A DNA stretch of 64,000 nt from Pyropia yezoensis (Eukaryota > Rhodophyta > Bangiophyceae > Bangiales > Bangiaceae). The notes under the pieces are model-generated. The model saw nothing but the letters and a program-made list of their open reading frames with translations. It ran no database searches and was not told the origin of the DNA. The stretch spans positions 4,152,882 to 4,216,881 of the forward strand of contig CM020618.1 in NCBI GenBank assembly GCA_009829735.1, given 5' to 3'. Both the position numbers and the translations under genes were made by a program. Each line of letters starts with the position of its first letter. Position 1 is the stretch's first letter. This document shows, piece after piece, positions 1 through 64,000 of this stretch.

Positions 1-865
1 GCGCGGGCCACAGCAGCGGAGATGCTATGTACAGCCCATACCCCCTCGACGCAGCGCTGCCGCCGCACACTGCTGGGTGCCTTGGACAGGTGCGAGGGAA
101 GGGGGAAGGGGCAAACAGAGAGCCTAACGTCGGCGCGTCCCCCCGTCCCTTCCATTTCGCGTGGCGGTGCCCGTGCCGCGTCCCCGCGCCGACCACCCGC
201 CCCTCGGCAGCAGGGCCCCGCGGCGCCGCTGCTCCCCTGCTCCTCCTCCCCCGCCGCGCCACCGCAGCTGCCGCTGCCGCTGCCGCCGCCGCCGCTGCTG
301 CAGCCGTCGCCGCTGGCCGCGTCCAGGCCACGGTGCCGGCCACCAGGCCTGGTCCTACTCTGCAGGGTAGAGCTACCCCTCCCCCCCCACCCCCGCCCGA
401 CCACACGGCCGCGACGATCTCCACTCTCGCGATGGGGGCTCCCTGCTGCCAAGGGCCAGCTGGCCCTGCATGGTGGCCATCTCCACACGGCTCATGGCAG
501 GGTATATACACGTGGCAGGGGCGCCGTCGAGGCGTGTGCCACCGGGGAAGGACAGACACGTGTGACTGAACAGCGGTGGAGGCCGCGCCCCCACCCGCTC
601 GTGTGCCCACGCGTGCGCGCGAAGCATGGGCTGCACACGCGAGAATTGCAAAGCGCGCGCGCCGCGGTGATCCGTTCGTCTCCTCTCTCTCCCCATTCCC
701 TCCCCACCGCCACCGCTACCGCCACCGCCGCTGCCACCGCCGCTGCCGCTGTGTCCGCCGCCGCCGCTGTGTCCGCCGCCGCCGCTGGCTCCACCGGCCG
801 TCCCGGTTGACGCTCGTCCGCGCGCCGTGCGCTTCCCTCCTTGTCCCGATTCCTGCTCCCCCTCC

Positions 866-903
<38 letters not shown>

Positions 904-975
904 CCCTTTTCCCTTTCTGCCATTTGGCCTCCCCCACTTTCCCCTCGTGCCATTTGGCGGCACCCCCCCCGCGCC
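1..975. other. spacer with low-complexity open frames and C34 tract
   Basis: Overlapping open frames on both strands here are made of CCG/CGC triplet runs and translate to Pro/Ala/Arg or Gly runs with no recognisable domain, so I call no gene. A 34-nt C run (867-900) and a C-rich stretch lead directly into the ATG of the ABA4-like gene and may be its promoter or 5' leader. Confidence 0.5.
867..900. repeat. C34 homopolymer tract
   Basis: Uninterrupted run of 34 C residues about 75 nt upstream of the ABA4-like start codon. Its true length is unreliable. Confidence 0.9.
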
Positions 976-1641
976 ATGGACGCCATCGCTGCCGCGGTGG
1001 GGCCGACACTAGACGCCGCCGCCGCCGCCGCGCGGCCGACACTGGACGCCGCCGCCGCTGCGGTGCGGCCGGCGCTCCACGCCGCCGCCGCTGCCATTCG
1101 CCCCGCCCTCTCCGCCCTCCCCCCCCCCGCCACGGTCTACGTCAACGCCTCCCGCATGGCGGCGCTCCCCGGCTGGGCGGTCCTCGCCGCGGCGGTCGTC
1201 GCGGGCGCCACCCCCCGCCCCCGTGGGGTGGCCGCCCACCTGGTGCTCCCGGTCATTGCGGGCCTCGCCGCCACCTATGTGGTGTGCATGGTCGCCGCGC
1301 AGATGGTGGACGCGCTGCCCCCGACGGACCTGTCGACGCTGGACGAGCTGCGCACCGCCTTTGGGAGCTCAGACTGGCTACTGACGGCGGGGTGGGTGCA
1401 CTACCTGTGCTTTGACCTGCTGGTGGGGCTGGGCGTGATGCTCGACGCGGGCCGCCGGCGGGCGGGGCGGGGGGGGGTCGCTTGGCGGGTGGGGCTGCTG
1501 GTCTGCTTGGCACTCATCTTGGCGTTGGGGCCCGCGGGGGCACTCCTGTATGGGCTGTTCCGCACGGTGGTGGGGCGGGAGCCAGAGGAGGGGGGGGGGG
1601 CACCGGCGGCGGCGGCGGCTGGCAATGTAAAGGAGGATTGA
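976..1641 (+). CDS. ABA4-like (DUF4281) integral membrane protein
   Basis: A predicted 221-residue membrane protein of the ABA4/DUF4281 family. In plants ABA4 acts in neoxanthin formation in the plastid envelope, while many algal and bacterial homologues have no assigned role. The ATG at 976 lies in a GCGCC-ATG-G context. Residues 1-45 are four imperfect copies of an Ala-rich unit ending in RPxL or GPTL, possibly a transit-like or disordered leader. The diagnostic block is near residues 133-152: DWLLTAGWVHYLCFDLLVG, followed by a hydrophobic helix (LVCLALILALGPAGALLYGLF). Two further helices precede it (about residues 62-78 and 88-112). The tail is short, Glu/Gly-rich and ends NVKED. It is convergent with the lactone oxidase on the other strand. 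Family assignment rests on the DW..AGWVHYL.FDL pattern and topology. Enzymatic activity is not implied. Confidence 0.75.
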   Translation: MDAIAAAVGPTLDAAAAAARPTLDAAAAAVRPALHAAAAAIRPALSALPPPATVYVNASRMAALPGWAVLAAAVVAGATPRPRGVAAHLVLPVIAGLAATYVVCMVAAQMVDALPPTDLSTLDELRTAFGSSDWLLTAGWVHYLCFDLLVGLGVMLDAGRRRAGRGGVAWRVGLLVCLALILALGPAGALLYGLFRTVVGREPEEGGGAPAAAAAGNVKED

Positions 1642-2045
1642 GAGGGGGGGGGGCGCTCGCGGTTGGAGTGACGGAGCGCGCGGGGCGGAAGGAGGAGCGG
1701 TTCGGAGCACGGGAGGGGAGGGCGGGGGGTGACGCCATTGGGAGCCGGCCCGCCATTTTGGCGTCGACGATGCGTCGGCGCGCGCCGCTCCTTTGTATGG
1801 ATATTCCGCCACGCGAGTGGGTGGGTACGACTTTTGGTGCGGAGCGAGGGAAAAGGGGCGACCGACTGCGTCGGCGGCAGCAGCGGCGGGCTGTGGGGGT
1901 GGAGCGAGCTATCGGCTGCTGCTGCGGCACGCTGGTGTCCCCTGCTCGCGTCACCACTCGAGGTGTTCCTTCTATCCTGTTTATTTCTGCTCAAAGAGGC
2001 CCCCTGGGTGGACAAGGATTGACCGCCGCCCCCCGCCGCTCCCCG
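1642..2045. other. convergent intergenic spacer
   Basis: 404 bp between the 3' ends of two converging genes. It holds short G runs just after the ABA4-like stop and a less GC-rich middle part. I see no gene or clear terminator signal. Confidence 0.5.
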
Positions 2046-4022
2046 TCACCGCCGCAGCGCCAGCGCCACCACCACCCCCACTAGCGCCACCACCAGCAGG
2101 GCCACCCACCGCTGCCACGCCGCGGCGGCGGCAGCCGCCGCCTCCTCCGCCTCCCGGCGGAGCACCAGCCGCGGCGCCGGCGACCCCCCCCCGCCCGTCT
2201 CGGCGGCTGGCTCGGCCCGCCGCCGGCGCACCGCGTCGGGCATGCCCAGGACGGTGGCCAGCCAGTCATTGACAAACATCTGGGGCGGGTCCACCCCCGC
2301 CGCCGCGCGGGCGGCCTTGAACCGGCGCAGTGCGTCGCCGTGGGCGGCCGCCACCCCCGCCGCGGCGGCCGCGGAGAACTGCTTGGACCAGTGCACCCGC
2401 GCGCCGGGGACGGCCAGCCAGTCGGCGGCAACGGCGTCGCGAAAGGCGGGCCAGCCGGGCGCCCCCGCTGCCGATAGGATCTCCACGTACACGTGGTGGG
2501 GCGAGTCGCCGTCAGCGGGGGGCGCCGCGTAGGAGGGCGCCAGGAGGGCGGTGGAGGAGCGCACAAAGCGGGCCTCCATGGCGAGCGTCAGCGGACACCG
2601 ACCGGCCGCGTGTTCGGCGGCCACCCGGGCGGTGACGGTGGCCCACATGGCGGCAAAGGCCGCCCAAGAGGCGCCGTCGGTGAGGGGCACGGCCACCTCA
2701 AAGGACACCACCTTGAACGCGTCAATGTGCGCTTGGTAGTGGATGGCGTGGGGCACCCGCTCCACCATCCGCTGGGGGAAGAGCTTGATGGTGTGGAAGC
2801 CGACCGAGTAAAAGGCCGGCACAAGGAGCGGATGCGCCGCGAGGACCGTCCGGTGGGCCCAGTCGGACAGACGCATCTGCCACGCCTGCATAGCGGTAAA
2901 GGCGGCGCGCACGGCGGGGGCGCCGTGCGTCACGCCCTCGGTCGTCTCGTTAAAGAGGCGGAGCCAAAGGTCGTCGGAGGCGGGCGTCCACCCTCGCCCA
3001 GACGCGAGCGTGTGGTAGTAGCGGTTAAAGGGCATCCAAAACAGCTCCGTGCCGGTGGACGTCTGGACAATGTGGCGCAGGCGGGCGACCTTCTTTTCCG
3101 CCGCTACCTTGTCGTCGGGAGGGGCGGGAAAGTAGGCGCCCTGGGGGCGAAAGTGGTTCTCCACCGCCATGTTGCCCATCCCCCGCAGCTGGAGGGTAAT
3201 GTCGTAGATGATGCCCCAGGTGCCCAGGTTGCACCGCACCGCCGCCCACGTGTCGGCGTCGGCGGTCGCCCGGCTAAACGCCCGCGCCACCCCGTCGGCG
3301 TCCACAATGGTCATGGCCACCACATAGTCCGAGACGGTGCCCTCCGCCCACCCCGTGCCGTGGCACGCCGCGTTGACAATCCCCGCATACGTGACCGTGT
3401 CGAGGATCACATTGGACGGCACGTACAGGCCCGTCTGCAGCTGCAGCGGGATGAGGTCCGCGGTGGTCACCCCCGCCTGCACAGTCACCGTCGCGGCGGC
3501 AGCGTCAAAGGCGGTGACTGCGTGGAGGCGGGACACGTCGAGCAGCAAGTCCCCGTCATCGACAAAGACGTCAGACCAGGAGTGCGCCCGCGCCACCGCC
3601 CGCACCCGCTGACCCGCCGCCCGCGCGTCGTGGATGGCGGCCTGGATGTCGGCCAGGCAGGTGACGGCCACCACCTTGCCGGGCTTGCGGGTGCGGGTAC
3701 CAGACCAGTTGGTAAAGGTCGGGCGGGCGCTGGCGGCGGCGGGGGGCGGCGGGGAAGAGACTGACGAGGCAGGAGAGGCAGCAGAGGCGTGGGGGGAGTC
3801 GCCGCCCCGTCGACCACGGCCGCACGGCGTCGAGAGGCCGTCGGCAGCCATCCTGTTTGTCCAATCGCGGGTCCCTTCCTGCAGGCTGTGGGCGGCCGTG
3901 GAGAAGGATGGGGTCGTCGCCGGCAGTGAGGCGTCAATGGCGGCCACGGCGGAGGGTGGGGAAGAAGTCAGTGTCGGGGGCGTGTCACGTCGCCTCTTGT
4001 TCCTGTCCGATGTGGCAGGCAC
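2046..4022 (-). CDS. FAD-linked sugar-1,4-lactone oxidase (ALO/GULO family), tail-anchored
   Basis: Oxidises an aldono-1,4-lactone to ascorbate or an analogue (D-arabinono-, L-gulono- or L-galactonolactone oxidase family). From the first ATG the frame is 658 residues; an internal ATG at 3851 (residue 58) would give 601 and a more usual length. FAD-domain signatures include VRAVARAHSWSDVFVDDGD, where His147 sits at the usual covalent-FAD position of the family, DVSRLHAV, and GIVNAACHGTGWAEGTVSDY with the conserved HGTG. The C-terminal catalytic domain carries HWSKQF, matching the HWxK active-site motif of the family, and FVNDWLATVLG. The last 20 residues (WVALLVVALVGVVVALALRR) form a hydrophobic tail consistent with a C-terminal anchor. 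Residues 60-105 are Ser/Pro/Ala-rich. Substrate choice cannot be read from sequence. The family call is firm; the start is less so. Confidence 0.88.
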   Translation of the reverse strand: MPATSDRNKRRRDTPPTLTSSPPSAVAAIDASLPATTPSFSTAAHSLQEGTRDWTNRMAADGLSTPCGRGRRGGDSPHASAASPASSVSSPPPPAAASARPTFTNWSGTRTRKPGKVVAVTCLADIQAAIHDARAAGQRVRAVARAHSWSDVFVDDGDLLLDVSRLHAVTAFDAAAATVTVQAGVTTADLIPLQLQTGLYVPSNVILDTVTYAGIVNAACHGTGWAEGTVSDYVVAMTIVDADGVARAFSRATADADTWAAVRCNLGTWGIIYDITLQLRGMGNMAVENHFRPQGAYFPAPPDDKVAAEKKVARLRHIVQTSTGTELFWMPFNRYYHTLASGRGWTPASDDLWLRLFNETTEGVTHGAPAVRAAFTAMQAWQMRLSDWAHRTVLAAHPLLVPAFYSVGFHTIKLFPQRMVERVPHAIHYQAHIDAFKVVSFEVAVPLTDGASWAAFAAMWATVTARVAAEHAAGRCPLTLAMEARFVRSSTALLAPSYAAPPADGDSPHHVYVEILSAAGAPGWPAFRDAVAADWLAVPGARVHWSKQFSAAAAAGVAAAHGDALRRFKAARAAAGVDPPQMFVNDWLATVLGMPDAVRRRRAEPAAETGGGGSPAPRLVLRREAEEAAAAAAAAWQRWVALLVVALVGVVVALALRR

Positions 4023-7000
4023 GCCGTCCCGTCTTCTCGCCAGGCGGCCGCGTCTCCTTTATACACTCCCCGACCCCCCCCACCACCACACTCCCATCCA
4101 CCCGCTACTCTCTCCCCCGCTGCCCTCTCCCCCGCTGCTCTCTCCCCCGCCGCCCTCTCCCCCGCTGCCCTCTCCCCCCGCTGCTCTCTCTCCCACCACC
4201 CCCCCACCCCCCCCCACTGTCGTCTCCCCCGCCGCTCACCCCCCCAATGCCCTCTCCGCCGCCCGTCCACCCCTCCCCTGCCCCTACTTCCTTCGCCGCA
4301 CCCCTTCCCCCACCCTCCCCCCCCAGCCCCACGTGCGCACAGCCGCGGCAGTAACGATGCCCAGCCGTTTCGACGCTGCCCCCCCGCGCCGTACCGCGCG
4401 TGTCCTGCAGCGCCCTCCCTCCCCCCCCTCCCCCCCCCCCGCGCACAGCAGCCCACCCCGCACAGGAGGGGGGACGGCGTGCAGGGGGGCGGGGTGGAGA
4501 GGGAAGGGGCGGGGAGGGGGCACCGATGCCCGCACCCCCCCCCCCCCCCCCGCGGGGGCGCACCGCCGAGGGGGCGCCGATGGCCCTCCCCACTCGCCGA
4601 CCGCTGCGAGGAGCACTTGCACTGGGGCACGACCACCGTAGAGGGGAAACGCTCGCTCGTTGGGGGATGATCGGAGGGGGGGGGGGGGGGGGGGGGGGGG
4701 TGGCGGCGACGGCAGGCTTCCGCGGGGCGATGGCAGTGGGGGCTCTTGCTGCGGCAGCCAAAAAAAAAAAAGAGGGGAGTGACGACGCGTGTGCTCGTGC
4801 AGGTGCCGCGGCTGTCAGACGGGCTGGTGTGGGGAGCGGGCAATCGCCTTTCGCCATCGTGGCACGCGGTGCGCTCGTGCGGGCGCGGCTTTTTCTTCCT
4901 TCTCTCCAACACCCACCACCGTCACCTCCTTTCCCGCCGCACCCCCCCCCCCCCCCCCAACACGACGGCGGGTGGCACCGACCCGAGGGGGCACACGCCG
5001 TATACACCCCCGCCCTCCCGTCCCACCCTTTAGTGCTTCCTCTGAAAAGTGGTGACGGTGCGTGAAGGTGATGAAAATTGCTGTCTGGACCGATGGATCC
5101 CACCTCTCACGTCCCTTCAACATCCAGGAAGCACATTAGATCCACGGGTGCTGTACTTACAGTACATAGCTAGCTACCCCGGCGGCCGGCCGTGCGCCCG
5201 CTGGCGGCGCGCAACGCCATCACCGGCGCGCGGCGCGGCGGGTCGGCCGCCATGCCCATCGCCGCGCTGGCGCACTCGTGTGGATACAAGTGTAGCCACT
5301 CACAGTACCTAACGCCCGACGGCCGCCCCGCCGCCTTCCCGCCTCCCGCCCGCCGCAGAGGCCCTCCCTGCGAGGCCGCCGCGGCGGCGGCGGCTGACGG
5401 GGCCACCGCGCCGCGTCGGCGCGGCCGCGTCGACCGCCCCGCCGGCGACGGCCCCGCGGCAATGGCGGGCACGCCAACGGGCCGTTGGCGTGTGGATCTC
5501 TGGCTCCCCGCGCTAGTCACACGGGCCATGTGGCGTAGTTGGCTGATGGCCTCTCAAAACGGGCGGCTCTTCCCCCCCCCCCCCCCCCCCCCTTCGCGAA
5601 CTCGCCCCCTCTGTCCTTCCTCTCCCTGTCCCACACCCAGTTAGGTAAAAGAGTTCTCTTCCCGACACACGGCTCCGGAGGGGCTTTAGAGGCTTGATGC
5701 ACGATGAAGCAACAGACATATTTAAAAGCGCAGAAAAAGTGCACTACAATGAAGAAGAGTATATACCTATACCTATGTAGACACAAGGCGTGACTGTGGA
5801 TACATGTATAGGGGATACTGTTATTGCATTGTTGTGGCTATGGGTCTGTTGTGAAGATACAGGGGGGGGGACAAATTTTTACGATCACCTGGAATTCGGG
5901 GCGCACCAAATACGGGCATGTTCTGTCTTTCTTCCCCCCCAGGGCGCGCACAGAGGTAAGTAGCAGAAGCCAGTTTTTTTCTCTCTATGGGAAGAGGAGA
6001 CGTCCCTGAGTCCCTACACATGTGTATCTACGCCTGACTTCTGCGCAGAAGCGGAAAGGCGGTTCATGTATGGCCACCTAGCGTTGCCTCAAGCGCAGCA
6101 GTCTGGGCGGACCCCTGGAACGTAGCGAGACGCGGGGAGCCAGTTTGACCGCATGAAAAAGGTACAGGGCGTGTGTGCATGCTCCAGATGCTAAAAGGCG
6201 CATCGAGAAGCGCCACGCCCGATGTCTTTCGCCTCCTTCAGAGTTTTGTCCACACTCGCATAAGTCTGGCACATCACCTCGAGGCGCTCCAGCCTGCCAA
6301 AGCAAGAAGGGGGCGACACAAGATCCACTCAAAAACGCCTTCAGACATCTTCCCAGGCCATCCGTCTTGCAGTCAAGTCCGACTGCGGCTGTCATAATGG
6401 GGGCGTCATGCAAGACGTATTTATTTATACCTCGGCAAAGAGAAAAAAATGCGAACGACGACCACTGATGAGCAAGGCAGAACTTTCTTATCTATGTATC
6501 TATACGTCCGCTGGTTGACGCTGCTGTCCTAGCCAGCAACCCTATCTAGACGTATGTGTCATATTTAAATACATAGATCTTTACATCAGCCGCCGATCCC
6601 CCTTGCCCAACCCACCCCTGCTAGCAGTCTGTCCCCGAAGCCAAAGGGCCCCCCCTCCACCCTCCACCACGAGTACGGTGCCTTTGGATGACTCCTCCCG
6701 CAGTAGAAGTGTAAGCTTGTACGTTGAGCCAAAGGAACACCGCACCGTTGTGCCGGCCGGCTGCTCGCTTTGGCGAGACGATGGGACGGGGGGGAGGAGG
6801 GTGGGCGAGGGAGGGGGGGGGGCGGCACGCGCGCGAGCGGTGGGGGTGCCTTCCATTGGGGGGGGGGGGGGGGGGGGGGAAGGGGGGGGGGGGGTGAGCG
6901 GTGGGCAACAGCCGGGCGGTCGTGCGGGCGTGCGGGAGGAAGGCACCCCCCGCTGCCCGGTGGACACAAGGGACCCTGACGTGCCCAGTCGGGACACGGC

Positions 7001-7873
7001 CCGGTTGGGACTCGATACCTAGTAGGCCCCGGGGCGGGCATGCGACCGGCGACTGCATGTGCCGAGCCGGGGGGGGGGGGAAGGCGGCCGGGGCGGCCCA
7101 GCGGGTGAGCGGGGGATGCTGGCGGCGGGAGGAGAGGGCGGCGGCCGTGCCCGACGCCTAGAAACGGTAGGCGTCACGCCTCGGTGGCCCATGTCGGACG
7201 ATGGGCATGCGGGGGGGGGGGGGGGGGGGGCTCTATCCAACAGGGCGGCAGGCGGCAAGCGACGCCGTCGAGAAAAAAAAAAACTGGCCGGCGGACCAGG
7301 GGCCCCTCCCTCCTGGGGGGGAGGGAGGGGAGACCCGGGGGGCGGGGAAGAAAGCGGCCCCTCCCGCGGGAGGTTGGGGGAAAACACCCGCTTCGCGCTC
7401 GCGAAAGGCGCTGCGCCGCGCCGTGCTCCGTCGCGTTGGGCAGGACGCCCGCCCGCACGTGGCGTGGCGGTGAGGGGGTCGGGGAGGGGCGAGGGAGATA
7501 GACGGAGGCGAACAGGGACGGGCGTGCCGCCGTCGCCGCCGCGGTTGGGACGGGGCCGCCGTCCAACGGCCCCGCATATTCCACCCCCCTGCGGACGCCG
7601 GCTTCGCAGCCGCCTAGCGGCGTTGGCGGCGGCGGCAATGGAGGCGCGGCGGCGGCGGCAATGGAGGCGCGGCGGCGGTGGCAGCGGCGGCGGTCGATTT
7701 GCGGACGGGCGGCGCCCAGCGGCGAAACATCTGCCGATGCTGAAAAAAGAAACCAATTTTTCAATGTATAACCCAGGTGCCAATGGAGGTGCCAATGGAC
7801 GGGTCCATTTGGGCACCATTAGGGCACCCCTCGTAATGGGACCAAGGGATCCCATAAAGGCTTGCTTCATATT
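4023..7873. other. gene-poor spacer
   Basis: No gene can be supported. The part up to 5640 is GC-rich with C/G runs and a run of A (4760-4771). A low-GC island lies at 5640-6600 with runs such as ATATTTAAA and no long frame. 6780-7900 is G-rich. A 15-nt near-palindrome TGTACTTACAGTACA occurs at 5152. The weak frames at 5170-5644 on both strands encode Ala/Arg-rich peptides without domains. Confidence 0.4.
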
Positions 7874-7978
7874 GTGCGTCCCGTAAAAAGTGGACGTGTA
7901 CGGGTCGTGCAGTGTGGGTTTGTAGTCGATATTTGACATGATCACGACACGAGCAGGTCCACTTTTTACGGGACGCAC
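7874..7978. repeat. 22-bp perfect inverted repeat (snap-back element)
   Basis: The arms at 7874-7895 (beginning GTGCGTCCCGTAAAAAGTGG) and 7957-7978 are perfect reverse complements separated by 61 nt. This could be a foldback or MITE-like insertion. No target duplication was found. Confidence 0.75.
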
Positions 7979-8946
7979 TATAATGGTTCCAATAGATGGG
8001 GGCTTCAATGCTCTGGCGCCTTTTTACTGATGGCCGCCGTGGCGGCGGAGGCCGTAGCGGTGGCGCCAATACCGGGTCTGCAATCATGAACAGGGGTGGT
8101 AATCATGAACGCTCCTTACAGCGTCAATTTTGACCTTGGTTGCGGCAGAGACCATGGACTCGGCGGAAACAATATTATTTCTGGTCCGATCCGTCCACGT
8201 CCAGGCCTATAACGGGACCTGCGCTTGCCCGACTCTGGCTCATGAAGGACATGGCGGGTAGCCAGTGTTGTCCTCTTTCGGGCTATGTGCTCCGTGCCTG
8301 CCGAAGATCAATACTTTTGCCGGTGGGCGCCGTCAGGACGTCTACTGCCCCACCGAGCACGCCTCGTCGCACTACAAGGCCATCCTTCTCGCCCCCGGTG
8401 TGCGCATCCCAGCGCCCTCAGAGCACTCAGAAATGACCCACAAAAAGTCCGGCACCCCTCCCCCGACCCTCTCATACCGCGCACGCTGCACTTTCTCCGA
8501 CCGCCTGGGGCTCTGCGCCGCCGGTGGCGGTCATGGTGAGCGGGAAGGGTCCCTCCTGTCGCCGAAAGTCGGCTACGGAGGCTACGGCGTCGCTTCAAGG
8601 CGCGGTGGCGAGACCTGCTCGCGGTCTCAGCCCCGAGCAGGAGGCCCTTCCGTCTGGCTGGCTGCCCCGCGGTGTGCGGGGGGACAACGAGGACCAGTTG
8701 GCGGCGGGGGGAGGGGGGAGTGTTGGCAGTCGATCGGCGGGGGGAGGGACAGCGGACGCCCGACGGGTGGAGAGGGGGGAGGCGGGAGGCGCTCGCGGCC
8801 CGTGGGCAGGAGGCGAGGCAGTGGGCGGTAGCCAGGTGGAGCAGGGACGGGGGCGCGGCGGTGGTCAGCTCGGCGGAGACGGCGGGCCGGTCGTGGCAGA
8901 GGGGCAAGCGGTGGACAAGGGCGCGTCCGATGCCGGGGCGGGTACA
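7979..8946. other. spacer with one possible hypothetical frame
   Basis: An open frame on the + strand (8265-8831) contains a stretch that looks more protein-like than the surroundings (VYCPTEHASSHYKAIL), but its second half degenerates into Gly/Arg low complexity and no family is recognised. I do not call it a gene. Confidence 0.3.
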
Positions 8947-11242
8947 TGATTAAACCAGTTCATGTCGAGGCCAAATGCACCAATGAATCGACGATCCACA
9001 GGGGGGGGGTTCGACATTTGGTACATAGAAATCTAAGCACTGGAGGGGGGATCGAAACCCCCTTCAATCGCTGCGTTCATATGGACCTGTGATGGCGCAG
9101 ACGGGCTTTGCGGCACCCGGTGAGCCCCGTCCAGCTGCCGCTCACCGTACTTCCCGACAATTGATCACGGGCGTAAGGACCGTGCTATAGTTGTACGCCA
9201 AGTGCGAACTAACGCTGCCGTCGCCAGATTGTTTTTTGACAGTCTAGGCTTGCTTAATCGCCATTGCTGCCCTACCGACCATCGGCGCTTCCTTCGCCTT
9301 ATAGCTGTCACAAATGACCCGAGGGTTGCTGTGTCGTGATGTTCTCAACCAGGACCCTGGTGGCGCTGCCCCCCCGCGGCCTCGCCAGAGGAGCAGCCGT
9401 CCTCGGCGTGGTCTGCAGGTGGACTGATACTGTCCCACTTGTCAGCAAGACAGGGCTACCGCTCTGTTGCGCCACCTGCCACACCACGTGCGGGCTCCCC
9501 AACAGACAAGAGGGGCAGATGGGGACGGCCATTGTAGGAAGGCCGCGAAAGCAAGACAGAAGAAGTGTGCACATGCAAAAGAATAAAGCAAAGGCGCCGG
9601 CAGACATATCGTCTATCAAACGCAGTCCAACAACAGAGGCCAGGGTCCACCGAGGCACGAAAAAACACGACATGCAGTACACGCACAGGCGAGCAGACTG
9701 CAAGCTGCGGCGATGTGGGGGGGGGGAAGGAGACGTCGCACGCGTAGCGGCGCGGGGGGGGGCGGGCAGGAGCAAATGCCGAGGCAAGGGGGGATGGCCA
9801 AGCGACAAGGTGAGAAGACAGAGGCGGGGGCAGCACACGACACGGTGGGGGGGGACGTGGGGGCGGCAGTCACCGTTGTAGGGGTGGGTGACAGGAGCGG
9901 GGCCGCGAGCGTGCGCGAGGGACAAGGTGGGTAAGGTGCACTGGGTACGGGAGGGGAGAGGGGGGGTAACGGTGGGTCATGAGGGCGTTGGCAGGCGATG
10001 CAGTCCCTGCAGACGAGTGGTCTGTGCAGCGGAGATCCCCGGCGGCCCTGGCGGGTGGGCGCGTTCGCGTTTGCGCGCACTTTCTGTCGTCGAATCCACT
10101 CGGATCAGCTGGAAGGCCTGCGACATGCCCCAGATTAGCCAATCACAGACGAGGTCGCGTCACGACGTTGTTTTTCCCACCGCTCAGTTTGCGCGCACTC
10201 TGGCGAAGCCACAGTTTTAACCTGGCACGGAGCACGACCGGGGTTAGACGCGCGCGCCCACTGCAGCTACCCCGCTTGGCGCCCTCATTGCCTCGGCTTG
10301 TTCCACCCACTCCCCACCTGCATGGTGACGTCCCCCCTCCAGCAGTCTCGTACCGCATCCCCCATGCTCCCATTGCTTGGATGTGCACCCCCCCCTTCAC
10401 CCCCTCCCTTCACCCTTCCCCTCGAGGTGTTATCCCCACCACCCCCCGGTATCCTCCCTTCTCCTTGCCCCACACCCCCCGTCGTATTCTCGGCGTTCAC
10501 CACCGGACCCCACCCACGTCAGTTGGACTCGGACTGTGCTCTTTTTTCCCAATCCCCCCCCTTTGTTGTATTGCTGTGGGCGTGCCTCCTGCCCTAGGGC
10601 GTGCTGCCCCCTGCCTCTGACGCGAGCTTTCTCCCTCCCTCACTCTCCTTTGACCCTCTCCCTTCATTGCTTTGTAGACCTCCCGCCTTCCAGCGCTTTG
10701 TACACCCCCCCCCCCCCCCCCCCCCCACGGTGTACCGCTTTTCCCCACGCCGCTCGCTTCTCTCATGTTTTTCGTTTCCGCATTGTTTGCTCCGTTCCCT
10801 CAACAGCCTTTCCCGCGGCACCATGGCTATGTAGTGGTAAAAGTAAAGCTGCGCGTGGGGCGCCCTACTGCATGGACACGTGAGGTTGTTCAGTCGTGGC
10901 ATTCTTGCCAGTGTAGGGATGCAGTGTGGGACCTCACGCTGCCTGCCACATCAGCACTGTTAGTAGTGGGGGTCCTTCATGAATATAGAACATGTCTCTT
11001 TAGTCAGGCTGGGTGTTAACTGCTATGCGGCAATTGACGTTGAAGTCCACGGAGATGAACTACAAGTAGAGCGCGGACAGCTTCGACAGGAGGTGAGCCT
11101 ATCTTCAACGTATTCGATCCGGAACGCATCGGAGCCTCGACATCGAGGGTGGCCCACGGCCTGGAAACGCATGTCGACCCCCCTCGAACCCCCCCCCGAT
11201 TCTGAGGCCTCAGAGGGGTTCGACATTGAACTGGTTTAATCA
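8947..11242. mobile_element. 2.3-kb element with terminal inverted repeats
   Basis: The left end TGATTAAACCAGTTCA-TGTCGA (from 8947) is matched in inverted orientation at 11219-11242 (TGATTAAACCAGTTCAATGTCGAA when reverse complemented) with a single one-base gap. Similarity continues inward as an ATCG block, then a run of G, then TTCGA on each side. The interior is less GC-rich than the genome norm. Open frames inside (for example 9308-9925 on - and 10979-11239 on +) show no transposase motif, so it is probably non-autonomous. No clear target-site duplication is visible, although CCGGGGCGGG occurs just outside both ends. Confidence 0.6.
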
Positions 11243-11775
11243 CCCTCCGGGGCGGGGAAGCGCCAGTCGTCTCGGCGCGGCCGTGGTGGCGTCAAGGCGT
11301 CTGGCCGCCACGGGTCGGCACGACTCGGACGGCTCGCACACGTGGGACCGCAGACACATCCCCGGCGGCTGCTTCGTCGCCGACCGGCAACAGGGCACCC
11401 AAGCGCCCCAAGACACGGGGCTGACAGTGCATCTTTACCATCAGATCGGCCGCTCCGAATGGACGCTCCGCGGAACAAACGGCGGCCGTCGCTACGAGTT
11501 TGGCCCACGTTCTTGTTACTTCTCTCTCATGTAAAAAAAACGAGCACGTCGCAAGCATCCTCCCCATATGGCGCACACCCGGAGAGGGTCAACGATGGCG
11601 CGAGGAAAAATAAACCTTTGTCTAAAATGCAACATGTATACAGACACCCCCCTACTGGGGTACCGAGGGTGGGTCGAATGACGGTCACCCGGGGTAAAGG
11701 TGACCACCCCTAAAAGAAGAATTAAATTCAAGGTCACCCCGCTCAGAAACGTTTTCCGAGCACATGGCCAAAAGG
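11243..11775. other. spacer between two TIR elements
   Basis: Short frames occur on both strands (11226-11534 + and 11292-11576 -) without recognisable domains. A local inverted repeat (GGTCACCcgggGTAAAGGTGACC type) sits near 11681-11703. No supported gene. Confidence 0.35.
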
Positions 11776-12448
11776 ATATGATCCAGGGTTGGCAAAAATG
11801 TACTTTTTTGTCTCGGCTTTGATTAGTGTATAGACTCATTAAACTTTTGATTTTAATTTATAGTCTTTATCATCGAATTATTATACTTAAAACAAATCTT
11901 GACGACTTATGTATGGCATTGTATGCGAACTATTGCTGCCGCAACAAACGCTTTTGTCTTCGGTGCGGCTCCTGGCCACCCTCACCGTCGCTTTCCGGGA
12001 TGTAGAAGGCGTTTTTGCGCAAGCGCCGTCCCCCTCGACGAGGTGACTTGCACGCGTCCAGGCTGAGCTCGCTGACTGACCCGGGTTCCCCTCTTCAACT
12101 CCCGGCGGCGTCTGCCACCCTCCCGACCAGCCGTCAGCCATAGCTGGGGCGGCGCCCATGGAAGGGGCAGCAGGCCGAGCGTCCGCGTCCAGCGGCGCCT
12201 GCCCCGTGGGAGGCGCTGCCTCGAGCCGTGGCACCGGACGAAAGGCGAGCGACATCAAGTCGGAGTTAGGGTAGTGTTGGTAGTAATGATTGTAGAATTG
12301 TTCAGATGTGACATCAAGTACGCACTCAAATATACGATAGAATAATCAAAGGGCCGTTTCTGCTCTTTGATTAATCTATAGATTAAGTATAAAGTAATCT
12401 GATTTAATCTAATGTATACATTTTCTTGCTGCTAACCCTCATATGATC
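11776..12448. mobile_element. non-autonomous hAT-type transposon with 8-bp target duplication
   Basis: The element spans 11784-12440 (657 bp). It is flanked immediately on both sides by the same 8 bp, ATATGATC (11776-11783 and 12441-12448). The left terminus CAGGGTTGGCAAAAATGTAC has the classic hAT-like CAGGG start. The right terminus, read inward, is GAGGGTTAGCAGCAAGAAAA followed by TGTATAC, so the ends share AGGGTTrGCA and AAAATGTA. An 8-bp duplication plus this terminus defines hAT-superfamily insertions. The ends (about 11784-11930 and 12265-12440) are strongly AT-rich. The middle is GC-rich and contains only a 123-residue frame (11887-12258, -) with no transposase motif, so this is a deletion derivative or has captured host DNA. 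Confidence 0.85.
12344..12372. repeat. subterminal inverted repeat in the hAT-type element
   Basis: TAATCAAAG and CTTTGATTA form 9-bp arms around a 13-nt loop within the AT-rich right end of the hAT-type element. They are followed by several GATTAA/TTAATC variants and could be transposase-binding subterminal repeats. Confidence 0.4.
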
Positions 12449-13504
12449 GCTTCGGGAGCGCTTCCACTCCTGGAAACAAATTGATCTGCAAGTATGCACG
12501 GAAAAATAGACGGATGAGCAGAGGGCTCGTCCCCTGAGCTATTGTCTGGTGTGCGGTGGTCCCAGGCACAATGATCTGCATGATCGGGAGGAGGGGTGAA
12601 GCAGTAAAGCCATGCCCAGTTGGCAGGTGAGGTCGGTGGGGACTGCCGCGACAGGAGGCAAGCCCCTGGTGTGGGGGGCGGGGACCTCCGCCACAGCGGG
12701 CAGATGGACAGCGGAGAGGGGATGGGGCAGTACAGCCGCGCCCAGCAGGCGGAGCTTGGGTGGAGGGGGAGGGGCGAGACACAGCCGCGACCAAGGGCAT
12801 GGTGCGGGCGCGGGGACCGCCACGGCCGTCGGTGGATCCTTGATGGAGAGGGGGGGAGCAACACAGCGGCACCCAGGAGGGAGACGTTTGGTGGAGGAAT
12901 GGGGGGGGAGGCACAACCGGGTTGACGGTGGTCGGCGCCGAGTGAGGTAGCGGACCGACGTAGGTAGATGGGGTGAGGAGACCGTCAGCAGGCGGCGAGG
13001 GGTCTCCAAGCGTGCGTCTCGCGCACATGCACCCAGATCACGCGGAAACGGGGGTTCTGACAGTGAACGTCTTTACCCGTCATGGGCGCCTTTCTCCGGG
13101 ATAATGCACGAGAAGCACACAACAATGCCCTGACCACGCGCAGACAGCTCCTTGTTCTCTCTCGATAGAAAAACAAATAGCCGACGTCGTACTCTTTTAT
13201 TTGAACTATAGCAACAGGCAAGGAGCACGTTGGGGTATGAGTGGGGGGATTTTAAAAGTTCAAAATGACCATCATTCGACCCACCCTCAGTACCGCCACT
13301 ACCGCCGCCGCTGCCGCCGCTGCCGTCGCCGCCGCCGCCGCCGCCACTTGCGCCGCCCGAGCAGCCCTACTGGAAAAAAAAGCTGCCTACCGTGTTCAGA
13401 AGGCTGCAGCCTGTGCATGCACGCATGCAGTGGCTCGCCATTCCGACCTGATACCCAGTCTGGAAAGGGGCGCCCCCGTCGGCCGCGGTCGACGGGAGAG
13501 TTCT
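12449..13504. other. spacer without supported gene
   Basis: 12540-13030 is open on several frames with Gly/Pro/Arg-rich translations. Near 13300-13350 there is a (CCG)n triplet stretch. Nothing recognisable. Confidence 0.4.
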
Positions 13505-13997
13505 CATAGGTATTGCAGTTCCTCGAATTATGTCTCATGTATTGCAGTTCCCCGAACTTTGTCTCATGGAGACAAGAGCAACAGCGTGACAACAAGGCCA
13601 TGAGCCAACTGAGTGCTGGGAGCTCGCACCGGACCAATAGCGTGCTGTGGGACTTTCCTGTTAATCAGGCGATCATTGGCTGCAGTCGCGGCGAATCTGG
13701 TACCGAACGCTTGTTGGTCAGATAGCTGTTGTTTTCTCTCACGATCTCGGCGGATTTCCCTCTATCTCGTCCCAATCCACTCAAGAGCACTGGGTGAGAT
13801 CGCACCTGGTTCCTGGGATGCCTGTTCCCTCTTAGATGTGGGCAAAAATCTCGAGAAAGTCTCATATCACACTGTTTCCACACCAACGCGGAGCACTCAT
13901 TGGCCAGTGGTGCACCATCTGAGGCATGCCATTGGCCTGTTGTGGGCCTGTTGTTGTTATTGTCGCCATGAGACAACATTCACGGTACTGCAATATA
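13505..13997. mobile_element. about 0.5-kb TIR element with duplicated left end
   Basis: The left TIR (13538-13584, beginning TGTATTGCAGTTCCCCGAAC) pairs with an inverted copy at about 13951-13997. Most of about 47 positions agree, including the block TTGTCTCATGG. A second, direct copy of the outer 34 bp lies immediately outside on the left (13505-13537, TATTGCAGTTCCTCGAATTA...). Internal frames are short. The element is presumably non-autonomous, and no target duplication was identified. Confidence 0.65.
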
Positions 13998-14318
13998 TGT
14001 AGCCGCTCCTCGTTGGGAAGGTCGGCAACAACGCTATTTACAGTATCGAGACCCCTAAAGACACATCAGTTACAACCGAGCTGTAGTATTTAAATCCATG
14101 GGATGGTGCTTTTTTGGCGCGTTTTCGCGCCAAAAAAGCACCCTCCAAACCCATTCCGTCGTGGTGAACTGCACGTCCCGGCTTCACAACGTCTCACCTT
14201 CCGACGATGTTTCCGTCGCCCCCCTCCCCCCCCGCCCCCTTGTTGTCTGCCCACGTCCCCCGTCGCCCATCCGCCGGTCTTGCCTCCTGGTCCTCACCCC
14301 TGACACCGCCGTCGCGTC
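13998..14318. promoter_or_regulatory. upstream region of the bromodomain gene
   Basis: 321 bp immediately 5' of the bromodomain ATG. It contains an A/T-rich block (GTAGTATTTAAATCC around 14084-14098), a perfect 17-bp hairpin, then a pyrimidine-rich leader of C/T runs up to the start codon. A promoter here is inferred only from position. Confidence 0.35.
14105..14142. repeat. perfect 17-bp hairpin with TTTT loop
   Basis: GGTGCTTTTTTGGCGCG (14105-14121), TTTT, then the exact reverse complement (14126-14142). It lies 177 nt upstream of the bromodomain start. It could form a cruciform or a transcript hairpin, or be a foldback insertion. Confidence 0.85.
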
Positions 14319-14319
14319 A

Positions 14320-14355
<36 letters not shown>

Positions 14356-17300
14356 CGGCGGCTCCCGTCCCCGCCGCCCCGACTGCCGGCGCCGCTCCCG
14401 CAGCCGGCGCCGCTACCCCCGTCGCCACGCCGGCTACCGCCGCCGTCCCTGCCGCTGCGTCTACGGCAGCAGCAGCAGAACTAGCAGCAGCAGCTGCATC
14501 GACCGAGGCGTCGCTCCTCCCTCTCCCCACTGCCGCGGCGATGGTGGAGCGCCTCAAGGCGGCAGGCACCCTCAACGCCCTCCGCTCGGCGGCGATGGGC
14601 CGCCTCACCGCAGCCGCGTCGACGGTGACGGCCATCCAGGCCGCGGCTGCGGCGGCGGCGACGATGGCGCTGCCCGCCGCCATGGGCCCACCGCCAGGAA
14701 CCCCGGGCGGGATGGGAGCGCGGCGACCCAACGCGGGGCGGGTGCTCGTGGCCCTCACGCCAAAGGTGCGGGCAGAGGTGGCGGCGCTGGTGCGGGGGGT
14801 GGTAGGGGGGGTCGTCCTGGCTGGAGTGGGGGGGAAGGGTGATGTTGGCGGTGGCGGTGGCGGTGGGGGTGACGGTGACGGTGGTGGCGACGGCGGTGAC
14901 GGCGGCGACGGCGAAGACATGCAAGCCCGCCTCCGCCAGGCGGTAGCGACCGAGCTGGACAAGCTACTGGCGCAACAGGAGGCGGTGGTGCAGGAGCGCC
15001 GTGCGGCAGTGGCGGCACAGGAGGCGGCGGCGCGGGAGGCGTCTGTGCGTGAGGCGGCGGCGCGTGAGGCGGCTGCTCGGGAGGTGGCTGCACGGGAGGC
15101 GGCGGCAGGGGAGGCGGCGGCACGTGAGGCGGCGTCGCAGGAGGCAGCGACGCGCGAGGCGGCGGTGCGGGAGGCTGCTGCGCGCGAGGCGACGGACTGC
15201 ACGGCGGCGGCGGGCGACGAGGCGGCGCCCGCCGCGGCTGGCCTGGTGGCGCCGGCGCGCGACGCGGCTGGCCCAGACGGCCCAGCGCGGCCGATGCAGC
15301 CACCGCGCCAGCCGTTGGCTGCCGCGCGGGCGGCCACCTCCCCCGCCGCCGCCGCTGCCGCCCCCGCCGCCGCTGCCGCCCCCGATGACGTGGAACCCCT
15401 GCACCCGTCTCCCCCGCTCAGCGCGTCCGCCGCCTCTGTTGCGCGGAGCGTCGCGGCCGCCGAGGCGGCGGTCGCCGCGGCGGCGGCGGCGGCGGCTGCC
15501 ACGGACGCTGCCGCGTCGGCGGCGGGAGCGCGCCGTGCCGCTGCGCGGCGGGCGGCGGCGGCCGTAGCGACCCGCCGCTCCCGCCGCCGTAGCCACGCGG
15601 CGGTGGCGGCGGCGCCGTCGCCGACGGCCGATGCGGCGACGTTGCGGGGGGGCGGGGCGCCCCGGCCGCGCGGGCGGGGGAGCCGGCGGTCGGCGGTAGC
15701 GCCCGCGGTTGCCGCCGCGTCGCCCCCGCCGGCGGAACGGGTGCACCTGCTAGCCAGCGCGGGGCTGCTGTCCTCGTCGGCCTCGTCGGGCGATGAGGGC
15801 GACAGCGACGGCGGCAGCGGTGGCGGCGGCAGCGGCAGTGGCAGCGGCAGCGACGCTGTCGCCGTGGCGACAGCGACAGCGGCGGCCGCCGCGGCGCTGC
15901 CCCGGCAGCCGCCTGGCCGCTCTCCCCCGCCACGCGGCGCGGCAGGTGGCGAGCGGCCGAGGCGGGCGGTGGCGGTGGCCGCCCGCGCGCGCATCCACGA
16001 GTGGGTTGCCGCTGGCACGGACGACAGGGAGGGCCCGCGCGCTGCCAGTTCCGCTTCAGCTGAGGAGGAGGAGATCGTCACGCCGCCGCCGCCGCCGCCA
16101 CCGTCGTCCCCGCCGCCGCCGCCGCCGCCGCCGCCGCCTCTGGGTCAGTCGCCGGTCGCCCGCAAGCGCCGCTCCGCCGTCGGCAGCGCCAGCGAGTTCC
16201 ACGGCCGCAGCGCGGGGTCGGCGGCCAAGCGCCGCCGCCGCGCCGACGGCGCCGTTGCCGCCGCCGCGGCGGGCAGGGGCAGCATCGGCGGCCCGGCCGA
16301 CGGCACGTCGACTGACGGCGGCGGCGTGACCGACGGCAGTGACGTGGGCGGGGGTGGAGCTGCGGCGGCAGCAGGGGCGCTCCCGCCCGCCCGCCGCCGG
16401 CCGCGGTCTGCGGCGGCGGACGATGGTGGCGCCGGCGCCGAAGGGGGGGAGGGGTTGGCCGCCCCGGCCGCCGCGTCGTCCGAGGCGCCGCGCAAGCGCC
16501 CGCGGCGGGCGTCGGCGGCGGTGGCGGTGGCCGCGGCCGCGGCGGCGGTGGCTTTGGAATCGTCATCGTCCGAGGGGGAGGCCCCCGCGGGTGGGTCGGA
16601 CGGCGGCAGCGACGGCGGCCGCGATGGTGACCGCGGCGACCGCAAGGCGGCAGCGGCGCCCGCGGCGGCAGCTGCGTCGCGCACCGGCGCACCAGCGTCT
16701 GCGACCGCATTTGCGACGCCCAAGGGCGGGGCCGCACGCGGCGGGGTGGTGGGGGCGTCCTCCTCCCGCCAGCGGGTGCTCCCCGCGGCGGTCGCCCCCC
16801 CCCCGCCGCCATCCGCGGCGGAGCTCGACGAGGCCACCTCGCGGGCCATCCTGCACGTGTGGTTCTCCCTCTGCTCGCTCATGGACGCGTCTGTCGCGGA
16901 GCCCTTCCTCGACCCCGTCGACCCCGACGTGCCCGACTACTACGCGGTCGTCCGGCGGCCAATGTGCCTGCACCACGTGCGCGGGCGGCTGCGGCCGCTG
17001 GCGGTCGCCGCCGCCATTGCGACGGACGCCGCCGCGGCGGTGCCGGCGTCCCCCCCCGCCGACGAGGTGGCGGCGGCGGCCGGCCCCGGCGGCGGCCGCC
17101 CCCCCTACACCCGCCCCGCCGACGCGGTGGCCGACGTGCGGCAGGTGTGGTGGAACTGTGAGCTCTTCAACGAGGCGGGCAGCGTCTTTGCGGTGATGGC
17201 CAAAGCGGCGGCGGGGCTGTGGGAGTCGTGCCTTGGGGAGGCTGACTGGGGGGGGGGGGGTGCCGCCGAAGCCGCCCGCGTGGCGGGGGGGAAGGCCGCC

Positions 17301-17614
17301 CGCACCAAAACCACCGCCGGCCGCCGGGTGTGGCAGGGCGGCGGCTGGCGGCCGGGGCGTGCGCGGGGGCGCCGCACGCGGGGGGGGCACGGGGGGGGGC
17401 GGACCCCCCGTGGGGGGGGGGGGGGGGGGGGGGGGGCAGCGCCGCCGCCGCCTCTACCGTCGCCGCCTCCAGCACCGTCGGCGGCAGTGCCGCCGACGGG
17501 GAGGGCGGCCGCGAGTCGCCGCCGCCCCCGTCCGCCCCAATGGTGGCGGTCGCCGCCGACGGTGGCGCCGCCGCCGCGTCCGCGCCGGCTGCGCCCGCCT
17601 CGGGGGCTGGTGGT

Positions 17615-17645
<31 letters not shown>

Positions 17646-19126
17646 GCCAGGACGATGCCGCCGCTGGGGTTGCCCCCGCCCCGGCGGGCGGTGGCCGCGG
17701 CGGCGGTGGCGGCCGCACCGGCAGCGGCGCGGACCGTGGCAGCCGTGGCGGCGCGGGCGCCTCTGCGCCACCGGCGAGGCGGGCGACTGCCCTACGCCGC
17801 GCCGCCGTGGCCGTCGTGCTACCCCCTCTGCCGGTGCCCGGACGAGTGACCAACAGACGGGATGGTGGCGGCGGCGCCGCCGACGCCACCTGCGGCGGCG
17901 GCGGCGGCCGCGGCGGTGACGCCGGCGACGGGGACGGGGACGGGGGCGGCGGCTATGGCGGCGACGGCAGTGGCGGCGGTGGGGACGACGGCGGCAGCGG
18001 CGACGGTGCCGCTGCCGCCGCGGCGGCGGCGGCCCCCCCCGTGGCGCCCCCCCCACCCACAACTACCCGTCGCACCCCGCGGCGGGCGGCGGCCGCCAGC
18101 GCCGCTGCCGGGGCGGCGCCCGCGGCGGCAGGGAGCGGGGGTGGGGGTGAAGGTGCGGTCGTCACTGGCGGCCTCAGCCGCGGCCGCCGCCGCCGCCTCG
18201 TCGCTGCCGATACAGACACGGACGTCGACTGGGGGTCTGGCGCCGAGGCGGGCGGCGCCGCCGCCGCCGCCGCCGCCGCCGCACCCGACCGCACCGCCGC
18301 CGCCGCCGCCACCGCCGCCGCGGCGCCCGCCGGGGCCGTGGGCGCCGCCGCCCCCGCCACGGCGGCCGCGCCGCGCGCCGCCGCCGCCGCACCCACCGCG
18401 GCGGCGGCGGCGGTGCGGTTGGGTGCGGCGGCGGTGGCCGGCGCGGCGCCCGCCGCACCTCCCCCCCCCCCCCACGCCGCCGCCGCTGCCGGCGGTGCCG
18501 GCGGCGGCGACGGCGGCAGCAGCGATGGCAGCAGCGCGCGGCCGTCGCCCACGGGCGGCGCGGGGGTGGTGGCCGCCGCGGCGGCGGCGGTGGCGGCCGC
18601 TGCCGCCGCAACCGCCGCCGCCGACGCGGCCGCCGCGCCGCCAGCCGCACCGCCCCCGCCGCCGCCACGGGCGGCCACGCTCCCCCGGCCGCGGCGCTCC
18701 CCCCTCCCCCCGCCCCCACCACCACCACCACCACCACCACCACCACCACCACCACCACCACCACCACCACTGCCAGCGGCGCCACCGCCACTGCCGGCGG
18801 TGGCGGCGGCGGCAGCGGTGGCAGCTGCGGCGGCGGCGGCGGCGGGGCTACCCCCCCCCCCCCTCGGCGGTGCGCACCTCCGGCTCCCACCGCCCCCCCC
18901 CTTCCCACCCCCGCCCCCGCCCCTGCCGCCCCCCCCACCCCTGCCCCGGCCGCCGCCCCCACCCCCGCCAACGCCGGCGGCGACATCCCGGCGGGCAACG
19001 CCGCGGCGGTCGGCCGCGGCGGCGGCGGCGGCAGAGGCAGCGGCGGCAGCGGCGGCAGCGGCGGCAGCGACGGCGGCGGCGGCCGGGACGGGCGCACCGG
19101 CTCCCGACGGGCGGGGCCCGGTCTGA
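14319..19126 (+). CDS. bromodomain protein with long disordered Ala/Gly-rich tail
   Basis: A nuclear acetyl-lysine reader by family. The first frame opens at ATG 14319 and would stop at 17849 (1176 residues). Residues about 233-290 are a charged tandem repeat of the type EAAARE, probably a long helix. Residues about 835-975 are a bromodomain: RAILHVWFSLCSLMD (helix Z), FLDPVDPDVPDYYAVVRRPM (ZA loop, with PDYY and RRPM), then DVRQVWWNCELFNEAGS, in which the Asn of LFN is the acetyl-lysine-binding position, and AKAAAGLWE. A Pro-rich or Ala-rich insert of about 45 residues separates helices A and B. After a 25-G run (17412-17436) coding quality moves to another frame that stays open to 19126 (ADGEGGRESPPPP, then VAADTDTDVDWGSG). 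I therefore extend the gene there, assuming one missing base. The 3' half is low complexity and less certain. The downstream neighbour is convergent. Confidence 0.72.
17412..17436. repeat. G25 homopolymer and probable frame break
   Basis: 25 consecutive G residues inside the bromodomain gene. The better coding frame changes across it in a way equivalent to one missing base. Confidence 0.8.
18718..18770. repeat. (ACC)n microsatellite
   Basis: About 17 ACC triplets in the 3' part of the bromodomain gene. It reads as poly-Pro in the favoured frame. Confidence 0.9.
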
Positions 19127-19619
19127 CCGCCGGCCCCCCCGCCGACCAGCCTCCCGACCGTCTGCGCGGTGGCACGCCGCGCCGGGCGGCGGGGGAGCCC
19201 CGCCATGCCTGGCACGGCCGCCCGTGACAGGGACTGGTTGGGTTTGGTTGGAGGATCGCGCGGGGGGGGGGGCGGGGGGGGGGGTGGGGGGAGGGCGTGC
19301 CGGCCAACGAGCCCTCCCTGTGTGGTGCCGCTTGCGCGGCAGTGCCACGGATGACCTGTTCTTGTTTCTGGCCGCTTGTGGCGTACCTTTTTTTGTTTGT
19401 GGCAAATTGGATGGCACGCCGCCGCGCTCGGGCGCGGCCGGCCGGCGGCGGCGCGTGGCGACCGCCCGTCCCCCTCCCCCCGTGGGCAGGCGGGCATCCC
19501 GGCAGCGGCGGCAGCGGGGATGGTCGCCTCTCGCCACCCCCTCTTCCGTAAAGGGTGGACCCACCCCCCCCCCTCCCCTCCCCCTCCTCCCCTCCTCAGC
19601 ACTATCCAGTGCACTACTA
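19127..19619. other. convergent spacer
   Basis: 493 bp between the 3' ends of the bromodomain gene and the secreted Cys-containing gene. It holds G runs (19261-19290) and a T-rich patch near 19350-19400. No gene seen. Confidence 0.4.
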
Positions 19620-20585
19620 CTACAAGGCGGCCCACACCACGCACCGCCGCCAGCGCCTGGCCACGGCCACACAGACGGCGGCGGCGCCCCCCCCCCCGAC
19701 CGGGGCCGCCTCGGGAATCAGCCCCCCCGCCGCCGCCGCCGCCGCCCACGGGCCGTCCCCCGCGGCGGCGGCGGCGGTGGCGGCGGCGGCGGCGGCCACC
19801 TCGGCCACCCCCGCGCCGCCCGTCCAGGCGGGGAGGCCCCCACAGTCACGGCGCACCACCCACGCGCCCCCCTCCGCCTCTCCCCCGCCGCCGCCACCCC
19901 CGCCGCCGCCGCCCCCGCCGCCGCCCGCGGCGGCCGCCGCGCGGGCGGCGAGGCGGCCACACGGGCCGGGTGGCGCCGCCGTCGCCCCGCCGCCGCCGCC
20001 GCCGCCGTCGCCGCGGGCGGCGGCACCGGCCGTGCCGCGTAGGGGCACCACCGCCACCCCCCGCGGGTGGGCGGGGCGGGCGGCGCAGCGGCTCCACCCG
20101 CCGCCGCCGCCGCCGCCGCCGCTGCCGTCAGTGGAGCGCCCTGCCGGCACCGGCGGCAGGGGTACGAGCGTCGGGCGGGTGCGGCGGGACTTGCGGCACA
20201 CCACCCGCCGGCGCTGCTGCCGGGCCGCCGACGACCACCGCCGCGGCGGCGGCGGCGGCGGCGGCGTGCACACGTACCGCCGCGGACAGCGGCGGAGGAC
20301 ACAGTCCACGGGGGCGGCGGCGGCAGGGGCGACGGCGGCGGCGGCGGCGGCGGGCGGCCGCCGGACGGGGTGGGGGCACCAGCCGTGGCCGGGCAGGGGG
20401 GTGCAGTAGCACTCGTCGGCGGCCAGGCGGGGGCGGCCGGGGATGGGGGGGGGGGGGGGGCGCCCCGCCGCCGTCGGCGCCGGCGTGCCGCCGCCAGTGG
20501 TGGCGGCGGTGGCGGCCACGAGGGTGGCGGCGACCGCGGCGGCGGCCGCGGCGACGAGGCGTCGCGGCTGCAGGCGGGCGGTCAT
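19620..20585 (-). CDS. hypothetical secreted Cys-containing, Pro/Gly-rich protein
   Basis: 321 residues from the ATG at 20585. The N-terminus (MTARLQPRRLVAAAAAAVAA, then TLVAATAA) has the basic-plus-hydrophobic layout of a signal peptide. A Cys-containing region follows: ADECYCTPLPGHGWCPHP at about residues 55-75, VDCVLRRCPRRYVCTP at about 90-110, and RVVCRKSRRTRPT at about 125-140. The rest is Gly/Ala-rich with a few Cys and ends CVAVARRWRRCVVWAAL. The pattern suggests a cell-wall or extracellular matrix protein, but I recognise no named family. The start codon sits at the edge of a (GGT)n repeat. Other frames here are also open because of GC bias. The signal-like start and clustered Cys favour this one. 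Confidence 0.45.
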   Translation of the reverse strand: MTARLQPRRLVAAAAAAVAATLVAATAATTGGGTPAPTAAGRPPPPPIPGRPRLAADECYCTPLPGHGWCPHPVRRPPAAAAAAVAPAAAAPVDCVLRRCPRRYVCTPPPPPPPRRWSSAARQQRRRVVCRKSRRTRPTLVPLPPVPAGRSTDGSGGGGGGGGWSRCAARPAHPRGVAVVPLRGTAGAAARGDGGGGGGGATAAPPGPCGRLAARAAAAAGGGGGGGGGGGGGGGEAEGGAWVVRRDCGGLPAWTGGAGVAEVAAAAAATAAAAAGDGPWAAAAAAGGLIPEAAPVGGGGAAAVCVAVARRWRRCVVWAAL

Positions 20586-20656
20586 GGTGGTGGTGGTGGA
20601 GGTGGTGGTGGTGGTGGTGGTGGTGGTGGTGGTGGTGGTGGTGGTGGTGGTGGTGG
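20583..20656. repeat. (GGT)n microsatellite at a start codon
   Basis: Roughly 24 GGT/GTG triplets overlapping the ATG of the minus-strand secreted-protein gene and extending into its 5' leader, where it reads (ACC)n. Confidence 0.9.
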
Positions 20657-22524
20657 CGGGGTTGGAGGTGGGTGGGGGATGGGTGGGGGGGGAGGAGGGC
20701 GGTGGGGAATAGGAAAAGGTGGCTGCGGTACAGGGGGGGGAGGGCGTGGAGCGAGGAGGGTGAGTGGGGGGGGGCGGGGGGGGGGGGCTCGGCATGGCGT
20801 TCCTCCCCGCCCCGCCAGCGGCCGCAGCGGGCTGGGCGGGCAGCGCCGCGGCGGCGCCTACCTACCCTCCCCCCCCCCCCCCCCGCACAGGCTTGGATGG
20901 CGGTGGGGGGAGGGAGGTGGTGGGCAGGGGGCGTGGCAGGCCGTACTGTACTGTACAGTACCTGCGCCAGCGGGTGGCCCGCCGCCCGCCCGGCGCAAGG
21001 GGAAGCGGGGGCAGGGGGGGGACGGGGAGCAAACGACCGCCGCTGGTGTGGGCGGGCGGCGCTGCGCCCCCCCACCACCGCGCAGCGGCGCCGCGACGCG
21101 GCCGCCCGTGGCCATGGACGCGGCGGTGGGGGGGGATGGTGTCCAAAAGGGGGGGGGGGGGGGGAAGGGGGGAGGGGGGAGATGCAGAGAGAAGGAGAGG
21201 GAAGGGGAAGGGCGGCCGGCGCCCGCACCGCCCACAACCCCATCACCTCCCTCCACAGCGACCGCCCCCTGCGCCATCATTCCTCGTGTGTACAGTACAT
21301 GCTTATGTATGTGTATACTGTATGTACACGCTACCGTCCCGGCGCCCGGCCCTCCCCGGCGGCCGCCCTGTATCGTGCAGGCAGGGGCGTGGGCGGGAAT
21401 ATTTGGGCGGCCGCCCCACCCGCTCCCCCCCCACCCCCCCACCACCCCCACCCCCACCTCCACCGCAGTCGCCGGCTGCCCTCTCCCCTCTTTGCGTCCC
21501 CGTGGAGCCGTTCCCGGTCGTCCCGGTGTGGCCCCGTACGACCAGGCGGCTGCTGGCACTGTAGGAAGAGGGGGTGGCGGGGGGGGGGGGGGGGGGGGGG
21601 GGGTGCGTGGGCATGCGTGGACGAGCAGGGGCAGTGGTCAGCGATCAGAGACGCGTCACCAACGTGTCTTCCGATTGTACCGCTGCCGTTTTGTCGACTG
21701 CACACATCACCAAGGGCTGCACAGTAGCACTGTACGTACAGCACATAAATATAGTAAAGAGCATACATACATACTTCGGAACACCGTCACGCGTGGGTGG
21801 CATGCATTGGCACGACGTGGGGGTGGGGGTCATCGCGTGGGGGTCATCACGTGGGGGTGGGTGCGTTGAGTGGCTCGTACGGCAAGGACGAGCCTGGGGA
21901 GACGGTGTGTCCCCATCCGCCGTGGCCGCCCGTCATCAGGGCGGAAGCGGGCTGACACGCTGTGGCCCCAAAACAGGGGGGAGCCCCCGTAGCTAGCTAC
22001 GCAGCTAGCTGCGGCCACGCCGTGCGGGGCGGCGGCGGCCGTCAGCAGGGGGACCAGCCGTCGAGGCCGCCGGGGGGTGCCGGCGGCCGTCCGCGGCCGC
22101 GCGCGGCGCCCGCCCCGTCGTCGGCGCCCCGCTGGGGGGGGGGGTGGAGGAGCCAAACGTTGGGCGTCCCCGGCGGCAGCCACCGCCGCAGGGCTGGGCA
22201 GAAGGCGGAAGGGGGGGGGAAAGGGGGAACGCGCAGCTACCCTCCTCGGTCAACACGGGCACCACTGGCGAGACCACTATGCAGTGCGACAGTCCCCCGA
22301 CGGGGACGGGGTCGGGTGGGGGGCTAGGAGGCCGGGAGGGGGGTGGGGGACAAGATGCCGCCACTGCAACGCAGTGGCCACCCCATCATCGTTATGCGAT
22401 ATCTCTTGGTAGTGTGTAGGTTTGCTTCTCCCTGTGCAAAAAAAGGTCGGGGCAACAGGAGGGGGGGAGGACGGGTAGCGCTGGGGGCCGCGCGCGCGCT
22501 GCCGCGCCCCCCCAGTCCCCACCC
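20586..22524. other. spacer with palindromic TACTGTA-type motifs
   Basis: No supported gene in 1.9 kb. The perfect 14-bp palindrome GTACTGTACAGTAC is at 20948-20961, with TGTACAGTACA at 21289 and TGTACGTACA at 21731. G/C runs occur at 21141-21180 and 21571-21603. The region 21620-21860 is less GC-rich. Confidence 0.5.
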
Positions 22525-23640
22525 TCATGGTGCCTTGCGTCGGCGCGTCGGCCGCGCCGGCCGCCGGCCGCCGTCACCGTCGTCGTCACCGCCGCCGCCG
22601 CCGTCGCCGTTGCCGCCGCCGTCGGCTGCCGCCGCAGCGGCGGCCGGTGACGCACTCCGCAGGCGGCGGCGGCTGCCGCGGCCCGCCCCCGTCCCGCGCC
22701 CCGCCGCCGCCGCCGCCGGCCGTGGCGCCCGCGCGGCTGCCGCCGGCGACGACGCCGGTGGGGGTGCGACGGGTGGCGGCGCCGCCGCCACCGCCGGCGA
22801 CGCACTCCGCAGCCGCCGGCCACTGCCGGCCGCTGCGCCGGCCGCCCCGCCCGCCGACGGCGACGGCGGCGGCGCAGACCCCACCGCCGGCGACGCGCTC
22901 CGCAGTCGGCGGCCGCCGCCGCCTTCCACGGCGGTTGCCGCCGCCACTGGCGATGGCGTCGGTGCGGGCGACGCCCCCCCCGCCGCTGTCGACCCCCGCG
23001 GCCGCCGTGGCGGCCTCCCCGCCGCCGCCGCAGTCGCCGCCGCCGCCGCGGGCGCGGGCGCCGCCGCGCTGCGGGCGGCCGCCGCCACTTGCGACGGCGA
23101 CGAGCGGGACGGGCGGCGGGGGCCCCCTACCGCGCCCCCCCCCCGTTTGCGGCCGCCCTCCGCCGCCACCCCGCCCCCCGCCCCCCCCACCGACGGTGGG
23201 CGGCCGCGGCGGCGGCCAGCCGGCGGCGGTGGCGCGTCTGCGGCAAGCGCAAACGACAGCGACCGCGCCAGCGGGGGCGTCTCCCCATCGTCGCCCGGCG
23301 TGCTGCTGCTGCCGCCCGACGAGCCCGCCGCCGCCACAGCGGCGGCGGCGGCCGCGGCGGCGGCGGCGGCTGCCGAGCCTGCCGCGCCGCCCCCCGTCCC
23401 CGTCCCCGTCCCCGTCCCCGTCCCCGTCCCCGTCCCCGTCCCCGTCCCCGTCCCTGGCCCCCCAGTCAAAGACTGCCGGCGGCCGCTCGCCGACGCGCCG
23501 GCAGCGCCGCCCGACGCGTCGGCGGCGGCGGCGGCAACGTCTCCCACCCTGCCCCCTCCGCCAGCCGACGCGGCCAGGGACCACCGCCGGTGGCGGCCGC
23601 GGCTCGCCTCGCGCTCCTGCGCGGGCGTGTAGACGGGCAG

Positions 23641-23673
<33 letters not shown>

Positions 23674-26600
23674 CAGGCTCGCCCGCCGCCCCGACGCGCT
23701 CGGCCGCACGCGGGCGGTGGAGACGGGCGTCTTGCCGCCGCCGCCGCCCGGGGTCCTCGGCGGCGCCGTCGCCGGCGCAATGCCGCCGCCGGGGGTGGCG
23801 GCGCCTGCCCCCGCCCCCTCGCCCCCCCCCGCTGCTGCCGCCCCTGCCCCTGCCCCCGCCCCAGCCGCCGCCCCAGCTGCCGCCGCCGCCGCCGCCGCTG
23901 TGTCGACGCGGCTGGCGCCGCCCGCGCGGGCGCGCCGCGCTGCCGCGTCAGCGGCGGCCCAGTCGTGCTCCAGCTCTGCCGCCAGCGTCGCGTCGGCGCC
24001 GCCGACCAGCTCTCCCACCGTCGCCCGGTAGGGGCGGAGGAGGGTGGCGAGGCAGGCGCCCAGGTCGCCGCCCAGCGGCGACCGCGCGCGGCGGAGGAGG
24101 CGGCGCAGCTCGAGCAGCAGCGGCAGGGTGTGGGTGTGGAGCTCCACGCGCGCCACCTTGGCCAGCAGCGCCGCCTTGGTGCCCCGCCCGCCCAGGCCGC
24201 CGGCGCCCCCCGCGTCGCCGTCGGCACCGCCGCCGGCACCGCCCGCGGCGGCGGCACCACCCGCGGCCGCCGCCGCGGCGCCCGCCGCGGTGGTGGGCGC
24301 TTCGTCCTCGTCGGCGCCGCCCGCCCCCCGGGCGGCGCCCCCGAAGACAGGTTTTGCGTCGTGACGAAGCTCGGGGACGGCAAGGAGGCCCAGCGCGTCG
24401 GCGAGAACGCCCTCCATACCCGGCGCGTCAAGCGACAGCACCCCCTCTGCGAGGGGCGTCAGCACGTCGGTGCGGAGGCGCAGCGGCAGGGTGATGCGCT
24501 GCTCGTCGGGGATGAGCCGGAGGAGAAAGGTGTAAACCGCCGCGCGCGCGGCGGGCGTCGCCGCCCGCGCCGCAACCGCCGCCGTCTCTTGCGACGCGAC
24601 CGTAAACGTGTTGAGGCCCGCGCGGCGGGCGCCGGTCAGGCCGGGCGCCGACGCCTGGCTGCCCTGGCTGCCCCCTGTCGCCGAGCCGCTGCCGCCGCCG
24701 TCTGGCGGGGAAAAGAAGGCGCCCTCCCCCCCGGCGCGCCCGCCCTCCCCCCCGGCCGGCGCGTCCTCCCCCGCCGCCGAGGCGGCGTTGAAAAAGAAGA
24801 GGGCCTCGACAAAGTGGAGGGTAAATATGGCCGGGCCCTTTGGTGCCAGCACCGACTCGAGCGCGTACGCCGCCATAGCCGCCACCCCCGGCACGGGGTC
24901 GAGGAGCGCCAGGAGCAGCCGAAACAGCAGCGGCCCGCCCCGCCATTTGAGGTAGTCCTCTGACAGCAGCGCCGCTAGCGACGCGAGCACCGTCGCCCGC
25001 ACCGCGGGGGACGGGTCCGTGAGGCAGCGGCCCAGGCGGAGCGCGTGTGGCTCGACCACCGCCGTCGCCCGGCGGCACACGTCGCACAGCGCCAGGATGG
25101 CGTTGATGCGGGCGGGCACGTCGCCGCCGCCGCCGCCACCGTCGGCGTCGGCGTCGAGCTCCCGCACCAGCGCGGGCACCACCGACCGGGTGAGGGTGTC
25201 GGCAAAGACGCCGCCGACGCGGCCGACGCCACCAACGCCGTCTGCTGTTGGTGCCACAACCGGCGGCGTGAGCGCTGCGGGGGACCCGCCGGCCGCGTCC
25301 CCGCCACCGCCGCCGCCACTGCCTCGCAACGGCGGCGCCTTGCCCGCATTGTCGGCCAGGCAAAAGCGACCAAGGCACACGGCCGCCGCCGCGCGGACGC
25401 GCCCCCCCCCGCCGCCCGGGCCGAGTGCCGCAAACGCAAGCGTCACCATCCTCGTTGACGGCGGGCGTACGGCGCCCGCCCACGCCACCGCCACCGACCC
25501 GGCGGTGGCGAGCGCCGCCACGGCGGTGGCCGCATCCGCCGCCGCGGCGGCGGTCGCCGCAGCAGCCACGTTCCCGTCCCCGTCGACGGCTGCGCGCGGC
25601 GACAGGGCGGCGGAGCGGGCGGCGAGCGCCGCCTCGGCCGCCGCGGCGAGGCGCTCCCCCGCGGGGGGGTCGAGCGGCGCGAGCGCCACGGCGGTCGGGT
25701 GGATGGCCGGCAGCGGGACGGTGAGGGCGGCGAGGCCCGCCGCCCAGCCCGCCACCAGCCGCGCGCGGGAGGCGGGGGGGAGCGCCCCCGCCAGTGCGCC
25801 CGCCACCGTCACGGCGGCGGGGGTGGGCGCCGCCAGCGCCGCGTCCACCAGGCGGGGGGCGTCGAGGGCGCGCCGCAGCGGCGGCGCTGCCGACGACGAG
25901 ACAATCTCGCCAAGGAGGTGCCACGCGCCCGCCGCCGCTGCAGCCACCGTCGCCGTCGTGCCGGTGGCCATAAGATGGGGTGGGGGGGGGGTGCAGGCGC
26001 CGCCCGCGTCGCCAGCCGAGAGCCGCTCCGCGTCCTCGCCCGCCGCCGCTGCCGCCGCCGCCCCAGCCAGCGCAATGGCCTGCAGCGCCCGCACAACGGG
26101 CGGCGACACCTCCCCCCGCACCGCCAGCGCGGCGGCGGCGCGCCCCCCATACTCCCCGCCCCCGCCTCCGCCCAGGCGGCTGAGGAGGTCCGCCGCCGCG
26201 GCGTGGCGGCTCGCCACCCGCTTGAGCACCGCGTCCGCAAACGCCGCGAGCGCCGCGTCCGCGACGGCCGACTCGGGGTCTTGGCAGCGGGGGAGGACGC
26301 CCTCCACCCACGCCCGGGAGGCGGCCACCAGAGCGGGGGACGGTCGGAAGACGGCTCCGCCGTCACCGCCGCCGCCGTCGCCGCCACCGGCGTCAGCATC
26401 GGTAAAGTCGTCTGCGTCGGCATCCGACAGGCGCAGGTAGAGGGACGTGAGCGCCGCCACCGCCGCCCGCCGAACCGACGGCGCCTCGTCGTCGGCTCGG
26501 CGACGGAGGAGGCGGAGGAGGCCACCCGCCGCAGCCGCGGCGGCCGCGGCGCCCCCCCCCCCCCCGCGGCGGCCACGTCTCCGAGCAGCGCGTCCGCAAG

Positions 26601-28976
26601 GCCAACCGCGGCCTTGCGCACCCCCCCACGCTCATCCGCGGCGCGCTCCGCCAAGAGGTGGCGGGTGCCCCCGCCGAGCGCCCGCGCCGCGTCTGTGGCC
26701 AGCGCAGCGACGGCGGGATTGGCCGCCGCAGCAGCGGCAGCGGCGGCGGCGACGGCGCCACCGCCAAACGACGACCGCCGCCGGGCCGACGCGGACGACG
26801 GCAGCGGCGGCGGCGGCGGCGGCAGCAGCAGCCGCCCCAGCGCCCCCCGCTCGGCGGTCGAGAGCGCCGGCATGGCGGCAACGACGGCGGCCAGTCCCCG
26901 CGCGCGCACGGCGGGGAGTTTGTCGGACGCGCGCCCCAGCGCGGCGACTGCCACCGCCCAGGGGGTTCCGTCGGGGGGGGGCGGGTGCGCGACCGCCGCG
27001 AGACGCGGGAGGAGGTCCAGGCAAAACACCCGCACCGTCGCGCGAGGGTGCCGCGGCAGCCGCAGGGCAAAGGCGGTAAAGGCGGTGGCAAACGCAATGG
27101 TCGGGGGCGTGGCGGCCGGCCCAGCGGGCGCGCCTTGCCGGTCGGGGCCGTCGCCCCCATCACTGTCGCCGCCCGGCTCGGCAGCCGCCGCCGCGGCCGC
27201 CGCGGGTGACACGGGTGGCAGCAACGCAAGGATGCGGAGGACGAGGTCCACCAGCGCCGCCCGCGGCTCGGCTCGGTCCGACGCGCGCACACACAGGTGC
27301 TGGAGGAGGGTGAGGGTGGCACGGCCGGGCACCGCCGCGGCAGCCGCGACGGCGACCGCCGACGCGGGCGACGCCGCGGCCGCGCCGGGGCGGCCGCGCT
27401 TCTTCTTGCGCTTGCGAGCCGCCGCGGGCGTAGGCGCGCCGTCGCTGCCACTGCCCCCCGAGGAGGTGTCCATTGGCGACGCGCTGCCGCCGTCCGAGCC
27501 CGACCGCCGCCCGTTTGCGTCGGCGCTGCCGCCGCCGCCGCCGCTGGAAGAGCCGCCGCTGGTGGCGCTCCCGCCCGAGCCACCGCCGCTGCTGCCCCGC
27601 CCCCCACCCTCCCCCTCCTCCTCCTCCCCATCCCCCTCTCGGTCGCTGCCCCCGTCGTCGTCGTCTGACATGCCGCTTACGCTGCCGTCGCCGTCACCCG
27701 CAGCCGACAACGACTGCCGCCTCCCCCCACCCCCCCCCCCCCCCGCGCGTGCCCCTCTCCCAGCTCGTGGCACAGCACGCGGCGCACCACCTCCACCCCG
27801 GCCTCCCGCGCCGCCCGCCCGCGAGCGCCCGTCTCGGCGGCGGCCGACAGCAGCGCCGGCAACAGCGCGCGGCACAGCGCGCCCGCCACTGCCGCCGGCG
27901 CGCCGTGGCGGGCGGGTGGGTCGGCGCTGCCGCTGCCGCTGCCGCTGCCAGCGGCCGCGCGGCTGCGGCCCGGGCCGCCGACGACGGCCGCGTCGCCCGT
28001 CAGGGCGGCAACCACCGCCAGCGCCGCGGCGGCCGCCTCGTCGGCCGCCCGGTTGCCACCGCGACGCGGGGCGGCGGCGCCAGCGCCGGCGGCGGCGGCA
28101 CCGGCAGCCGTCGCAGTGGCGGTGGCGGCCGCGTCGGCGGCGGTCATCCACCCCACCGCCGTGTCCGCAATGGACGCCAGGACGTCGGCGGTGCGGCCAA
28201 TACCGCGGGCACGGAGGAGCGCCACCAGCGCGCCGCGGCAGCGACGGAGCGCCGCTGCCGACGCGGGCGCACCGCCACCGCCACCGCCGCCCCCACCCCC
28301 ACCGCCGCCGTCGGCGTCCGCGTCGCTGCCGTCGGCGTCCGCGTCGGCGGCGCCCCCATCGTCACTGGCGTCCTCACCGTCGGGCGGGGCGGCTCCCCGC
28401 CGGCCACGGCCGCGGGCGCGGGCGCGACCCCCCCGGGCCGCCCGCCCACCCCGCCCGCCGCGGCCACGGCCCCGCCCACCACGGGCGGAGCCATCCCCCC
28501 CAGACCCCCCCCCCCTCCCCCGCCAGGGGTGCCGCCCCCGTCGCCCCCCCCCCCCCCCCCCTCCCCACTCCCTGCAGTGGCCGCCAGGGCGGCGTGGAGG
28601 ACAAGCACGTCCACCCCTCCCCCCCCCCCAGGTATCCAAAGTACGCCCCAGCCGCGGCAGCGCGGAGCTCCCCGCTGCTGCTGCTGCCGCCGCCGCCGCC
28701 GCTGCCCCCCCCACCCGGTCCGCTGGTGAGCGCAGCCGACAGGGCGGAGACAAGGTCGGCGGGGGTGATGCCCGCCGCGGCCAGCGCCGGGCGGGACAGC
28801 GGATGGGCCGGTCGCCCGTCGGCGGCGCCTCCACCCGCAGAGGAGGCACGACGGCTGCGGCGTGGCGGCGCGGCGACGGGGGGGGGGGTGGCGAGCACGG
28901 CGAGCGCGTCGAGGAGGTCGGCGGTCGGCTCTGGCGGCAGCGCAATGACCGCCGCGGCGGCCTCGGCCACGTCCAT
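22525..28976 (-). CDS. NCAPD3: condensin II complex subunit D3, broken into five frames
   Basis: HEAT-repeat subunit of condensin II, the nuclear complex that compacts mitotic chromosomes. The ATG at 28976 starts MDVAEAAAAVIALPPEPTAD. The diagnostic block, near 25130-24780, is INAILALCDVCRRATAVVEP, then CLTDPSPAVRATVLASLAAL, LSEDYLKWRGGPLLFRLLLA and FTLHFVEALFFFN, which follows the D3 pattern (VNAL..LCDLC, DP.P.VR, L.ED..KWKG.LFFRFL, FF.HF.E..FHFN). Upstream HEAT blocks include GVRKAAVGLADALLGDV and DDEAPSVRRAAVAALTSLYL. The C-terminal third is basic, Ala/Ser/Gly-rich and probably disordered. The frame changes at 28619-28629 (C11), within 28505-28561 (C11 and C18), at 27730-27744 (C15) and at 26552-26565 (C14), each equal to one missing base. 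The longest intact piece ends at the stop at 22525. A pseudogene is possible, but the conserved blocks are intact. Confidence 0.85.
23392..23453. repeat. (CCCCGT)n hexanucleotide repeat in coding sequence
   Basis: About ten hexamers, encoding alternating Gly-Thr on the minus strand in the disordered C-terminal part of the condensin D3 gene. The unit length keeps the frame. Confidence 0.9.
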
Positions 28977-30291
28977 GGCGGTGGTGACCCGGTGGCGGGG
29001 GGAGGGAATGAGAGGGAGGGAGTAGATGGGGGGAGGGGGGAGCAGGGGGGGAGGGGGAAGGGGGACGGAGGCGAAGGCCCGGCGGCGGCCGGGGCCGCGA
29101 CGGCCTGCCGACTCCGACGGCCAGAGCCCGTTGCTCACCAGCCGATGACCGCCGCCACGCCCGGGCGGGAGGAGGAAGGGGACTCTACCGAACGCGCGCG
29201 CGGTCGGTCTGGTAGTGGCAGCGCTTGGGCGGGAAGGGCTGGGCTGCCGCCAGGATCGAAGCTCGGCGAGTGTCAGAGTGGCCCCCTCTCTGTGACCTCT
29301 TGGAGCCTGCAACGGGTCAATGGCCTGCTCCTTGTGAAAGTACGTCCTCTCGACAATGATTGTTCATTGTGTATTTTGCCCAACAAAGTTCAAGTAATTA
29401 TACTGTGCAACGCACTTCCAAGAATATTTCTGAGCTTGTGCACAATACGCTCGAAAAGTACCCATTTTTTTCGCTGACATGACGGGATTCTTGGCAGCGC
29501 TCTTCCTCAACTGATGCGCTGGAGCGCCCCGCGCGGCGCGCGGCCTCCGCCAGACGAGCCCGCGCGGGGTACCTACATACATTGCACAGTACTGTATCGC
29601 AGACCCTCCACGAGAACTCGTTGGGGCGCATCGAGGGCCCATCGTCGTCCCACCGTAACTGCGCCTGCGGTGAGAAACACCCAATCTGTGACAATGGGGG
29701 TGAAAGCCCAACACCCCCCCCCCCCCGCCGCCACCACAGGGCGGTTTAGTGGCCGCCGTCGCCGGGGAGCGATCTGGCGGCGTCCCCGCCCCTGCTGGCG
29801 GCGGCCCGCGCTTTTGCAAACGACTTAGGAGCCGGGGGTGGGGGCGTGGGGGTGGCGGGGGTTGCCCCTTTTTTTGGCCGCCGGTGATTGTTCCAGCGGG
29901 GATGGTTGCTATGCGCTGCCCCCCTATGGATGCTGTCCTTACGGAACGCGCCGTGGCAGAGTGGGGCGTGAAAGGGTGGGGGGGGGGGGTGCGGGGACAC
30001 GCCTCGCTCCCCTGCCCCATTGCCGGCATTGGACAGGGGGTGGGGGCGGGGGGGGGTGCTGTCCCAGTGGAGCAGAGGCGCTGCTCCGCCCGAGGGGACG
30101 TTTCCGGGCGTCGTGGGGAGCTGTGGAGGGGGCGACGTGACCGCCCAGGCCGTGGCCACCGCGGCAGCATGCGCAACACCGTTTTGACGCACCTCCGTCG
30201 TCGCGGGAGCGCGCCTGGGACGGAGGCACTGCGCGCGGTGCCCTGCGCTCGGCCGGTGCCACTCCCGTCCAGCCTGCGCACGGCGCAGGCC
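28977..30291. promoter_or_regulatory. divergent intergenic region
   Basis: 1.3 kb between two divergent starts (condensin D3 on - and the membrane protein on +), so it should hold both promoters. A low-GC patch spans about 29330-29510, with an A/T-rich run near 29390-29405. The palindrome ACAGTACTGT is at 29586-29595. A C run at 29716-29728 and G runs near 29978 follow. No gene was recognised. Promoter function is inferred from gene arrangement only. Confidence 0.45.
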
Positions 30292-31565
30292 ATGACCCCC
30301 CAGCCCTTCCCGTGTGTGCTCCCCACCAGTGAGCGCCTGGCCGCGGCGGGGGGGGTGGTGTGGGCGGTGCTCCTCCTCCTAGCTGGCGCGTCCAGCGGAG
30401 CCGCCGCGCCGGCGGCGGCGCCCGCCCCCGTGGCCTCTCCCACCCCTGCGGACGACTCCCTCGGCCGCTTCCACTTCCTCCGCGGCCTCCAGTGCGACAC
30501 GGCCGCGCCGGGGACCGTCGATGGGGTGCGGGGCTTTCGGGTTGGCGCCGACGCCCGCGGCGGCGGCGGCGGCGGCACCCCCACCACCATCCCCGTTGGC
30601 GACGGCGTGTGCTGGTCCCCCCTCACCGACGCTGCCGCCCTTTCGACGGCGCGGCCGATGCGGGGGGCCAACGGCACCACGACGGTCGGCATCCGCCCGA
30701 CGGCGGCGGCGGCCACCATCGAGGTGGTGGGGGAGCTGGTCAGCGCCGCGCCGGTGGGGTCGTTTGCGCACCACGAGACGTACCGGCAGCTGCCCATGGG
30801 CGGCGGCGGCGGCGGCTACGACGGCGGCCAGTTGCTGCGGGAGGACTCGCTGCTGAGGCTGCTGACCCTCCAGCGCAACTCCCTGTCAGGGGCGGTCCAC
30901 CGGGTGGTGGGCGCGTACGACGTGGTGACCATCTCCCGCATCACCGCGGGGTACTGCCGGACGGGCGGGTGCGCCGACGCGAGTGCGGTCAACGTGCTCG
31001 GCGGTGCCCGCCGCGGCGCAGGGAGCGCCCCCTCCCCCGCCGCGGTGGAGCTGCTGGCCTACACCCCCCCCGGCGGGTGGGGGGCGGACAACAGGACGTG
31101 GCGGCACGTGGGCATGGACGATGAGGACCTGCTGGCGCTGGGACGGGCCACGCTCGCCGACCCGTTCTGGCTGGCCGTCCCCGCCGCCGCCGCCGCCGTG
31201 CGGTCTTGGCGGCTGGCGGCGGCCTTTTCCCTTACGGGCTGGTCCCGCCGGGACGCGGCGGACTCGTCGTCGCAGGCCGCCCTGCCGCTGGGTGCCCCCT
31301 GGGGCGCCGCCGGGGGGGACCCCCGGGTGGACCTTGGGAGGCCGTCCCCCGCGTCTTCGGCGGGGGCCGAGCAGTGGCTCCAGGCCGTCACCCTCGTCCT
31401 CTGCGCCGCCCCGCGGTCGTCGTTTGTTGTTTCGTCTGGCAGCACCCGCCTGTGTGGAACGCATCAGGGGGGCGTATCGCGGGCGCGTGCGGCCGCGGGG
31501 CGTCGGCTGAGCGGATGTACTATTCGTCGTGGATGTTTCAAGCCGCTGCTCGAGGAGGGGACGGC

Positions 31566-31599
<34 letters not shown>

Positions 31600-32644
31600 G
31601 TGGTGGTGGCTGCGGCGGCGGGAGCGAGGCGCGCCCCGTCGGAGACCTCGTGTTGCCGCCATGCAACTTTTCCGCCACCCGCGACGTGGTGGACCCCACC
31701 GTGCCCGTCACCCGCCCCGCCTTGCTGGCCGGCCGCGGGGGCAGGGGGATAACCCGGCGGCGGGGGCCGAGGTGGCCCTCGGCCGCTCCATCACCGCGTG
31801 CGCCCACGAGGTGGAGCCCCCTCCCCCAGAGGAGGTAGAGGGGGGCGTGCCACCCCCAGCCGTTGGGGGCGGTGGCTCGGCGGCCGCCGGCGCCGGCGCC
31901 ACCACCCCAGTTCGCCACCTGGCGGCCCTAAAGTACGCGCCCGTGGTGACCGAGGCGGGCCGCCTCTCCCACCAGTACGACCGCGCGCGGTGGGGGGTGG
32001 AGCCCCCCGGCGAGCCCGCCACCAACGCAGACATCACCCTTGCCATCATTGTGAGCCTGCCCGAGGCCATTGCGCTGGTCGCCCTCGTGCTGACCAACCC
32101 CCGGTGGGAAAAGCGGGACGGACTGGCCTTCCTCCTCATCTGGGCCGCCGGCGGCGTCAGCACCGCCGGCATCATCACGCTGGCGGCGGAAGAGGGGGGC
32201 GGGCAGCGGTGGCGAGCAGCGGCGGAGCGGGTGGAGCTGTCTGTGGGGCTGCACAAGGGGAAGAAGAGCGACTTTTCGCGCAACCTGGAGCGCATGCCCC
32301 TGTACAAGGTGGTGACCCTCTTCCTAGCCGCCCGCCTCGGCTACCGGGACCGCTACCTCCGGGCGCTGGCCATTGGGGTTGGCTGCACCTACATGGGGCT
32401 GTCCGCCGTGGCCGGCGCCGCGGCCGCCCGTCAAACGCGGGCGGGCAACCGGCGGCGGGGGGGGGAGCTGGACGCGCGGAGCGGCGGCAGCGACGTTGAC
32501 TGGCTGGCCCCCCCCCCCACCGCGGGGGCGGCCGGCGCCAGGGGGTATCCCGGCCTGGCCCCCAGCGTGGCGTACCGGCGGTCCGTTAGGTCGGCGGCGG
32601 ACGCCGCCGACCTCGGTGACCCCGTGGCGGCTTGGCACCTATGA
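30292..32644 (+). CDS. hypothetical signal-peptide plus multi-span membrane protein (frame-broken)
   Basis: No family recognised. The ATG at 30292 opens a frame with a signal-type N-terminus (GVVWAVLLLLAGASSGAAAP). A luminal or extracellular domain of about 360 residues follows, with Cys at CDTAAPG, VCWSP and YCRTGGCAD. Coding quality then moves to a second frame at about 31400-31460 (HPPVWNASGG, ERMYYSSWMFQ, LVLPPCNFSATRDVV) and to a third at about 31735-31750. The third frame runs to the stop at 32644. It encodes at least three helices: ADITLAIIVSLPEAIALVAL, GLAFLLIWAAGGVSTAGIIT and the segment around YLRALAIGVGCTYMGLSAVA. It also has a charged loop LYKVVTLF preceded by KKSDFSRNLERMP. Both frame changes equal one missing base. 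The first is not at a long homopolymer, so a short intron cannot be excluded. The gene lies head-to-tail with another membrane protein. Confidence 0.6.
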
Positions 32645-33257
32645 TGTGGGGCGCGCCCGAGGAGCTCGTGGCGGCGGCCAGCCGCCGGCCATGGGCCACG
32701 TGCGTCCAACGAGCAGAGGGGCGGTGTCGGCAAAAAAAAAAAAAAGGACAAGCAAACAACCCATGCGAGAAACGCACTGTAAGCATCTCATCCGACGCCA
32801 TGGCGGGCACCCACGGTGCAGTGTGGGTGGGTGGCACAGAGTGTACTGTACTGTATGTTCCCACTAAATAGGTACTGTATGTACTGTACAGCCAGGAACG
32901 CGAAGACTCGACTTCAACCCCGACTTTGCAGCGGCCATGCCGAGGCCGGGTCGTGGCCCGTGTGCGTCACGCGCCCGCGGTTTCTCGCTTCTGTCGCCGC
33001 TGGGGCGGCTCGTCGACGGCACAAGCTGCGGTGTGGTGTGGGCGGCTGGCAGCTGCCAGCTCGCCGCTCACCGTTTTGCGGTGCCGCCCCTTGCCGTCAC
33101 TCCTGTCGACGACCGCCTGCCTGCCAGCCACCTCCGAGGCGTCGTTCTTCCATTGCTCCCCTCTTCCACGCCCTCTCGACCGTGCTACACGGTTGGCGTA
33201 TCCTTCTCCCTCCCCTACAGACGCCGGCCGTCCCGTCGTCCTTACGGGCCGCCCATC
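32645..33257. other. spacer between two tandem membrane-protein genes
   Basis: Contains an A run (32732-32744) and a cluster of TACTGTA units: GTACTGTACTGTA at 32843-32855, then TACTGTAT and GTACTGTACA at 32872-32890. A frame in phase with the next gene is open from 32937, but its translation up to the 33258 ATG is not convincing. The cluster may belong to the downstream promoter. Confidence 0.45.
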
Positions 33258-33872
33258 ATGGGGGCCACCTCCCGCACCCTCTTCTCCCTGGCCTTCCTGG
33301 TCGTGGCTGCCACCAGCAGCCTCCTCCTCACCTGGTCCATTTGGTGGCTCGCCACCGTCGGAACGTCTGTGCCGGCGCGGCGACCATTCTTCCTCCCCGG
33401 CGAGACGCCGCCGACGCTCATCGCGGCTGCATCCGAGTCGTCGGCGTCGCCGACGCCCGTCTTTCAATACTCCCTCGCCGGCGGCTGGCCGGCGGCCGCG
33501 TCGGGCCTCCGCGTGGCTGCGTCGGGGGTGGGCGTCGTTGGTGCCCTCACGTACGCCCTCCTCGGCACGTACGCGCGGGCGGGGGTGGCGCGCGCGGCCA
33601 TTGGCGGCGGCCTGGGCGCCGTGACAGGCCTCGCTGCCGCGTCGGCGGTGGTGGACGGCATCGCCATTGGCCGCGCCCGCTCCGAGTGTGCCGACCGTGC
33701 GTGCGTGACGGCGCTGCCGCCGGGGGTGGGAGACAACGGGGAGTTTTGTGTGTGTGACGTTGGCGCGTTTTTTTGGATCACCCTTGGCACGGACGTGGCG
33801 CTGGCGGTGGGCGCCGCCGTGGGGGCTGCGGTGACGCTGGGGGGGGTGGTGAAACGGGGGCAGCGGGCGTGA
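33258..33872 (+). CDS. hypothetical four-span membrane protein
   Basis: 204 residues from the ATG at 33258 (CCCATC-ATG-G). Predicted helices: residues about 5-32 (LFSLAFLVVAATSSLLLTWS), 92-112 (GVGVVGALTYALLGTYA), 119-145 (AIGGGLGAVTGLAAASAVVD) and 174-198 (FFWITLGTDVALAVGAAVGA). The loop between helices 3 and 4 has four Cys (CADRACV, FCVCD) that could form disulfides. The loop between helices 1 and 2 is about 55 residues. The tail is short and basic (VKRGQRA). The topology is claudin/tetraspan-like, but no family motif such as a CCG is present, so function is unknown. The same frame is open upstream to an ATG at 32937. I chose the later ATG because the N-terminus then begins with the first helix. 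Confidence 0.6.
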   Translation: MGATSRTLFSLAFLVVAATSSLLLTWSIWWLATVGTSVPARRPFFLPGETPPTLIAAASESSASPTPVFQYSLAGGWPAAASGLRVAASGVGVVGALTYALLGTYARAGVARAAIGGGLGAVTGLAAASAVVDGIAIGRARSECADRACVTALPPGVGDNGEFCVCDVGAFFWITLGTDVALAVGAAVGAAVTLGGVVKRGQRA

Positions 33873-34898
33873 GCGGACGAGGGGGATGGGTAGAGAGTGG
33901 GGAGGATGGGTGGGGTGAAAGGGTAGCAGGGAGCTGGCAGTGCGCATGTTTGGCTGCCGCGCCAGCGGTCATCGCTTTTCTCCATGTTTTTCGTCTTTCT
34001 GGTGTACAGGCCGTTTTGCTCGTTCACGTCATTCCTGGCATGTGCCCACTGTGCCGTACAGAAGTCTTCTTCGGATTGTACTCTGTTAGAGGACCCCGCG
34101 GGTGCTGGCGCGTTTGCCCCCACCAGAGAGTGCATTGTAGCGTCAATGGTATTGCCTCTTCCAGAGGCGGCATGTTCTGCACGCGGTGCTGCCCTTCGGC
34201 AGCCTCACGCGAGATGGAGGGCCTCCCCCCCTGCACTCTACACCCCTGGCATGCCCTCCCCCTCGTCCACCCCCAGCGGCACAGCTCGTATGTGTCCAAG
34301 GGCTTCCGGACCGAGCACAACGAAGATTGAGACCAACCACTATCGATTGATCCCGCAGCACCCCGCCCCAGGGCTACCCTACCTACCATGAGTGCGCATG
34401 TGCCTACCGTGGCAGAGGACTACACACAAGACCGGGCGTCAAGCTCCCCCCACCCCCCCCCCCGCCTCCAGAACAACAGGATTGGCGTTCACGCGCGCCC
34501 GTCCGCAGTGGATGGGGACGCGTGGTGCCCAGCCCGCTCGAGGCTGATGAACAAGCACACTCGCACCCAGTCAACCCCCCCAGTCAACCCCCCCAAAAAA
34601 CTAGGGTCTATGTCTATACACCAAGAAGAAAAAAAAGGTCAACAGGAAAGGGAAGGGAAAACAGACAAAGAGCCGAAAAAGGGAAACAAAAAAGGACCAG
34701 GAGAGGTCCCTCCGTATAGGGAAGAAAAAATAACGTTACTCATACACGGGCAACACCGCAAGGGAATGGGAAGGGGGCTGGTAGAGCCCTTTGGCGCTCC
34801 GTCACCCAAAACCTGGCGGCGCCACGGCCGCGATGCCGCATGGCACACGCCGCCTCACCACCCCACGAACCGCGAGGGGGGAGGTCAGCGCGCCGGCA
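33873..34898. other. spacer without supported gene
   Basis: Low-GC stretches at 33960-34160 and 34570-34760 (A-rich, with AAAA-type runs). Frames are short and unconvincing. The minus-strand SPRY gene ends at 34899. A-rich sequence here could belong to its 3' untranslated region. Confidence 0.4.
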
Positions 34899-36974
34899 TC
34901 ACCTCATGGGAGACGGGAGGAGGCAGGCCAACTCGGCCTCGGCACCCCCGCCGCCGTCCCTCACCCCGCGGCCACCCCCCACCACCGGGGGTGCAGCGCC
35001 GCCGCCGTCGCCGCCGCCACCGCCGCCAGTAGCCCACGCAGCACGGGGCACAAACCGGGTCTTGACGATGAGTCCCTTGCGGCGGGCGCCACCCCCGTCG
35101 GCCGCAGCCGGTGGCGAGCCGCCATCTCCACTGCCACCGCCATCGCCACCACCGCAACCGCCGCCACCTCCCCCACCGTCGCCGCCACCCCCCACGTCGC
35201 CACCGCCACCACCCCCTCCTTCGCTGCCGACATTCCCCGCCTTGGCAGCCGCGGGCGGCCCGCCGTCAACGGGAATGGGGGCGCACACGGGAGTGGGCAC
35301 GACTCCCACCGGGGCAGCAGCCGCCGACGACACGTGACGCCAGTCAGACGGGCAACAAAAGACGCGCACCGCGGCGTGACGGCGGAGGAGACATACCGCG
35401 GGGTAAAGAACTGGCAATGGCGGGGTAGGGGTGGCAGGGGAGGATGTAGTGGAAGTGATAGACGGTGCCGCGCAGCCCGCTACGCCGCCCGTGGGCTGCT
35501 CGTCGAGGAGCGTCGCCATAACCGCCTCGGGGACGAGGCCCTGCGAGACGCCATTGATAAAGAATATCAACTGCAGTGGCGCCGGGCCGGTGGCCACCAC
35601 GCGTGCCGCCGCCGCGGCCGTGGATCGGGCGGTTGCAGCCGCGGCAGCGGCAACGGCACCCGCGGCTGCCGCGGCAGCAGAAGCAGCACCCACTGTGGCG
35701 TCCTCCTCCACGACGGCGGCCTCGGACTCGGACTCCGTAACAGACGACTCGGCGCCCTCCCCGTCACTTGCGCAACGGCTGCCACACAAGCTCTGTTCGG
35801 CCCGCGAGTACGACTGCGCCGGTCGCCGGCCGCCAGCTGCCGACTCGGGGGCTGGCGCCGCCGCCGCCGCGGCCGTCCGGCCGAGCCAAACCCCCACCAC
35901 GTCGCCGGCGCCATACTCGCACGCGTAGGGCACCCACGACACGCTGCCCGGCCGCACGAGGGCGCCACTCGAGTGGAGGCCCAACGAGCCCGGCGCCCCC
36001 CCCAGGAGCGCCGCCATGGACACGCCCGCCGTGCAGAGGCCCACTGCCAGCGACCCACCGGCCGTGTCCTTTACCGCCACCTCCACGTACGACGCGACCG
36101 CAATGCGGCCGGGAACGTCGGGGGCGGTGGACGCGCCCATCGGCGCCGCCGTCCGCACGCATCGGTACAGGCCGTTGCCTACCTTGACCGCCGTGTCCCC
36201 AACCGCCGACACATCTGGGTGGCGGCCGCCCGAAGAGACGGACGCGAGGCCGCACCCACCTTCGGGCGCCCCCGCCGAGAGCGACCCCTCGGCCAAACCG
36301 CCAGCGCCGGCGGCAGCGCCACCATCCTCGTCCAGCGCCGGCGGAGTGACCGCCGTCGCGGGAGGGGGCAGCGCCTCGAGCTTGCGCGTCAGCTCGGCTG
36401 CGAGCGACCGCACCGCGGCGACCCCCGCGGGCACCGTCGGCATGCGCATCCACGAGTGCGTCGCGGCGGTGCGCCACGACGGCGCGCCCGACCGAGTCGC
36501 GGGGGGTCGACTTCTCCTCGCCCCCGGCGGCAGCGGCCGACCGGGGCCGGTGGTGGAAGAGGGAGCCGCCGCCTCTGTCGCCGCGTCACCGGCCGCGGCG
36601 GCCGCCACCCCGTTGGAAGAAAAGGACGGCGCAGGCGGGGGCGCCCCCCCCGGGGAGGCGGGTGGGGCGTGCCCACGCCCTCCCCCCACGCGGGGCGGAA
36701 CAGGTGCCAGCACCGGGGAGCCGCTCAGGATGAAGCGGTCGCCAATGACGGCGGGGGGCAGGTCAAACGCGGTGGCCAGGTCGTCGACGGTGGCGTCGAC
36801 GGCCACCTCCAGCGTCTCCAGCCGCGGTGGCGCCCGGGGCGCCGCGTGCATGATGTGCGGGTCATAGTCGACCAGCGCCGAGGTGTAGGTCGTCGACACC
36901 CGCTGCCCGCGGGTTGGGGGGGGGGGGGGGGTGAGGGGGCTCGTGCCAGTCTGGAGGCCGACTAAGACACCCAT
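34899..36974 (-). CDS. SPRY-domain protein, possibly membrane-anchored
   Basis: 691 residues from the ATG at 36974. The frame is open further upstream and encodes a hydrophobic stretch (VLVVVETVVAAATMGVLVGL) with no ATG of its own, so the true start may lie in an upstream exon. Such an N-terminal anchor would resemble fungal Ssh4/Ear1-type proteins, which pair one membrane helix with SPRY; this is inference. SPRY elements occur from about residue 300: YVEVAVKDTAGGSLAVGLCT, LGLHSSGALVRPGSVSWVPY, YGAGDVVGVWLG, then LQLIFFINGVSQGL and LYPAVCLLRRHAAVRVFCCP. A roughly 105-residue Ala/Ser/Glu-rich insert splits the domain between VGVWLG and LIFFING. N- and C-terminal parts are low complexity. It is a protein-interaction domain; the partner is unknown. 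Confidence 0.7.
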   Translation of the reverse strand: MGVLVGLQTGTSPLTPPPPPTRGQRVSTTYTSALVDYDPHIMHAAPRAPPRLETLEVAVDATVDDLATAFDLPPAVIGDRFILSGSPVLAPVPPRVGGGRGHAPPASPGGAPPPAPSFSSNGVAAAAAGDAATEAAAPSSTTGPGRPLPPGARRSRPPATRSGAPSWRTAATHSWMRMPTVPAGVAAVRSLAAELTRKLEALPPPATAVTPPALDEDGGAAAGAGGLAEGSLSAGAPEGGCGLASVSSGGRHPDVSAVGDTAVKVGNGLYRCVRTAAPMGASTAPDVPGRIAVASYVEVAVKDTAGGSLAVGLCTAGVSMAALLGGAPGSLGLHSSGALVRPGSVSWVPYACEYGAGDVVGVWLGRTAAAAAAPAPESAAGGRRPAQSYSRAEQSLCGSRCASDGEGAESSVTESESEAAVVEEDATVGAASAAAAAAGAVAAAAAATARSTAAAAARVVATGPAPLQLIFFINGVSQGLVPEAVMATLLDEQPTGGVAGCAAPSITSTTSSPATPTPPLPVLYPAVCLLRRHAAVRVFCCPSDWRHVSSAAAAPVGVVPTPVCAPIPVDGGPPAAAKAGNVGSEGGGGGGGDVGGGGDGGGGGGGCGGGDGGGSGDGGSPPAAADGGGARRKGLIVKTRFVPRAAWATGGGGGGDGGGAAPPVVGGGRGVRDGGGGAEAELACLLPSPMR

Positions 36975-37653
36975 CGTAGCAGCAGCCACCACCGTCTCCA
37001 CCACCACCAGCACAAAACGAGCAAAGGGGGTATGGATGGGGGGGGGGGGGAAGGGATGAGCGGGGAGGAGAGGGGGACGTCAAAGGCGGTTGTTGGCGCC
37101 CAGCGTGGGGGCAGAGCACCAAAACAGACGTGACGGTGCACACAGCAGGGACGTGCTGCAACCAGCTGGCAATAGCGTGACCACTGTCAGGGGACAGGGG
37201 CGAGCGGGTGCCGCACGACGACCGGAAGTGGGAGGGAAGACTGTCCTCGCCAGCCGCCTCCAACCCGGGCTGGCGGGGGTGGAGAACCAAAACCCCCGCG
37301 ACGCACGGTCGTCGACCGCGGCCGCTCCCGCCGCCCGCGCGCCTAGCCGCGGCGCTGGTGGGGGGGGGTATCCAGCGCCAATGCTTGCAGCACCCCCTCA
37401 AGCCACCCCCCCCTCCCCGTGTGCCGCCCGGCACCCCCCACCAGCCACCCCCCTCACCGTGCACACGGCCGCCCCCACCCCCCCCCCCCCCCCCCCCCGT
37501 GCACAGTACCAATGCGCCAAGAGCGGTGACCGCGTCCCCCCCCCCCCCCCACCCCCCCCCACCCCTCCCCACCCACCGCCGACGCTACCGGACACTGGGG
37601 CGGCCCCGGGTCCCACCACGGCCGTGCGGCGCTACCGGGTCCTACCACGGCTG

Positions 37654-37685
<32 letters not shown>

Positions 37686-39427
37686 GCCCCTCCTCCCCAC
37701 CCAACCCACCCACCCACCCACCCAGGTCCGCCGCCACCGTCGCCACCGTCGACGGCAGCGCCGGTGGGACACCCACCCCCCGCGCGTGACTGCCGCCGCT
37801 GCCGCCGCTGCCGCCGCCGAGGCCGCCCGCCGCCACCGTCTGGTCGACCGCCGCTTGCGCGGGGGGGGGGGCGGCGCAGGGGGTGGGGGTGGTGGTGGCG
37901 GCGGTCCCCGCCTGGTCCCCCACCGCCCGCCACCAGCAGCCGCGGCCGACGGCGGCCTCCCGCTCTCGGCCGCCGCCAAGGGCACTGCAAAACTCCGCCA
38001 CTGCGGCCCCCTCACGGCTCCCCAGCGCCGCCCCGTGACTCGCCACCGTCCCGGTCCCCCCCCCCCCCCTCCACCCCCCCCCCCCACCGCGGCTGTGCAA
38101 ACGCAGTCCCGCTCACTCGCAGGGGGGCACACACCCGTGTGCCCCACCCCCCCTACCGCCCCTTGCGGACTGGTTTCTCCACGCCGACGAAGCCCCCCCC
38201 CCCCCCCCCCCCCCCCCCGCACACCCCCACGACAGCTTTGTGCGGCTGGCAGCACCGACCCGAAGCACTCGTATGAGGGGGGGGGACGAGGTGGCGGCGG
38301 GTGTGCCGCCGCCAGCCCCTGCTGCCACACGGCGCAACAGCACCCCTGCCCGCCCGTGCTAGGGTGTACTGTACATTTTGCCGGGCAGGCGGGGTGCCCT
38401 GTCTCGCACCTCGCTGTTGGGTCTTGAATAGGAACCAAAAACCTATAAAAACAAAGCTGGGCCTGCCGTCTCTGAAAGGCCCGTGCCAAAGTGCACGTTG
38501 GGGGGGGGGCTGGATTGGCTGCTGCACGCGTGCCGCGGCCGCGGCTGTGCCCCAGCGCTGGGCTCCAGCCAGGCGCTGTGGCCGCCTCGTGCACAGCCCA
38601 AACCCGCCACCATCGCCTCCCGAGGAGGCGGCCGAGGCCCAGCCGCCGCCTCTGCCTCCCCATCCATTATTGGGCCACAGTCGGTTGGACACTATGATAC
38701 AACCCACCCCTTTTTTCCCCCATCGGGTGGACCCCCCGGCGGGTGTGTCCCGAATAAGTGCCCTGCGACATCCCCTCACGAGTCGCTGAGCGCAACAGTC
38801 GCGCGGGGGGGGGGGGGGGCCGCGCCGACCGCAACCCCCAACTTGGGGCGCGGCCGCCGCCGGCGCGGCCGCCCCTCGAGGTTTTCACGTTGGGCCAAAA
38901 GGGGCCTGCAAAACAGAAAGGGTGGGCTGTGGCTGGCTCGGCCGCTGGGGGGGGGCGGCTGCTGGGCCTTGGCGTCCTTCCCGCTCTGAAATTTAAGCAG
39001 CTCCGGACGCGATGCCGGCCATTGTGCGGCCGTCGTCGGTGGGTGGCCGCCCGCGGCCGGGGCAACGACAGCCACGAAGGGCAGCGATAAAAAACATGCG
39101 GCCAAGCTGTCGTCTGTGCAACTCGGCCGGCCCCGCCAAAGACGTTGCGGGCTGGTGGCGGATTGAGGACAACCCTGACCGGAGCGAGAAAATATCTGTG
39201 TTGCCCTGCGATCAAGTCACCAGACAGCCGCTACGTCACGTGGGGCAGAGGTGATGGTGAAGAAGACCCCGGCTCATCTGGCAGGAAACCGCCACCATGA
39301 TGCACACTGCCAGAGCCGTGGCCAAGGTGGCACTCGACACAGAGCAAACCTATTTACATAGGTAGCCTTTGGGGAACGTGGATGGTAGTGCTTTAAATGG
39401 CTGACAGTCACAGCACTCCTTAGAATC
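36975..39427. other. GC-rich spacer
   Basis: Dense C/G runs (C tracts at about 37481-37498, 37659-37685 and 38190-38218) make all frames open with Pro, Gly or Arg runs, and no domain is seen. TGTACTGTACA is at 38365-38375. The first few hundred bases should include the SPRY gene promoter. 39260-39427 is lower in GC. Confidence 0.45.
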
Positions 39428-39726
39428 TGTGGCGCCTTACGATAGAATCCTCATTTTCTTTGGCTCTCAACATTTTTGAGTTAGACCCATCATTGGACTC
39501 GGGAGACGGAGATCTCTCCAGTAGTGCATGCCTCGTGTCTGGAATGCAAGGCCCCAAAGAGTTTCGTGGGGAATAAAAAGTGTGAGATTCTTGGGCGACT
39601 TTCGGAATCTCGCTCTGGTGGCGCGTGGGGACCGATTTCTCGGGATGACCTTGGATCACCAAGAATTACTTTATCTCAGCTTGACCCTGCTCAAAGACTA
39701 TGAGTGTTCTATCGCAAGGCGCCACA
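39428..39726. mobile_element. 299-bp MITE-like element
   Basis: The left end TGTGGCGCCTTACGATAGAA (from 39428) is matched in inverted orientation by the right end at 39692-39726 (TGTGGCGCCTTGCGATAGAA when reverse complemented). Similarity continues inward for about 15 more bp (CTCATttTCTTTG versus CTCATagTCTTTG). The interior is AT-richer than the surroundings and non-coding. No obvious target duplication. Confidence 0.75.
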
Positions 39727-40767
39727 TTTATTGATTGCATTGTGGAATTAACCAGTACAATGACACGTACTCTCACAACAATGTTTTTGACCCGCCACCC
39801 ACTTGAATCAATCCCTTCCCCGAGAACTAACTACCGTAACAAACAAACGTCGTCGTGCTCTTTTCTTTTCTCTACGTACACACTGCATCGAAAGCGGCAG
39901 GAGCAAGGGAGACGTGGCCAGGAAAACAATGAAACAGAAACATGAGTTGGCGCATCCTCAGCAGGGCCTATCGACTGGCGAGGCCGCCGGCCGTGGACGG
40001 CGTCGTCTGCACGGCCCGACACGTTCAGGATCTTGCCAGAGAGTGACGAAACAAGGGGCGCGACGACAGGCGGGTCATCTGGCGTGTCGTCTTCACGCCG
40101 TCAACGTCGGACACCCCTTGCGGGAGAAAGGGGTATCGAATGGCGGGCACGCCGCTGCACTGGAGAGTCACCCGTGTACCGATGGCAGATAACGCAGCCG
40201 CCTTGCCGCAGCTTTCCCTTTTCACTTGGTCGCGGAGCCTTCCCGCGGCGACGGTGCCGGCGGCCACCCGCTGTCTGTAGACGCTTCGGGTTGGGTAACT
40301 GACCTCGCCCTGTGGCGATGGGCGTTTGGGGTCTGTGAGCGGGTCGCCTGGAGTCGACTGCCGCCAACGGCGGCTTCGCCACCAACGTCCCGGCCTCGCC
40401 ACCAACGTCCGCCGCCAAGGGCCCCCCCGTGGCCTCCCCAGCACCCCTCCAACCCCCCCCCCCCCAGCTACCGCCGTCGACCACCGCCGCGGCGGCCGCG
40501 CGTCCGTGACGGCGGCGGCGAGCGGGGCGGCCGCCTCGGTTGGCCGCGCCCCGGTGACCTGCCGCCACCCCCACCGCTGCGACCGCCGCACCGCGGCTGC
40601 CGGACGCAACGGCGACAAGCATGAGCGGCGGCGGCAGCGACCCATTCCCCGTCCCTTTACCCGTCCTCCCCCCCCCCCCTGCCATCGCCACGGGGTGGAC
40701 ATCCGCCGTCGGCCCCTGCCGCGGGCGTCGCCGCTGGGTCGGCCGACGCCACTTCGGCGCCGCCGCC
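39727..40767. other. spacer downstream of the METTL5 gene
   Basis: 39727-39960 is lower in GC with no gene. 40140-40760 is GC-rich and open on all frames with repetitive translations and no recognisable domain. Confidence 0.35.
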
Positions 40768-42192
40768 TCAGCAGCGGCCAGCACGCGCCGGCCGCCCCTG
40801 CGTCCGTGGCGGCGGCGTCGGCAGCCAGCCACCCGACGACGGCGCCGACCGCGAGCACAGCAGCAGCGCCGCTAGCGTCGCCGCGCCCGCCCCCGAAGCT
40901 GCCGCTTCGACGCTGCCCCTAAGGGCAGTGTGCAGCAGCCCCCCCGACGCGATGCACCGCCGACAGGGTGCCCCCACTCGATGTGCCCCGCCGAGCTCAC
41001 CGGCGGCGCCCTCCCCTCCCCCCCCCACCCCTCCCCCCCCGGCCGCGGCCCCGCTCACGCCCCCCCCCCCCCCCCCCCGGGGCCGTCCCCGGTTGCGGTC
41101 ATGGGCCTTGCCACCCTTCCCCCCCCCCGCGCGCCGCTCATCCTCCTCCCCCTCCCCCTCCCCCTCCCCCGCAGGGGGCATACACCACGCCACCCGCCGG
41201 CCACTGCCCACCCCCGCCACGTCGAGGCGCCACAGGTCCACCGCCACCTCTCCCACCTCTGCTCGGTGAAACGCGTACGCCCGCGGCAGGGGAAACCGCA
41301 GCCGCGCGACGACGGCCGGCACCGCGCCCGCCGCGGCGGCGGCGCCGCCCACGTACGCGCGCGTGGACGTCTTGTGCATCGACCAGACCGCACGGGACGC
41401 CACGTGGGCGGCGGCGAGGAGGAACGCCACGTCCGCGCCGGCGACGCGAGTGCCAAAGGGGGGGTTCATCACCACCGTGTCGATGGTGCGGCCACGCGCC
41501 CAGGGGGGGGGGGCCAGCGGATGTCGCCGGAGCGCTGCAGACGTCGCAGGCGCAGCGACGGCCGCGGCGGAGGCGGCAGCGGCGGCGGTAGTAGCAGCGG
41601 TGGCAGCGGCAGCAGCGGCCGCGGCGGTGGCGGCGGCGGTGGTGGTAGCGGCGGTGGCGGCAGTGGCGGCGGTGGCGGCAGTGGCAGCGGCGGCAGCGTC
41701 GCCGCCTTGGTCGCTGTTACTCCCGTCGACAGCAGCGGCAGCGGCGGCGGCTTCCGCGTCCACGGCGGCAGCAGCAGCAGCGGCGGCAGCAGCAGCAGCG
41801 TCCACCTTGGCACGGGCGGCCGCCGCCGCCGCCGCATCAGCGGCAGCCATCGCCTCGGGCGACAGCGGCGGCGGCAGCACGTCGGCGACCACGCAGTCGA
41901 GCGTCACGCCCGCAGCGGCAGCGGCCGCCGTCGCCACCCCCAGCGCCCCCCCGTCAATGTCCACGGCAAGGACGGTCGCGGCACCAGCGAGGCCCGCCGC
42001 CACGGCCAGCGCGCCCGTTCCAGCGCCCAGGTCCGCCACCGCCCTCCCCACAATGTCGTCGTGGGCGGTGACGGCGGTGTGGATGAGGCGAGCGGCAAGG
42101 CCGGGCGGCGTCACGTACTGCTCCCGGGCAATGGTAGGGGCCGGGAAGGGACGGATGGCGCCGAGAGCGGCTTCCAGCTCCCACAGCCGCAT
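40768..42192 (-). CDS. METTL5: METTL5-type 18S rRNA adenine N6-methyltransferase
   Basis: In animals METTL5 with TRMT112 makes m6A at one site in 18S rRNA. Read from the ATG at 42192, the family pattern appears in order: LWELEAALGAIRPFPAPTIA, REQYVTPPGLAARLIHTA, the SAM-binding motif AVADLGAGTGALAVAAGLAG, VLAVDIDGGALGVA with the acidic ribose-binding residue, DCVVADVL, then TIDTVVMNPPFGTRVAGADV with the catalytic NPPF, AVWSMHKTSTRAYV, and RLRFPLPRAYAFHRAEVGEV with VDLWRL. Human METTL5 is about 209 residues. This frame is longer because a roughly 120-residue Ala/Thr-rich insert separates VVADVL from TIDTVV, and because the 3' part reads into Gly-rich sequence. If one base is missing from the C run at 41121-41130, the protein ends at a TGA at 41101-41099 soon after the conserved end, so 40768-41098 may not be coding. 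A TRMT112 partner was not seen in the window. Confidence 0.87.
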   Translation of the reverse strand: MRLWELEAALGAIRPFPAPTIAREQYVTPPGLAARLIHTAVTAHDDIVGRAVADLGAGTGALAVAAGLAGAATVLAVDIDGGALGVATAAAAAAGVTLDCVVADVLPPPLSPEAMAAADAAAAAAARAKVDAAAAAAAAAAAAVDAEAAAAAAAVDGSNSDQGGDAAAAATAATAATAATAATTTAAATAAAAAAAATAATTAAAAASAAAVAAPATSAALRRHPLAPPPWARGRTIDTVVMNPPFGTRVAGADVAFLLAAAHVASRAVWSMHKTSTRAYVGGAAAAAGAVPAVVARLRFPLPRAYAFHRAEVGEVAVDLWRLDVAGVGSGRRVAWCMPPAGEGEGEGEEDERRAGGGKGGKAHDRNRGRPRGGGGGGVSGAAAGGGGVGGGGEGAAGELGGAHRVGAPCRRCIASGGLLHTALRGSVEAAASGAGAATLAALLLCSRSAPSSGGWLPTPPPRTQGRPARAGRC

Positions 42193-43092
42193 GGTGACAC
42201 AGGAAGGGCGCAGCGGCCGACCGTCCGGCGGCGACCAAGACGGAGGTGGGGAACGCCAGTGCCGCTGCTCTGGGGGTGTGATGGTCACGACGTCCGTGGG
42301 CAAGCCCGCCGTGGTCGCTCTGATGGAGTTACAGTCGCCGTCCACGATCGGAAACTTTAGGCATTACGTAGTTGAGACTCTGTCCAATTGGGAGGTCCGA
42401 AGCGGAGGACGAGACATGTTTGGGCGACAGACGCCCCCACGTCCCTCGCCGCGTCCACGGCCGCGAGTACTTACGTCGCCGCTACCTCCACGGCCGCGAG
42501 TCCGTCGCCGCCGCGTCGGCCACGCCTCAAACCAGTGTTTGGCGAGCCCCCCCGCTGCCGCCTGCGGTCGCCATTGGTGTGGCGCTTAGGCAAGGGAGTA
42601 TGTATCCATGCCGGTGCTAACGGGGTCCCCATCATGGCCACTGCCGCCACACGCACAGGGAGTTGCGTTGCGAGGGAGGGTGGGGGGAGGGGAACGCCCC
42701 AGCGCCAGCGGCAGCCCCCAGCGGCTGGCCAATCTGAGATGGGGCCCTACCGCGGTGCCAGCGGCGGCGTCGACTGCTCTTCGTCGTTCTCTTTCTGAGG
42801 GCTTTTGATGAGTTGTCTCCACTGCTGAACCCCCCCCCCGCCACCTCGGTGGTGAGGAAACGTCCACCAGTTGGCTGTGGTGGCGCCCCTCCCCCGCCCC
42901 GACAGTCGTTGCGTCCATGGATACAGAGCCACAGCAACCCACGCAGCGCACGCACAAACACACACAAACACACATGCACACACACACTCAAAAACAGCAA
43001 CGGAGGGAAAAGCACGCCACCAAAAGGAAGACAAAAAAAAGGACAAGAAAACAAAGAGATGGCCCGACCCCCAACGACCGGAATCGCGGGGG
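42193..43092. other. spacer between METTL5 and bZIP genes (5' and 3' flanks)
   Basis: Should include the METTL5 promoter (42193 onward) and the bZIP 3' region. A CA-rich imperfect repeat is at 42953-42990. The bZIP frame is literally open to 42747, but its translation here (for example repeated VCVCA) looks non-coding. Confidence 0.45.
42953..42990. repeat. imperfect (CA)n microsatellite
   Basis: CACAAACACACACAAACACA-type sequence downstream of the bZIP coding end, probably in its 3' untranslated region. Confidence 0.8.
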
Positions 43093-44071
43093 TCACGCCG
43101 GCAGCCCCTCTGCGCTCCCCCCGCCGCCCCCCCCCGCCCCCCCCCCCCCCGGGCGGCCACGCGGAGCGCCCAAAACGGGCTCCCCCGCAGCGCCTCGAGG
43201 CGGGCGGTGGCGGCGGCGAGCACCGCCGCCTCCGCCTCCAGCTCCGCCGCCCGCACCGCCAGCGCCGCGTTGGCCGCCCCCAGCCGGGTCAGCCGCCGCT
43301 TGGCCGCCGCCCGGTTGCGCGTCGCGGCCTCGCGGGTGCGCATCACCCGCCGGGAGTGTTTGCCCAGCGTCGTCACGTCGACGGCGGCGGTGCGACGGCT
43401 CAGGGGGGGAGGGGCGGTAGCAGTGGCGGCGGCGGCGGCGGCGGTGGCAGTGGCGGCGGCGGTGGCGGTGGCGGTCGTTGTGGCGGCGGTGGTGGTGGTG
43501 ATGGTTGCTGGGGTGGTGGCGGCCGTTGGGGGGGAAGGGGAGGGGGGCAGCGGGGACCCAAGAGCCCCAGCCGTGGCGGGGGGGGGGGGGTGCGGCGTCC
43601 CTGGCGGGAGCGCCGGTGGGGGGGCGCCCGGGGGCACAGCACCGCCCGCCGCTCCCCGACCGACGGCACCCGCCGCCGTGGCCGCGGCCGCCGGCGGCGC
43701 GTCGTTGGCCGCCACCGCCGGCGCGGGGAGGGGCCGCCCGACGCCCGACGGCGACGGCGGGGTAGCCTCCCCCGCCTCGAGCGATGCCAGCAGCGCCGCC
43801 GCGTAGGCGGCCGCGTCGGCCGCGTCGTCATCCTCAGCGGCAGCGTCGGGGGCGGCGGCGGGGGACGCGGGGGGCACCCCCACCGCGGCGGGGAATGCCC
43901 CCGCACCGCCACCCACACCACCAGCGGGCGGGGTGGCAGCGGTAGCGGCAGCGACGGCGGCAGCAGCAGCGGCCGCAGCGGCGGCGGCACCCGCCGTCCC
44001 GCCGGTCGCGGGGGCGGGCCTTGACCCCGCAGCGGCCGCCGCGTCGACGAAAGCGGGCGGGGTCCCCCCCG

Positions 44072-44109
<38 letters not shown>

Positions 44110-44708
44110 GCAGCGGCCAGCCGGCCCTGCCGGCGGATGGCGGCGCGGAGCTTGCGCGCCGCCGCCGCGCCCGCCGCCCCCCCCGGCGGCAGCACGTGCG
44201 CGGGCGCCGCCCGGTGGGGCGGCCGCGCCACCGCCGGCAGCGGGGGCAGGTCCGCCCCCCCCGCCCCCGGCGGGCCGCTCACAAACGGGGGGGTGGTGGC
44301 CACCGTCGGCGGGGCCGACGCGGGCGCCGGCCGTCGGTAGGGGGCGACAGACGCGGCGGGGGCGGCGACTGACGCGGCGGCGGCGGCGGCGGCGGGAGCG
44401 CCCCAGCCGGCTAGCGGCGTGGCCGCCTGGGGGGGGAGCGCTGACAATGGCGCCGGCGGCACCGCCGCCGCCCAGCCGCGGCCGCCACCGCTGCTGCTGC
44501 CGCCGCTAATGTCGCTGCAGCCGCTGACGCCCCCGGGGGTGGCAGACGCCGAGAGGAGGCCCAGGTGGTAGGGCCCGAGGTCATCGTCCTCGGCGTCGTC
44601 GTCGTCGTCCCCGTCTGGGGAGGCGGGCGGCGGGATGTCGAGCGGGAAGAAGAAGGGGGACAAAAAGTCCACGTCCATCGTGGGGGGGGCCGCCACGTCC
44701 ACGTCCAT
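43093..44708 (-). CDS. bZIP transcription factor with atypical basic region
   Basis: The ATG at 44708 starts MDVDVAAPPTMDVDFLSPFF, followed by an acidic patch (DGDDDDDAEDDD, residues about 34-45) of activation-domain type and long Ala/Gly/Pro-rich linkers. The bZIP is at the C-terminus: basic region RRVMRTREAATRNRAAAKRR, then Leu at exact heptad spacing (LGAANAAL, AVRAAEL, EAEAAVL, AAATARL: five Leu). Aligned by the zipper, the nearly invariant Asn of the N-x7-R signature is Thr (TREAATRNR, against NTEAARRSR in yeast Gcn4). The final Arg is kept. A 36-C run (44072-44107) encodes poly-Gly in frame. After the zipper the literal frame runs to 42747 through repeat sequence. One missing base in the C runs at 43120-43150 would instead give the ending SAEGLPA and a TGA at 43095-43093, which I take as the end. 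A T-run on the coding strand lies 30 nt upstream of the ATG. Confidence 0.8.
44072..44107. repeat. C36 homopolymer inside the bZIP gene
   Basis: 36 consecutive C residues. Encodes Gly on the minus strand. The same bZIP-like frame is found on both sides. Confidence 0.9.
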
Positions 44709-44737
44709 GGGGATGGGGTGGTGGGGGTGAAGGGGAG

Positions 44738-44760
44738 AAAAAAAAAAAAAAAAAAAAAAA
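44738..44760. repeat. A23 tract in the bZIP 5' leader
   Basis: 23 consecutive A residues on the + strand (T on the bZIP coding strand), 30 nt upstream of the bZIP ATG. It could be a promoter T-tract. Confidence 0.85.
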
Positions 44761-46035
44761 GGATGAGAAGGGGGAAGAGAGGGGGGGGGGAGGGGGGGGG
44801 GTGGGCGAAGACCGTGGCAGGCAAAGAGGAGGAAGGGGAGGAGGGAGGGAACGGGGAGGCCTATCGGCGCGACCGAGGGATGGGCAAAAAATGTGGATGG
44901 ACGGAGGCGGGAAGGTGGGGGGGGGTGGGTGGGAGCGTGCGTGGCGGCGGGCGGCAGCGTCTGCGTGGCGGCGAGGGGGGGGGTGGCAGAGGGGGCGACG
45001 AGCACCAACCTCGAGGCCCCCGCCGAGGGGAGGAGGGGGGACGGACAGTAGCGGTGACGGTGATGGTGGTGAGGATGGGGAAAGGGAGGGCGTGGCGGGG
45101 GGGGAGGGCGGTGGGGGGGAAAAGGGGGGGGGGAGGGGGAAGGAGGCCACGACCACGCCGCTCCGCCGCCGAGGACGCGGCGTGTCGGCGTCGTCGCGGC
45201 TGGTCCCTCGCCCGCTGTCCGCCGTGCTGCGACCGTGGCAGCCGCCGGAGGGATAGCCGGGCAGCGGCAGGGGGGGGGGGGGGGTGCCCTTTTAGGGGCG
45301 CGCCCACCAAGCCGGTCGTGGCGGCGATGGGGAGGGGAGGCGGACGAGAGCGGGGCTGAGAGAGGAGAGACGGAGGGGTGCGCGGGCGTGGGCACCCTGT
45401 CGCCACCCGCCCGTCGCGCTGCCAACGCCACGAGGCCACGGGCGCCCGGCCCCGCCCTCCCCTCCCCCCCACCCCCCCCCAGGGGGCCCCTTCCCCCCCC
45501 CAAGGGGGAGGGGAGGGTGACCGCACTGCAGGGGCCCCCGGCGACGCCCCCCTTCACAGCCGCTGCCCCCTCCCGGGAGGGGGCACTCCCCCCCCCCCCC
45601 CCCCCCGCGTGCCCGTGTGCTGGCCGTGTGGGGGGAACAGCAGCCCGCCGGCCGGCGGGCGTCACCCGCCCGTGTGCCCCCCGCCACCGTCACGGGCGGG
45701 CGCCCGCCAGCGGGCCCGCCAGCGGTGGCGGGGCACACCTGCCAGCCCGCGGCAGGCGGGGGCGCGAACGCAGGGGGAGGGGGGCGGGCGGGGGGGGGGT
45801 GCAGGGCAGACCGCGTCAGCGGGAGAGTGGACTCGGCGCTGCGCCCGCCGCCGTCACTCCCGGCGCCCCCCCGCCGGCACTCACGGCGCAGACAACAACA
45901 ACAGCGGGCAACAGCAACGGCAGGTCCCCCCCGCGCGCGCGTGTGGCCACGCCCGAGACAAGACCACACTCGCGGCAGAGCGGGGGCGGCGGCAGCGGCA
46001 CGGGATGAGGGTGAGGATGCGCGGCGGATCGATCG

Positions 46036-46067
<32 letters not shown>

Positions 46068-48374
46068 GGCCGGCGCGGGGGGCCCCCCCCGTGGCGTTGC
46101 CCCTTCCTTTCCCCCCCCCCCCCCCCCCCATATTGCCCCGTGGGGGGGGGGGGGGGGGGGAAGGGGGAAGACGGCAGGCGTGAGGAGCAGCTGCTGTAGC
46201 AGCGTGGCTGTGTGCTCCCGGAGCATCCGCAGAGGGGGGGGGGTATTTGGTCTGCAAGAACAGTGTGCACCCCCCACCAAGGGGCGCCACGCCGCCGTGG
46301 CGGCGGGCCTCCACCCGGACCCCACCCCCCCAGCGGGCCCGCGCCGTGGCGCGCCGCCCCACGCCGGCAAGAAGAGGGAGAAGGTGGCGGCGGCAGAGAG
46401 CGCGGCGGGCGCGTGCGCGCACCCGCCGGGGGGGGGGAGGGGTTGGGGGTTGAAGGGGGGAGGGGAGTGGGGGCGGAGCCGGCCGGCCGGTAAACGCCGT
46501 CGACGCTCCGTCGACGCACGAGGGAGGGGGCCTGCGTCGGGAAACGGTGCCATTCCCGACGGCAAGGGGGAGAGGAGGGGGTGGTAGGGGAGCGAGGAGC
46601 CTACCAATGACCATGGCGCCCCGCCCGACGCGTCGACGATGGGCGCTGTGGCCGCCACGAGGGCCGCCGCTGTGGCACGGCTGTGGCAGCTGTGGCCGCC
46701 TATGGAGGGCGGGCTGTGAGGCACGGTTTGCAAGAGGGGGCCTTGCGCGGCGTTTGTTGGCTACACGCTGTGGCCGTGTGGGCAGCGTCTGGCTGGATAT
46801 GCTCAGCACGTTGATCCCCTCCGCAAGACGCGAAGAAACGGCTCTCACCATGTCATGGTGACCGTGTGCTCTCAGTCTGGGTTGTTTGATGCTCGTGATC
46901 AGCACTAGTCGCCAACTAGATACGCTGGGAACTGCACTGGGTTGGCCTCAGCTCGACTTAAAACAGACGAGACAGTTACAAGAATACAAAAACAACAGTT
47001 GTATGTACTTACTCACGCTATGAGCTGGTGTTATTGGGTACTTTAGCTGGTGTTATTGGGTACTTATCTCTGCTGATGGCCCTATTTGTTGACAAAGCAA
47101 GTTGTCAAACCGAGACAGGTTACGCTAAAACAGAAACAAGGTCTGCACTACGCGGCCGTGCCCGTCCCCCGTTCGGCTGTCGCAGAAACCCGGCCATCCA
47201 CCCAGTCGCTGCCAGTGTTTGGCCTGCGCCTCCCTCCAGAGGCGCGAGGCCCCACCGTGCAGGGCAGTTTGCCAGCCGGTCGGCCCATGACACTGGCCCA
47301 GGGGCCGTCGGGAAGCAGTGCAGGCAAGCGGGGCCCCCCCCCCCGCCCACCCGCCCCCACCCACAGCGCATCCTTCCGCCCTCCCGAGCAGCGTCACCGT
47401 CGTCGGCCGCGCGCCCTGCGGGCAGGCGAGCAGGCAGGCACGCCTGGTCGTGCCGCGCCTCCCCCGCCGGCCCGCCCCCCCCGCGCACCCGCGCCCGCCC
47501 GCCCGCCGCCCGCCCTGCAGCCGGCCGTGTCCCTGCCGCGGCCGCAACGTTGCCGCCGCGGCCAGCCGCCACGGTCACGCGCGGCAGCTCTCTTCCACCC
47601 TCCCTCCCTCCCTCCCCCCCCCCCCCCCCCCCCCCTCCCATCCGCGTGCCAACGGCCAGAGCCGGCCTCTGGGCCGCCCTGGCCCCCCGTCGTGCCGCGA
47701 CGCAGACACACAGACGCCCGTGTGTCCGCCGCCTCGGTGCTTACTGGGGATGAGGTTGGTCGCCCGCGGGACGCGGCGTGGCAGCAAGCCCGGCGCTGGG
47801 GCGGGCTGACCGCCCCCCCTCCCCCGCGCCTCCCCCGCGCCTCATCATCCCGCCGACGGCCGGGTGGCCGCCCCGCCCGACACCACCCCCCCCGCCCCCC
47901 TGGCCCTACTGGGTAGCTAGCTCGCCCAAGGGGAAGGGAGGCGCTGCCAGCATGAAAACGCGGCCGCGACAATGACAACGCGGGGTAGGGAGCGGGGGCC
48001 CCCCAGGCTGGGAACGTGGTTCGGGTGGGGAGGCCGACGCGCGGCCCCAACAGGGGCGCCGCCGGGGCTCTATGTATGTATCTACCTATACATCCGTACG
48101 GCCACTCCTGCATACGAAAAAGTGTGGGTGGGGGGTGACCTCTCGCCCCCCCCCTCCCCCCGCTTCCCCCCCTCACCCACTCCCGAGTCGGGCGCGTACG
48201 GACCCCTCTCCACGCCCACGCCCCATGCATGGAGCGCCGTGCCGACCACTTGGAGTCAACACCACAGGCGAGACGACAAGAAGGAAAGCAAAAAAAAATG
48301 ATGCGTACTGGCAAGTACATTGTTTGTGTGGGCGCGGGGGAAGAGGGCCGCGCGGGAAGCACCGCACCGGCGGG

Positions 48375-48375
<1 letters not shown>

Positions 48376-48411
<36 letters not shown>
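48376..48411. repeat. G36 homopolymer tract
   Basis: 36 consecutive G residues in non-coding sequence. Confidence 0.9.
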
Positions 48412-48413
<2 letters not shown>

Positions 48414-49445
48414 GCTTTGCCATGCCGCCCGCCGCCACTGCGCATCCCCCCTCCCGCCAACTCCTTCAACGGGATCCTCTGCTACGGCGGACAGCGCTGC
48501 CCCTGCCGGGCGGGGTCCCGCGCCCCCCGCGGGGGACGCAAAGAGCCCCGCCGCCGCGGCACAAACTCCCCCCCCCCCCCCCCCCCCCCCCCCCCGACCG
48601 ACCCCACAGGTGAAGAGAAAAAGAGGCGTAGGAGCGTACCGTGCCTTTGTGAGGGGGCCTTCTGCGGGGGGAGGCGGCGGGGGGGGGTGGGGGGAGCGGA
48701 CAGCGGTTGTCCTCTCTGACAGGAGCAACGCTGTCTCTGGTGCAGCAAGGTCGGCCTAGGGGCCGGCCGTCGCACGCACAGAAGGAACGCGCTGTCCGCG
48801 ACAGTGCGGGGTAAGGATGGGCACAGGGGCTGTCCGCGGCCCAGAGGGGTAGCTTTGGAGGCTAAGGATGGGCACAGGGGCGCGGCGAGCCTGTCTCGTG
48901 CACCGGTGGGGAGGTAAGTGGGGCAAAGGGCGCCGTCCCCCTTTAGCCGGCGCCCCCCCCGCAGAGGGCCCCTCCCCAAGGCACGGGACGCTCCTTCGCT
49001 TGCCCGTGCCAGCGTGCGTCACCCCTCTGCTCCTCGTGTATCTAGGTCCCCACACCCCGCCCATCTCGATACATACTGACACTGGCACCGTAACCTCAAG
49101 GCGGTACTGTACAGTAAAGTACAGCGACGGCCAGCAGCACAGCCATGGACAGCCGCGCTCCACGGCGGGCACGGACTGCACGCGGCGGGCCGCCCAGCGC
49201 GCGGGGGCCTCGACCGGGTTGGCGTGGCGCCGCCCGCGGCAGGGGCGGCCGCCCATGCGTGCTCTACAGAGCGCATCCGCACAAGAACGCCGCCGGCCTC
49301 TGCCGCTCATCATCGAGTGGAACAGTGGTGGGGGGGGGTGGGGGGCGCCGCCCGCCCGTCGCCTCCCCGCCGTCGCCGCCGCCGCCGTCGCTGCCGCCGT
49401 CGTGGCTGCCGCCGCCGTCGTCGTCGCCGCCGCCGCCGTCGTCGT

Positions 49446-49479
<34 letters not shown>

Positions 49480-49691
49480 GAGCCACCGCGCATCGGCAGC
49501 CGACACGGTTCCCGCGGGCGGCGGCGCCCGCGGCGCGCCGCGACAGACGTTGCGCCGGCGCGGGCGCCGCAGCCAGCCGCCGCGTGCGCCCGACGGCGCC
49601 TCTGGGATGGGGGCCCAGACACTCACAAAGCCGAGGCGGGTGGTCACCAAGGGGGGGGGGGGGGCGCCCCGCGCGGGGGGGCTGACCGCAG

Positions 49692-49717
<26 letters not shown>
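49692..49717. repeat. A26 homopolymer tract
   Basis: 26 consecutive A residues in an otherwise GC-rich spacer. It could be the poly(A) end of a retroposed sequence, but no source gene is recognised. Confidence 0.85.
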
Positions 49718-49722
<5 letters not shown>

Positions 49723-50032
49723 CAAGGAGCAGGGCCTCCACCCGACCGCAGCCGGGGCCTCACACAGCACCACTGCACAACACCCGCGCCACACGACGGC
49801 CCGTCCCCGCGCCACAGATGGCCCACGCATGGGGGGTGGCGCGGGGAGAGGGCCGGCAGGCCAACCACCCCCGCCGCCACCACCGCCACCGTCTGTGCGG
49901 CCAAAAGGGGTGGTGGGTGCGGGTGCCCGGCGGCCCTCGGGGAACAACTATTTAGGATCGTCACCGGCCGGCTGGCTGGGCTCGACGGCACCGCGGCGGG
50001 GGCCGCCGGCGCGCGCCGCCCGCGAGCATCCA

Positions 50033-50680
50033 GCGCAGCACAGCTTATCGCCTGTCAAACTTTTCTTGCTTTTTTGGGAAATTCTCGAGCAAAAACCTGC
50101 ATAAAACCTGCATCGACCCCCCCTCAAGGCATCATAGACACCGCTTTTACCCCCGCTTCTTGCTTTCTGCCTACAACAGCTCGGGCGATTGGTAGTCGCC
50201 ACCTCCCTAGGTATGACCGGAAGCGCACGGGGCAGGAGAGCACTCTCGTGAAGCGCAAAGAAGCGACCGACCATCGCTACGCTTGGGAGCAATGTTTATA
50301 CAACGCGTTTAAAAACCGCACAATCTCTCGCACTGGTTAAGCAAAAATCTGCGCGACGACAGCTTTCGAGAGTCTGCACGGAAAAATCTCTCCGCCTTGC
50401 TCAACATCTACAACGTGAATTCTGACCAATGGAACGCTCCGTCCAGCAAACAGCAGCGCCACCGCTGTTGTCATTGGTTGACAGAACACCGACAGCGGCC
50501 GTCGTGTCGGTCATCCTGGTGGAGATTCTTTGGCCTCAGCCCATCCCCTCGATCAAAAAAGCAAAATTCTGCTCGAGCCGTTCATTTTCGTGCTCGAGCA
50601 GGGCAAGAATTTGCACAACGAAGCAAGAGATCTGGCCAAAATCGGGCTTGTATCTTGACACGGGATAAGCAGTGCTGCGC
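50033..50680. mobile_element. 648-bp TIR element, non-autonomous
   Basis: The left end GCGCAGCACAGCTTATCGCC plus TGTCAA (50033-50058) is matched in inverted orientation by 50655-50680, with 23 of 26 bases identical. The match may extend two or three bases outward (CCa/CCt). Subterminal direct repeats AAAACCTGCAT (about 50092-50113) and an internal hairpin built on GCTCGAGCAG (50561-50578 with 50592-50614) are present. The interior is clearly less GC-rich than the flanks and has no transposase-like frame. No target duplication was found. Confidence 0.7.
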
Positions 50681-53513
50681 AGGGCGCCAGCACCGACGCG
50701 GAAGGTGAAAAAACCATTTCGGCTGCTAACCCCCCCCACACCCTAAGAATCGGGGAGGTAAGATCGGCCTTGCAGACCCACCAGAGGCCGCTTTCACCGC
50801 ACCCCCATGGGCAGCTTGAGGAGTTACTTCTTGGTAAAGGTGTAGTTGTAGTTGCTGTCCCTAGTCCAGAGCTAGTAAGGTAGACCTGTAGCGAGGCAGT
50901 TTTGTTTTTTATATCGACCCGGCATTAGCGTGCTAATGTCGCCACCATCCTCAGCCATTCCATCATCCTCCCCCCCCTCCGCCATGCGCAGTACAGCTCT
51001 CTGCCCCCATCCACCCTGCCCTCCCCCCCGCTGGTCCTTCCTACCGCCTGCTGTCCATGCATTAAAGCAGCATCGGCAAACTTCGCTGTCGCCACTGTCC
51101 CCGCTTCCAACCACCCAACTCCGCCCCAAACAACCCCCACCACGCGCGAGACACATCGCCTAGCTTCCCCCCCTCCCTTGCCCGCTCCGACCTTCCCACA
51201 GCAGCCGTTACTTCCGATGCACCCCCAACTCTGCCCCTGTACGTCTGCCTCTTCTCAACAACCTCAAAACCCGCTCGCACCATCCGACGCCCGTCCCGCT
51301 ACGTACCGTCTTCCACGCACACCCCGCTCCCGCTGCCGTTGCCACAAACATACACAGCGCCGCCGCCACCGCCAGCCCACCCAGCGCCGACCTCCACCGT
51401 CCCCTGCCGTGCCCCCTCCCCCCCAACTCTACCCCGGCGCGACAGCGGCGGCGGCGGCAGCGGCGCCGGTGATGCCAGCGTGCTCTCCTGCAAGCACAAA
51501 AGAGTCAGTGCGCAGGGCACATAAGCATCAGTCAAAAAAGAAGGGGAGGGGGAAGACCAGCAAGGGCAATGGAGACAGCAGGAGAGTGGGTGTGTTGGGG
51601 AGATGAAAAGGGGCGATGAGGGGTGGAGAGGTCTCGAGCCGGCGGCCAGCCGGCGGTCAAAACGGTGGTCGAGCAGGTGGCCGAGCCGGCGGCCGAGCCG
51701 GTGGCCGAGCCACCGCCGCCGACGCCGCCGCTGCCGTCGCCGCGCGCGACCCAGGCAGACGTAGCCCTCGTTGCGCGGCCGCAAACGGCGGTGCCGGTGC
51801 CGGTGCCGGCTGCCACCACTGCCGCCGCTAACCCCTCCCCCGCGGGCGGGCGTGGCACCAGCTTGGGGGCCTGCAGGCCGACCACGACCGGCGGGGACGG
51901 CACCGGCTTCGGCGGCGGCCGCGGCGGCGGCACTGGCGATGGATGGATTGTGCTGACTTGGCGCTTGGTGAATGCCAGCGGGCGAGCTCTTGGGGTGGGG
52001 ATTGCGCTGTCCACGTGGACGTGCTCGATAAAAGCGCGCCCTTTTTTACCCAATCATCGTTGAGACCGCTCGCAGAAGCGACACAGATCCGGCCTCGTCC
52101 AATCATAAGGCGGATGCGGTGCCCGAGAGTGACCTGGCAAATCCAGCCGCGCGCGCCATGGTCGCCGTGTAGCCCTCCGTCTCGGAGCCCTCCTACGTGT
52201 TCCTCCCCGTCCCTATGTACCCCCGTTCAGCCTTCCCCCCCTCCCCCATGTTGCCCCCCTCCCCCCCGCCCCCTCCCCCTCCTCTGGAACTCTCCGTCCC
52301 CCCCCCCCCCCCCTTCTACCCCGCTCCTGCCTTTGACCTCTCGTCTGCTCTTTCTCTCCCCCGCCTCTCTCCACCGCGAGCTGACAATAGCGTGGACGCT
52401 TTCTCAGTCTAAGGGGCGTCCGGAGGAGCTCGTGAGATGGCGGCGGCAGCGGCTGGCGTTGGGCGGCGGGAGCGCGAGCGGATGGCACGGTTTGGTCGGC
52501 TACGTGCGGTACGGGAGGGTTGACTTTGTGGGGTGCAGGCGGGCGGATGAACTGGCGGAGGGGGAGCCGTGGGAGACGCGGGAGGCTACGCGGGCTCGAC
52601 CAAGGGGGGGGGGGGGGGGGCGGCAGAGGGGGGGTTACGGGGCCTGGGCGGTGGAGGGGGGTTTTGTCTGTTGGTGTGGCTTGATTGTTGTATCGCATTG
52701 GGGGTCATGTACGGCAAGGCGGGCTGCTGGTAGGCTGGAATTGGGGAGGGGCGGTAACTGTGTTTGTGAGGGTCCGAGGGGAAAGAGAGGGAGGGGTGGG
52801 GGGCGCGTCGGCGACGGCCAGGCGGGATGGTCCTCCCCGCGAGGGTGGAGGGGGTCGCTCATCATGCTGCGTGCTCTGCATGAGCGCAGGCTGTTGCTAA
52901 TGATTAATCCTCAAACTAAACAACAAACTAAGCGGGTTGTGGAGACCAAACCCGGAAGAAGTTACTACGCACCTCGTCAATGAGGAGTTGCTGGGCCCCT
53001 CGACGTGGCACTGGCCACGTGGACGGGGGGCTCCCCTGAATCACTACAGGGGGGTTATCCGCCCCCCCCTGATGGGCCGAGGGAGAGGGGGGGGGGTTTA
53101 CCGTCGATTGGTTGGTCCAGAGTGGTTATTCGTCCAAATGGTTTTAGTATGTACGCAACGCGAGCGGCGCCCGGGCGGGTAGGAAGCGAAATAGTCCCCT
53201 TGACCTTGAGCCGCCCGCCCCCGACGGCGCGCTGGAAGGTAGGTAGGTGACCTAGCCGGGACGACCAGGCGGCCGCCGCCCGGCGTGACCACAGACGGGA
53301 TACGGCGTCCAAGGCGGCCCCCCATCCGCGGCCGGGGGCGCGGGGTGGTGGCCACCGTGACGTGAGCCCCGCCGCCTGCGGAAAGACACGGCGGGCGTCG
53401 CCAGGCGCCGTGGCGTCAGCGGGAGGCCCCCACACCCCTAGTTAAGGTGGGCATCCTGGCTTTTGTTCACACCAATCTTTCCAGCAGACGTGGAGGCCTG
53501 CCACTGGCTGGAG
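50681..53513. other. spacer with ambiguous open frames
   Basis: Frames are open on both strands at 51530-52060 (Ala/Pro/Val repeats such as VAEPAAEPVAEPP on +) and at 51943-52983 on +, with no recognised domain, so no gene is called. Several low-GC patches occur (50740-50950 and 52880-52990). Confidence 0.35.
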
Positions 53514-53549
53514 CAAAAATTGGGGGCACTTTCGTGCCCCCAATTTTTG
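53514..53549. repeat. perfect 16-bp hairpin with TTTC loop
   Basis: CAAAAATTGGGGGCAC (53514-53529), TTTC, then the exact reverse complement (53534-53549). Same architecture as the hairpin at 14105 but a different sequence. Confidence 0.85.
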
Positions 53550-54232
53550 GTCACCGCCCCACAGAGCCCGTGAGAGGGGGATGCGTCGCACCGGCGTCTT
53601 CCGCGCCCAGTTCTTGCGCATCCACGTCCCCATAGCACCCAGGGTCTGCGACCGGTGGTCGACCACCCCGGCCGCGGCGTTATCTCTACCCCCTCACTGC
53701 TCTCCCTGTCGTCGATTACTGAGCTAACGGGGATAGGGCCGGGGGGTGTGAGTGATGGAGGGGGTGGGGTGGGCCGGCGGCGGTCGCGGCGAGGCGGGAG
53801 GGGCTTGCACCGCGACACGATGAAGACAGTGTGTGGTCCGTGCAGCGATTTTTCGACGAGTCGCGACTCCCCGGCATGACCTGTTCTCCAATGTCTCCCA
53901 TCTGACCTCCCACAGACGGCTGCAACGAGGGCTATGGCGACCACGTGTGCATTTTTCAATGATTGTGTGGTGCTTGATGCAGAAGTAAAGGAAAAAACTT
54001 GACAGACTGTGGTTGGGCCAATGCGGTGCCAGAATTGCTTCAGCGCCGGATCGAATTGAACGTGCTCAGCCAATGCGGAAGGGGCGCGGCCCTGAAAACC
54101 CAGGATGCCCGGCAACAGCCGTCTTAACTAGGGGTGCCCACCGCCGGCGTCAGCACCCCCAGGGCCTCCCCCCCGCGGGCGGCCGGGCTGACCACAGCCC
54201 TCAGGCCTGCCAGGCACTGGCCGCGTCAACGA

Positions 54233-54268
<36 letters not shown>

Positions 54269-54336
54269 ATACCATTGGATCGTATTTAAATCTTGATTGA
54301 TGCTGCACACAGGACTACCGGACTCTCGAGCCACCG
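53550..54336. other. spacer without supported gene
   Basis: A minus-strand frame (53438-54115) is open, but its product shows no known motif. A C run lies at 54239-54268. Confidence 0.35.
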
Positions 54337-54462
54337 GAGCCTGGATATCCAGGCACGTCGTCCTGGATATCCAGGCAATCTGAGCTCTGAGGCGCATCCA
54401 CAGCCTATCAAAGTCCGGACAATCCAGGTGCTCGATATCCAGGCAGCCTGGATATCCCGGTA
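54337..54462. repeat. GATATC palindrome array, locus 1
   Basis: Several copies of a palindrome close to CCTGGATATCCAGG (about 54339, 54361 and 54447) plus a partial copy TCGATATCCAGG near 54432. Same family as loci at 56481 and 60298. Confidence 0.75.
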
Positions 54463-56480
54463 AGAGTTTTCTGTAGGGTCGGAGCCCCCCGGCCACGCGG
54501 CGCCGCGCCGCGGGTGGCCCCAGGGGGGCCGGAAGCCGCCACCGCCGCGCGCCCACCCCCCCCCCCGCCGGGATCTTCCCCGCGGCAACGGGCGGGCGGC
54601 GGCAAAGTGGCGGGGAGCTCCCGGCGGCGGCGGCGACGGCGGCGCACGCAGCAGCCGCGGCGGCCACCGACACCGCGGCGGGGCGCGCGGGCTGGGGGCC
54701 CGTCGCACCGCGACGCCGCCAGTCGCCCCCCACCAGCGACCCCCGCACGTCCGCCCACCGCCCCGTCCTCACCGCCGTGGGGCGCCCCCGCCCGCCGCCG
54801 TCGACGGCCACCGGCGGCCCCGTCGGCGGGCGAAGGCGCGCGCGGGCAACGCCCGGCGGGCGGCCGCGACGGCCGACGCGCGGCGGCGGCACCGGGGCGC
54901 ACCCCAAAGGCGGCGGGCCCCGCGGCTGCTTGCACTCGCCGGTCTGGTGCCGTCCCTTCCCCCCCCCCCCCCCCCCCTCCCCCACCCACCTTACCCCGCC
55001 CCGCCGCCCCCGCCTTGCGCGCGGCCACGGGTGCTGACGCCCGTGCCGCGGGCGGCCGCGGCGGCGTCCCAGCCGGCCGGTGCGGCATGGCAGTCGCCAG
55101 CTTGGGGCGGTGCGGTCGACGCCGCCACGCGGTGGGGAGCAGCCGCGCCCCGCGGGGGGCGGGCGCCGGGCCTGGCGGGCCACGGTGGCGCCGGTGGGGG
55201 GGGCTCGACGCCCTTGCGGTACTGTACCCTGCAGCGGGGCGAGGAGGGGCGCCACCGGTGCGGGGGCGCTCGGCTTTGTGGCCTGCCGCACCGCCCGAGG
55301 CGGCCGACCAGCCGGCTCCCCCTGCTCACCGTCAGCGGTGCGCGTCGCCGAGGTGCCGCGCGACCGGTAGGTAGGGGGTCCATCCTGTGGGCAGACACCG
55401 ACCGGGCCGTCGGGCGGCGGTGGATCTGTGGGGTGGGGTGGCACGCCGTCGCCCTGCAGGCCCCAGCTGGGGGCGGCAGCCGCGGTGAGCGACGGGAGCG
55501 CCATGCGCTCCCGCGCCGCTGGTGGGAAGCGCCTCCGTCGGCTGTCCCCAGTGCCCCAAGGCCTAGGGCACAGCGGGTGTGGGGCAACCCGCCCCCCCCT
55601 CCCCACCCCTCCCCCCTGGCGAGTGCCCTCACCCGCTACGTGCGTCACCCAACCGCATCTTGCCGGCCCCGGTGGCCGAGGCGACGATGCCCCACGGCGC
55701 CTCCGGCAGTGGCGGCGGGTGTGGGTGGCCCAAGCGACCCCACCCCGTCTCGACGCCCCAGAATGCCCCCAGCTGCCAGGGCCGTTGCGCTCGCCGTCGT
55801 CGAGCGTGTCGCAGAGGAGGCAGGCAAGGGCGGCGGCGGCGGCTTGGGACGAACCGGGCAGGACCGCTCGGCCGGCGGGCGCTCCTGCCGCCAGCCACCA
55901 CCGCCACCACACGGGCGTGCCTACCGTGGCGCCACCCACGAGCCCCCCCGCCCCCGGCGCTATTGCGTCGCCGCACACGGGGGGCGCCCACCGCCCACCA
56001 CCCAAGCCGCCGCTGTGACCGCCGCCACCGCGGGGGCGCCCCCTGCCCCCCCGCACCCCTCCCTGGGTGGGTGGGGGGATACCGTACATGGACGCCGTAC
56101 TGGCGCTGAGGGGCATGCTATGGCTTCGTGTGGTAGAGGGCACGCCGCCGCAGCCGGCAGTGACCCCAACAACCACGAAGTGGGGGTCTCTGGCCGTGGC
56201 GGCGGCAGGGAGCGGGGCAAGGTTGTGTTCTGTCCTGAATGTTGATTCTTCCTGTAACCGGCCCCGGGATTATTTCCCGTCGGTCGCCGCGTCGGCGGCG
56301 TACGCGACGACCGACCGCCTGCGAGGGAGGGCCGTCGCTGCGCAACGGCCGCCGCGGAGCGCGACGCACACCATTGGGTGCCACGCCCTCTCCCGCTTCC
56401 TCTCCCGCGCGTCGCCCTCTCCCTGCCCTACAGAAAATAGTGCGCCCCAAAATCTAGGTTACTGACACGTCCTAGTAGAA
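54463..56480. other. GC-rich spacer
   Basis: Long minus- and plus-strand frames overlap here (54128-56176 on -, 54947-56245 on +). Both translate to Arg/Gly/Pro-rich sequence without domains. GGTACTGTACC is at 55219. I cannot choose a gene. Confidence 0.35.
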
Positions 56481-56564
56481 ACCTGGACATCGAGGTCGGG
56501 AGGACCCCGATATCGAGGTCCTGGAAACCTCGATATCGAGGTCCTGGAAACCTCGATATCCAGG
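56481..56564. repeat. GATATC palindrome array, locus 2
   Basis: A near-tandem array with a period of about 23 bp, built on GAAACCTCGATATCGAGGTC. Four units are present, each centred on a palindrome of the form CCTCGATATCGAGG or a close variant. Confidence 0.8.
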
Positions 56565-56809
56565 CTGAAGGCCCCCCGCAGGATGCCATAGGCACAGAAA
56601 CACAAACCCAGATAATGAAACTTTCAACGGTCCACGGCGAACGTCACAACTGCTGCGGGTCAACCACAGCCATCCGCTGTGTGACTACATCACACAGAGC
56701 ATGGCTGTGGTTGGTAGATTTTTGTGGTCCAGGAGCCAATCATACGACGCCATTCGTGGTCCAAAGTTTTGGGAAGCACGCTTTAACAATGCGCTCTATG
56801 TGAGAAAGA
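56565..56809. other. low-GC spacer
   Basis: Short spacer after palindrome array 2, with no supported feature. Confidence 0.4.
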
Positions 56810-57463
56810 GTGACGTGTGTCACAAAATGTTGTATTGTTTTACAGCAGGCCGTAGAGCAAACTCTCTTGCGCCGACGTTGCGGCGGCTGTAGCCATGGCC
56901 ACCCGCACAGCTGCCCCTCCTGCGGCCGCCACCCGCGCGCGCCGACGACCTCCAACCGCTGCCGAGCCCACACTACAGGCTCCCCGCCCACCTCTGCCGC
57001 CTCGAACTGCCGCTGTGTGGCAAAATCCACTGGCACACGCTACACCCAAGTTGGGGCGGTGCACAAGGGCTGCCTCCCGTGTCGGGGGAACCGGAAGAAG
57101 TGCAAGTCGCACACACTCTGTCCCTGTTGTGGGGCAATCCCCCCACTGACAAACAAGAAGATGGTGTGTGGGCCAACAGTTTGTTGGTCGGGACGGGGAA
57201 GCGAGGCCAAGCCCCGCTGTCCCTCCCCTTATCCCCCCAGGGTCCCCTCAGAATCTCGCCACTCAGAATCTCCCACCCCAGCACCTGCCCACCGGGCCAC
57301 ACGAAAATTCAAGACGATAAATGCAGAAAACCCTCAAATCCACGTTGGATTTACTACTAAGCTAACCATCCCTAACTCAGGGAATATGGACCCAAATGCA
57401 GGGGAACGGGTCAGGCTAGTGGCCTGCCGCCCCTTGTATAGCACATGTTGCCCCCCTACCTGA
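56810..57463 (+). CDS. possible Cys-rich zinc-binding protein (hypothetical)
   Basis: A 217-residue frame with an unusually high number of paired Cys: RRCGGCSHGHPHSCPSCGRH (residues 22-41), RC and CRC near 50-70, then KGCLPCRGNRKKCKSHTLCP followed by CCG. The last block has the spacing C-x2-C-x6-C-x5-C-x2-C with basic residues after the second Cys, which resembles part of a fungal-type Zn2Cys6 cluster, but the sixth Cys is distant. A second ATG in another frame (56895) gives an Ala/Pro-rich 84-residue product. The C-terminal third looks unstructured. Neighbouring palindrome arrays suggest repeat-derived DNA. I see the Cys pattern; function is not established. Confidence 0.3.
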   Translation: MTCVTKCCIVLQQAVEQTLLRRRCGGCSHGHPHSCPSCGRHPRAPTTSNRCRAHTTGSPPTSAASNCRCVAKSTGTRYTQVGAVHKGCLPCRGNRKKCKSHTLCPCCGAIPPLTNKKMVCGPTVCWSGRGSEAKPRCPSPYPPRVPSESRHSESPTPAPAHRATRKFKTINAENPQIHVGFTTKLTIPNSGNMDPNAGERVRLVACRPLYSTCCPPT

Positions 57464-58052
57464 GGTTCAATACTGCCATACGCTGCAGGGGCCCCACCTC
57501 TGACGCCGCTTCGCGCAGCGGCGACCGGCGCAACCGCTCCCACTCCATGACTCTCACCCAGCATGTCCCCCCCCCCGCCCCTTCCTCCACCTCGTCCCCC
57601 CATAAACGCTGCTCCAGCAGTGCCGCCGCCGCGCTGAGCAGCTGCACGTGCTCCGATCCTGCGGCTGCCCCGCCCAGCAGCTGCACTCGCACCGCCCCTG
57701 CCACCGCCAGCGTGGCGAGCGGTGCCTGGTGCTACCGCACCACCTCCTGACTCATCCACAGCACCCACCCCCCCGTCTTCCCCCCATTGTTCCTCCACAG
57801 CACCTGCTGCTCCCCTGACCCATCCGCGCCGCACGCCTGCAGCTGGTCCGCCCCCGCCGCCGCTGCGCCGCGTGGCCACAGCTGGTCCGCCCCGACCGCC
57901 GCCGCGCGTGGCAGCTCCAGCTTCTCCACTCGTTCCGTCGCCACGCCCGGCGGTGACTCGCTGCACCCCCCCCGGTCCACCACGGTCTCCAAACGTGCCC
58001 TCTTCCACCCCCGCCCTCCCCGTAGCGCCCCCCCCTCTCCCCGGCGTGACAC
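57456..58052 (-). pseudogene. possible broken coding region of unknown family
   Basis: One minus-strand frame reads protein-like on both sides of a single TAG: WRNNGGKTGGWVLWMSQEVV, stop, then QAPLATLAVAGAVRVQLLGG and later TCWVRVMEWERLRRSPLREA, ending at 57456. No ATG lies at the upstream end, and another stop follows further 5'. This could be a decayed gene, an exon of the neighbouring minus-strand frame, or chance openness from GC bias. No family recognised. Confidence 0.25.
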
Positions 58053-58080
58053 GACCTGGTGTCAGGGTGCCCACAACAGG

Positions 58081-59097
58081 CTACAATTCCCTGCGGTGCG
58101 CCGCGGCACCCAACTCGCCGCTACCACCGCCACGCCCGGTCACTCCCGCCCACGCCGAGTGGCTCCCGGCGCTCATACGGTACGAAATGCCTCGGTAGAG
58201 TAAGGAGCAGGCCCCGCAGCTGTTGCGACAGGTCGCCAGAGGCGGCTCACGGTGCTCCATGTACAGCACGGCGTGGTACAGGCTGTCTGCAGATTGTCTG
58301 GTAAGAGAGATGCCTGGCTGTAGACCGCTGTTCTTGATGGCGTCTCGTAGCAGAGCCCGCATACGTTTCGCATCCGAGGCCGAATATCCGAGGTGTCCGT
58401 CCTTGAAAAAAATCCGAAAAATCTTGGCAATAGTTTTCTCGGGTGCGTCCACGGTGCGGGCCAAACTGCTGTCAACTTGAAGGCCTCCCCGTCCGTTCGT
58501 GCGACGCTTGCTAGGACGGCCGGCGAGAACGGCAGCCGCGGCTGCCCGCGCACTTGCCGCGGGGCCTTCATCGTTCTCAAACCCCCGTCCCACGTCAGCG
58601 CTGGGGCCAGGATCCTCCCCGAATGCTCTTGACGCTGCGCCCGCCGGAGACGCTCTGGGAAGACGCGGCCAAGCCGCTCGGCCAGATGAAGCACCAGGCG
58701 TGACGGGTGCTGGCGCTGCCAGGGGGGTGCATGGGCCGGCTGCTGGTGCACCGCGGCTGGACAGAGAGCCTGCCGCGGCGGAGCCTCGCGGGGGGACGGG
58801 CGCGGAAGAAAGGGGGGCGGCTATCGCGCGGCGTGATGAAGCATAGGCCAAAGCACGGCCTAGAGGGGGGATAGGAGGGGGGGGCGGCGAGGAAAGGGGC
58901 GGGGGGAGGGGGGGGGGGATGGGGGAGGTGCCGTGCCTGCATTGCTGGCAGGCATTCTGGCAGCGACCGTGGCGGCCGCGCGGATGGCGCTCGCGTTTAG
59001 ACATGCATCCGTCAAAGGCGCGCAGAGCAAGAAGTAGCGTAGAATGCTGGCAGGGGAGGTCAGTGCTGGCCAGGAAGGGGACGTCGGAGAGGAGCAT
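58081..59097 (-). CDS. hypothetical protein with basic conserved-looking C-terminal region
   Basis: 338 residues from the ATG at 59097 (MLLSDVPFLASTDLPCQHST). A Cys/His-containing stretch follows (GCMSKRERHPRGRHGRCQNA, then CQQCRHG, residues about 32-60), then about 110 residues of Pro/Ala/Ser linker. A compositionally balanced region comes next, at about residues 195-285: GRPSKRRTNGRGG, VDAPEKTIAKIFRIFFKDGH, SASDAKRMRALLRDAIKNSG, ADSLYHAVLYMEHREPP. That last region looks like a folded, possibly DNA-binding helical domain, but I recognise no family. It lies among repeats and a broken frame, so it could be part of a transposon. Other frames are less protein-like here. Confidence 0.38.
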   Translation of the reverse strand: MLLSDVPFLASTDLPCQHSTLLLALRAFDGCMSKRERHPRGRHGRCQNACQQCRHGTSPIPPPLPPPLSSPPPPPIPPLGRALAYASSRRAIAAPLSSAPVPPRGSAAAGSLSSRGAPAAGPCTPLAAPAPVTPGASSGRAAWPRLPRASPAGAASRAFGEDPGPSADVGRGFENDEGPAASARAAAAAVLAGRPSKRRTNGRGGLQVDSSLARTVDAPEKTIAKIFRIFFKDGHLGYSASDAKRMRALLRDAIKNSGLQPGISLTRQSADSLYHAVLYMEHREPPLATCRNSCGACSLLYRGISYRMSAGSHSAWAGVTGRGGGSGELGAAAHRREL

Positions 59098-59478
59098 TAC
59101 AAAGGGAACGCCGCGTCGCAAGGCGCCTAAATATGTACAAGCCTGCCCGCCGTGTCCCCCAGTGCAGGTGATAACGTACTTGTCCGTGGTTGCCGCTCAC
59201 TGGTGGACGACCGCTTGAGTCCAGCCATAATGGTGGTGTGCTCGGCACCAAAGGAAGTACGTTGGAAAGAGCGATCACATGTGCGTGCAGAAAAGCCAGA
59301 TGGCGCCGTCGTGGCGCATGTGGAACGCTGGAGCGCGTTGTCCCCGTTCTTCAACAACGAGCAGTCACGGCTACTTCCCAAGTTCCTAAAATGTATTTTC
59401 AAGTCCGAGACATCTGTCCGACAGACACGTGCCAGACGTGAGGTCGGGGAGCCGCAACGCTTGGAGCTAGGCTTGCGC
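59098..59478. other. spacer upstream of the hypothetical minus-strand gene
   Basis: Low-GC compared with the flanks. Open frames on both strands (59152-59580 on +, 59127-59546 on -) have balanced composition but no recognisable domain, and could be part of the same unit as the 58081-59097 frame. Confidence 0.3.
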
Positions 59479-60106
59479 TGCACGCCCAGGGCGTGCACTA
59501 AGCTGCACGCCCCGGGCGGGATTAGGCGTGTTTTAGGGCCTGTCACGCCTGCACGCCCGAGATTTCGGGGCGTGCACTAGGGCGGGATCGTATTTACTTT
59601 CAATAGACTTGCATACGTTCTGATACTTCGCAACGCGTAATGAAGCCCTAACTGAATGGTTGTCAAGGGCCCAGCCGCAGAGGTCATCCAGTTCTGTATA
59701 CCGGGCGGGAGCAATGCTACGTGCATCCAGTCTGGGATTGCCTGCGCCTAGCTCACGCACATGCCGTGCTTGTCGTGAGGCCTTCGAGGCAGTCGCGCCG
59801 GACGTGGCTGTCTGCTTTCTCGCTTTCATGGCGCAGTGGGGGCCGGAGCAAGCATGCGTGCTCCGCGGGCGCCGCCACGAGTGACTGCAGCCAGAGTGCC
59901 CGATTCTGACAGAAAGAGTCCGGCGCGACCCAAGCAACTGCCTGAAGCAACCGTCCATGGTGGCAGAGCTTCTTCATAATTTGCACTCGTCTGGTAAAAT
60001 TATGTTAATTTCTTGGGGCGCGCAGGGCGGGATGAACTTTTGAGGGCGTGCTTAACGCGTGTTTTGGACGTGTCACGCCTGCACGCCCCCGAAAAAGGGG
60101 CGTGCA
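59479..60106. mobile_element. hairpin-bearing direct repeats around a 0.45-kb segment
   Basis: Two direct copies, at 59479-59577 and about 60021-60106, share GGGCGGGAT, GCGTGTTTT and TGTCACGCCTGCACGCCC, followed by a loop and GGGGCGTGCA, so each copy contains a TGCACGCCC/GGGCGTGCA hairpin. The first copy carries an extra hairpin (TGCACGCCCaGGGCGTGCA). The segment between them is low in GC and contains a minus-strand frame (59533-59958) with balanced composition and no recognised domain. This could be two copies of one MITE or the ends of a larger element. Confidence 0.5.
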
Positions 60107-60297
60107 GCACAAGCCAACTTGGAGCCGCGCTGGAGGCACCCGGAAGCGTCCAGGAAGTCCCACGCTCAGTGCATGACCCTTGCTGGCCTGAATGGGCCAC
60201 GTTTCGACGCCAGCTCGGACAGATCCCGGCCTGGGGAGTCAATATGTAGTCTGCCTCCGAGACTTCGCAACGAGCAGACTCGTGGCGCGATCCACAA

Positions 60298-60354
60298 ACC
60301 TCGATATCAAGGATGAAACCTAGATATCGAGGTCGCAAACCCTGGATATCGAGT
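60298..60354. repeat. GATATC palindrome array, locus 3
   Basis: Three degenerate units related to AACCTCGATATCGAGG, at about 60298, 60323 and 60345, followed directly by a T15 run. Same family as 54337 and 56481. Confidence 0.75.
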
Positions 60355-60555
60355 TTTTTTTTTTTTGCAGGGCTGTCAGTCGGGGACCGACGCACCGCCT
60401 GTCGGTGCCTGTGCGCGGGCGCGGCAGCATGCCGTGCGTTTACGCTGCCCGCGCCCGCTCGCCGCTGCCGCCCCGCCCTGTCTTTGTGGGGTGGGGGTGG
60501 CTGCCGCATTTGCTCTCCCTCTCGCCGCGGCGCCGCCGCGCCGCTGGCGCCCCCT

Positions 60556-60615
60556 CGCGCGCCCGCTGCTGCTGCCGCGCGCCCGCTGCTGCTGCCGCGC
60601 GCCCGCTGCTGCAGC
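60556..60615. repeat. tandem repeat of a 20-bp unit
   Basis: Three near-identical copies of CGCGCGCCCGCTGCTGCTGC in a GC-rich stretch. The overlapping frames on + (60365-61124) show no recognisable domain, so no gene is called. Confidence 0.7.
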
Positions 60616-61405
60616 CGCTCTCCGCGGCGTGTGCATGTTCCCGCCCGAGCCCGTGCTGGGAGGCGGCGGCCAAGGCGGCGCGACCCACAGCGGCTGGTAC
60701 ATGTCCACCGCCGGGCGGGGTTGTCCACCGCGGACCCCGAGGTCGGCAGCGTCCAGTTCTTCTCGCGCCCCGGTCCCTCCCACCTCAAATGCTCGAGCTG
60801 ATGCGTCATCCCGAGGGACACAGCGCCCTATCTTCTTTTTGGACGAGATGCCCGTGGCCTCTCCCGCGGTACCCTGCCTATGAAGTGGTGCCTGCTCAAA
60901 CGCTGCCCTGCGACTTCATCTACCTGCGCTCGTACCGGCGTCGGCAAGCAACGCCATCTACCGATACGGCCTGGGTCCTTGCTGCCGTGGGCGCGCGGCC
61001 CCGCCACCTGGGCGCCTCGTCCTCCTGTACCTTTACCTTTTTCTGTCTCTCCCCGCAGGGCCGGCCTTCCGGTCAACTAGTAGCCATGGGGGGTACTAAA
61101 GTTTTTAGCCTGCTTGGGATTTAAATTGTCACGTTTCTGTCGTCGTCTCTGTCCCTCTACCCCTGGTTACCGTGAAATCCGGCTTGTGGTTCCTCAAACA
61201 CTGGCCCCTCAGAGGACTGCATGGCAGTCGAGGATTTCATTTTGTTAGACAAGATTTGATCATATGTATGACGAGCGTGCTTCTGTGCAGGGTGCGGCCA
61301 CGTTGCACCATCCGAGCATGGTACATATGCCATGCATGGTACCGTACACGTGTTCTCCCTTTTGGCGTGCCGCACGGCCCGCTTGGAGCTTGGGTCCTGT
61401 TCGAG
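60616..61405. other. spacer without supported gene
   Basis: A plus-strand frame (60405-61124) contains a balanced stretch (EVVPAQTLPCDFIYLRSYRR) but no known domain. 61080-61380 is low in GC. Confidence 0.3.
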
Positions 61406-62643
61406 CTAGTATCTATTCTACCGACCGGATTCCAGAATCCTCTCAGGATTCTAGAATCCGGTTTTTCGGCTCCTGTTTTTTCGCACTTCCTGCGGTCCGT
61501 TGCTCATTCTGACGCCAGAAACGGACCCAGCGCATTTGACTTGACCTTGGGGCAACTCCAGTGCATCCCACGCTGAGGAGAACCCGCGCCAAAAAGTTTT
61601 CTCTTTTGCGCGCAGCTGCCCCGCCATCACACCCCACAAAGGGACGCCAGAGGCTCCTTTGGCGGTCTTTGGAAGCAGCGACGGCATCCAGGTGAAGCTC
61701 GGGCTGCGAAGGACGCGCCAGTGATCACCAGGCGTGCTGCGACCCCACCCACCGTCACCCACCGCTGTCATCACCGACAGTACTCGTTTCTGTGGCCACA
61801 TTTTCTTTCCCTCTTCCACACTTGGCTGTTCTGTCCCCTCTCCTTTTTCGTCAGGTTCCCCTCTTCCCACCCATGGCCGAAGCTCCCCGCCCCCGCCACG
61901 AGGCCATTCCCCCTCGCCCTCCCCCGACGCCCTCCCCCCCCCTCTTCTCTCCTCTCCCGCTGTCGAAAGCTCCGGCTCATGCCGTCCCTACCCCTGCCAA
62001 CAGCACTAAGGCCAAAGGACAAGACCTGCGCTTGTCGGTTGGTGTGCAGGTGCTGCTGCCGCTGCCACCCGCCGCCCGCCGCCCGCAGCCTGCCGCCAAC
62101 CGCCCGCACCCGGTGCCGCCCTCCACGGTCGCGATCGGGCCACGCGCGGACGCGATGCCACGTCCGTGCGTCGCGCCGTGGACCCAGAGTGCTGGGAGGA
62201 GGGAAAGAAAGGGCTGCCCGGCCGCCGCGGAGGCGCCCCGTAGACTCCGCGCTGAGTGCCCAACCGCGGCCGGCACCATCTGCGCCCGGCAAGGACGGCC
62301 GGGGGCCGACACACGAGACAGAGGGGGCATCCGTGGCGGGGAGGGGGTGTCCGCGGCGATGAGGCTCCGTCTGAGGTGGGGGGGAGGCGTCCGAGGTGGG
62401 GCAGTGGCACCCGCAGCGGGGCGGTGGCGTCCGAAAACGGGTGGGGATGGCGTCCGAGTGGGGGGGGCCTGGCGCCACTGGCGGCGGAGGGTGTCGTCCG
62501 TGTGCGCGCTCGCGGCGTGAGTTTTTTTTTTTTTTCTGGCCGTGGGGTGCCTCACACTGGTCAGAATCGACGTTTCTCCTGAGGATTCCAGAATCCTCAG
62601 GGCCGGATTCTGGAATCCTCTCTAGCGGTAGAATAGACACTAG
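61406..62643. mobile_element. 1.2-kb TIR element with subterminal palindromes
   Basis: The left end CTAGTATCTATTCTACCG (61406-61423) is matched in inverted orientation by the right end 62626-62643 (17 of 18 bases). Just inside each end sit two copies of a palindrome near GGATTCCAGAATCC (about 61428-61459 on the left, 62582-62620 on the right). The outermost bases are CTAG at both ends, so the target duplication is either TA or CTAG. The interior carries a plus-strand frame (ATG at 61873, in phase with 61792-62520) beginning MAEAPRPRHEAIPPRPPPTP and containing STKAKGQDLRLSVGVQVL, possibly the start of an element-encoded protein that then degenerates. No transposase motif was seen. Confidence 0.65.
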
Positions 62644-63298
62644 GCGTGCGTACAGTCAAACATATGATACGTCTCTACCTACCTGCACGAAGTGGCGCGT
62701 CCGGCGGGGCTCACATGCGGGCAACCACAGAGGAACCCACCGGTCGCCAACGAGGACAACACGGCCCCCAATCGCGCTAGCGAGGACCACGCTGTGCTCT
62801 CCACACGTCAGCTTGGCGTCAGCCCAGTCATGACGAGGGCGTTAATTCCAGCCTCGCTGCCAGAATGGCTGCGTGTGGCCCCCAGCCGCTCTGTGGAGCG
62901 CCCCGCGGCCACACTCATGCGGTGGGTGCTGCATGGAGAGCCACTGTCTCTCTTCTGCGTCGCGAACGCCTCCGCCACACCAGACACGACCCCGGCGGAA
63001 GACGTTGTTCAACACACCCAGTCCGTGCCCCCTTCCCCGCCCCCCCCCACCTGCCCATTCACGGCTCCGGCCTCCCCAGCAGGCGTCGCCCGTGCTTCGT
63101 CTGTGCCTCTATCGGGCCTGCCCCTGCGAGCGGCGCAAGGGTCGGGTGGGCGCGGGAGCGGCGCGGGCCCGCCAGTGCCCCTGCAGAAGCAGGCCTCCCT
63201 CCCACGCGCGCCCCGCTGTGGACAGAGGGCGCGCCAGCCGGGGGGTGGTCCACGGGGGTGTGGCGGCGCGGCGGCGGAGAGCGTTGGGTGGAGCCTCG
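62644..63298. promoter_or_regulatory. upstream region of the ankyrin gene
   Basis: 655 bp with no better gene than the downstream frame. Other plus-strand frames (62692-63597 and 62865-63329) are open but low complexity. Should contain the ankyrin gene promoter by position only. Confidence 0.3.
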
Positions 63299-64000
63299 AT
63301 GGCGTCGCGCTGGCGGGGGGGCAGCCTGACGAGGAAGGGGCGCGAGCAGGCCGCGCGCGAGCAGGCCGCGCGCGAGCAGGCCGCGCGCGAGCAGGCGGCG
63401 CGCGAGGAGCCGTTTTTTACCGCTTGTCGCGACGGGGATGTGGCGGCTGTGGTTGCTGCTGTCGACTCGGACCAGTCGCTGGTGCGGTGCGAAAACAGCG
63501 ATGGCTACACAGCACTAGTATTGGCAACGAGTTTGGGTCGGCAAGACGTGGTGGCGGCGCTGCTGGGTGCGGGAGCGTCGGTCGACGCGGTAGATAACGT
63601 CGGATGGACGGCGCTGCACAGGGCTGCATCGGCGGGTCACGTGGAGGTGGTGGCGGCGCTGCTGGGTGCGGGAGCGTCGGTCGACGCGGTAGATAACGTC
63701 GGATGTACGGCGCTGCACAGGGCTGCATCGGCGGGTCACGTGGAGGTGGTGGCGGCGCTGCTGGGTGCGGGAGCGTCGGTCGACGCGATAGATAACGTCG
63801 GATGTACGGCGCTGCACGGGGCTGCATCGGCGGGTCACAAGGAGGTGGTGGCGGCGCTGCTGGGTGCGGGAGCGTCGGTCGACGCGGTAGATATCTTCAG
63901 ATGTACGGCGCTGCACGGGGCTGCATCGGCGGGTCACAAGGAGGTGGTGGCGGCGCTGCTGGGTGCGGAAGCGTCGGTCGACGCGGTAGATATCGACGGA
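63299..64000 (+). CDS. ankyrin-repeat protein, 5' part (runs off the window)
   Basis: 234 codons from the ATG at 63299 to the window edge with no stop. The N-terminus is MASRWRGGSLTRKG, then a basic/acidic tandem repeat REQAA x4 (residues about 15-34) encoded by a 15-bp DNA repeat, probably a short helix. From residue about 38 (EEPFFTACRDGDVAAVVAAV) ankyrin repeats begin. The first, diverged, repeat has DGYTALVLATSLGRQDVVAA. The following ones are nearly identical 33-residue units: GWTALHRAASAGHVEVVAAL plus LGAGASVDAVDNV. TALH, AA..GH..VV..LL.AGA and the terminal D match the ankyrin consensus. At least four near-identical units are present. This is a protein-interaction scaffold; the partner is unknown and the C-terminus is outside the window. 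Confidence 0.88.
   Translation, partial: MASRWRGGSLTRKGREQAAREQAAREQAAREQAAREEPFFTACRDGDVAAVVAAVDSDQSLVRCENSDGYTALVLATSLGRQDVVAALLGAGASVDAVDNVGWTALHRAASAGHVEVVAALLGAGASVDAVDNVGCTALHRAASAGHVEVVAALLGAGASVDAIDNVGCTALHGAASAGHKEVVAALLGAGASVDAVDIFRCTALHGAASAGHKEVVAALLGAEASVDAVDIDG
63341..63405. repeat. 15-bp coding tandem repeat (REQAA)
   Basis: About four copies of CGCGAGCAGGCCGCG, kept in frame and ending in the start of the ankyrin domain. Confidence 0.85.
63548..64000. repeat. 99-bp near-identical tandem repeat (ankyrin units)
   Basis: Copies begin at 63548, 63647, 63746, 63845 and 63944, exactly 99 bp apart. They differ at only a few bases (for example GTA/ATA in DAVD/DAID, AGG/GGG in LHRA/LHGA, and CACGTG/CACAAG), so the units amplified or were homogenised recently. 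Confidence 0.9.

Follow-up and report, generated by a model that had tools for sequence, protein, structure and literature searches.

The reading frames of three genes are broken in the stretch of the Pyropia (Neopyropia) yezoensis genome that we analysed (hereafter the window, 64,000 nucleotides in length), and these breaks are very probably single-base indel errors left over in the draft assembly, chiefly from the under-counting of G/C homopolymers, as judged from sequence comparisons. The affected genes encode a condensin-2 D3 subunit, a bromodomain protein and a membrane protein common to other Pyropia, and are most likely intact and ordinary. According to the main text of the assembly paper, PacBio RSII reads were assembled with HGAP3 and polished with Quiver, the only polisher in that text; the Illumina mate pairs served for scaffolding, and short-read base correction is named nowhere in it. 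By this account, the assembly was built from error-prone long reads whose bases were not polished with short reads. A literature search found no N. yezoensis assembly from HiFi reads, although one may exist. We propose that single-base indels stayed in the draft assembly and broke reading frames, and that mostly G/C homopolymers would have been under-counted, in genes of about 70–84% G+C. Reads would then carry longer tracts than the assembly, and the breaks detected from composition would share the cause of those backed by homology.

The best-verified breaks are the two in the membrane-protein-like gene at 30292 (Table 1), where two intact relatives could be compared to the window. At the first junction, P0013 has 13 residues (39 nt) against 38 nt in the window, and P0014 has 2 residues (6 nt) against 5 nt; at the second junction, the codons for Ile and Asn overlap by one base. 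Compared to both relatives, the window falls short by a whole base at both breaks. The identity to P0013/P0014 is 65/66% before the breaks, 54/48% between them and 68/66% after them. Extra stops as a sign of a pseudogene were looked for in this gene alone, and none lies within its three aligned segments. The relatives are single proteins as deposited and were compared at the protein level. The runs closest to the two breaks are G5–G6 only, and long homopolymers are uninvolved; that both of the best-verified breaks lie at short runs is an observation that runs counter to assembly error.

Table 1. Genes, homopolymer runs and frame breaks in the window (positions within the window).
Feature	Position	Strand	Evidence or remark
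Bromodomain gene	14319..19204	+	Pfam Bromodomain E=6.5e-11; missing-class frame changes near 17345, 18648
G25 run, proposed site of bromodomain-gene break	17412..17436	+	run list; 250-base flanks in different frames
Condensin-2 subunit D3 gene	22531..28975	-	Pfam Cnd1 E=4.6e-16; four breaks by codon model
C14 run (G14 on coding strand), best-supported condensin break	26552..26565	-	homology on both sides; codon model 26551
C15 run at missing-class condensin break	27730..27744	-	codon model 27714
Condensin break interval with C11 (28505-28515) and C18 (28544-28561)	28394..28561	-	codon model only, at 28393
C11 run, condensin break near gene start	28619..28629	-	codon model 28617
Membrane-protein-like gene	30292..32641	+	intact relatives P0013, P0014 colinear through three window frames (tblastn against window)
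First verified one-base shortfall, 30292 gene	31462..31499	+	contains G6 run 31467-31472
GT-AG intron of 271 nt in public model I4F81_000344 (P0012), judged false	31474..31744	+	
Second verified one-base shortfall, 30292 gene	31731..31753	+	at or just 3' of G5 runs 31737-31741, 31744-31748
METTL5-like gene	41224..42192	-	PDB 6h2u (METTL5) E=3.7e-33
C9 and C14 runs after bZIP-like helix	43127..43150	-	run list

We trained a codon model that allows for frame shifts on the 22 loci lying outside the window. It detected breaks near 17345, 26551, 27714, 28393, 28617, 31456 and 31743, the last two in the 30292 gene, and assigned all of them to the missing class (one missing base or two extra bases). 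The seven breaks that an earlier note had listed from the letters of this DNA are thus found, in the class it gave them, by a model trained without the window. The list was incomplete, as the model adds a missing-class break at 18648 and an extra-class break at 40796, with a further extra-class break at 45007, just outside the interval covered by the note (14319–44708). Furthermore, two model positions lie away from the runs that had been named, namely 17345 (G25 run) and 28393 (runs at 28505–28561). The model resolves the class of a break no further than modulo 3, and a pair of missing-class breaks is equivalent to a single one of the extra class; the number of breaks at 28394–28629 and, without the relatives, at 31456–31743 therefore depends on the parse. 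Two breaks were better than one by 14.0 and 13.6 nats, at a price of 11.5 nats per additional break. Coding periodicity persists in every segment.

The condensin gene is identified as the D3 subunit of condensin-2 by its Cnd1 domain and by its 11 relatives, three of which are named condensin-2 complex subunit D3 and one Ncapd3. Its breaks are strongly associated with G/C runs (C14, C15, C11/C18 and C11), whereas the association that had been claimed for nearly all breaks is loose in the 30292 gene. Condensin homology is present on either side of the C14 run in different frames, and the alignment scored 68.5 with a shift compared to 49.9 without it (12.3–15.8 for four control profiles). Here, the firm homology blocks end at 26598 and start again at 26478, and the alignment puts the shift at 26496. 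At the C15 run, a weak colinear profile match was detected in the other frame (27913–27770). The break in the C11/C18 interval can alternatively be parsed as one extra-class break near 28514. With stiff gap costs, the condensin alignment stopped short of the N-terminus. Apart from the break at the C14 run, the condensin breaks rest on codon composition, plus the weak homology at 27730.

For the bromodomain gene, a protein search with the region returned no relative; both breaks lie beyond the bromodomain, and the evidence for them is therefore that of composition. The 3' ends of two further genes had been put forward because they become sensible when one base is added to a C run. The METTL5-like gene matches 6h2u in two stretches, the best of which aligns query positions 234–323 to chain positions 117–207 and reaches residue 207 of 215. 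Its methyltransferase homology keeps to a single frame until it stops near 41224, with the C10 run (41119–41128) lying beyond. The other gene contains a motif that by eye resembles a bZIP helix, and a Pfam search of 43151–43400 gave no match to bZIP at E<=1. As the METTL5 homology ends before the C10 run and a Pfam bZIP match is absent, neither 3' end counts as evidence, and both were dropped.

The association with homopolymers was also examined in the flanks of runs. In a first, stricter flank test, where a non-coding state was in competition (margin 6), a frame change was found at none of four runs of at least 10 bases and at none of 170 controls, a result that counts against assembly error. 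In a second test with flanks of 150 bases and a margin of 4, frame changes occurred at 4 of 16 runs of at least 10 bases (all missing) compared to 8 of 452 controls (7 missing; Fisher p=4e-4, computed for that setting only), and with a margin of 8 at 2/6 compared to 2/282. With flanks of 250 bases, the corresponding numbers were 12/25 (7 missing, 5 extra) and 29/560 for a margin of 4, and 4/15 (3 missing, 1 extra) and 13/423 for a margin of 8. Runs of 5–7 bases had frame changes in 10 of 225 cases (4 missing, 6 extra; 150 bases, margin 4). Frame changes are enriched at runs of at least 10 bases in all four settings, which are non-independent and whose sample includes the window, and their direction is not consistent.

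A survey of the genome resulted in 50 pairs, 11 of which change frame. Six of these are introns, as judged by eye at the homology ends (L024, L025, L026, L029, L030 and L032), three are frame breaks (L023, L027 and L028) and one HSP70-like pair (L031) is of the missing class without a homopolymer and is possibly a short intron; the eleventh, an SNF2 pair on C1 with a gap of 1855, stands outside this classification. The survey tables hold scored candidates only (e.g. 122 of 300 for Pkinase), with PF00297 outside the count. Inspection was confined to matches with a partner; another six, from Pkinase (four), HSP70 (one) and SNF2 (one), contain an internal stop and stand outside the inspected set. 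Two of the three verified breaks, which amount to 3 in 216 kb of conserved domains, sit in C9 and G11 runs of kinesin genes. The third, in an HSP70-like gene, consists of a single additional base that does not lie in a homopolymer and is a further observation counter to assembly error.

The earlier note had taken the uniform direction of the breaks as a mark of error. Outside the window, the codon model detected 2 missing-class and 3 extra-class breaks, and the homology-checked breaks comprise 1 missing and 2 extra. Since the class is known only modulo 3 and breaks of either class are found elsewhere in the genome, we reject the uniform direction as a proof of assembly error; the one-directional pattern is local to the window. 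Furthermore, runs of 14–25 bases should also be miscounted by at least two bases, thus a uniform class is not predicted by error. Assembly error, which the note had proposed, is nevertheless the best explanation, considering the Quiver-only text, the intact relatives, the breaks at C9 and G11 and the enrichment at runs.

Errors of this kind have been described. In Capsella BAC assemblies from RSII reads with HGAP3 and Quiver, indels and no SNP differences were reported, at 2.0e-5 and 5.7e-5 indels per base, and the indels between replicate assemblies are described as not specific to homopolymers (PMC5873921). The breaks in P. yezoensis share with these reported errors their small size and their capacity to disrupt frames and annotation, whereas they are mostly at or near G/C runs and denser than the published rates. 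Long-read-only assemblies are reported to keep miscounts of homopolymer length without short-read polishing (PMC8812927); the length errors are alike, whereas the genomes in that report are bacterial. Here, three genes of about 13.7 kb in total carry 8 missing-class breaks, a density 10–30 times the Capsella indel rates and far above that of the verified breaks elsewhere. With such a density, errors must concentrate in very G+C-rich sequence.

It is improbable that the frameshifts are real, that is, recent pseudogenes or null alleles of the sequenced strain that arose via homopolymer slippage. Slippage is a genuine mutation process and loss can be favoured; the extra base in the HSP70-like gene may be a true lesion, and the 30292 gene resembles its relatives less in the middle segment than in the flanks. 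However, condensin D3 is conserved broadly and yet has four breaks here. Moreover, the 30292 gene is stop-free where aligned and, outside the breaks, 65–68% identical to its relatives, the codon model still recovers periodicity in each segment, and the main text of the assembly paper names no short-read polishing.

Less probable still is that spliceosomal introns join the frames. Around 27730, the list of GT-AG pairs of suitable length has 33 entries, of which some use a GTAAGC donor at 27680, and the public model I4F81_000344 includes a GT-AG intron in the 30292 gene. However, the DNA of this intron aligns to the protein of a relative (84 columns, E=2.9e-20), has 76% G+C and opens with GTATCG, whereas all six inspected P. 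yezoensis introns have a GTRCGT donor. The alignment indicates that the annotated intron is false: it removes a conserved coding segment and thereby masks both shortfalls, and the model runs on into DNA past the gene's own end. On the coding strand, none of the seven listed breaks has a GTRCGT donor nearby; the closest are at 15045 in the bromodomain gene, beyond the 30292 gene at 29340 and 32700, and at 22805, 22655 and 29415 for condensin (at the 3' end of and outside the gene). Furthermore, the break at 26552 leaves space for 43 nt if measured between the earlier block ends, and for about 120 nt between the firmer blocks, compared to homology gaps of 275–341 nt at the six introns. Introns as a general answer were rejected.

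Programmed ribosomal or transcriptional slippage that repairs the frames at G/C runs is the least credible reading, as one gene would need it at four breaks with unequal run lengths, the 30292-gene breaks have no long run, the relatives of that gene are deposited as single proteins (at the protein level only) and an unsystematic look noticed no common motif at the breaks, even if long G/C runs are plausible slippage sites generally. It is equally far-fetched that the tract lengths are correct and that the alga expresses its very G+C-rich genes via transcriptional or translational slippage at such runs.

We regard the frame breaks as most likely ordinary assembly errors that are worth correcting. 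For users of the P. yezoensis reference, this means that assembly indels can break very G+C-rich genes and that a public gene model may conceal them, as I4F81_000344 shows. Claims of gene loss, pseudogenes or introns for very G+C-rich genes of this assembly therefore require read support first.

Residual assembly indels, most of them located at G/C runs or next to them, are the best explanation for the frame breaks in this window. We located the breaks with a codon-phase model of seven states, three for each strand plus a non-coding one, in which the phase may jump. The model was trained either jointly, on the window and the comparison loci together, or on 22 loci outside the window only. The class of a break is defined modulo 3 only, and at two spots, in the condensin gene and the 30292 gene, a pair of missing-class breaks could equal one extra-class break. 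The two-break parse was ahead there by 14.0 and 13.6 nats, respectively, with an extra break costing about 11.5 nats. The earlier note had listed seven breaks, all of the missing class; the outside-only model recovers all seven, with the two-break parse preferred at both ambiguous spots.

Genes, codon-model breaks and homopolymer runs, in window coordinates (missing: one base missing or two extra; extra: the opposite shift)
Feature	Position (strand)	Joint training	Outside-only training
Bromodomain gene	14319..19204 (+)	17345, 18636 (missing)	near 17345, 18648 (missing)
Condensin-2 subunit D3 gene	22531..28975 (-)	four breaks (all missing)	near 26551, 27714, 28393, 28617 (missing)
Membrane-protein-like 30292 gene	30292..32641 (+)	crossed via non-coding gap (net shift extra)	near 31456, 31743 (missing)
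Beyond METTL5		40796 (sole extra break)	40796 (extra)
Upstream of bZIP-like gene			45007 (extra)
Runs nearest the 30292 gene shortfalls	G6 31467-31472; G5 31737-31741; G5 31744-31748
C10 run	41119-41128
C36 run, in open frame of bZIP-like gene	44072-44107

Relatives show the 30292 gene to be one base short at each break. A protein search found five proteins, among them P0013 (765 aa), P0014 (743 aa), which is intact and comes from Pyropia vietnamensis, and P0015 (I4F81_011296), a P. yezoensis paralogue from a different contig. P0013 and P0014 are colinear with three window frames, with identities of 65/66% before the breaks, 54/48% between them and 68/66% after them. At the first break, P0013 has 13 residues (39 nt) between residues 383 and 397, but the window has 38 nt between 31461, where residue 383 ends, and 31500, where residue 397 begins; for P0014, 2 residues (6 nt) face 5 nt of the window. 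At the second, Ile and Asn codons that are adjacent in both relatives share one base at 31751. These shortfalls are not in long runs. The outside-only model, trained without the window or these relatives, is supported because its breaks at 31456 and 31743 accord with those placed by the relatives.

The main frame of the condensin gene matches Pfam Cnd1 and 11 relatives, none of them labelled Bangiales. When window 29000-25111 was aligned, with frameshifts allowed, to a profile built from these relatives, one missing-class shift raised the score from 49.9 to 68.5, compared to 12.3-15.8 for control profiles (one reversed, three shuffled). The alignment put the shift at 26496, between firm blocks that end at 26598 and restart at 26478; a C14 run lies in this interval. 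Upstream in the gene, 27913-27770 gave a weak colinear match in another frame. The homology comparisons gave no support for the breaks at 28394-28561 and 28619. The bromodomain itself (Pfam) precedes its gene's break, and a search with the region spanning that break found no relative among 7974 candidates scored.

Two of the nine items in the earlier note, the 3' ends of METTL5 and bZIP, are dropped. METTL5 homology stays in a single frame and stops near 41224, before the C10 run, and 43151-43400 in the bZIP-like gene gave no Pfam bZIP match at E<=1. In the METTL5-like protein, some 100 residues rich in Ala and Thr are inserted in frame ahead of the NPPF motif (41480-41860).

We surveyed nine Pfam families across the whole genome (at least 304 matches, 216,432 nt). 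Among the matches listed, 50 pairs were colinear on the same strand; 39 kept frame and 11 changed it, and ten of the latter were inspected. They comprise six introns, three frame breaks and one short intron or frame break, the last in a divergent HSP70-like gene of 53% G+C (L031:370-620). A kinesin has 8 nt for 3 residues at a C9 run (missing class), a second kinesin has an extra-class change, or two missing bases, at a G11 run, and an HSP70-like gene has one extra base outside homopolymers (L023:940-1090). Thus, two of the three verified breaks outside the window lie in G/C runs. Conserved domains among the matches listed are mostly intact, and both classes are present; outside the window the codon model gave two missing-class and three extra-class breaks. 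The argument from uniform direction therefore does not generalise, while assembly error stands as the likeliest explanation.

Introns are a less likely reading. All six inspected introns (L024, L025, L026, L029, L030, L032) have an unusually strict GTRCGT donor (R, A or G), five GTACGT and one GTGCGT, and the coding strand has no such site close to any of the seven breaks. One condensin break has a small chance of being an intron, given a GTAAGC donor at 27680.

Run length was assessed with 150-base flanks and a margin of 4. Frame changed at 4 of 16 testable runs of at least 10, all missing class, versus 8 of 452 control positions, seven missing (Fisher p=4e-4). The other three settings keep the enrichment but not the uniform direction, and no frame change was seen in an initial, stricter test.

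According to the main text of the published account of the Pyropia yezoensis genome, PacBio RSII reads, HGAP3 and PBJelly2 were used, with polishing by Quiver and with Illumina mate pairs serving for scaffolding; scaffolds of 43.6, 34.3 and 29.4 Mbp and G+C of 65% overall and 71% in coding regions are given (PMC7423979). The window reaches 84% G+C in 2-kb steps, beyond these averages, and its longest listed G/C run is 36 bases. The genome analysed has 107,475,971 bases in 11 contigs (window, C1:4152882-4216881). N bases in L003 (8717) and L016 (500) are scaffold gaps or withheld stretches. Since C3 has 29,385,039 bases here versus 29,394,270 for the public contig of P0015, 9,231 fewer, there may be small differences between the copy analysed and the public one.

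The breaks also bear on the public model of the 30292 gene, I4F81_000344 (P0012). Its first 394 residues follow the first window frame, the match restarts at 31745, and its first 420 residues are obtained if a GT-AG 'intron' of 271 nt is placed at 31474-31744. The skipped DNA is part of the stretch aligned to the relatives' protein (P0013: 84 columns, E=2.9e-20) and is therefore coding; judged from sequence, the 'intron' is false. P0012 diverges again after about 32401, and its next residues are encoded from 33222, beyond 32641, where the match to the relatives stops. I4F81_000344 thus apparently overruns the gene's own end into the neighbouring gene.
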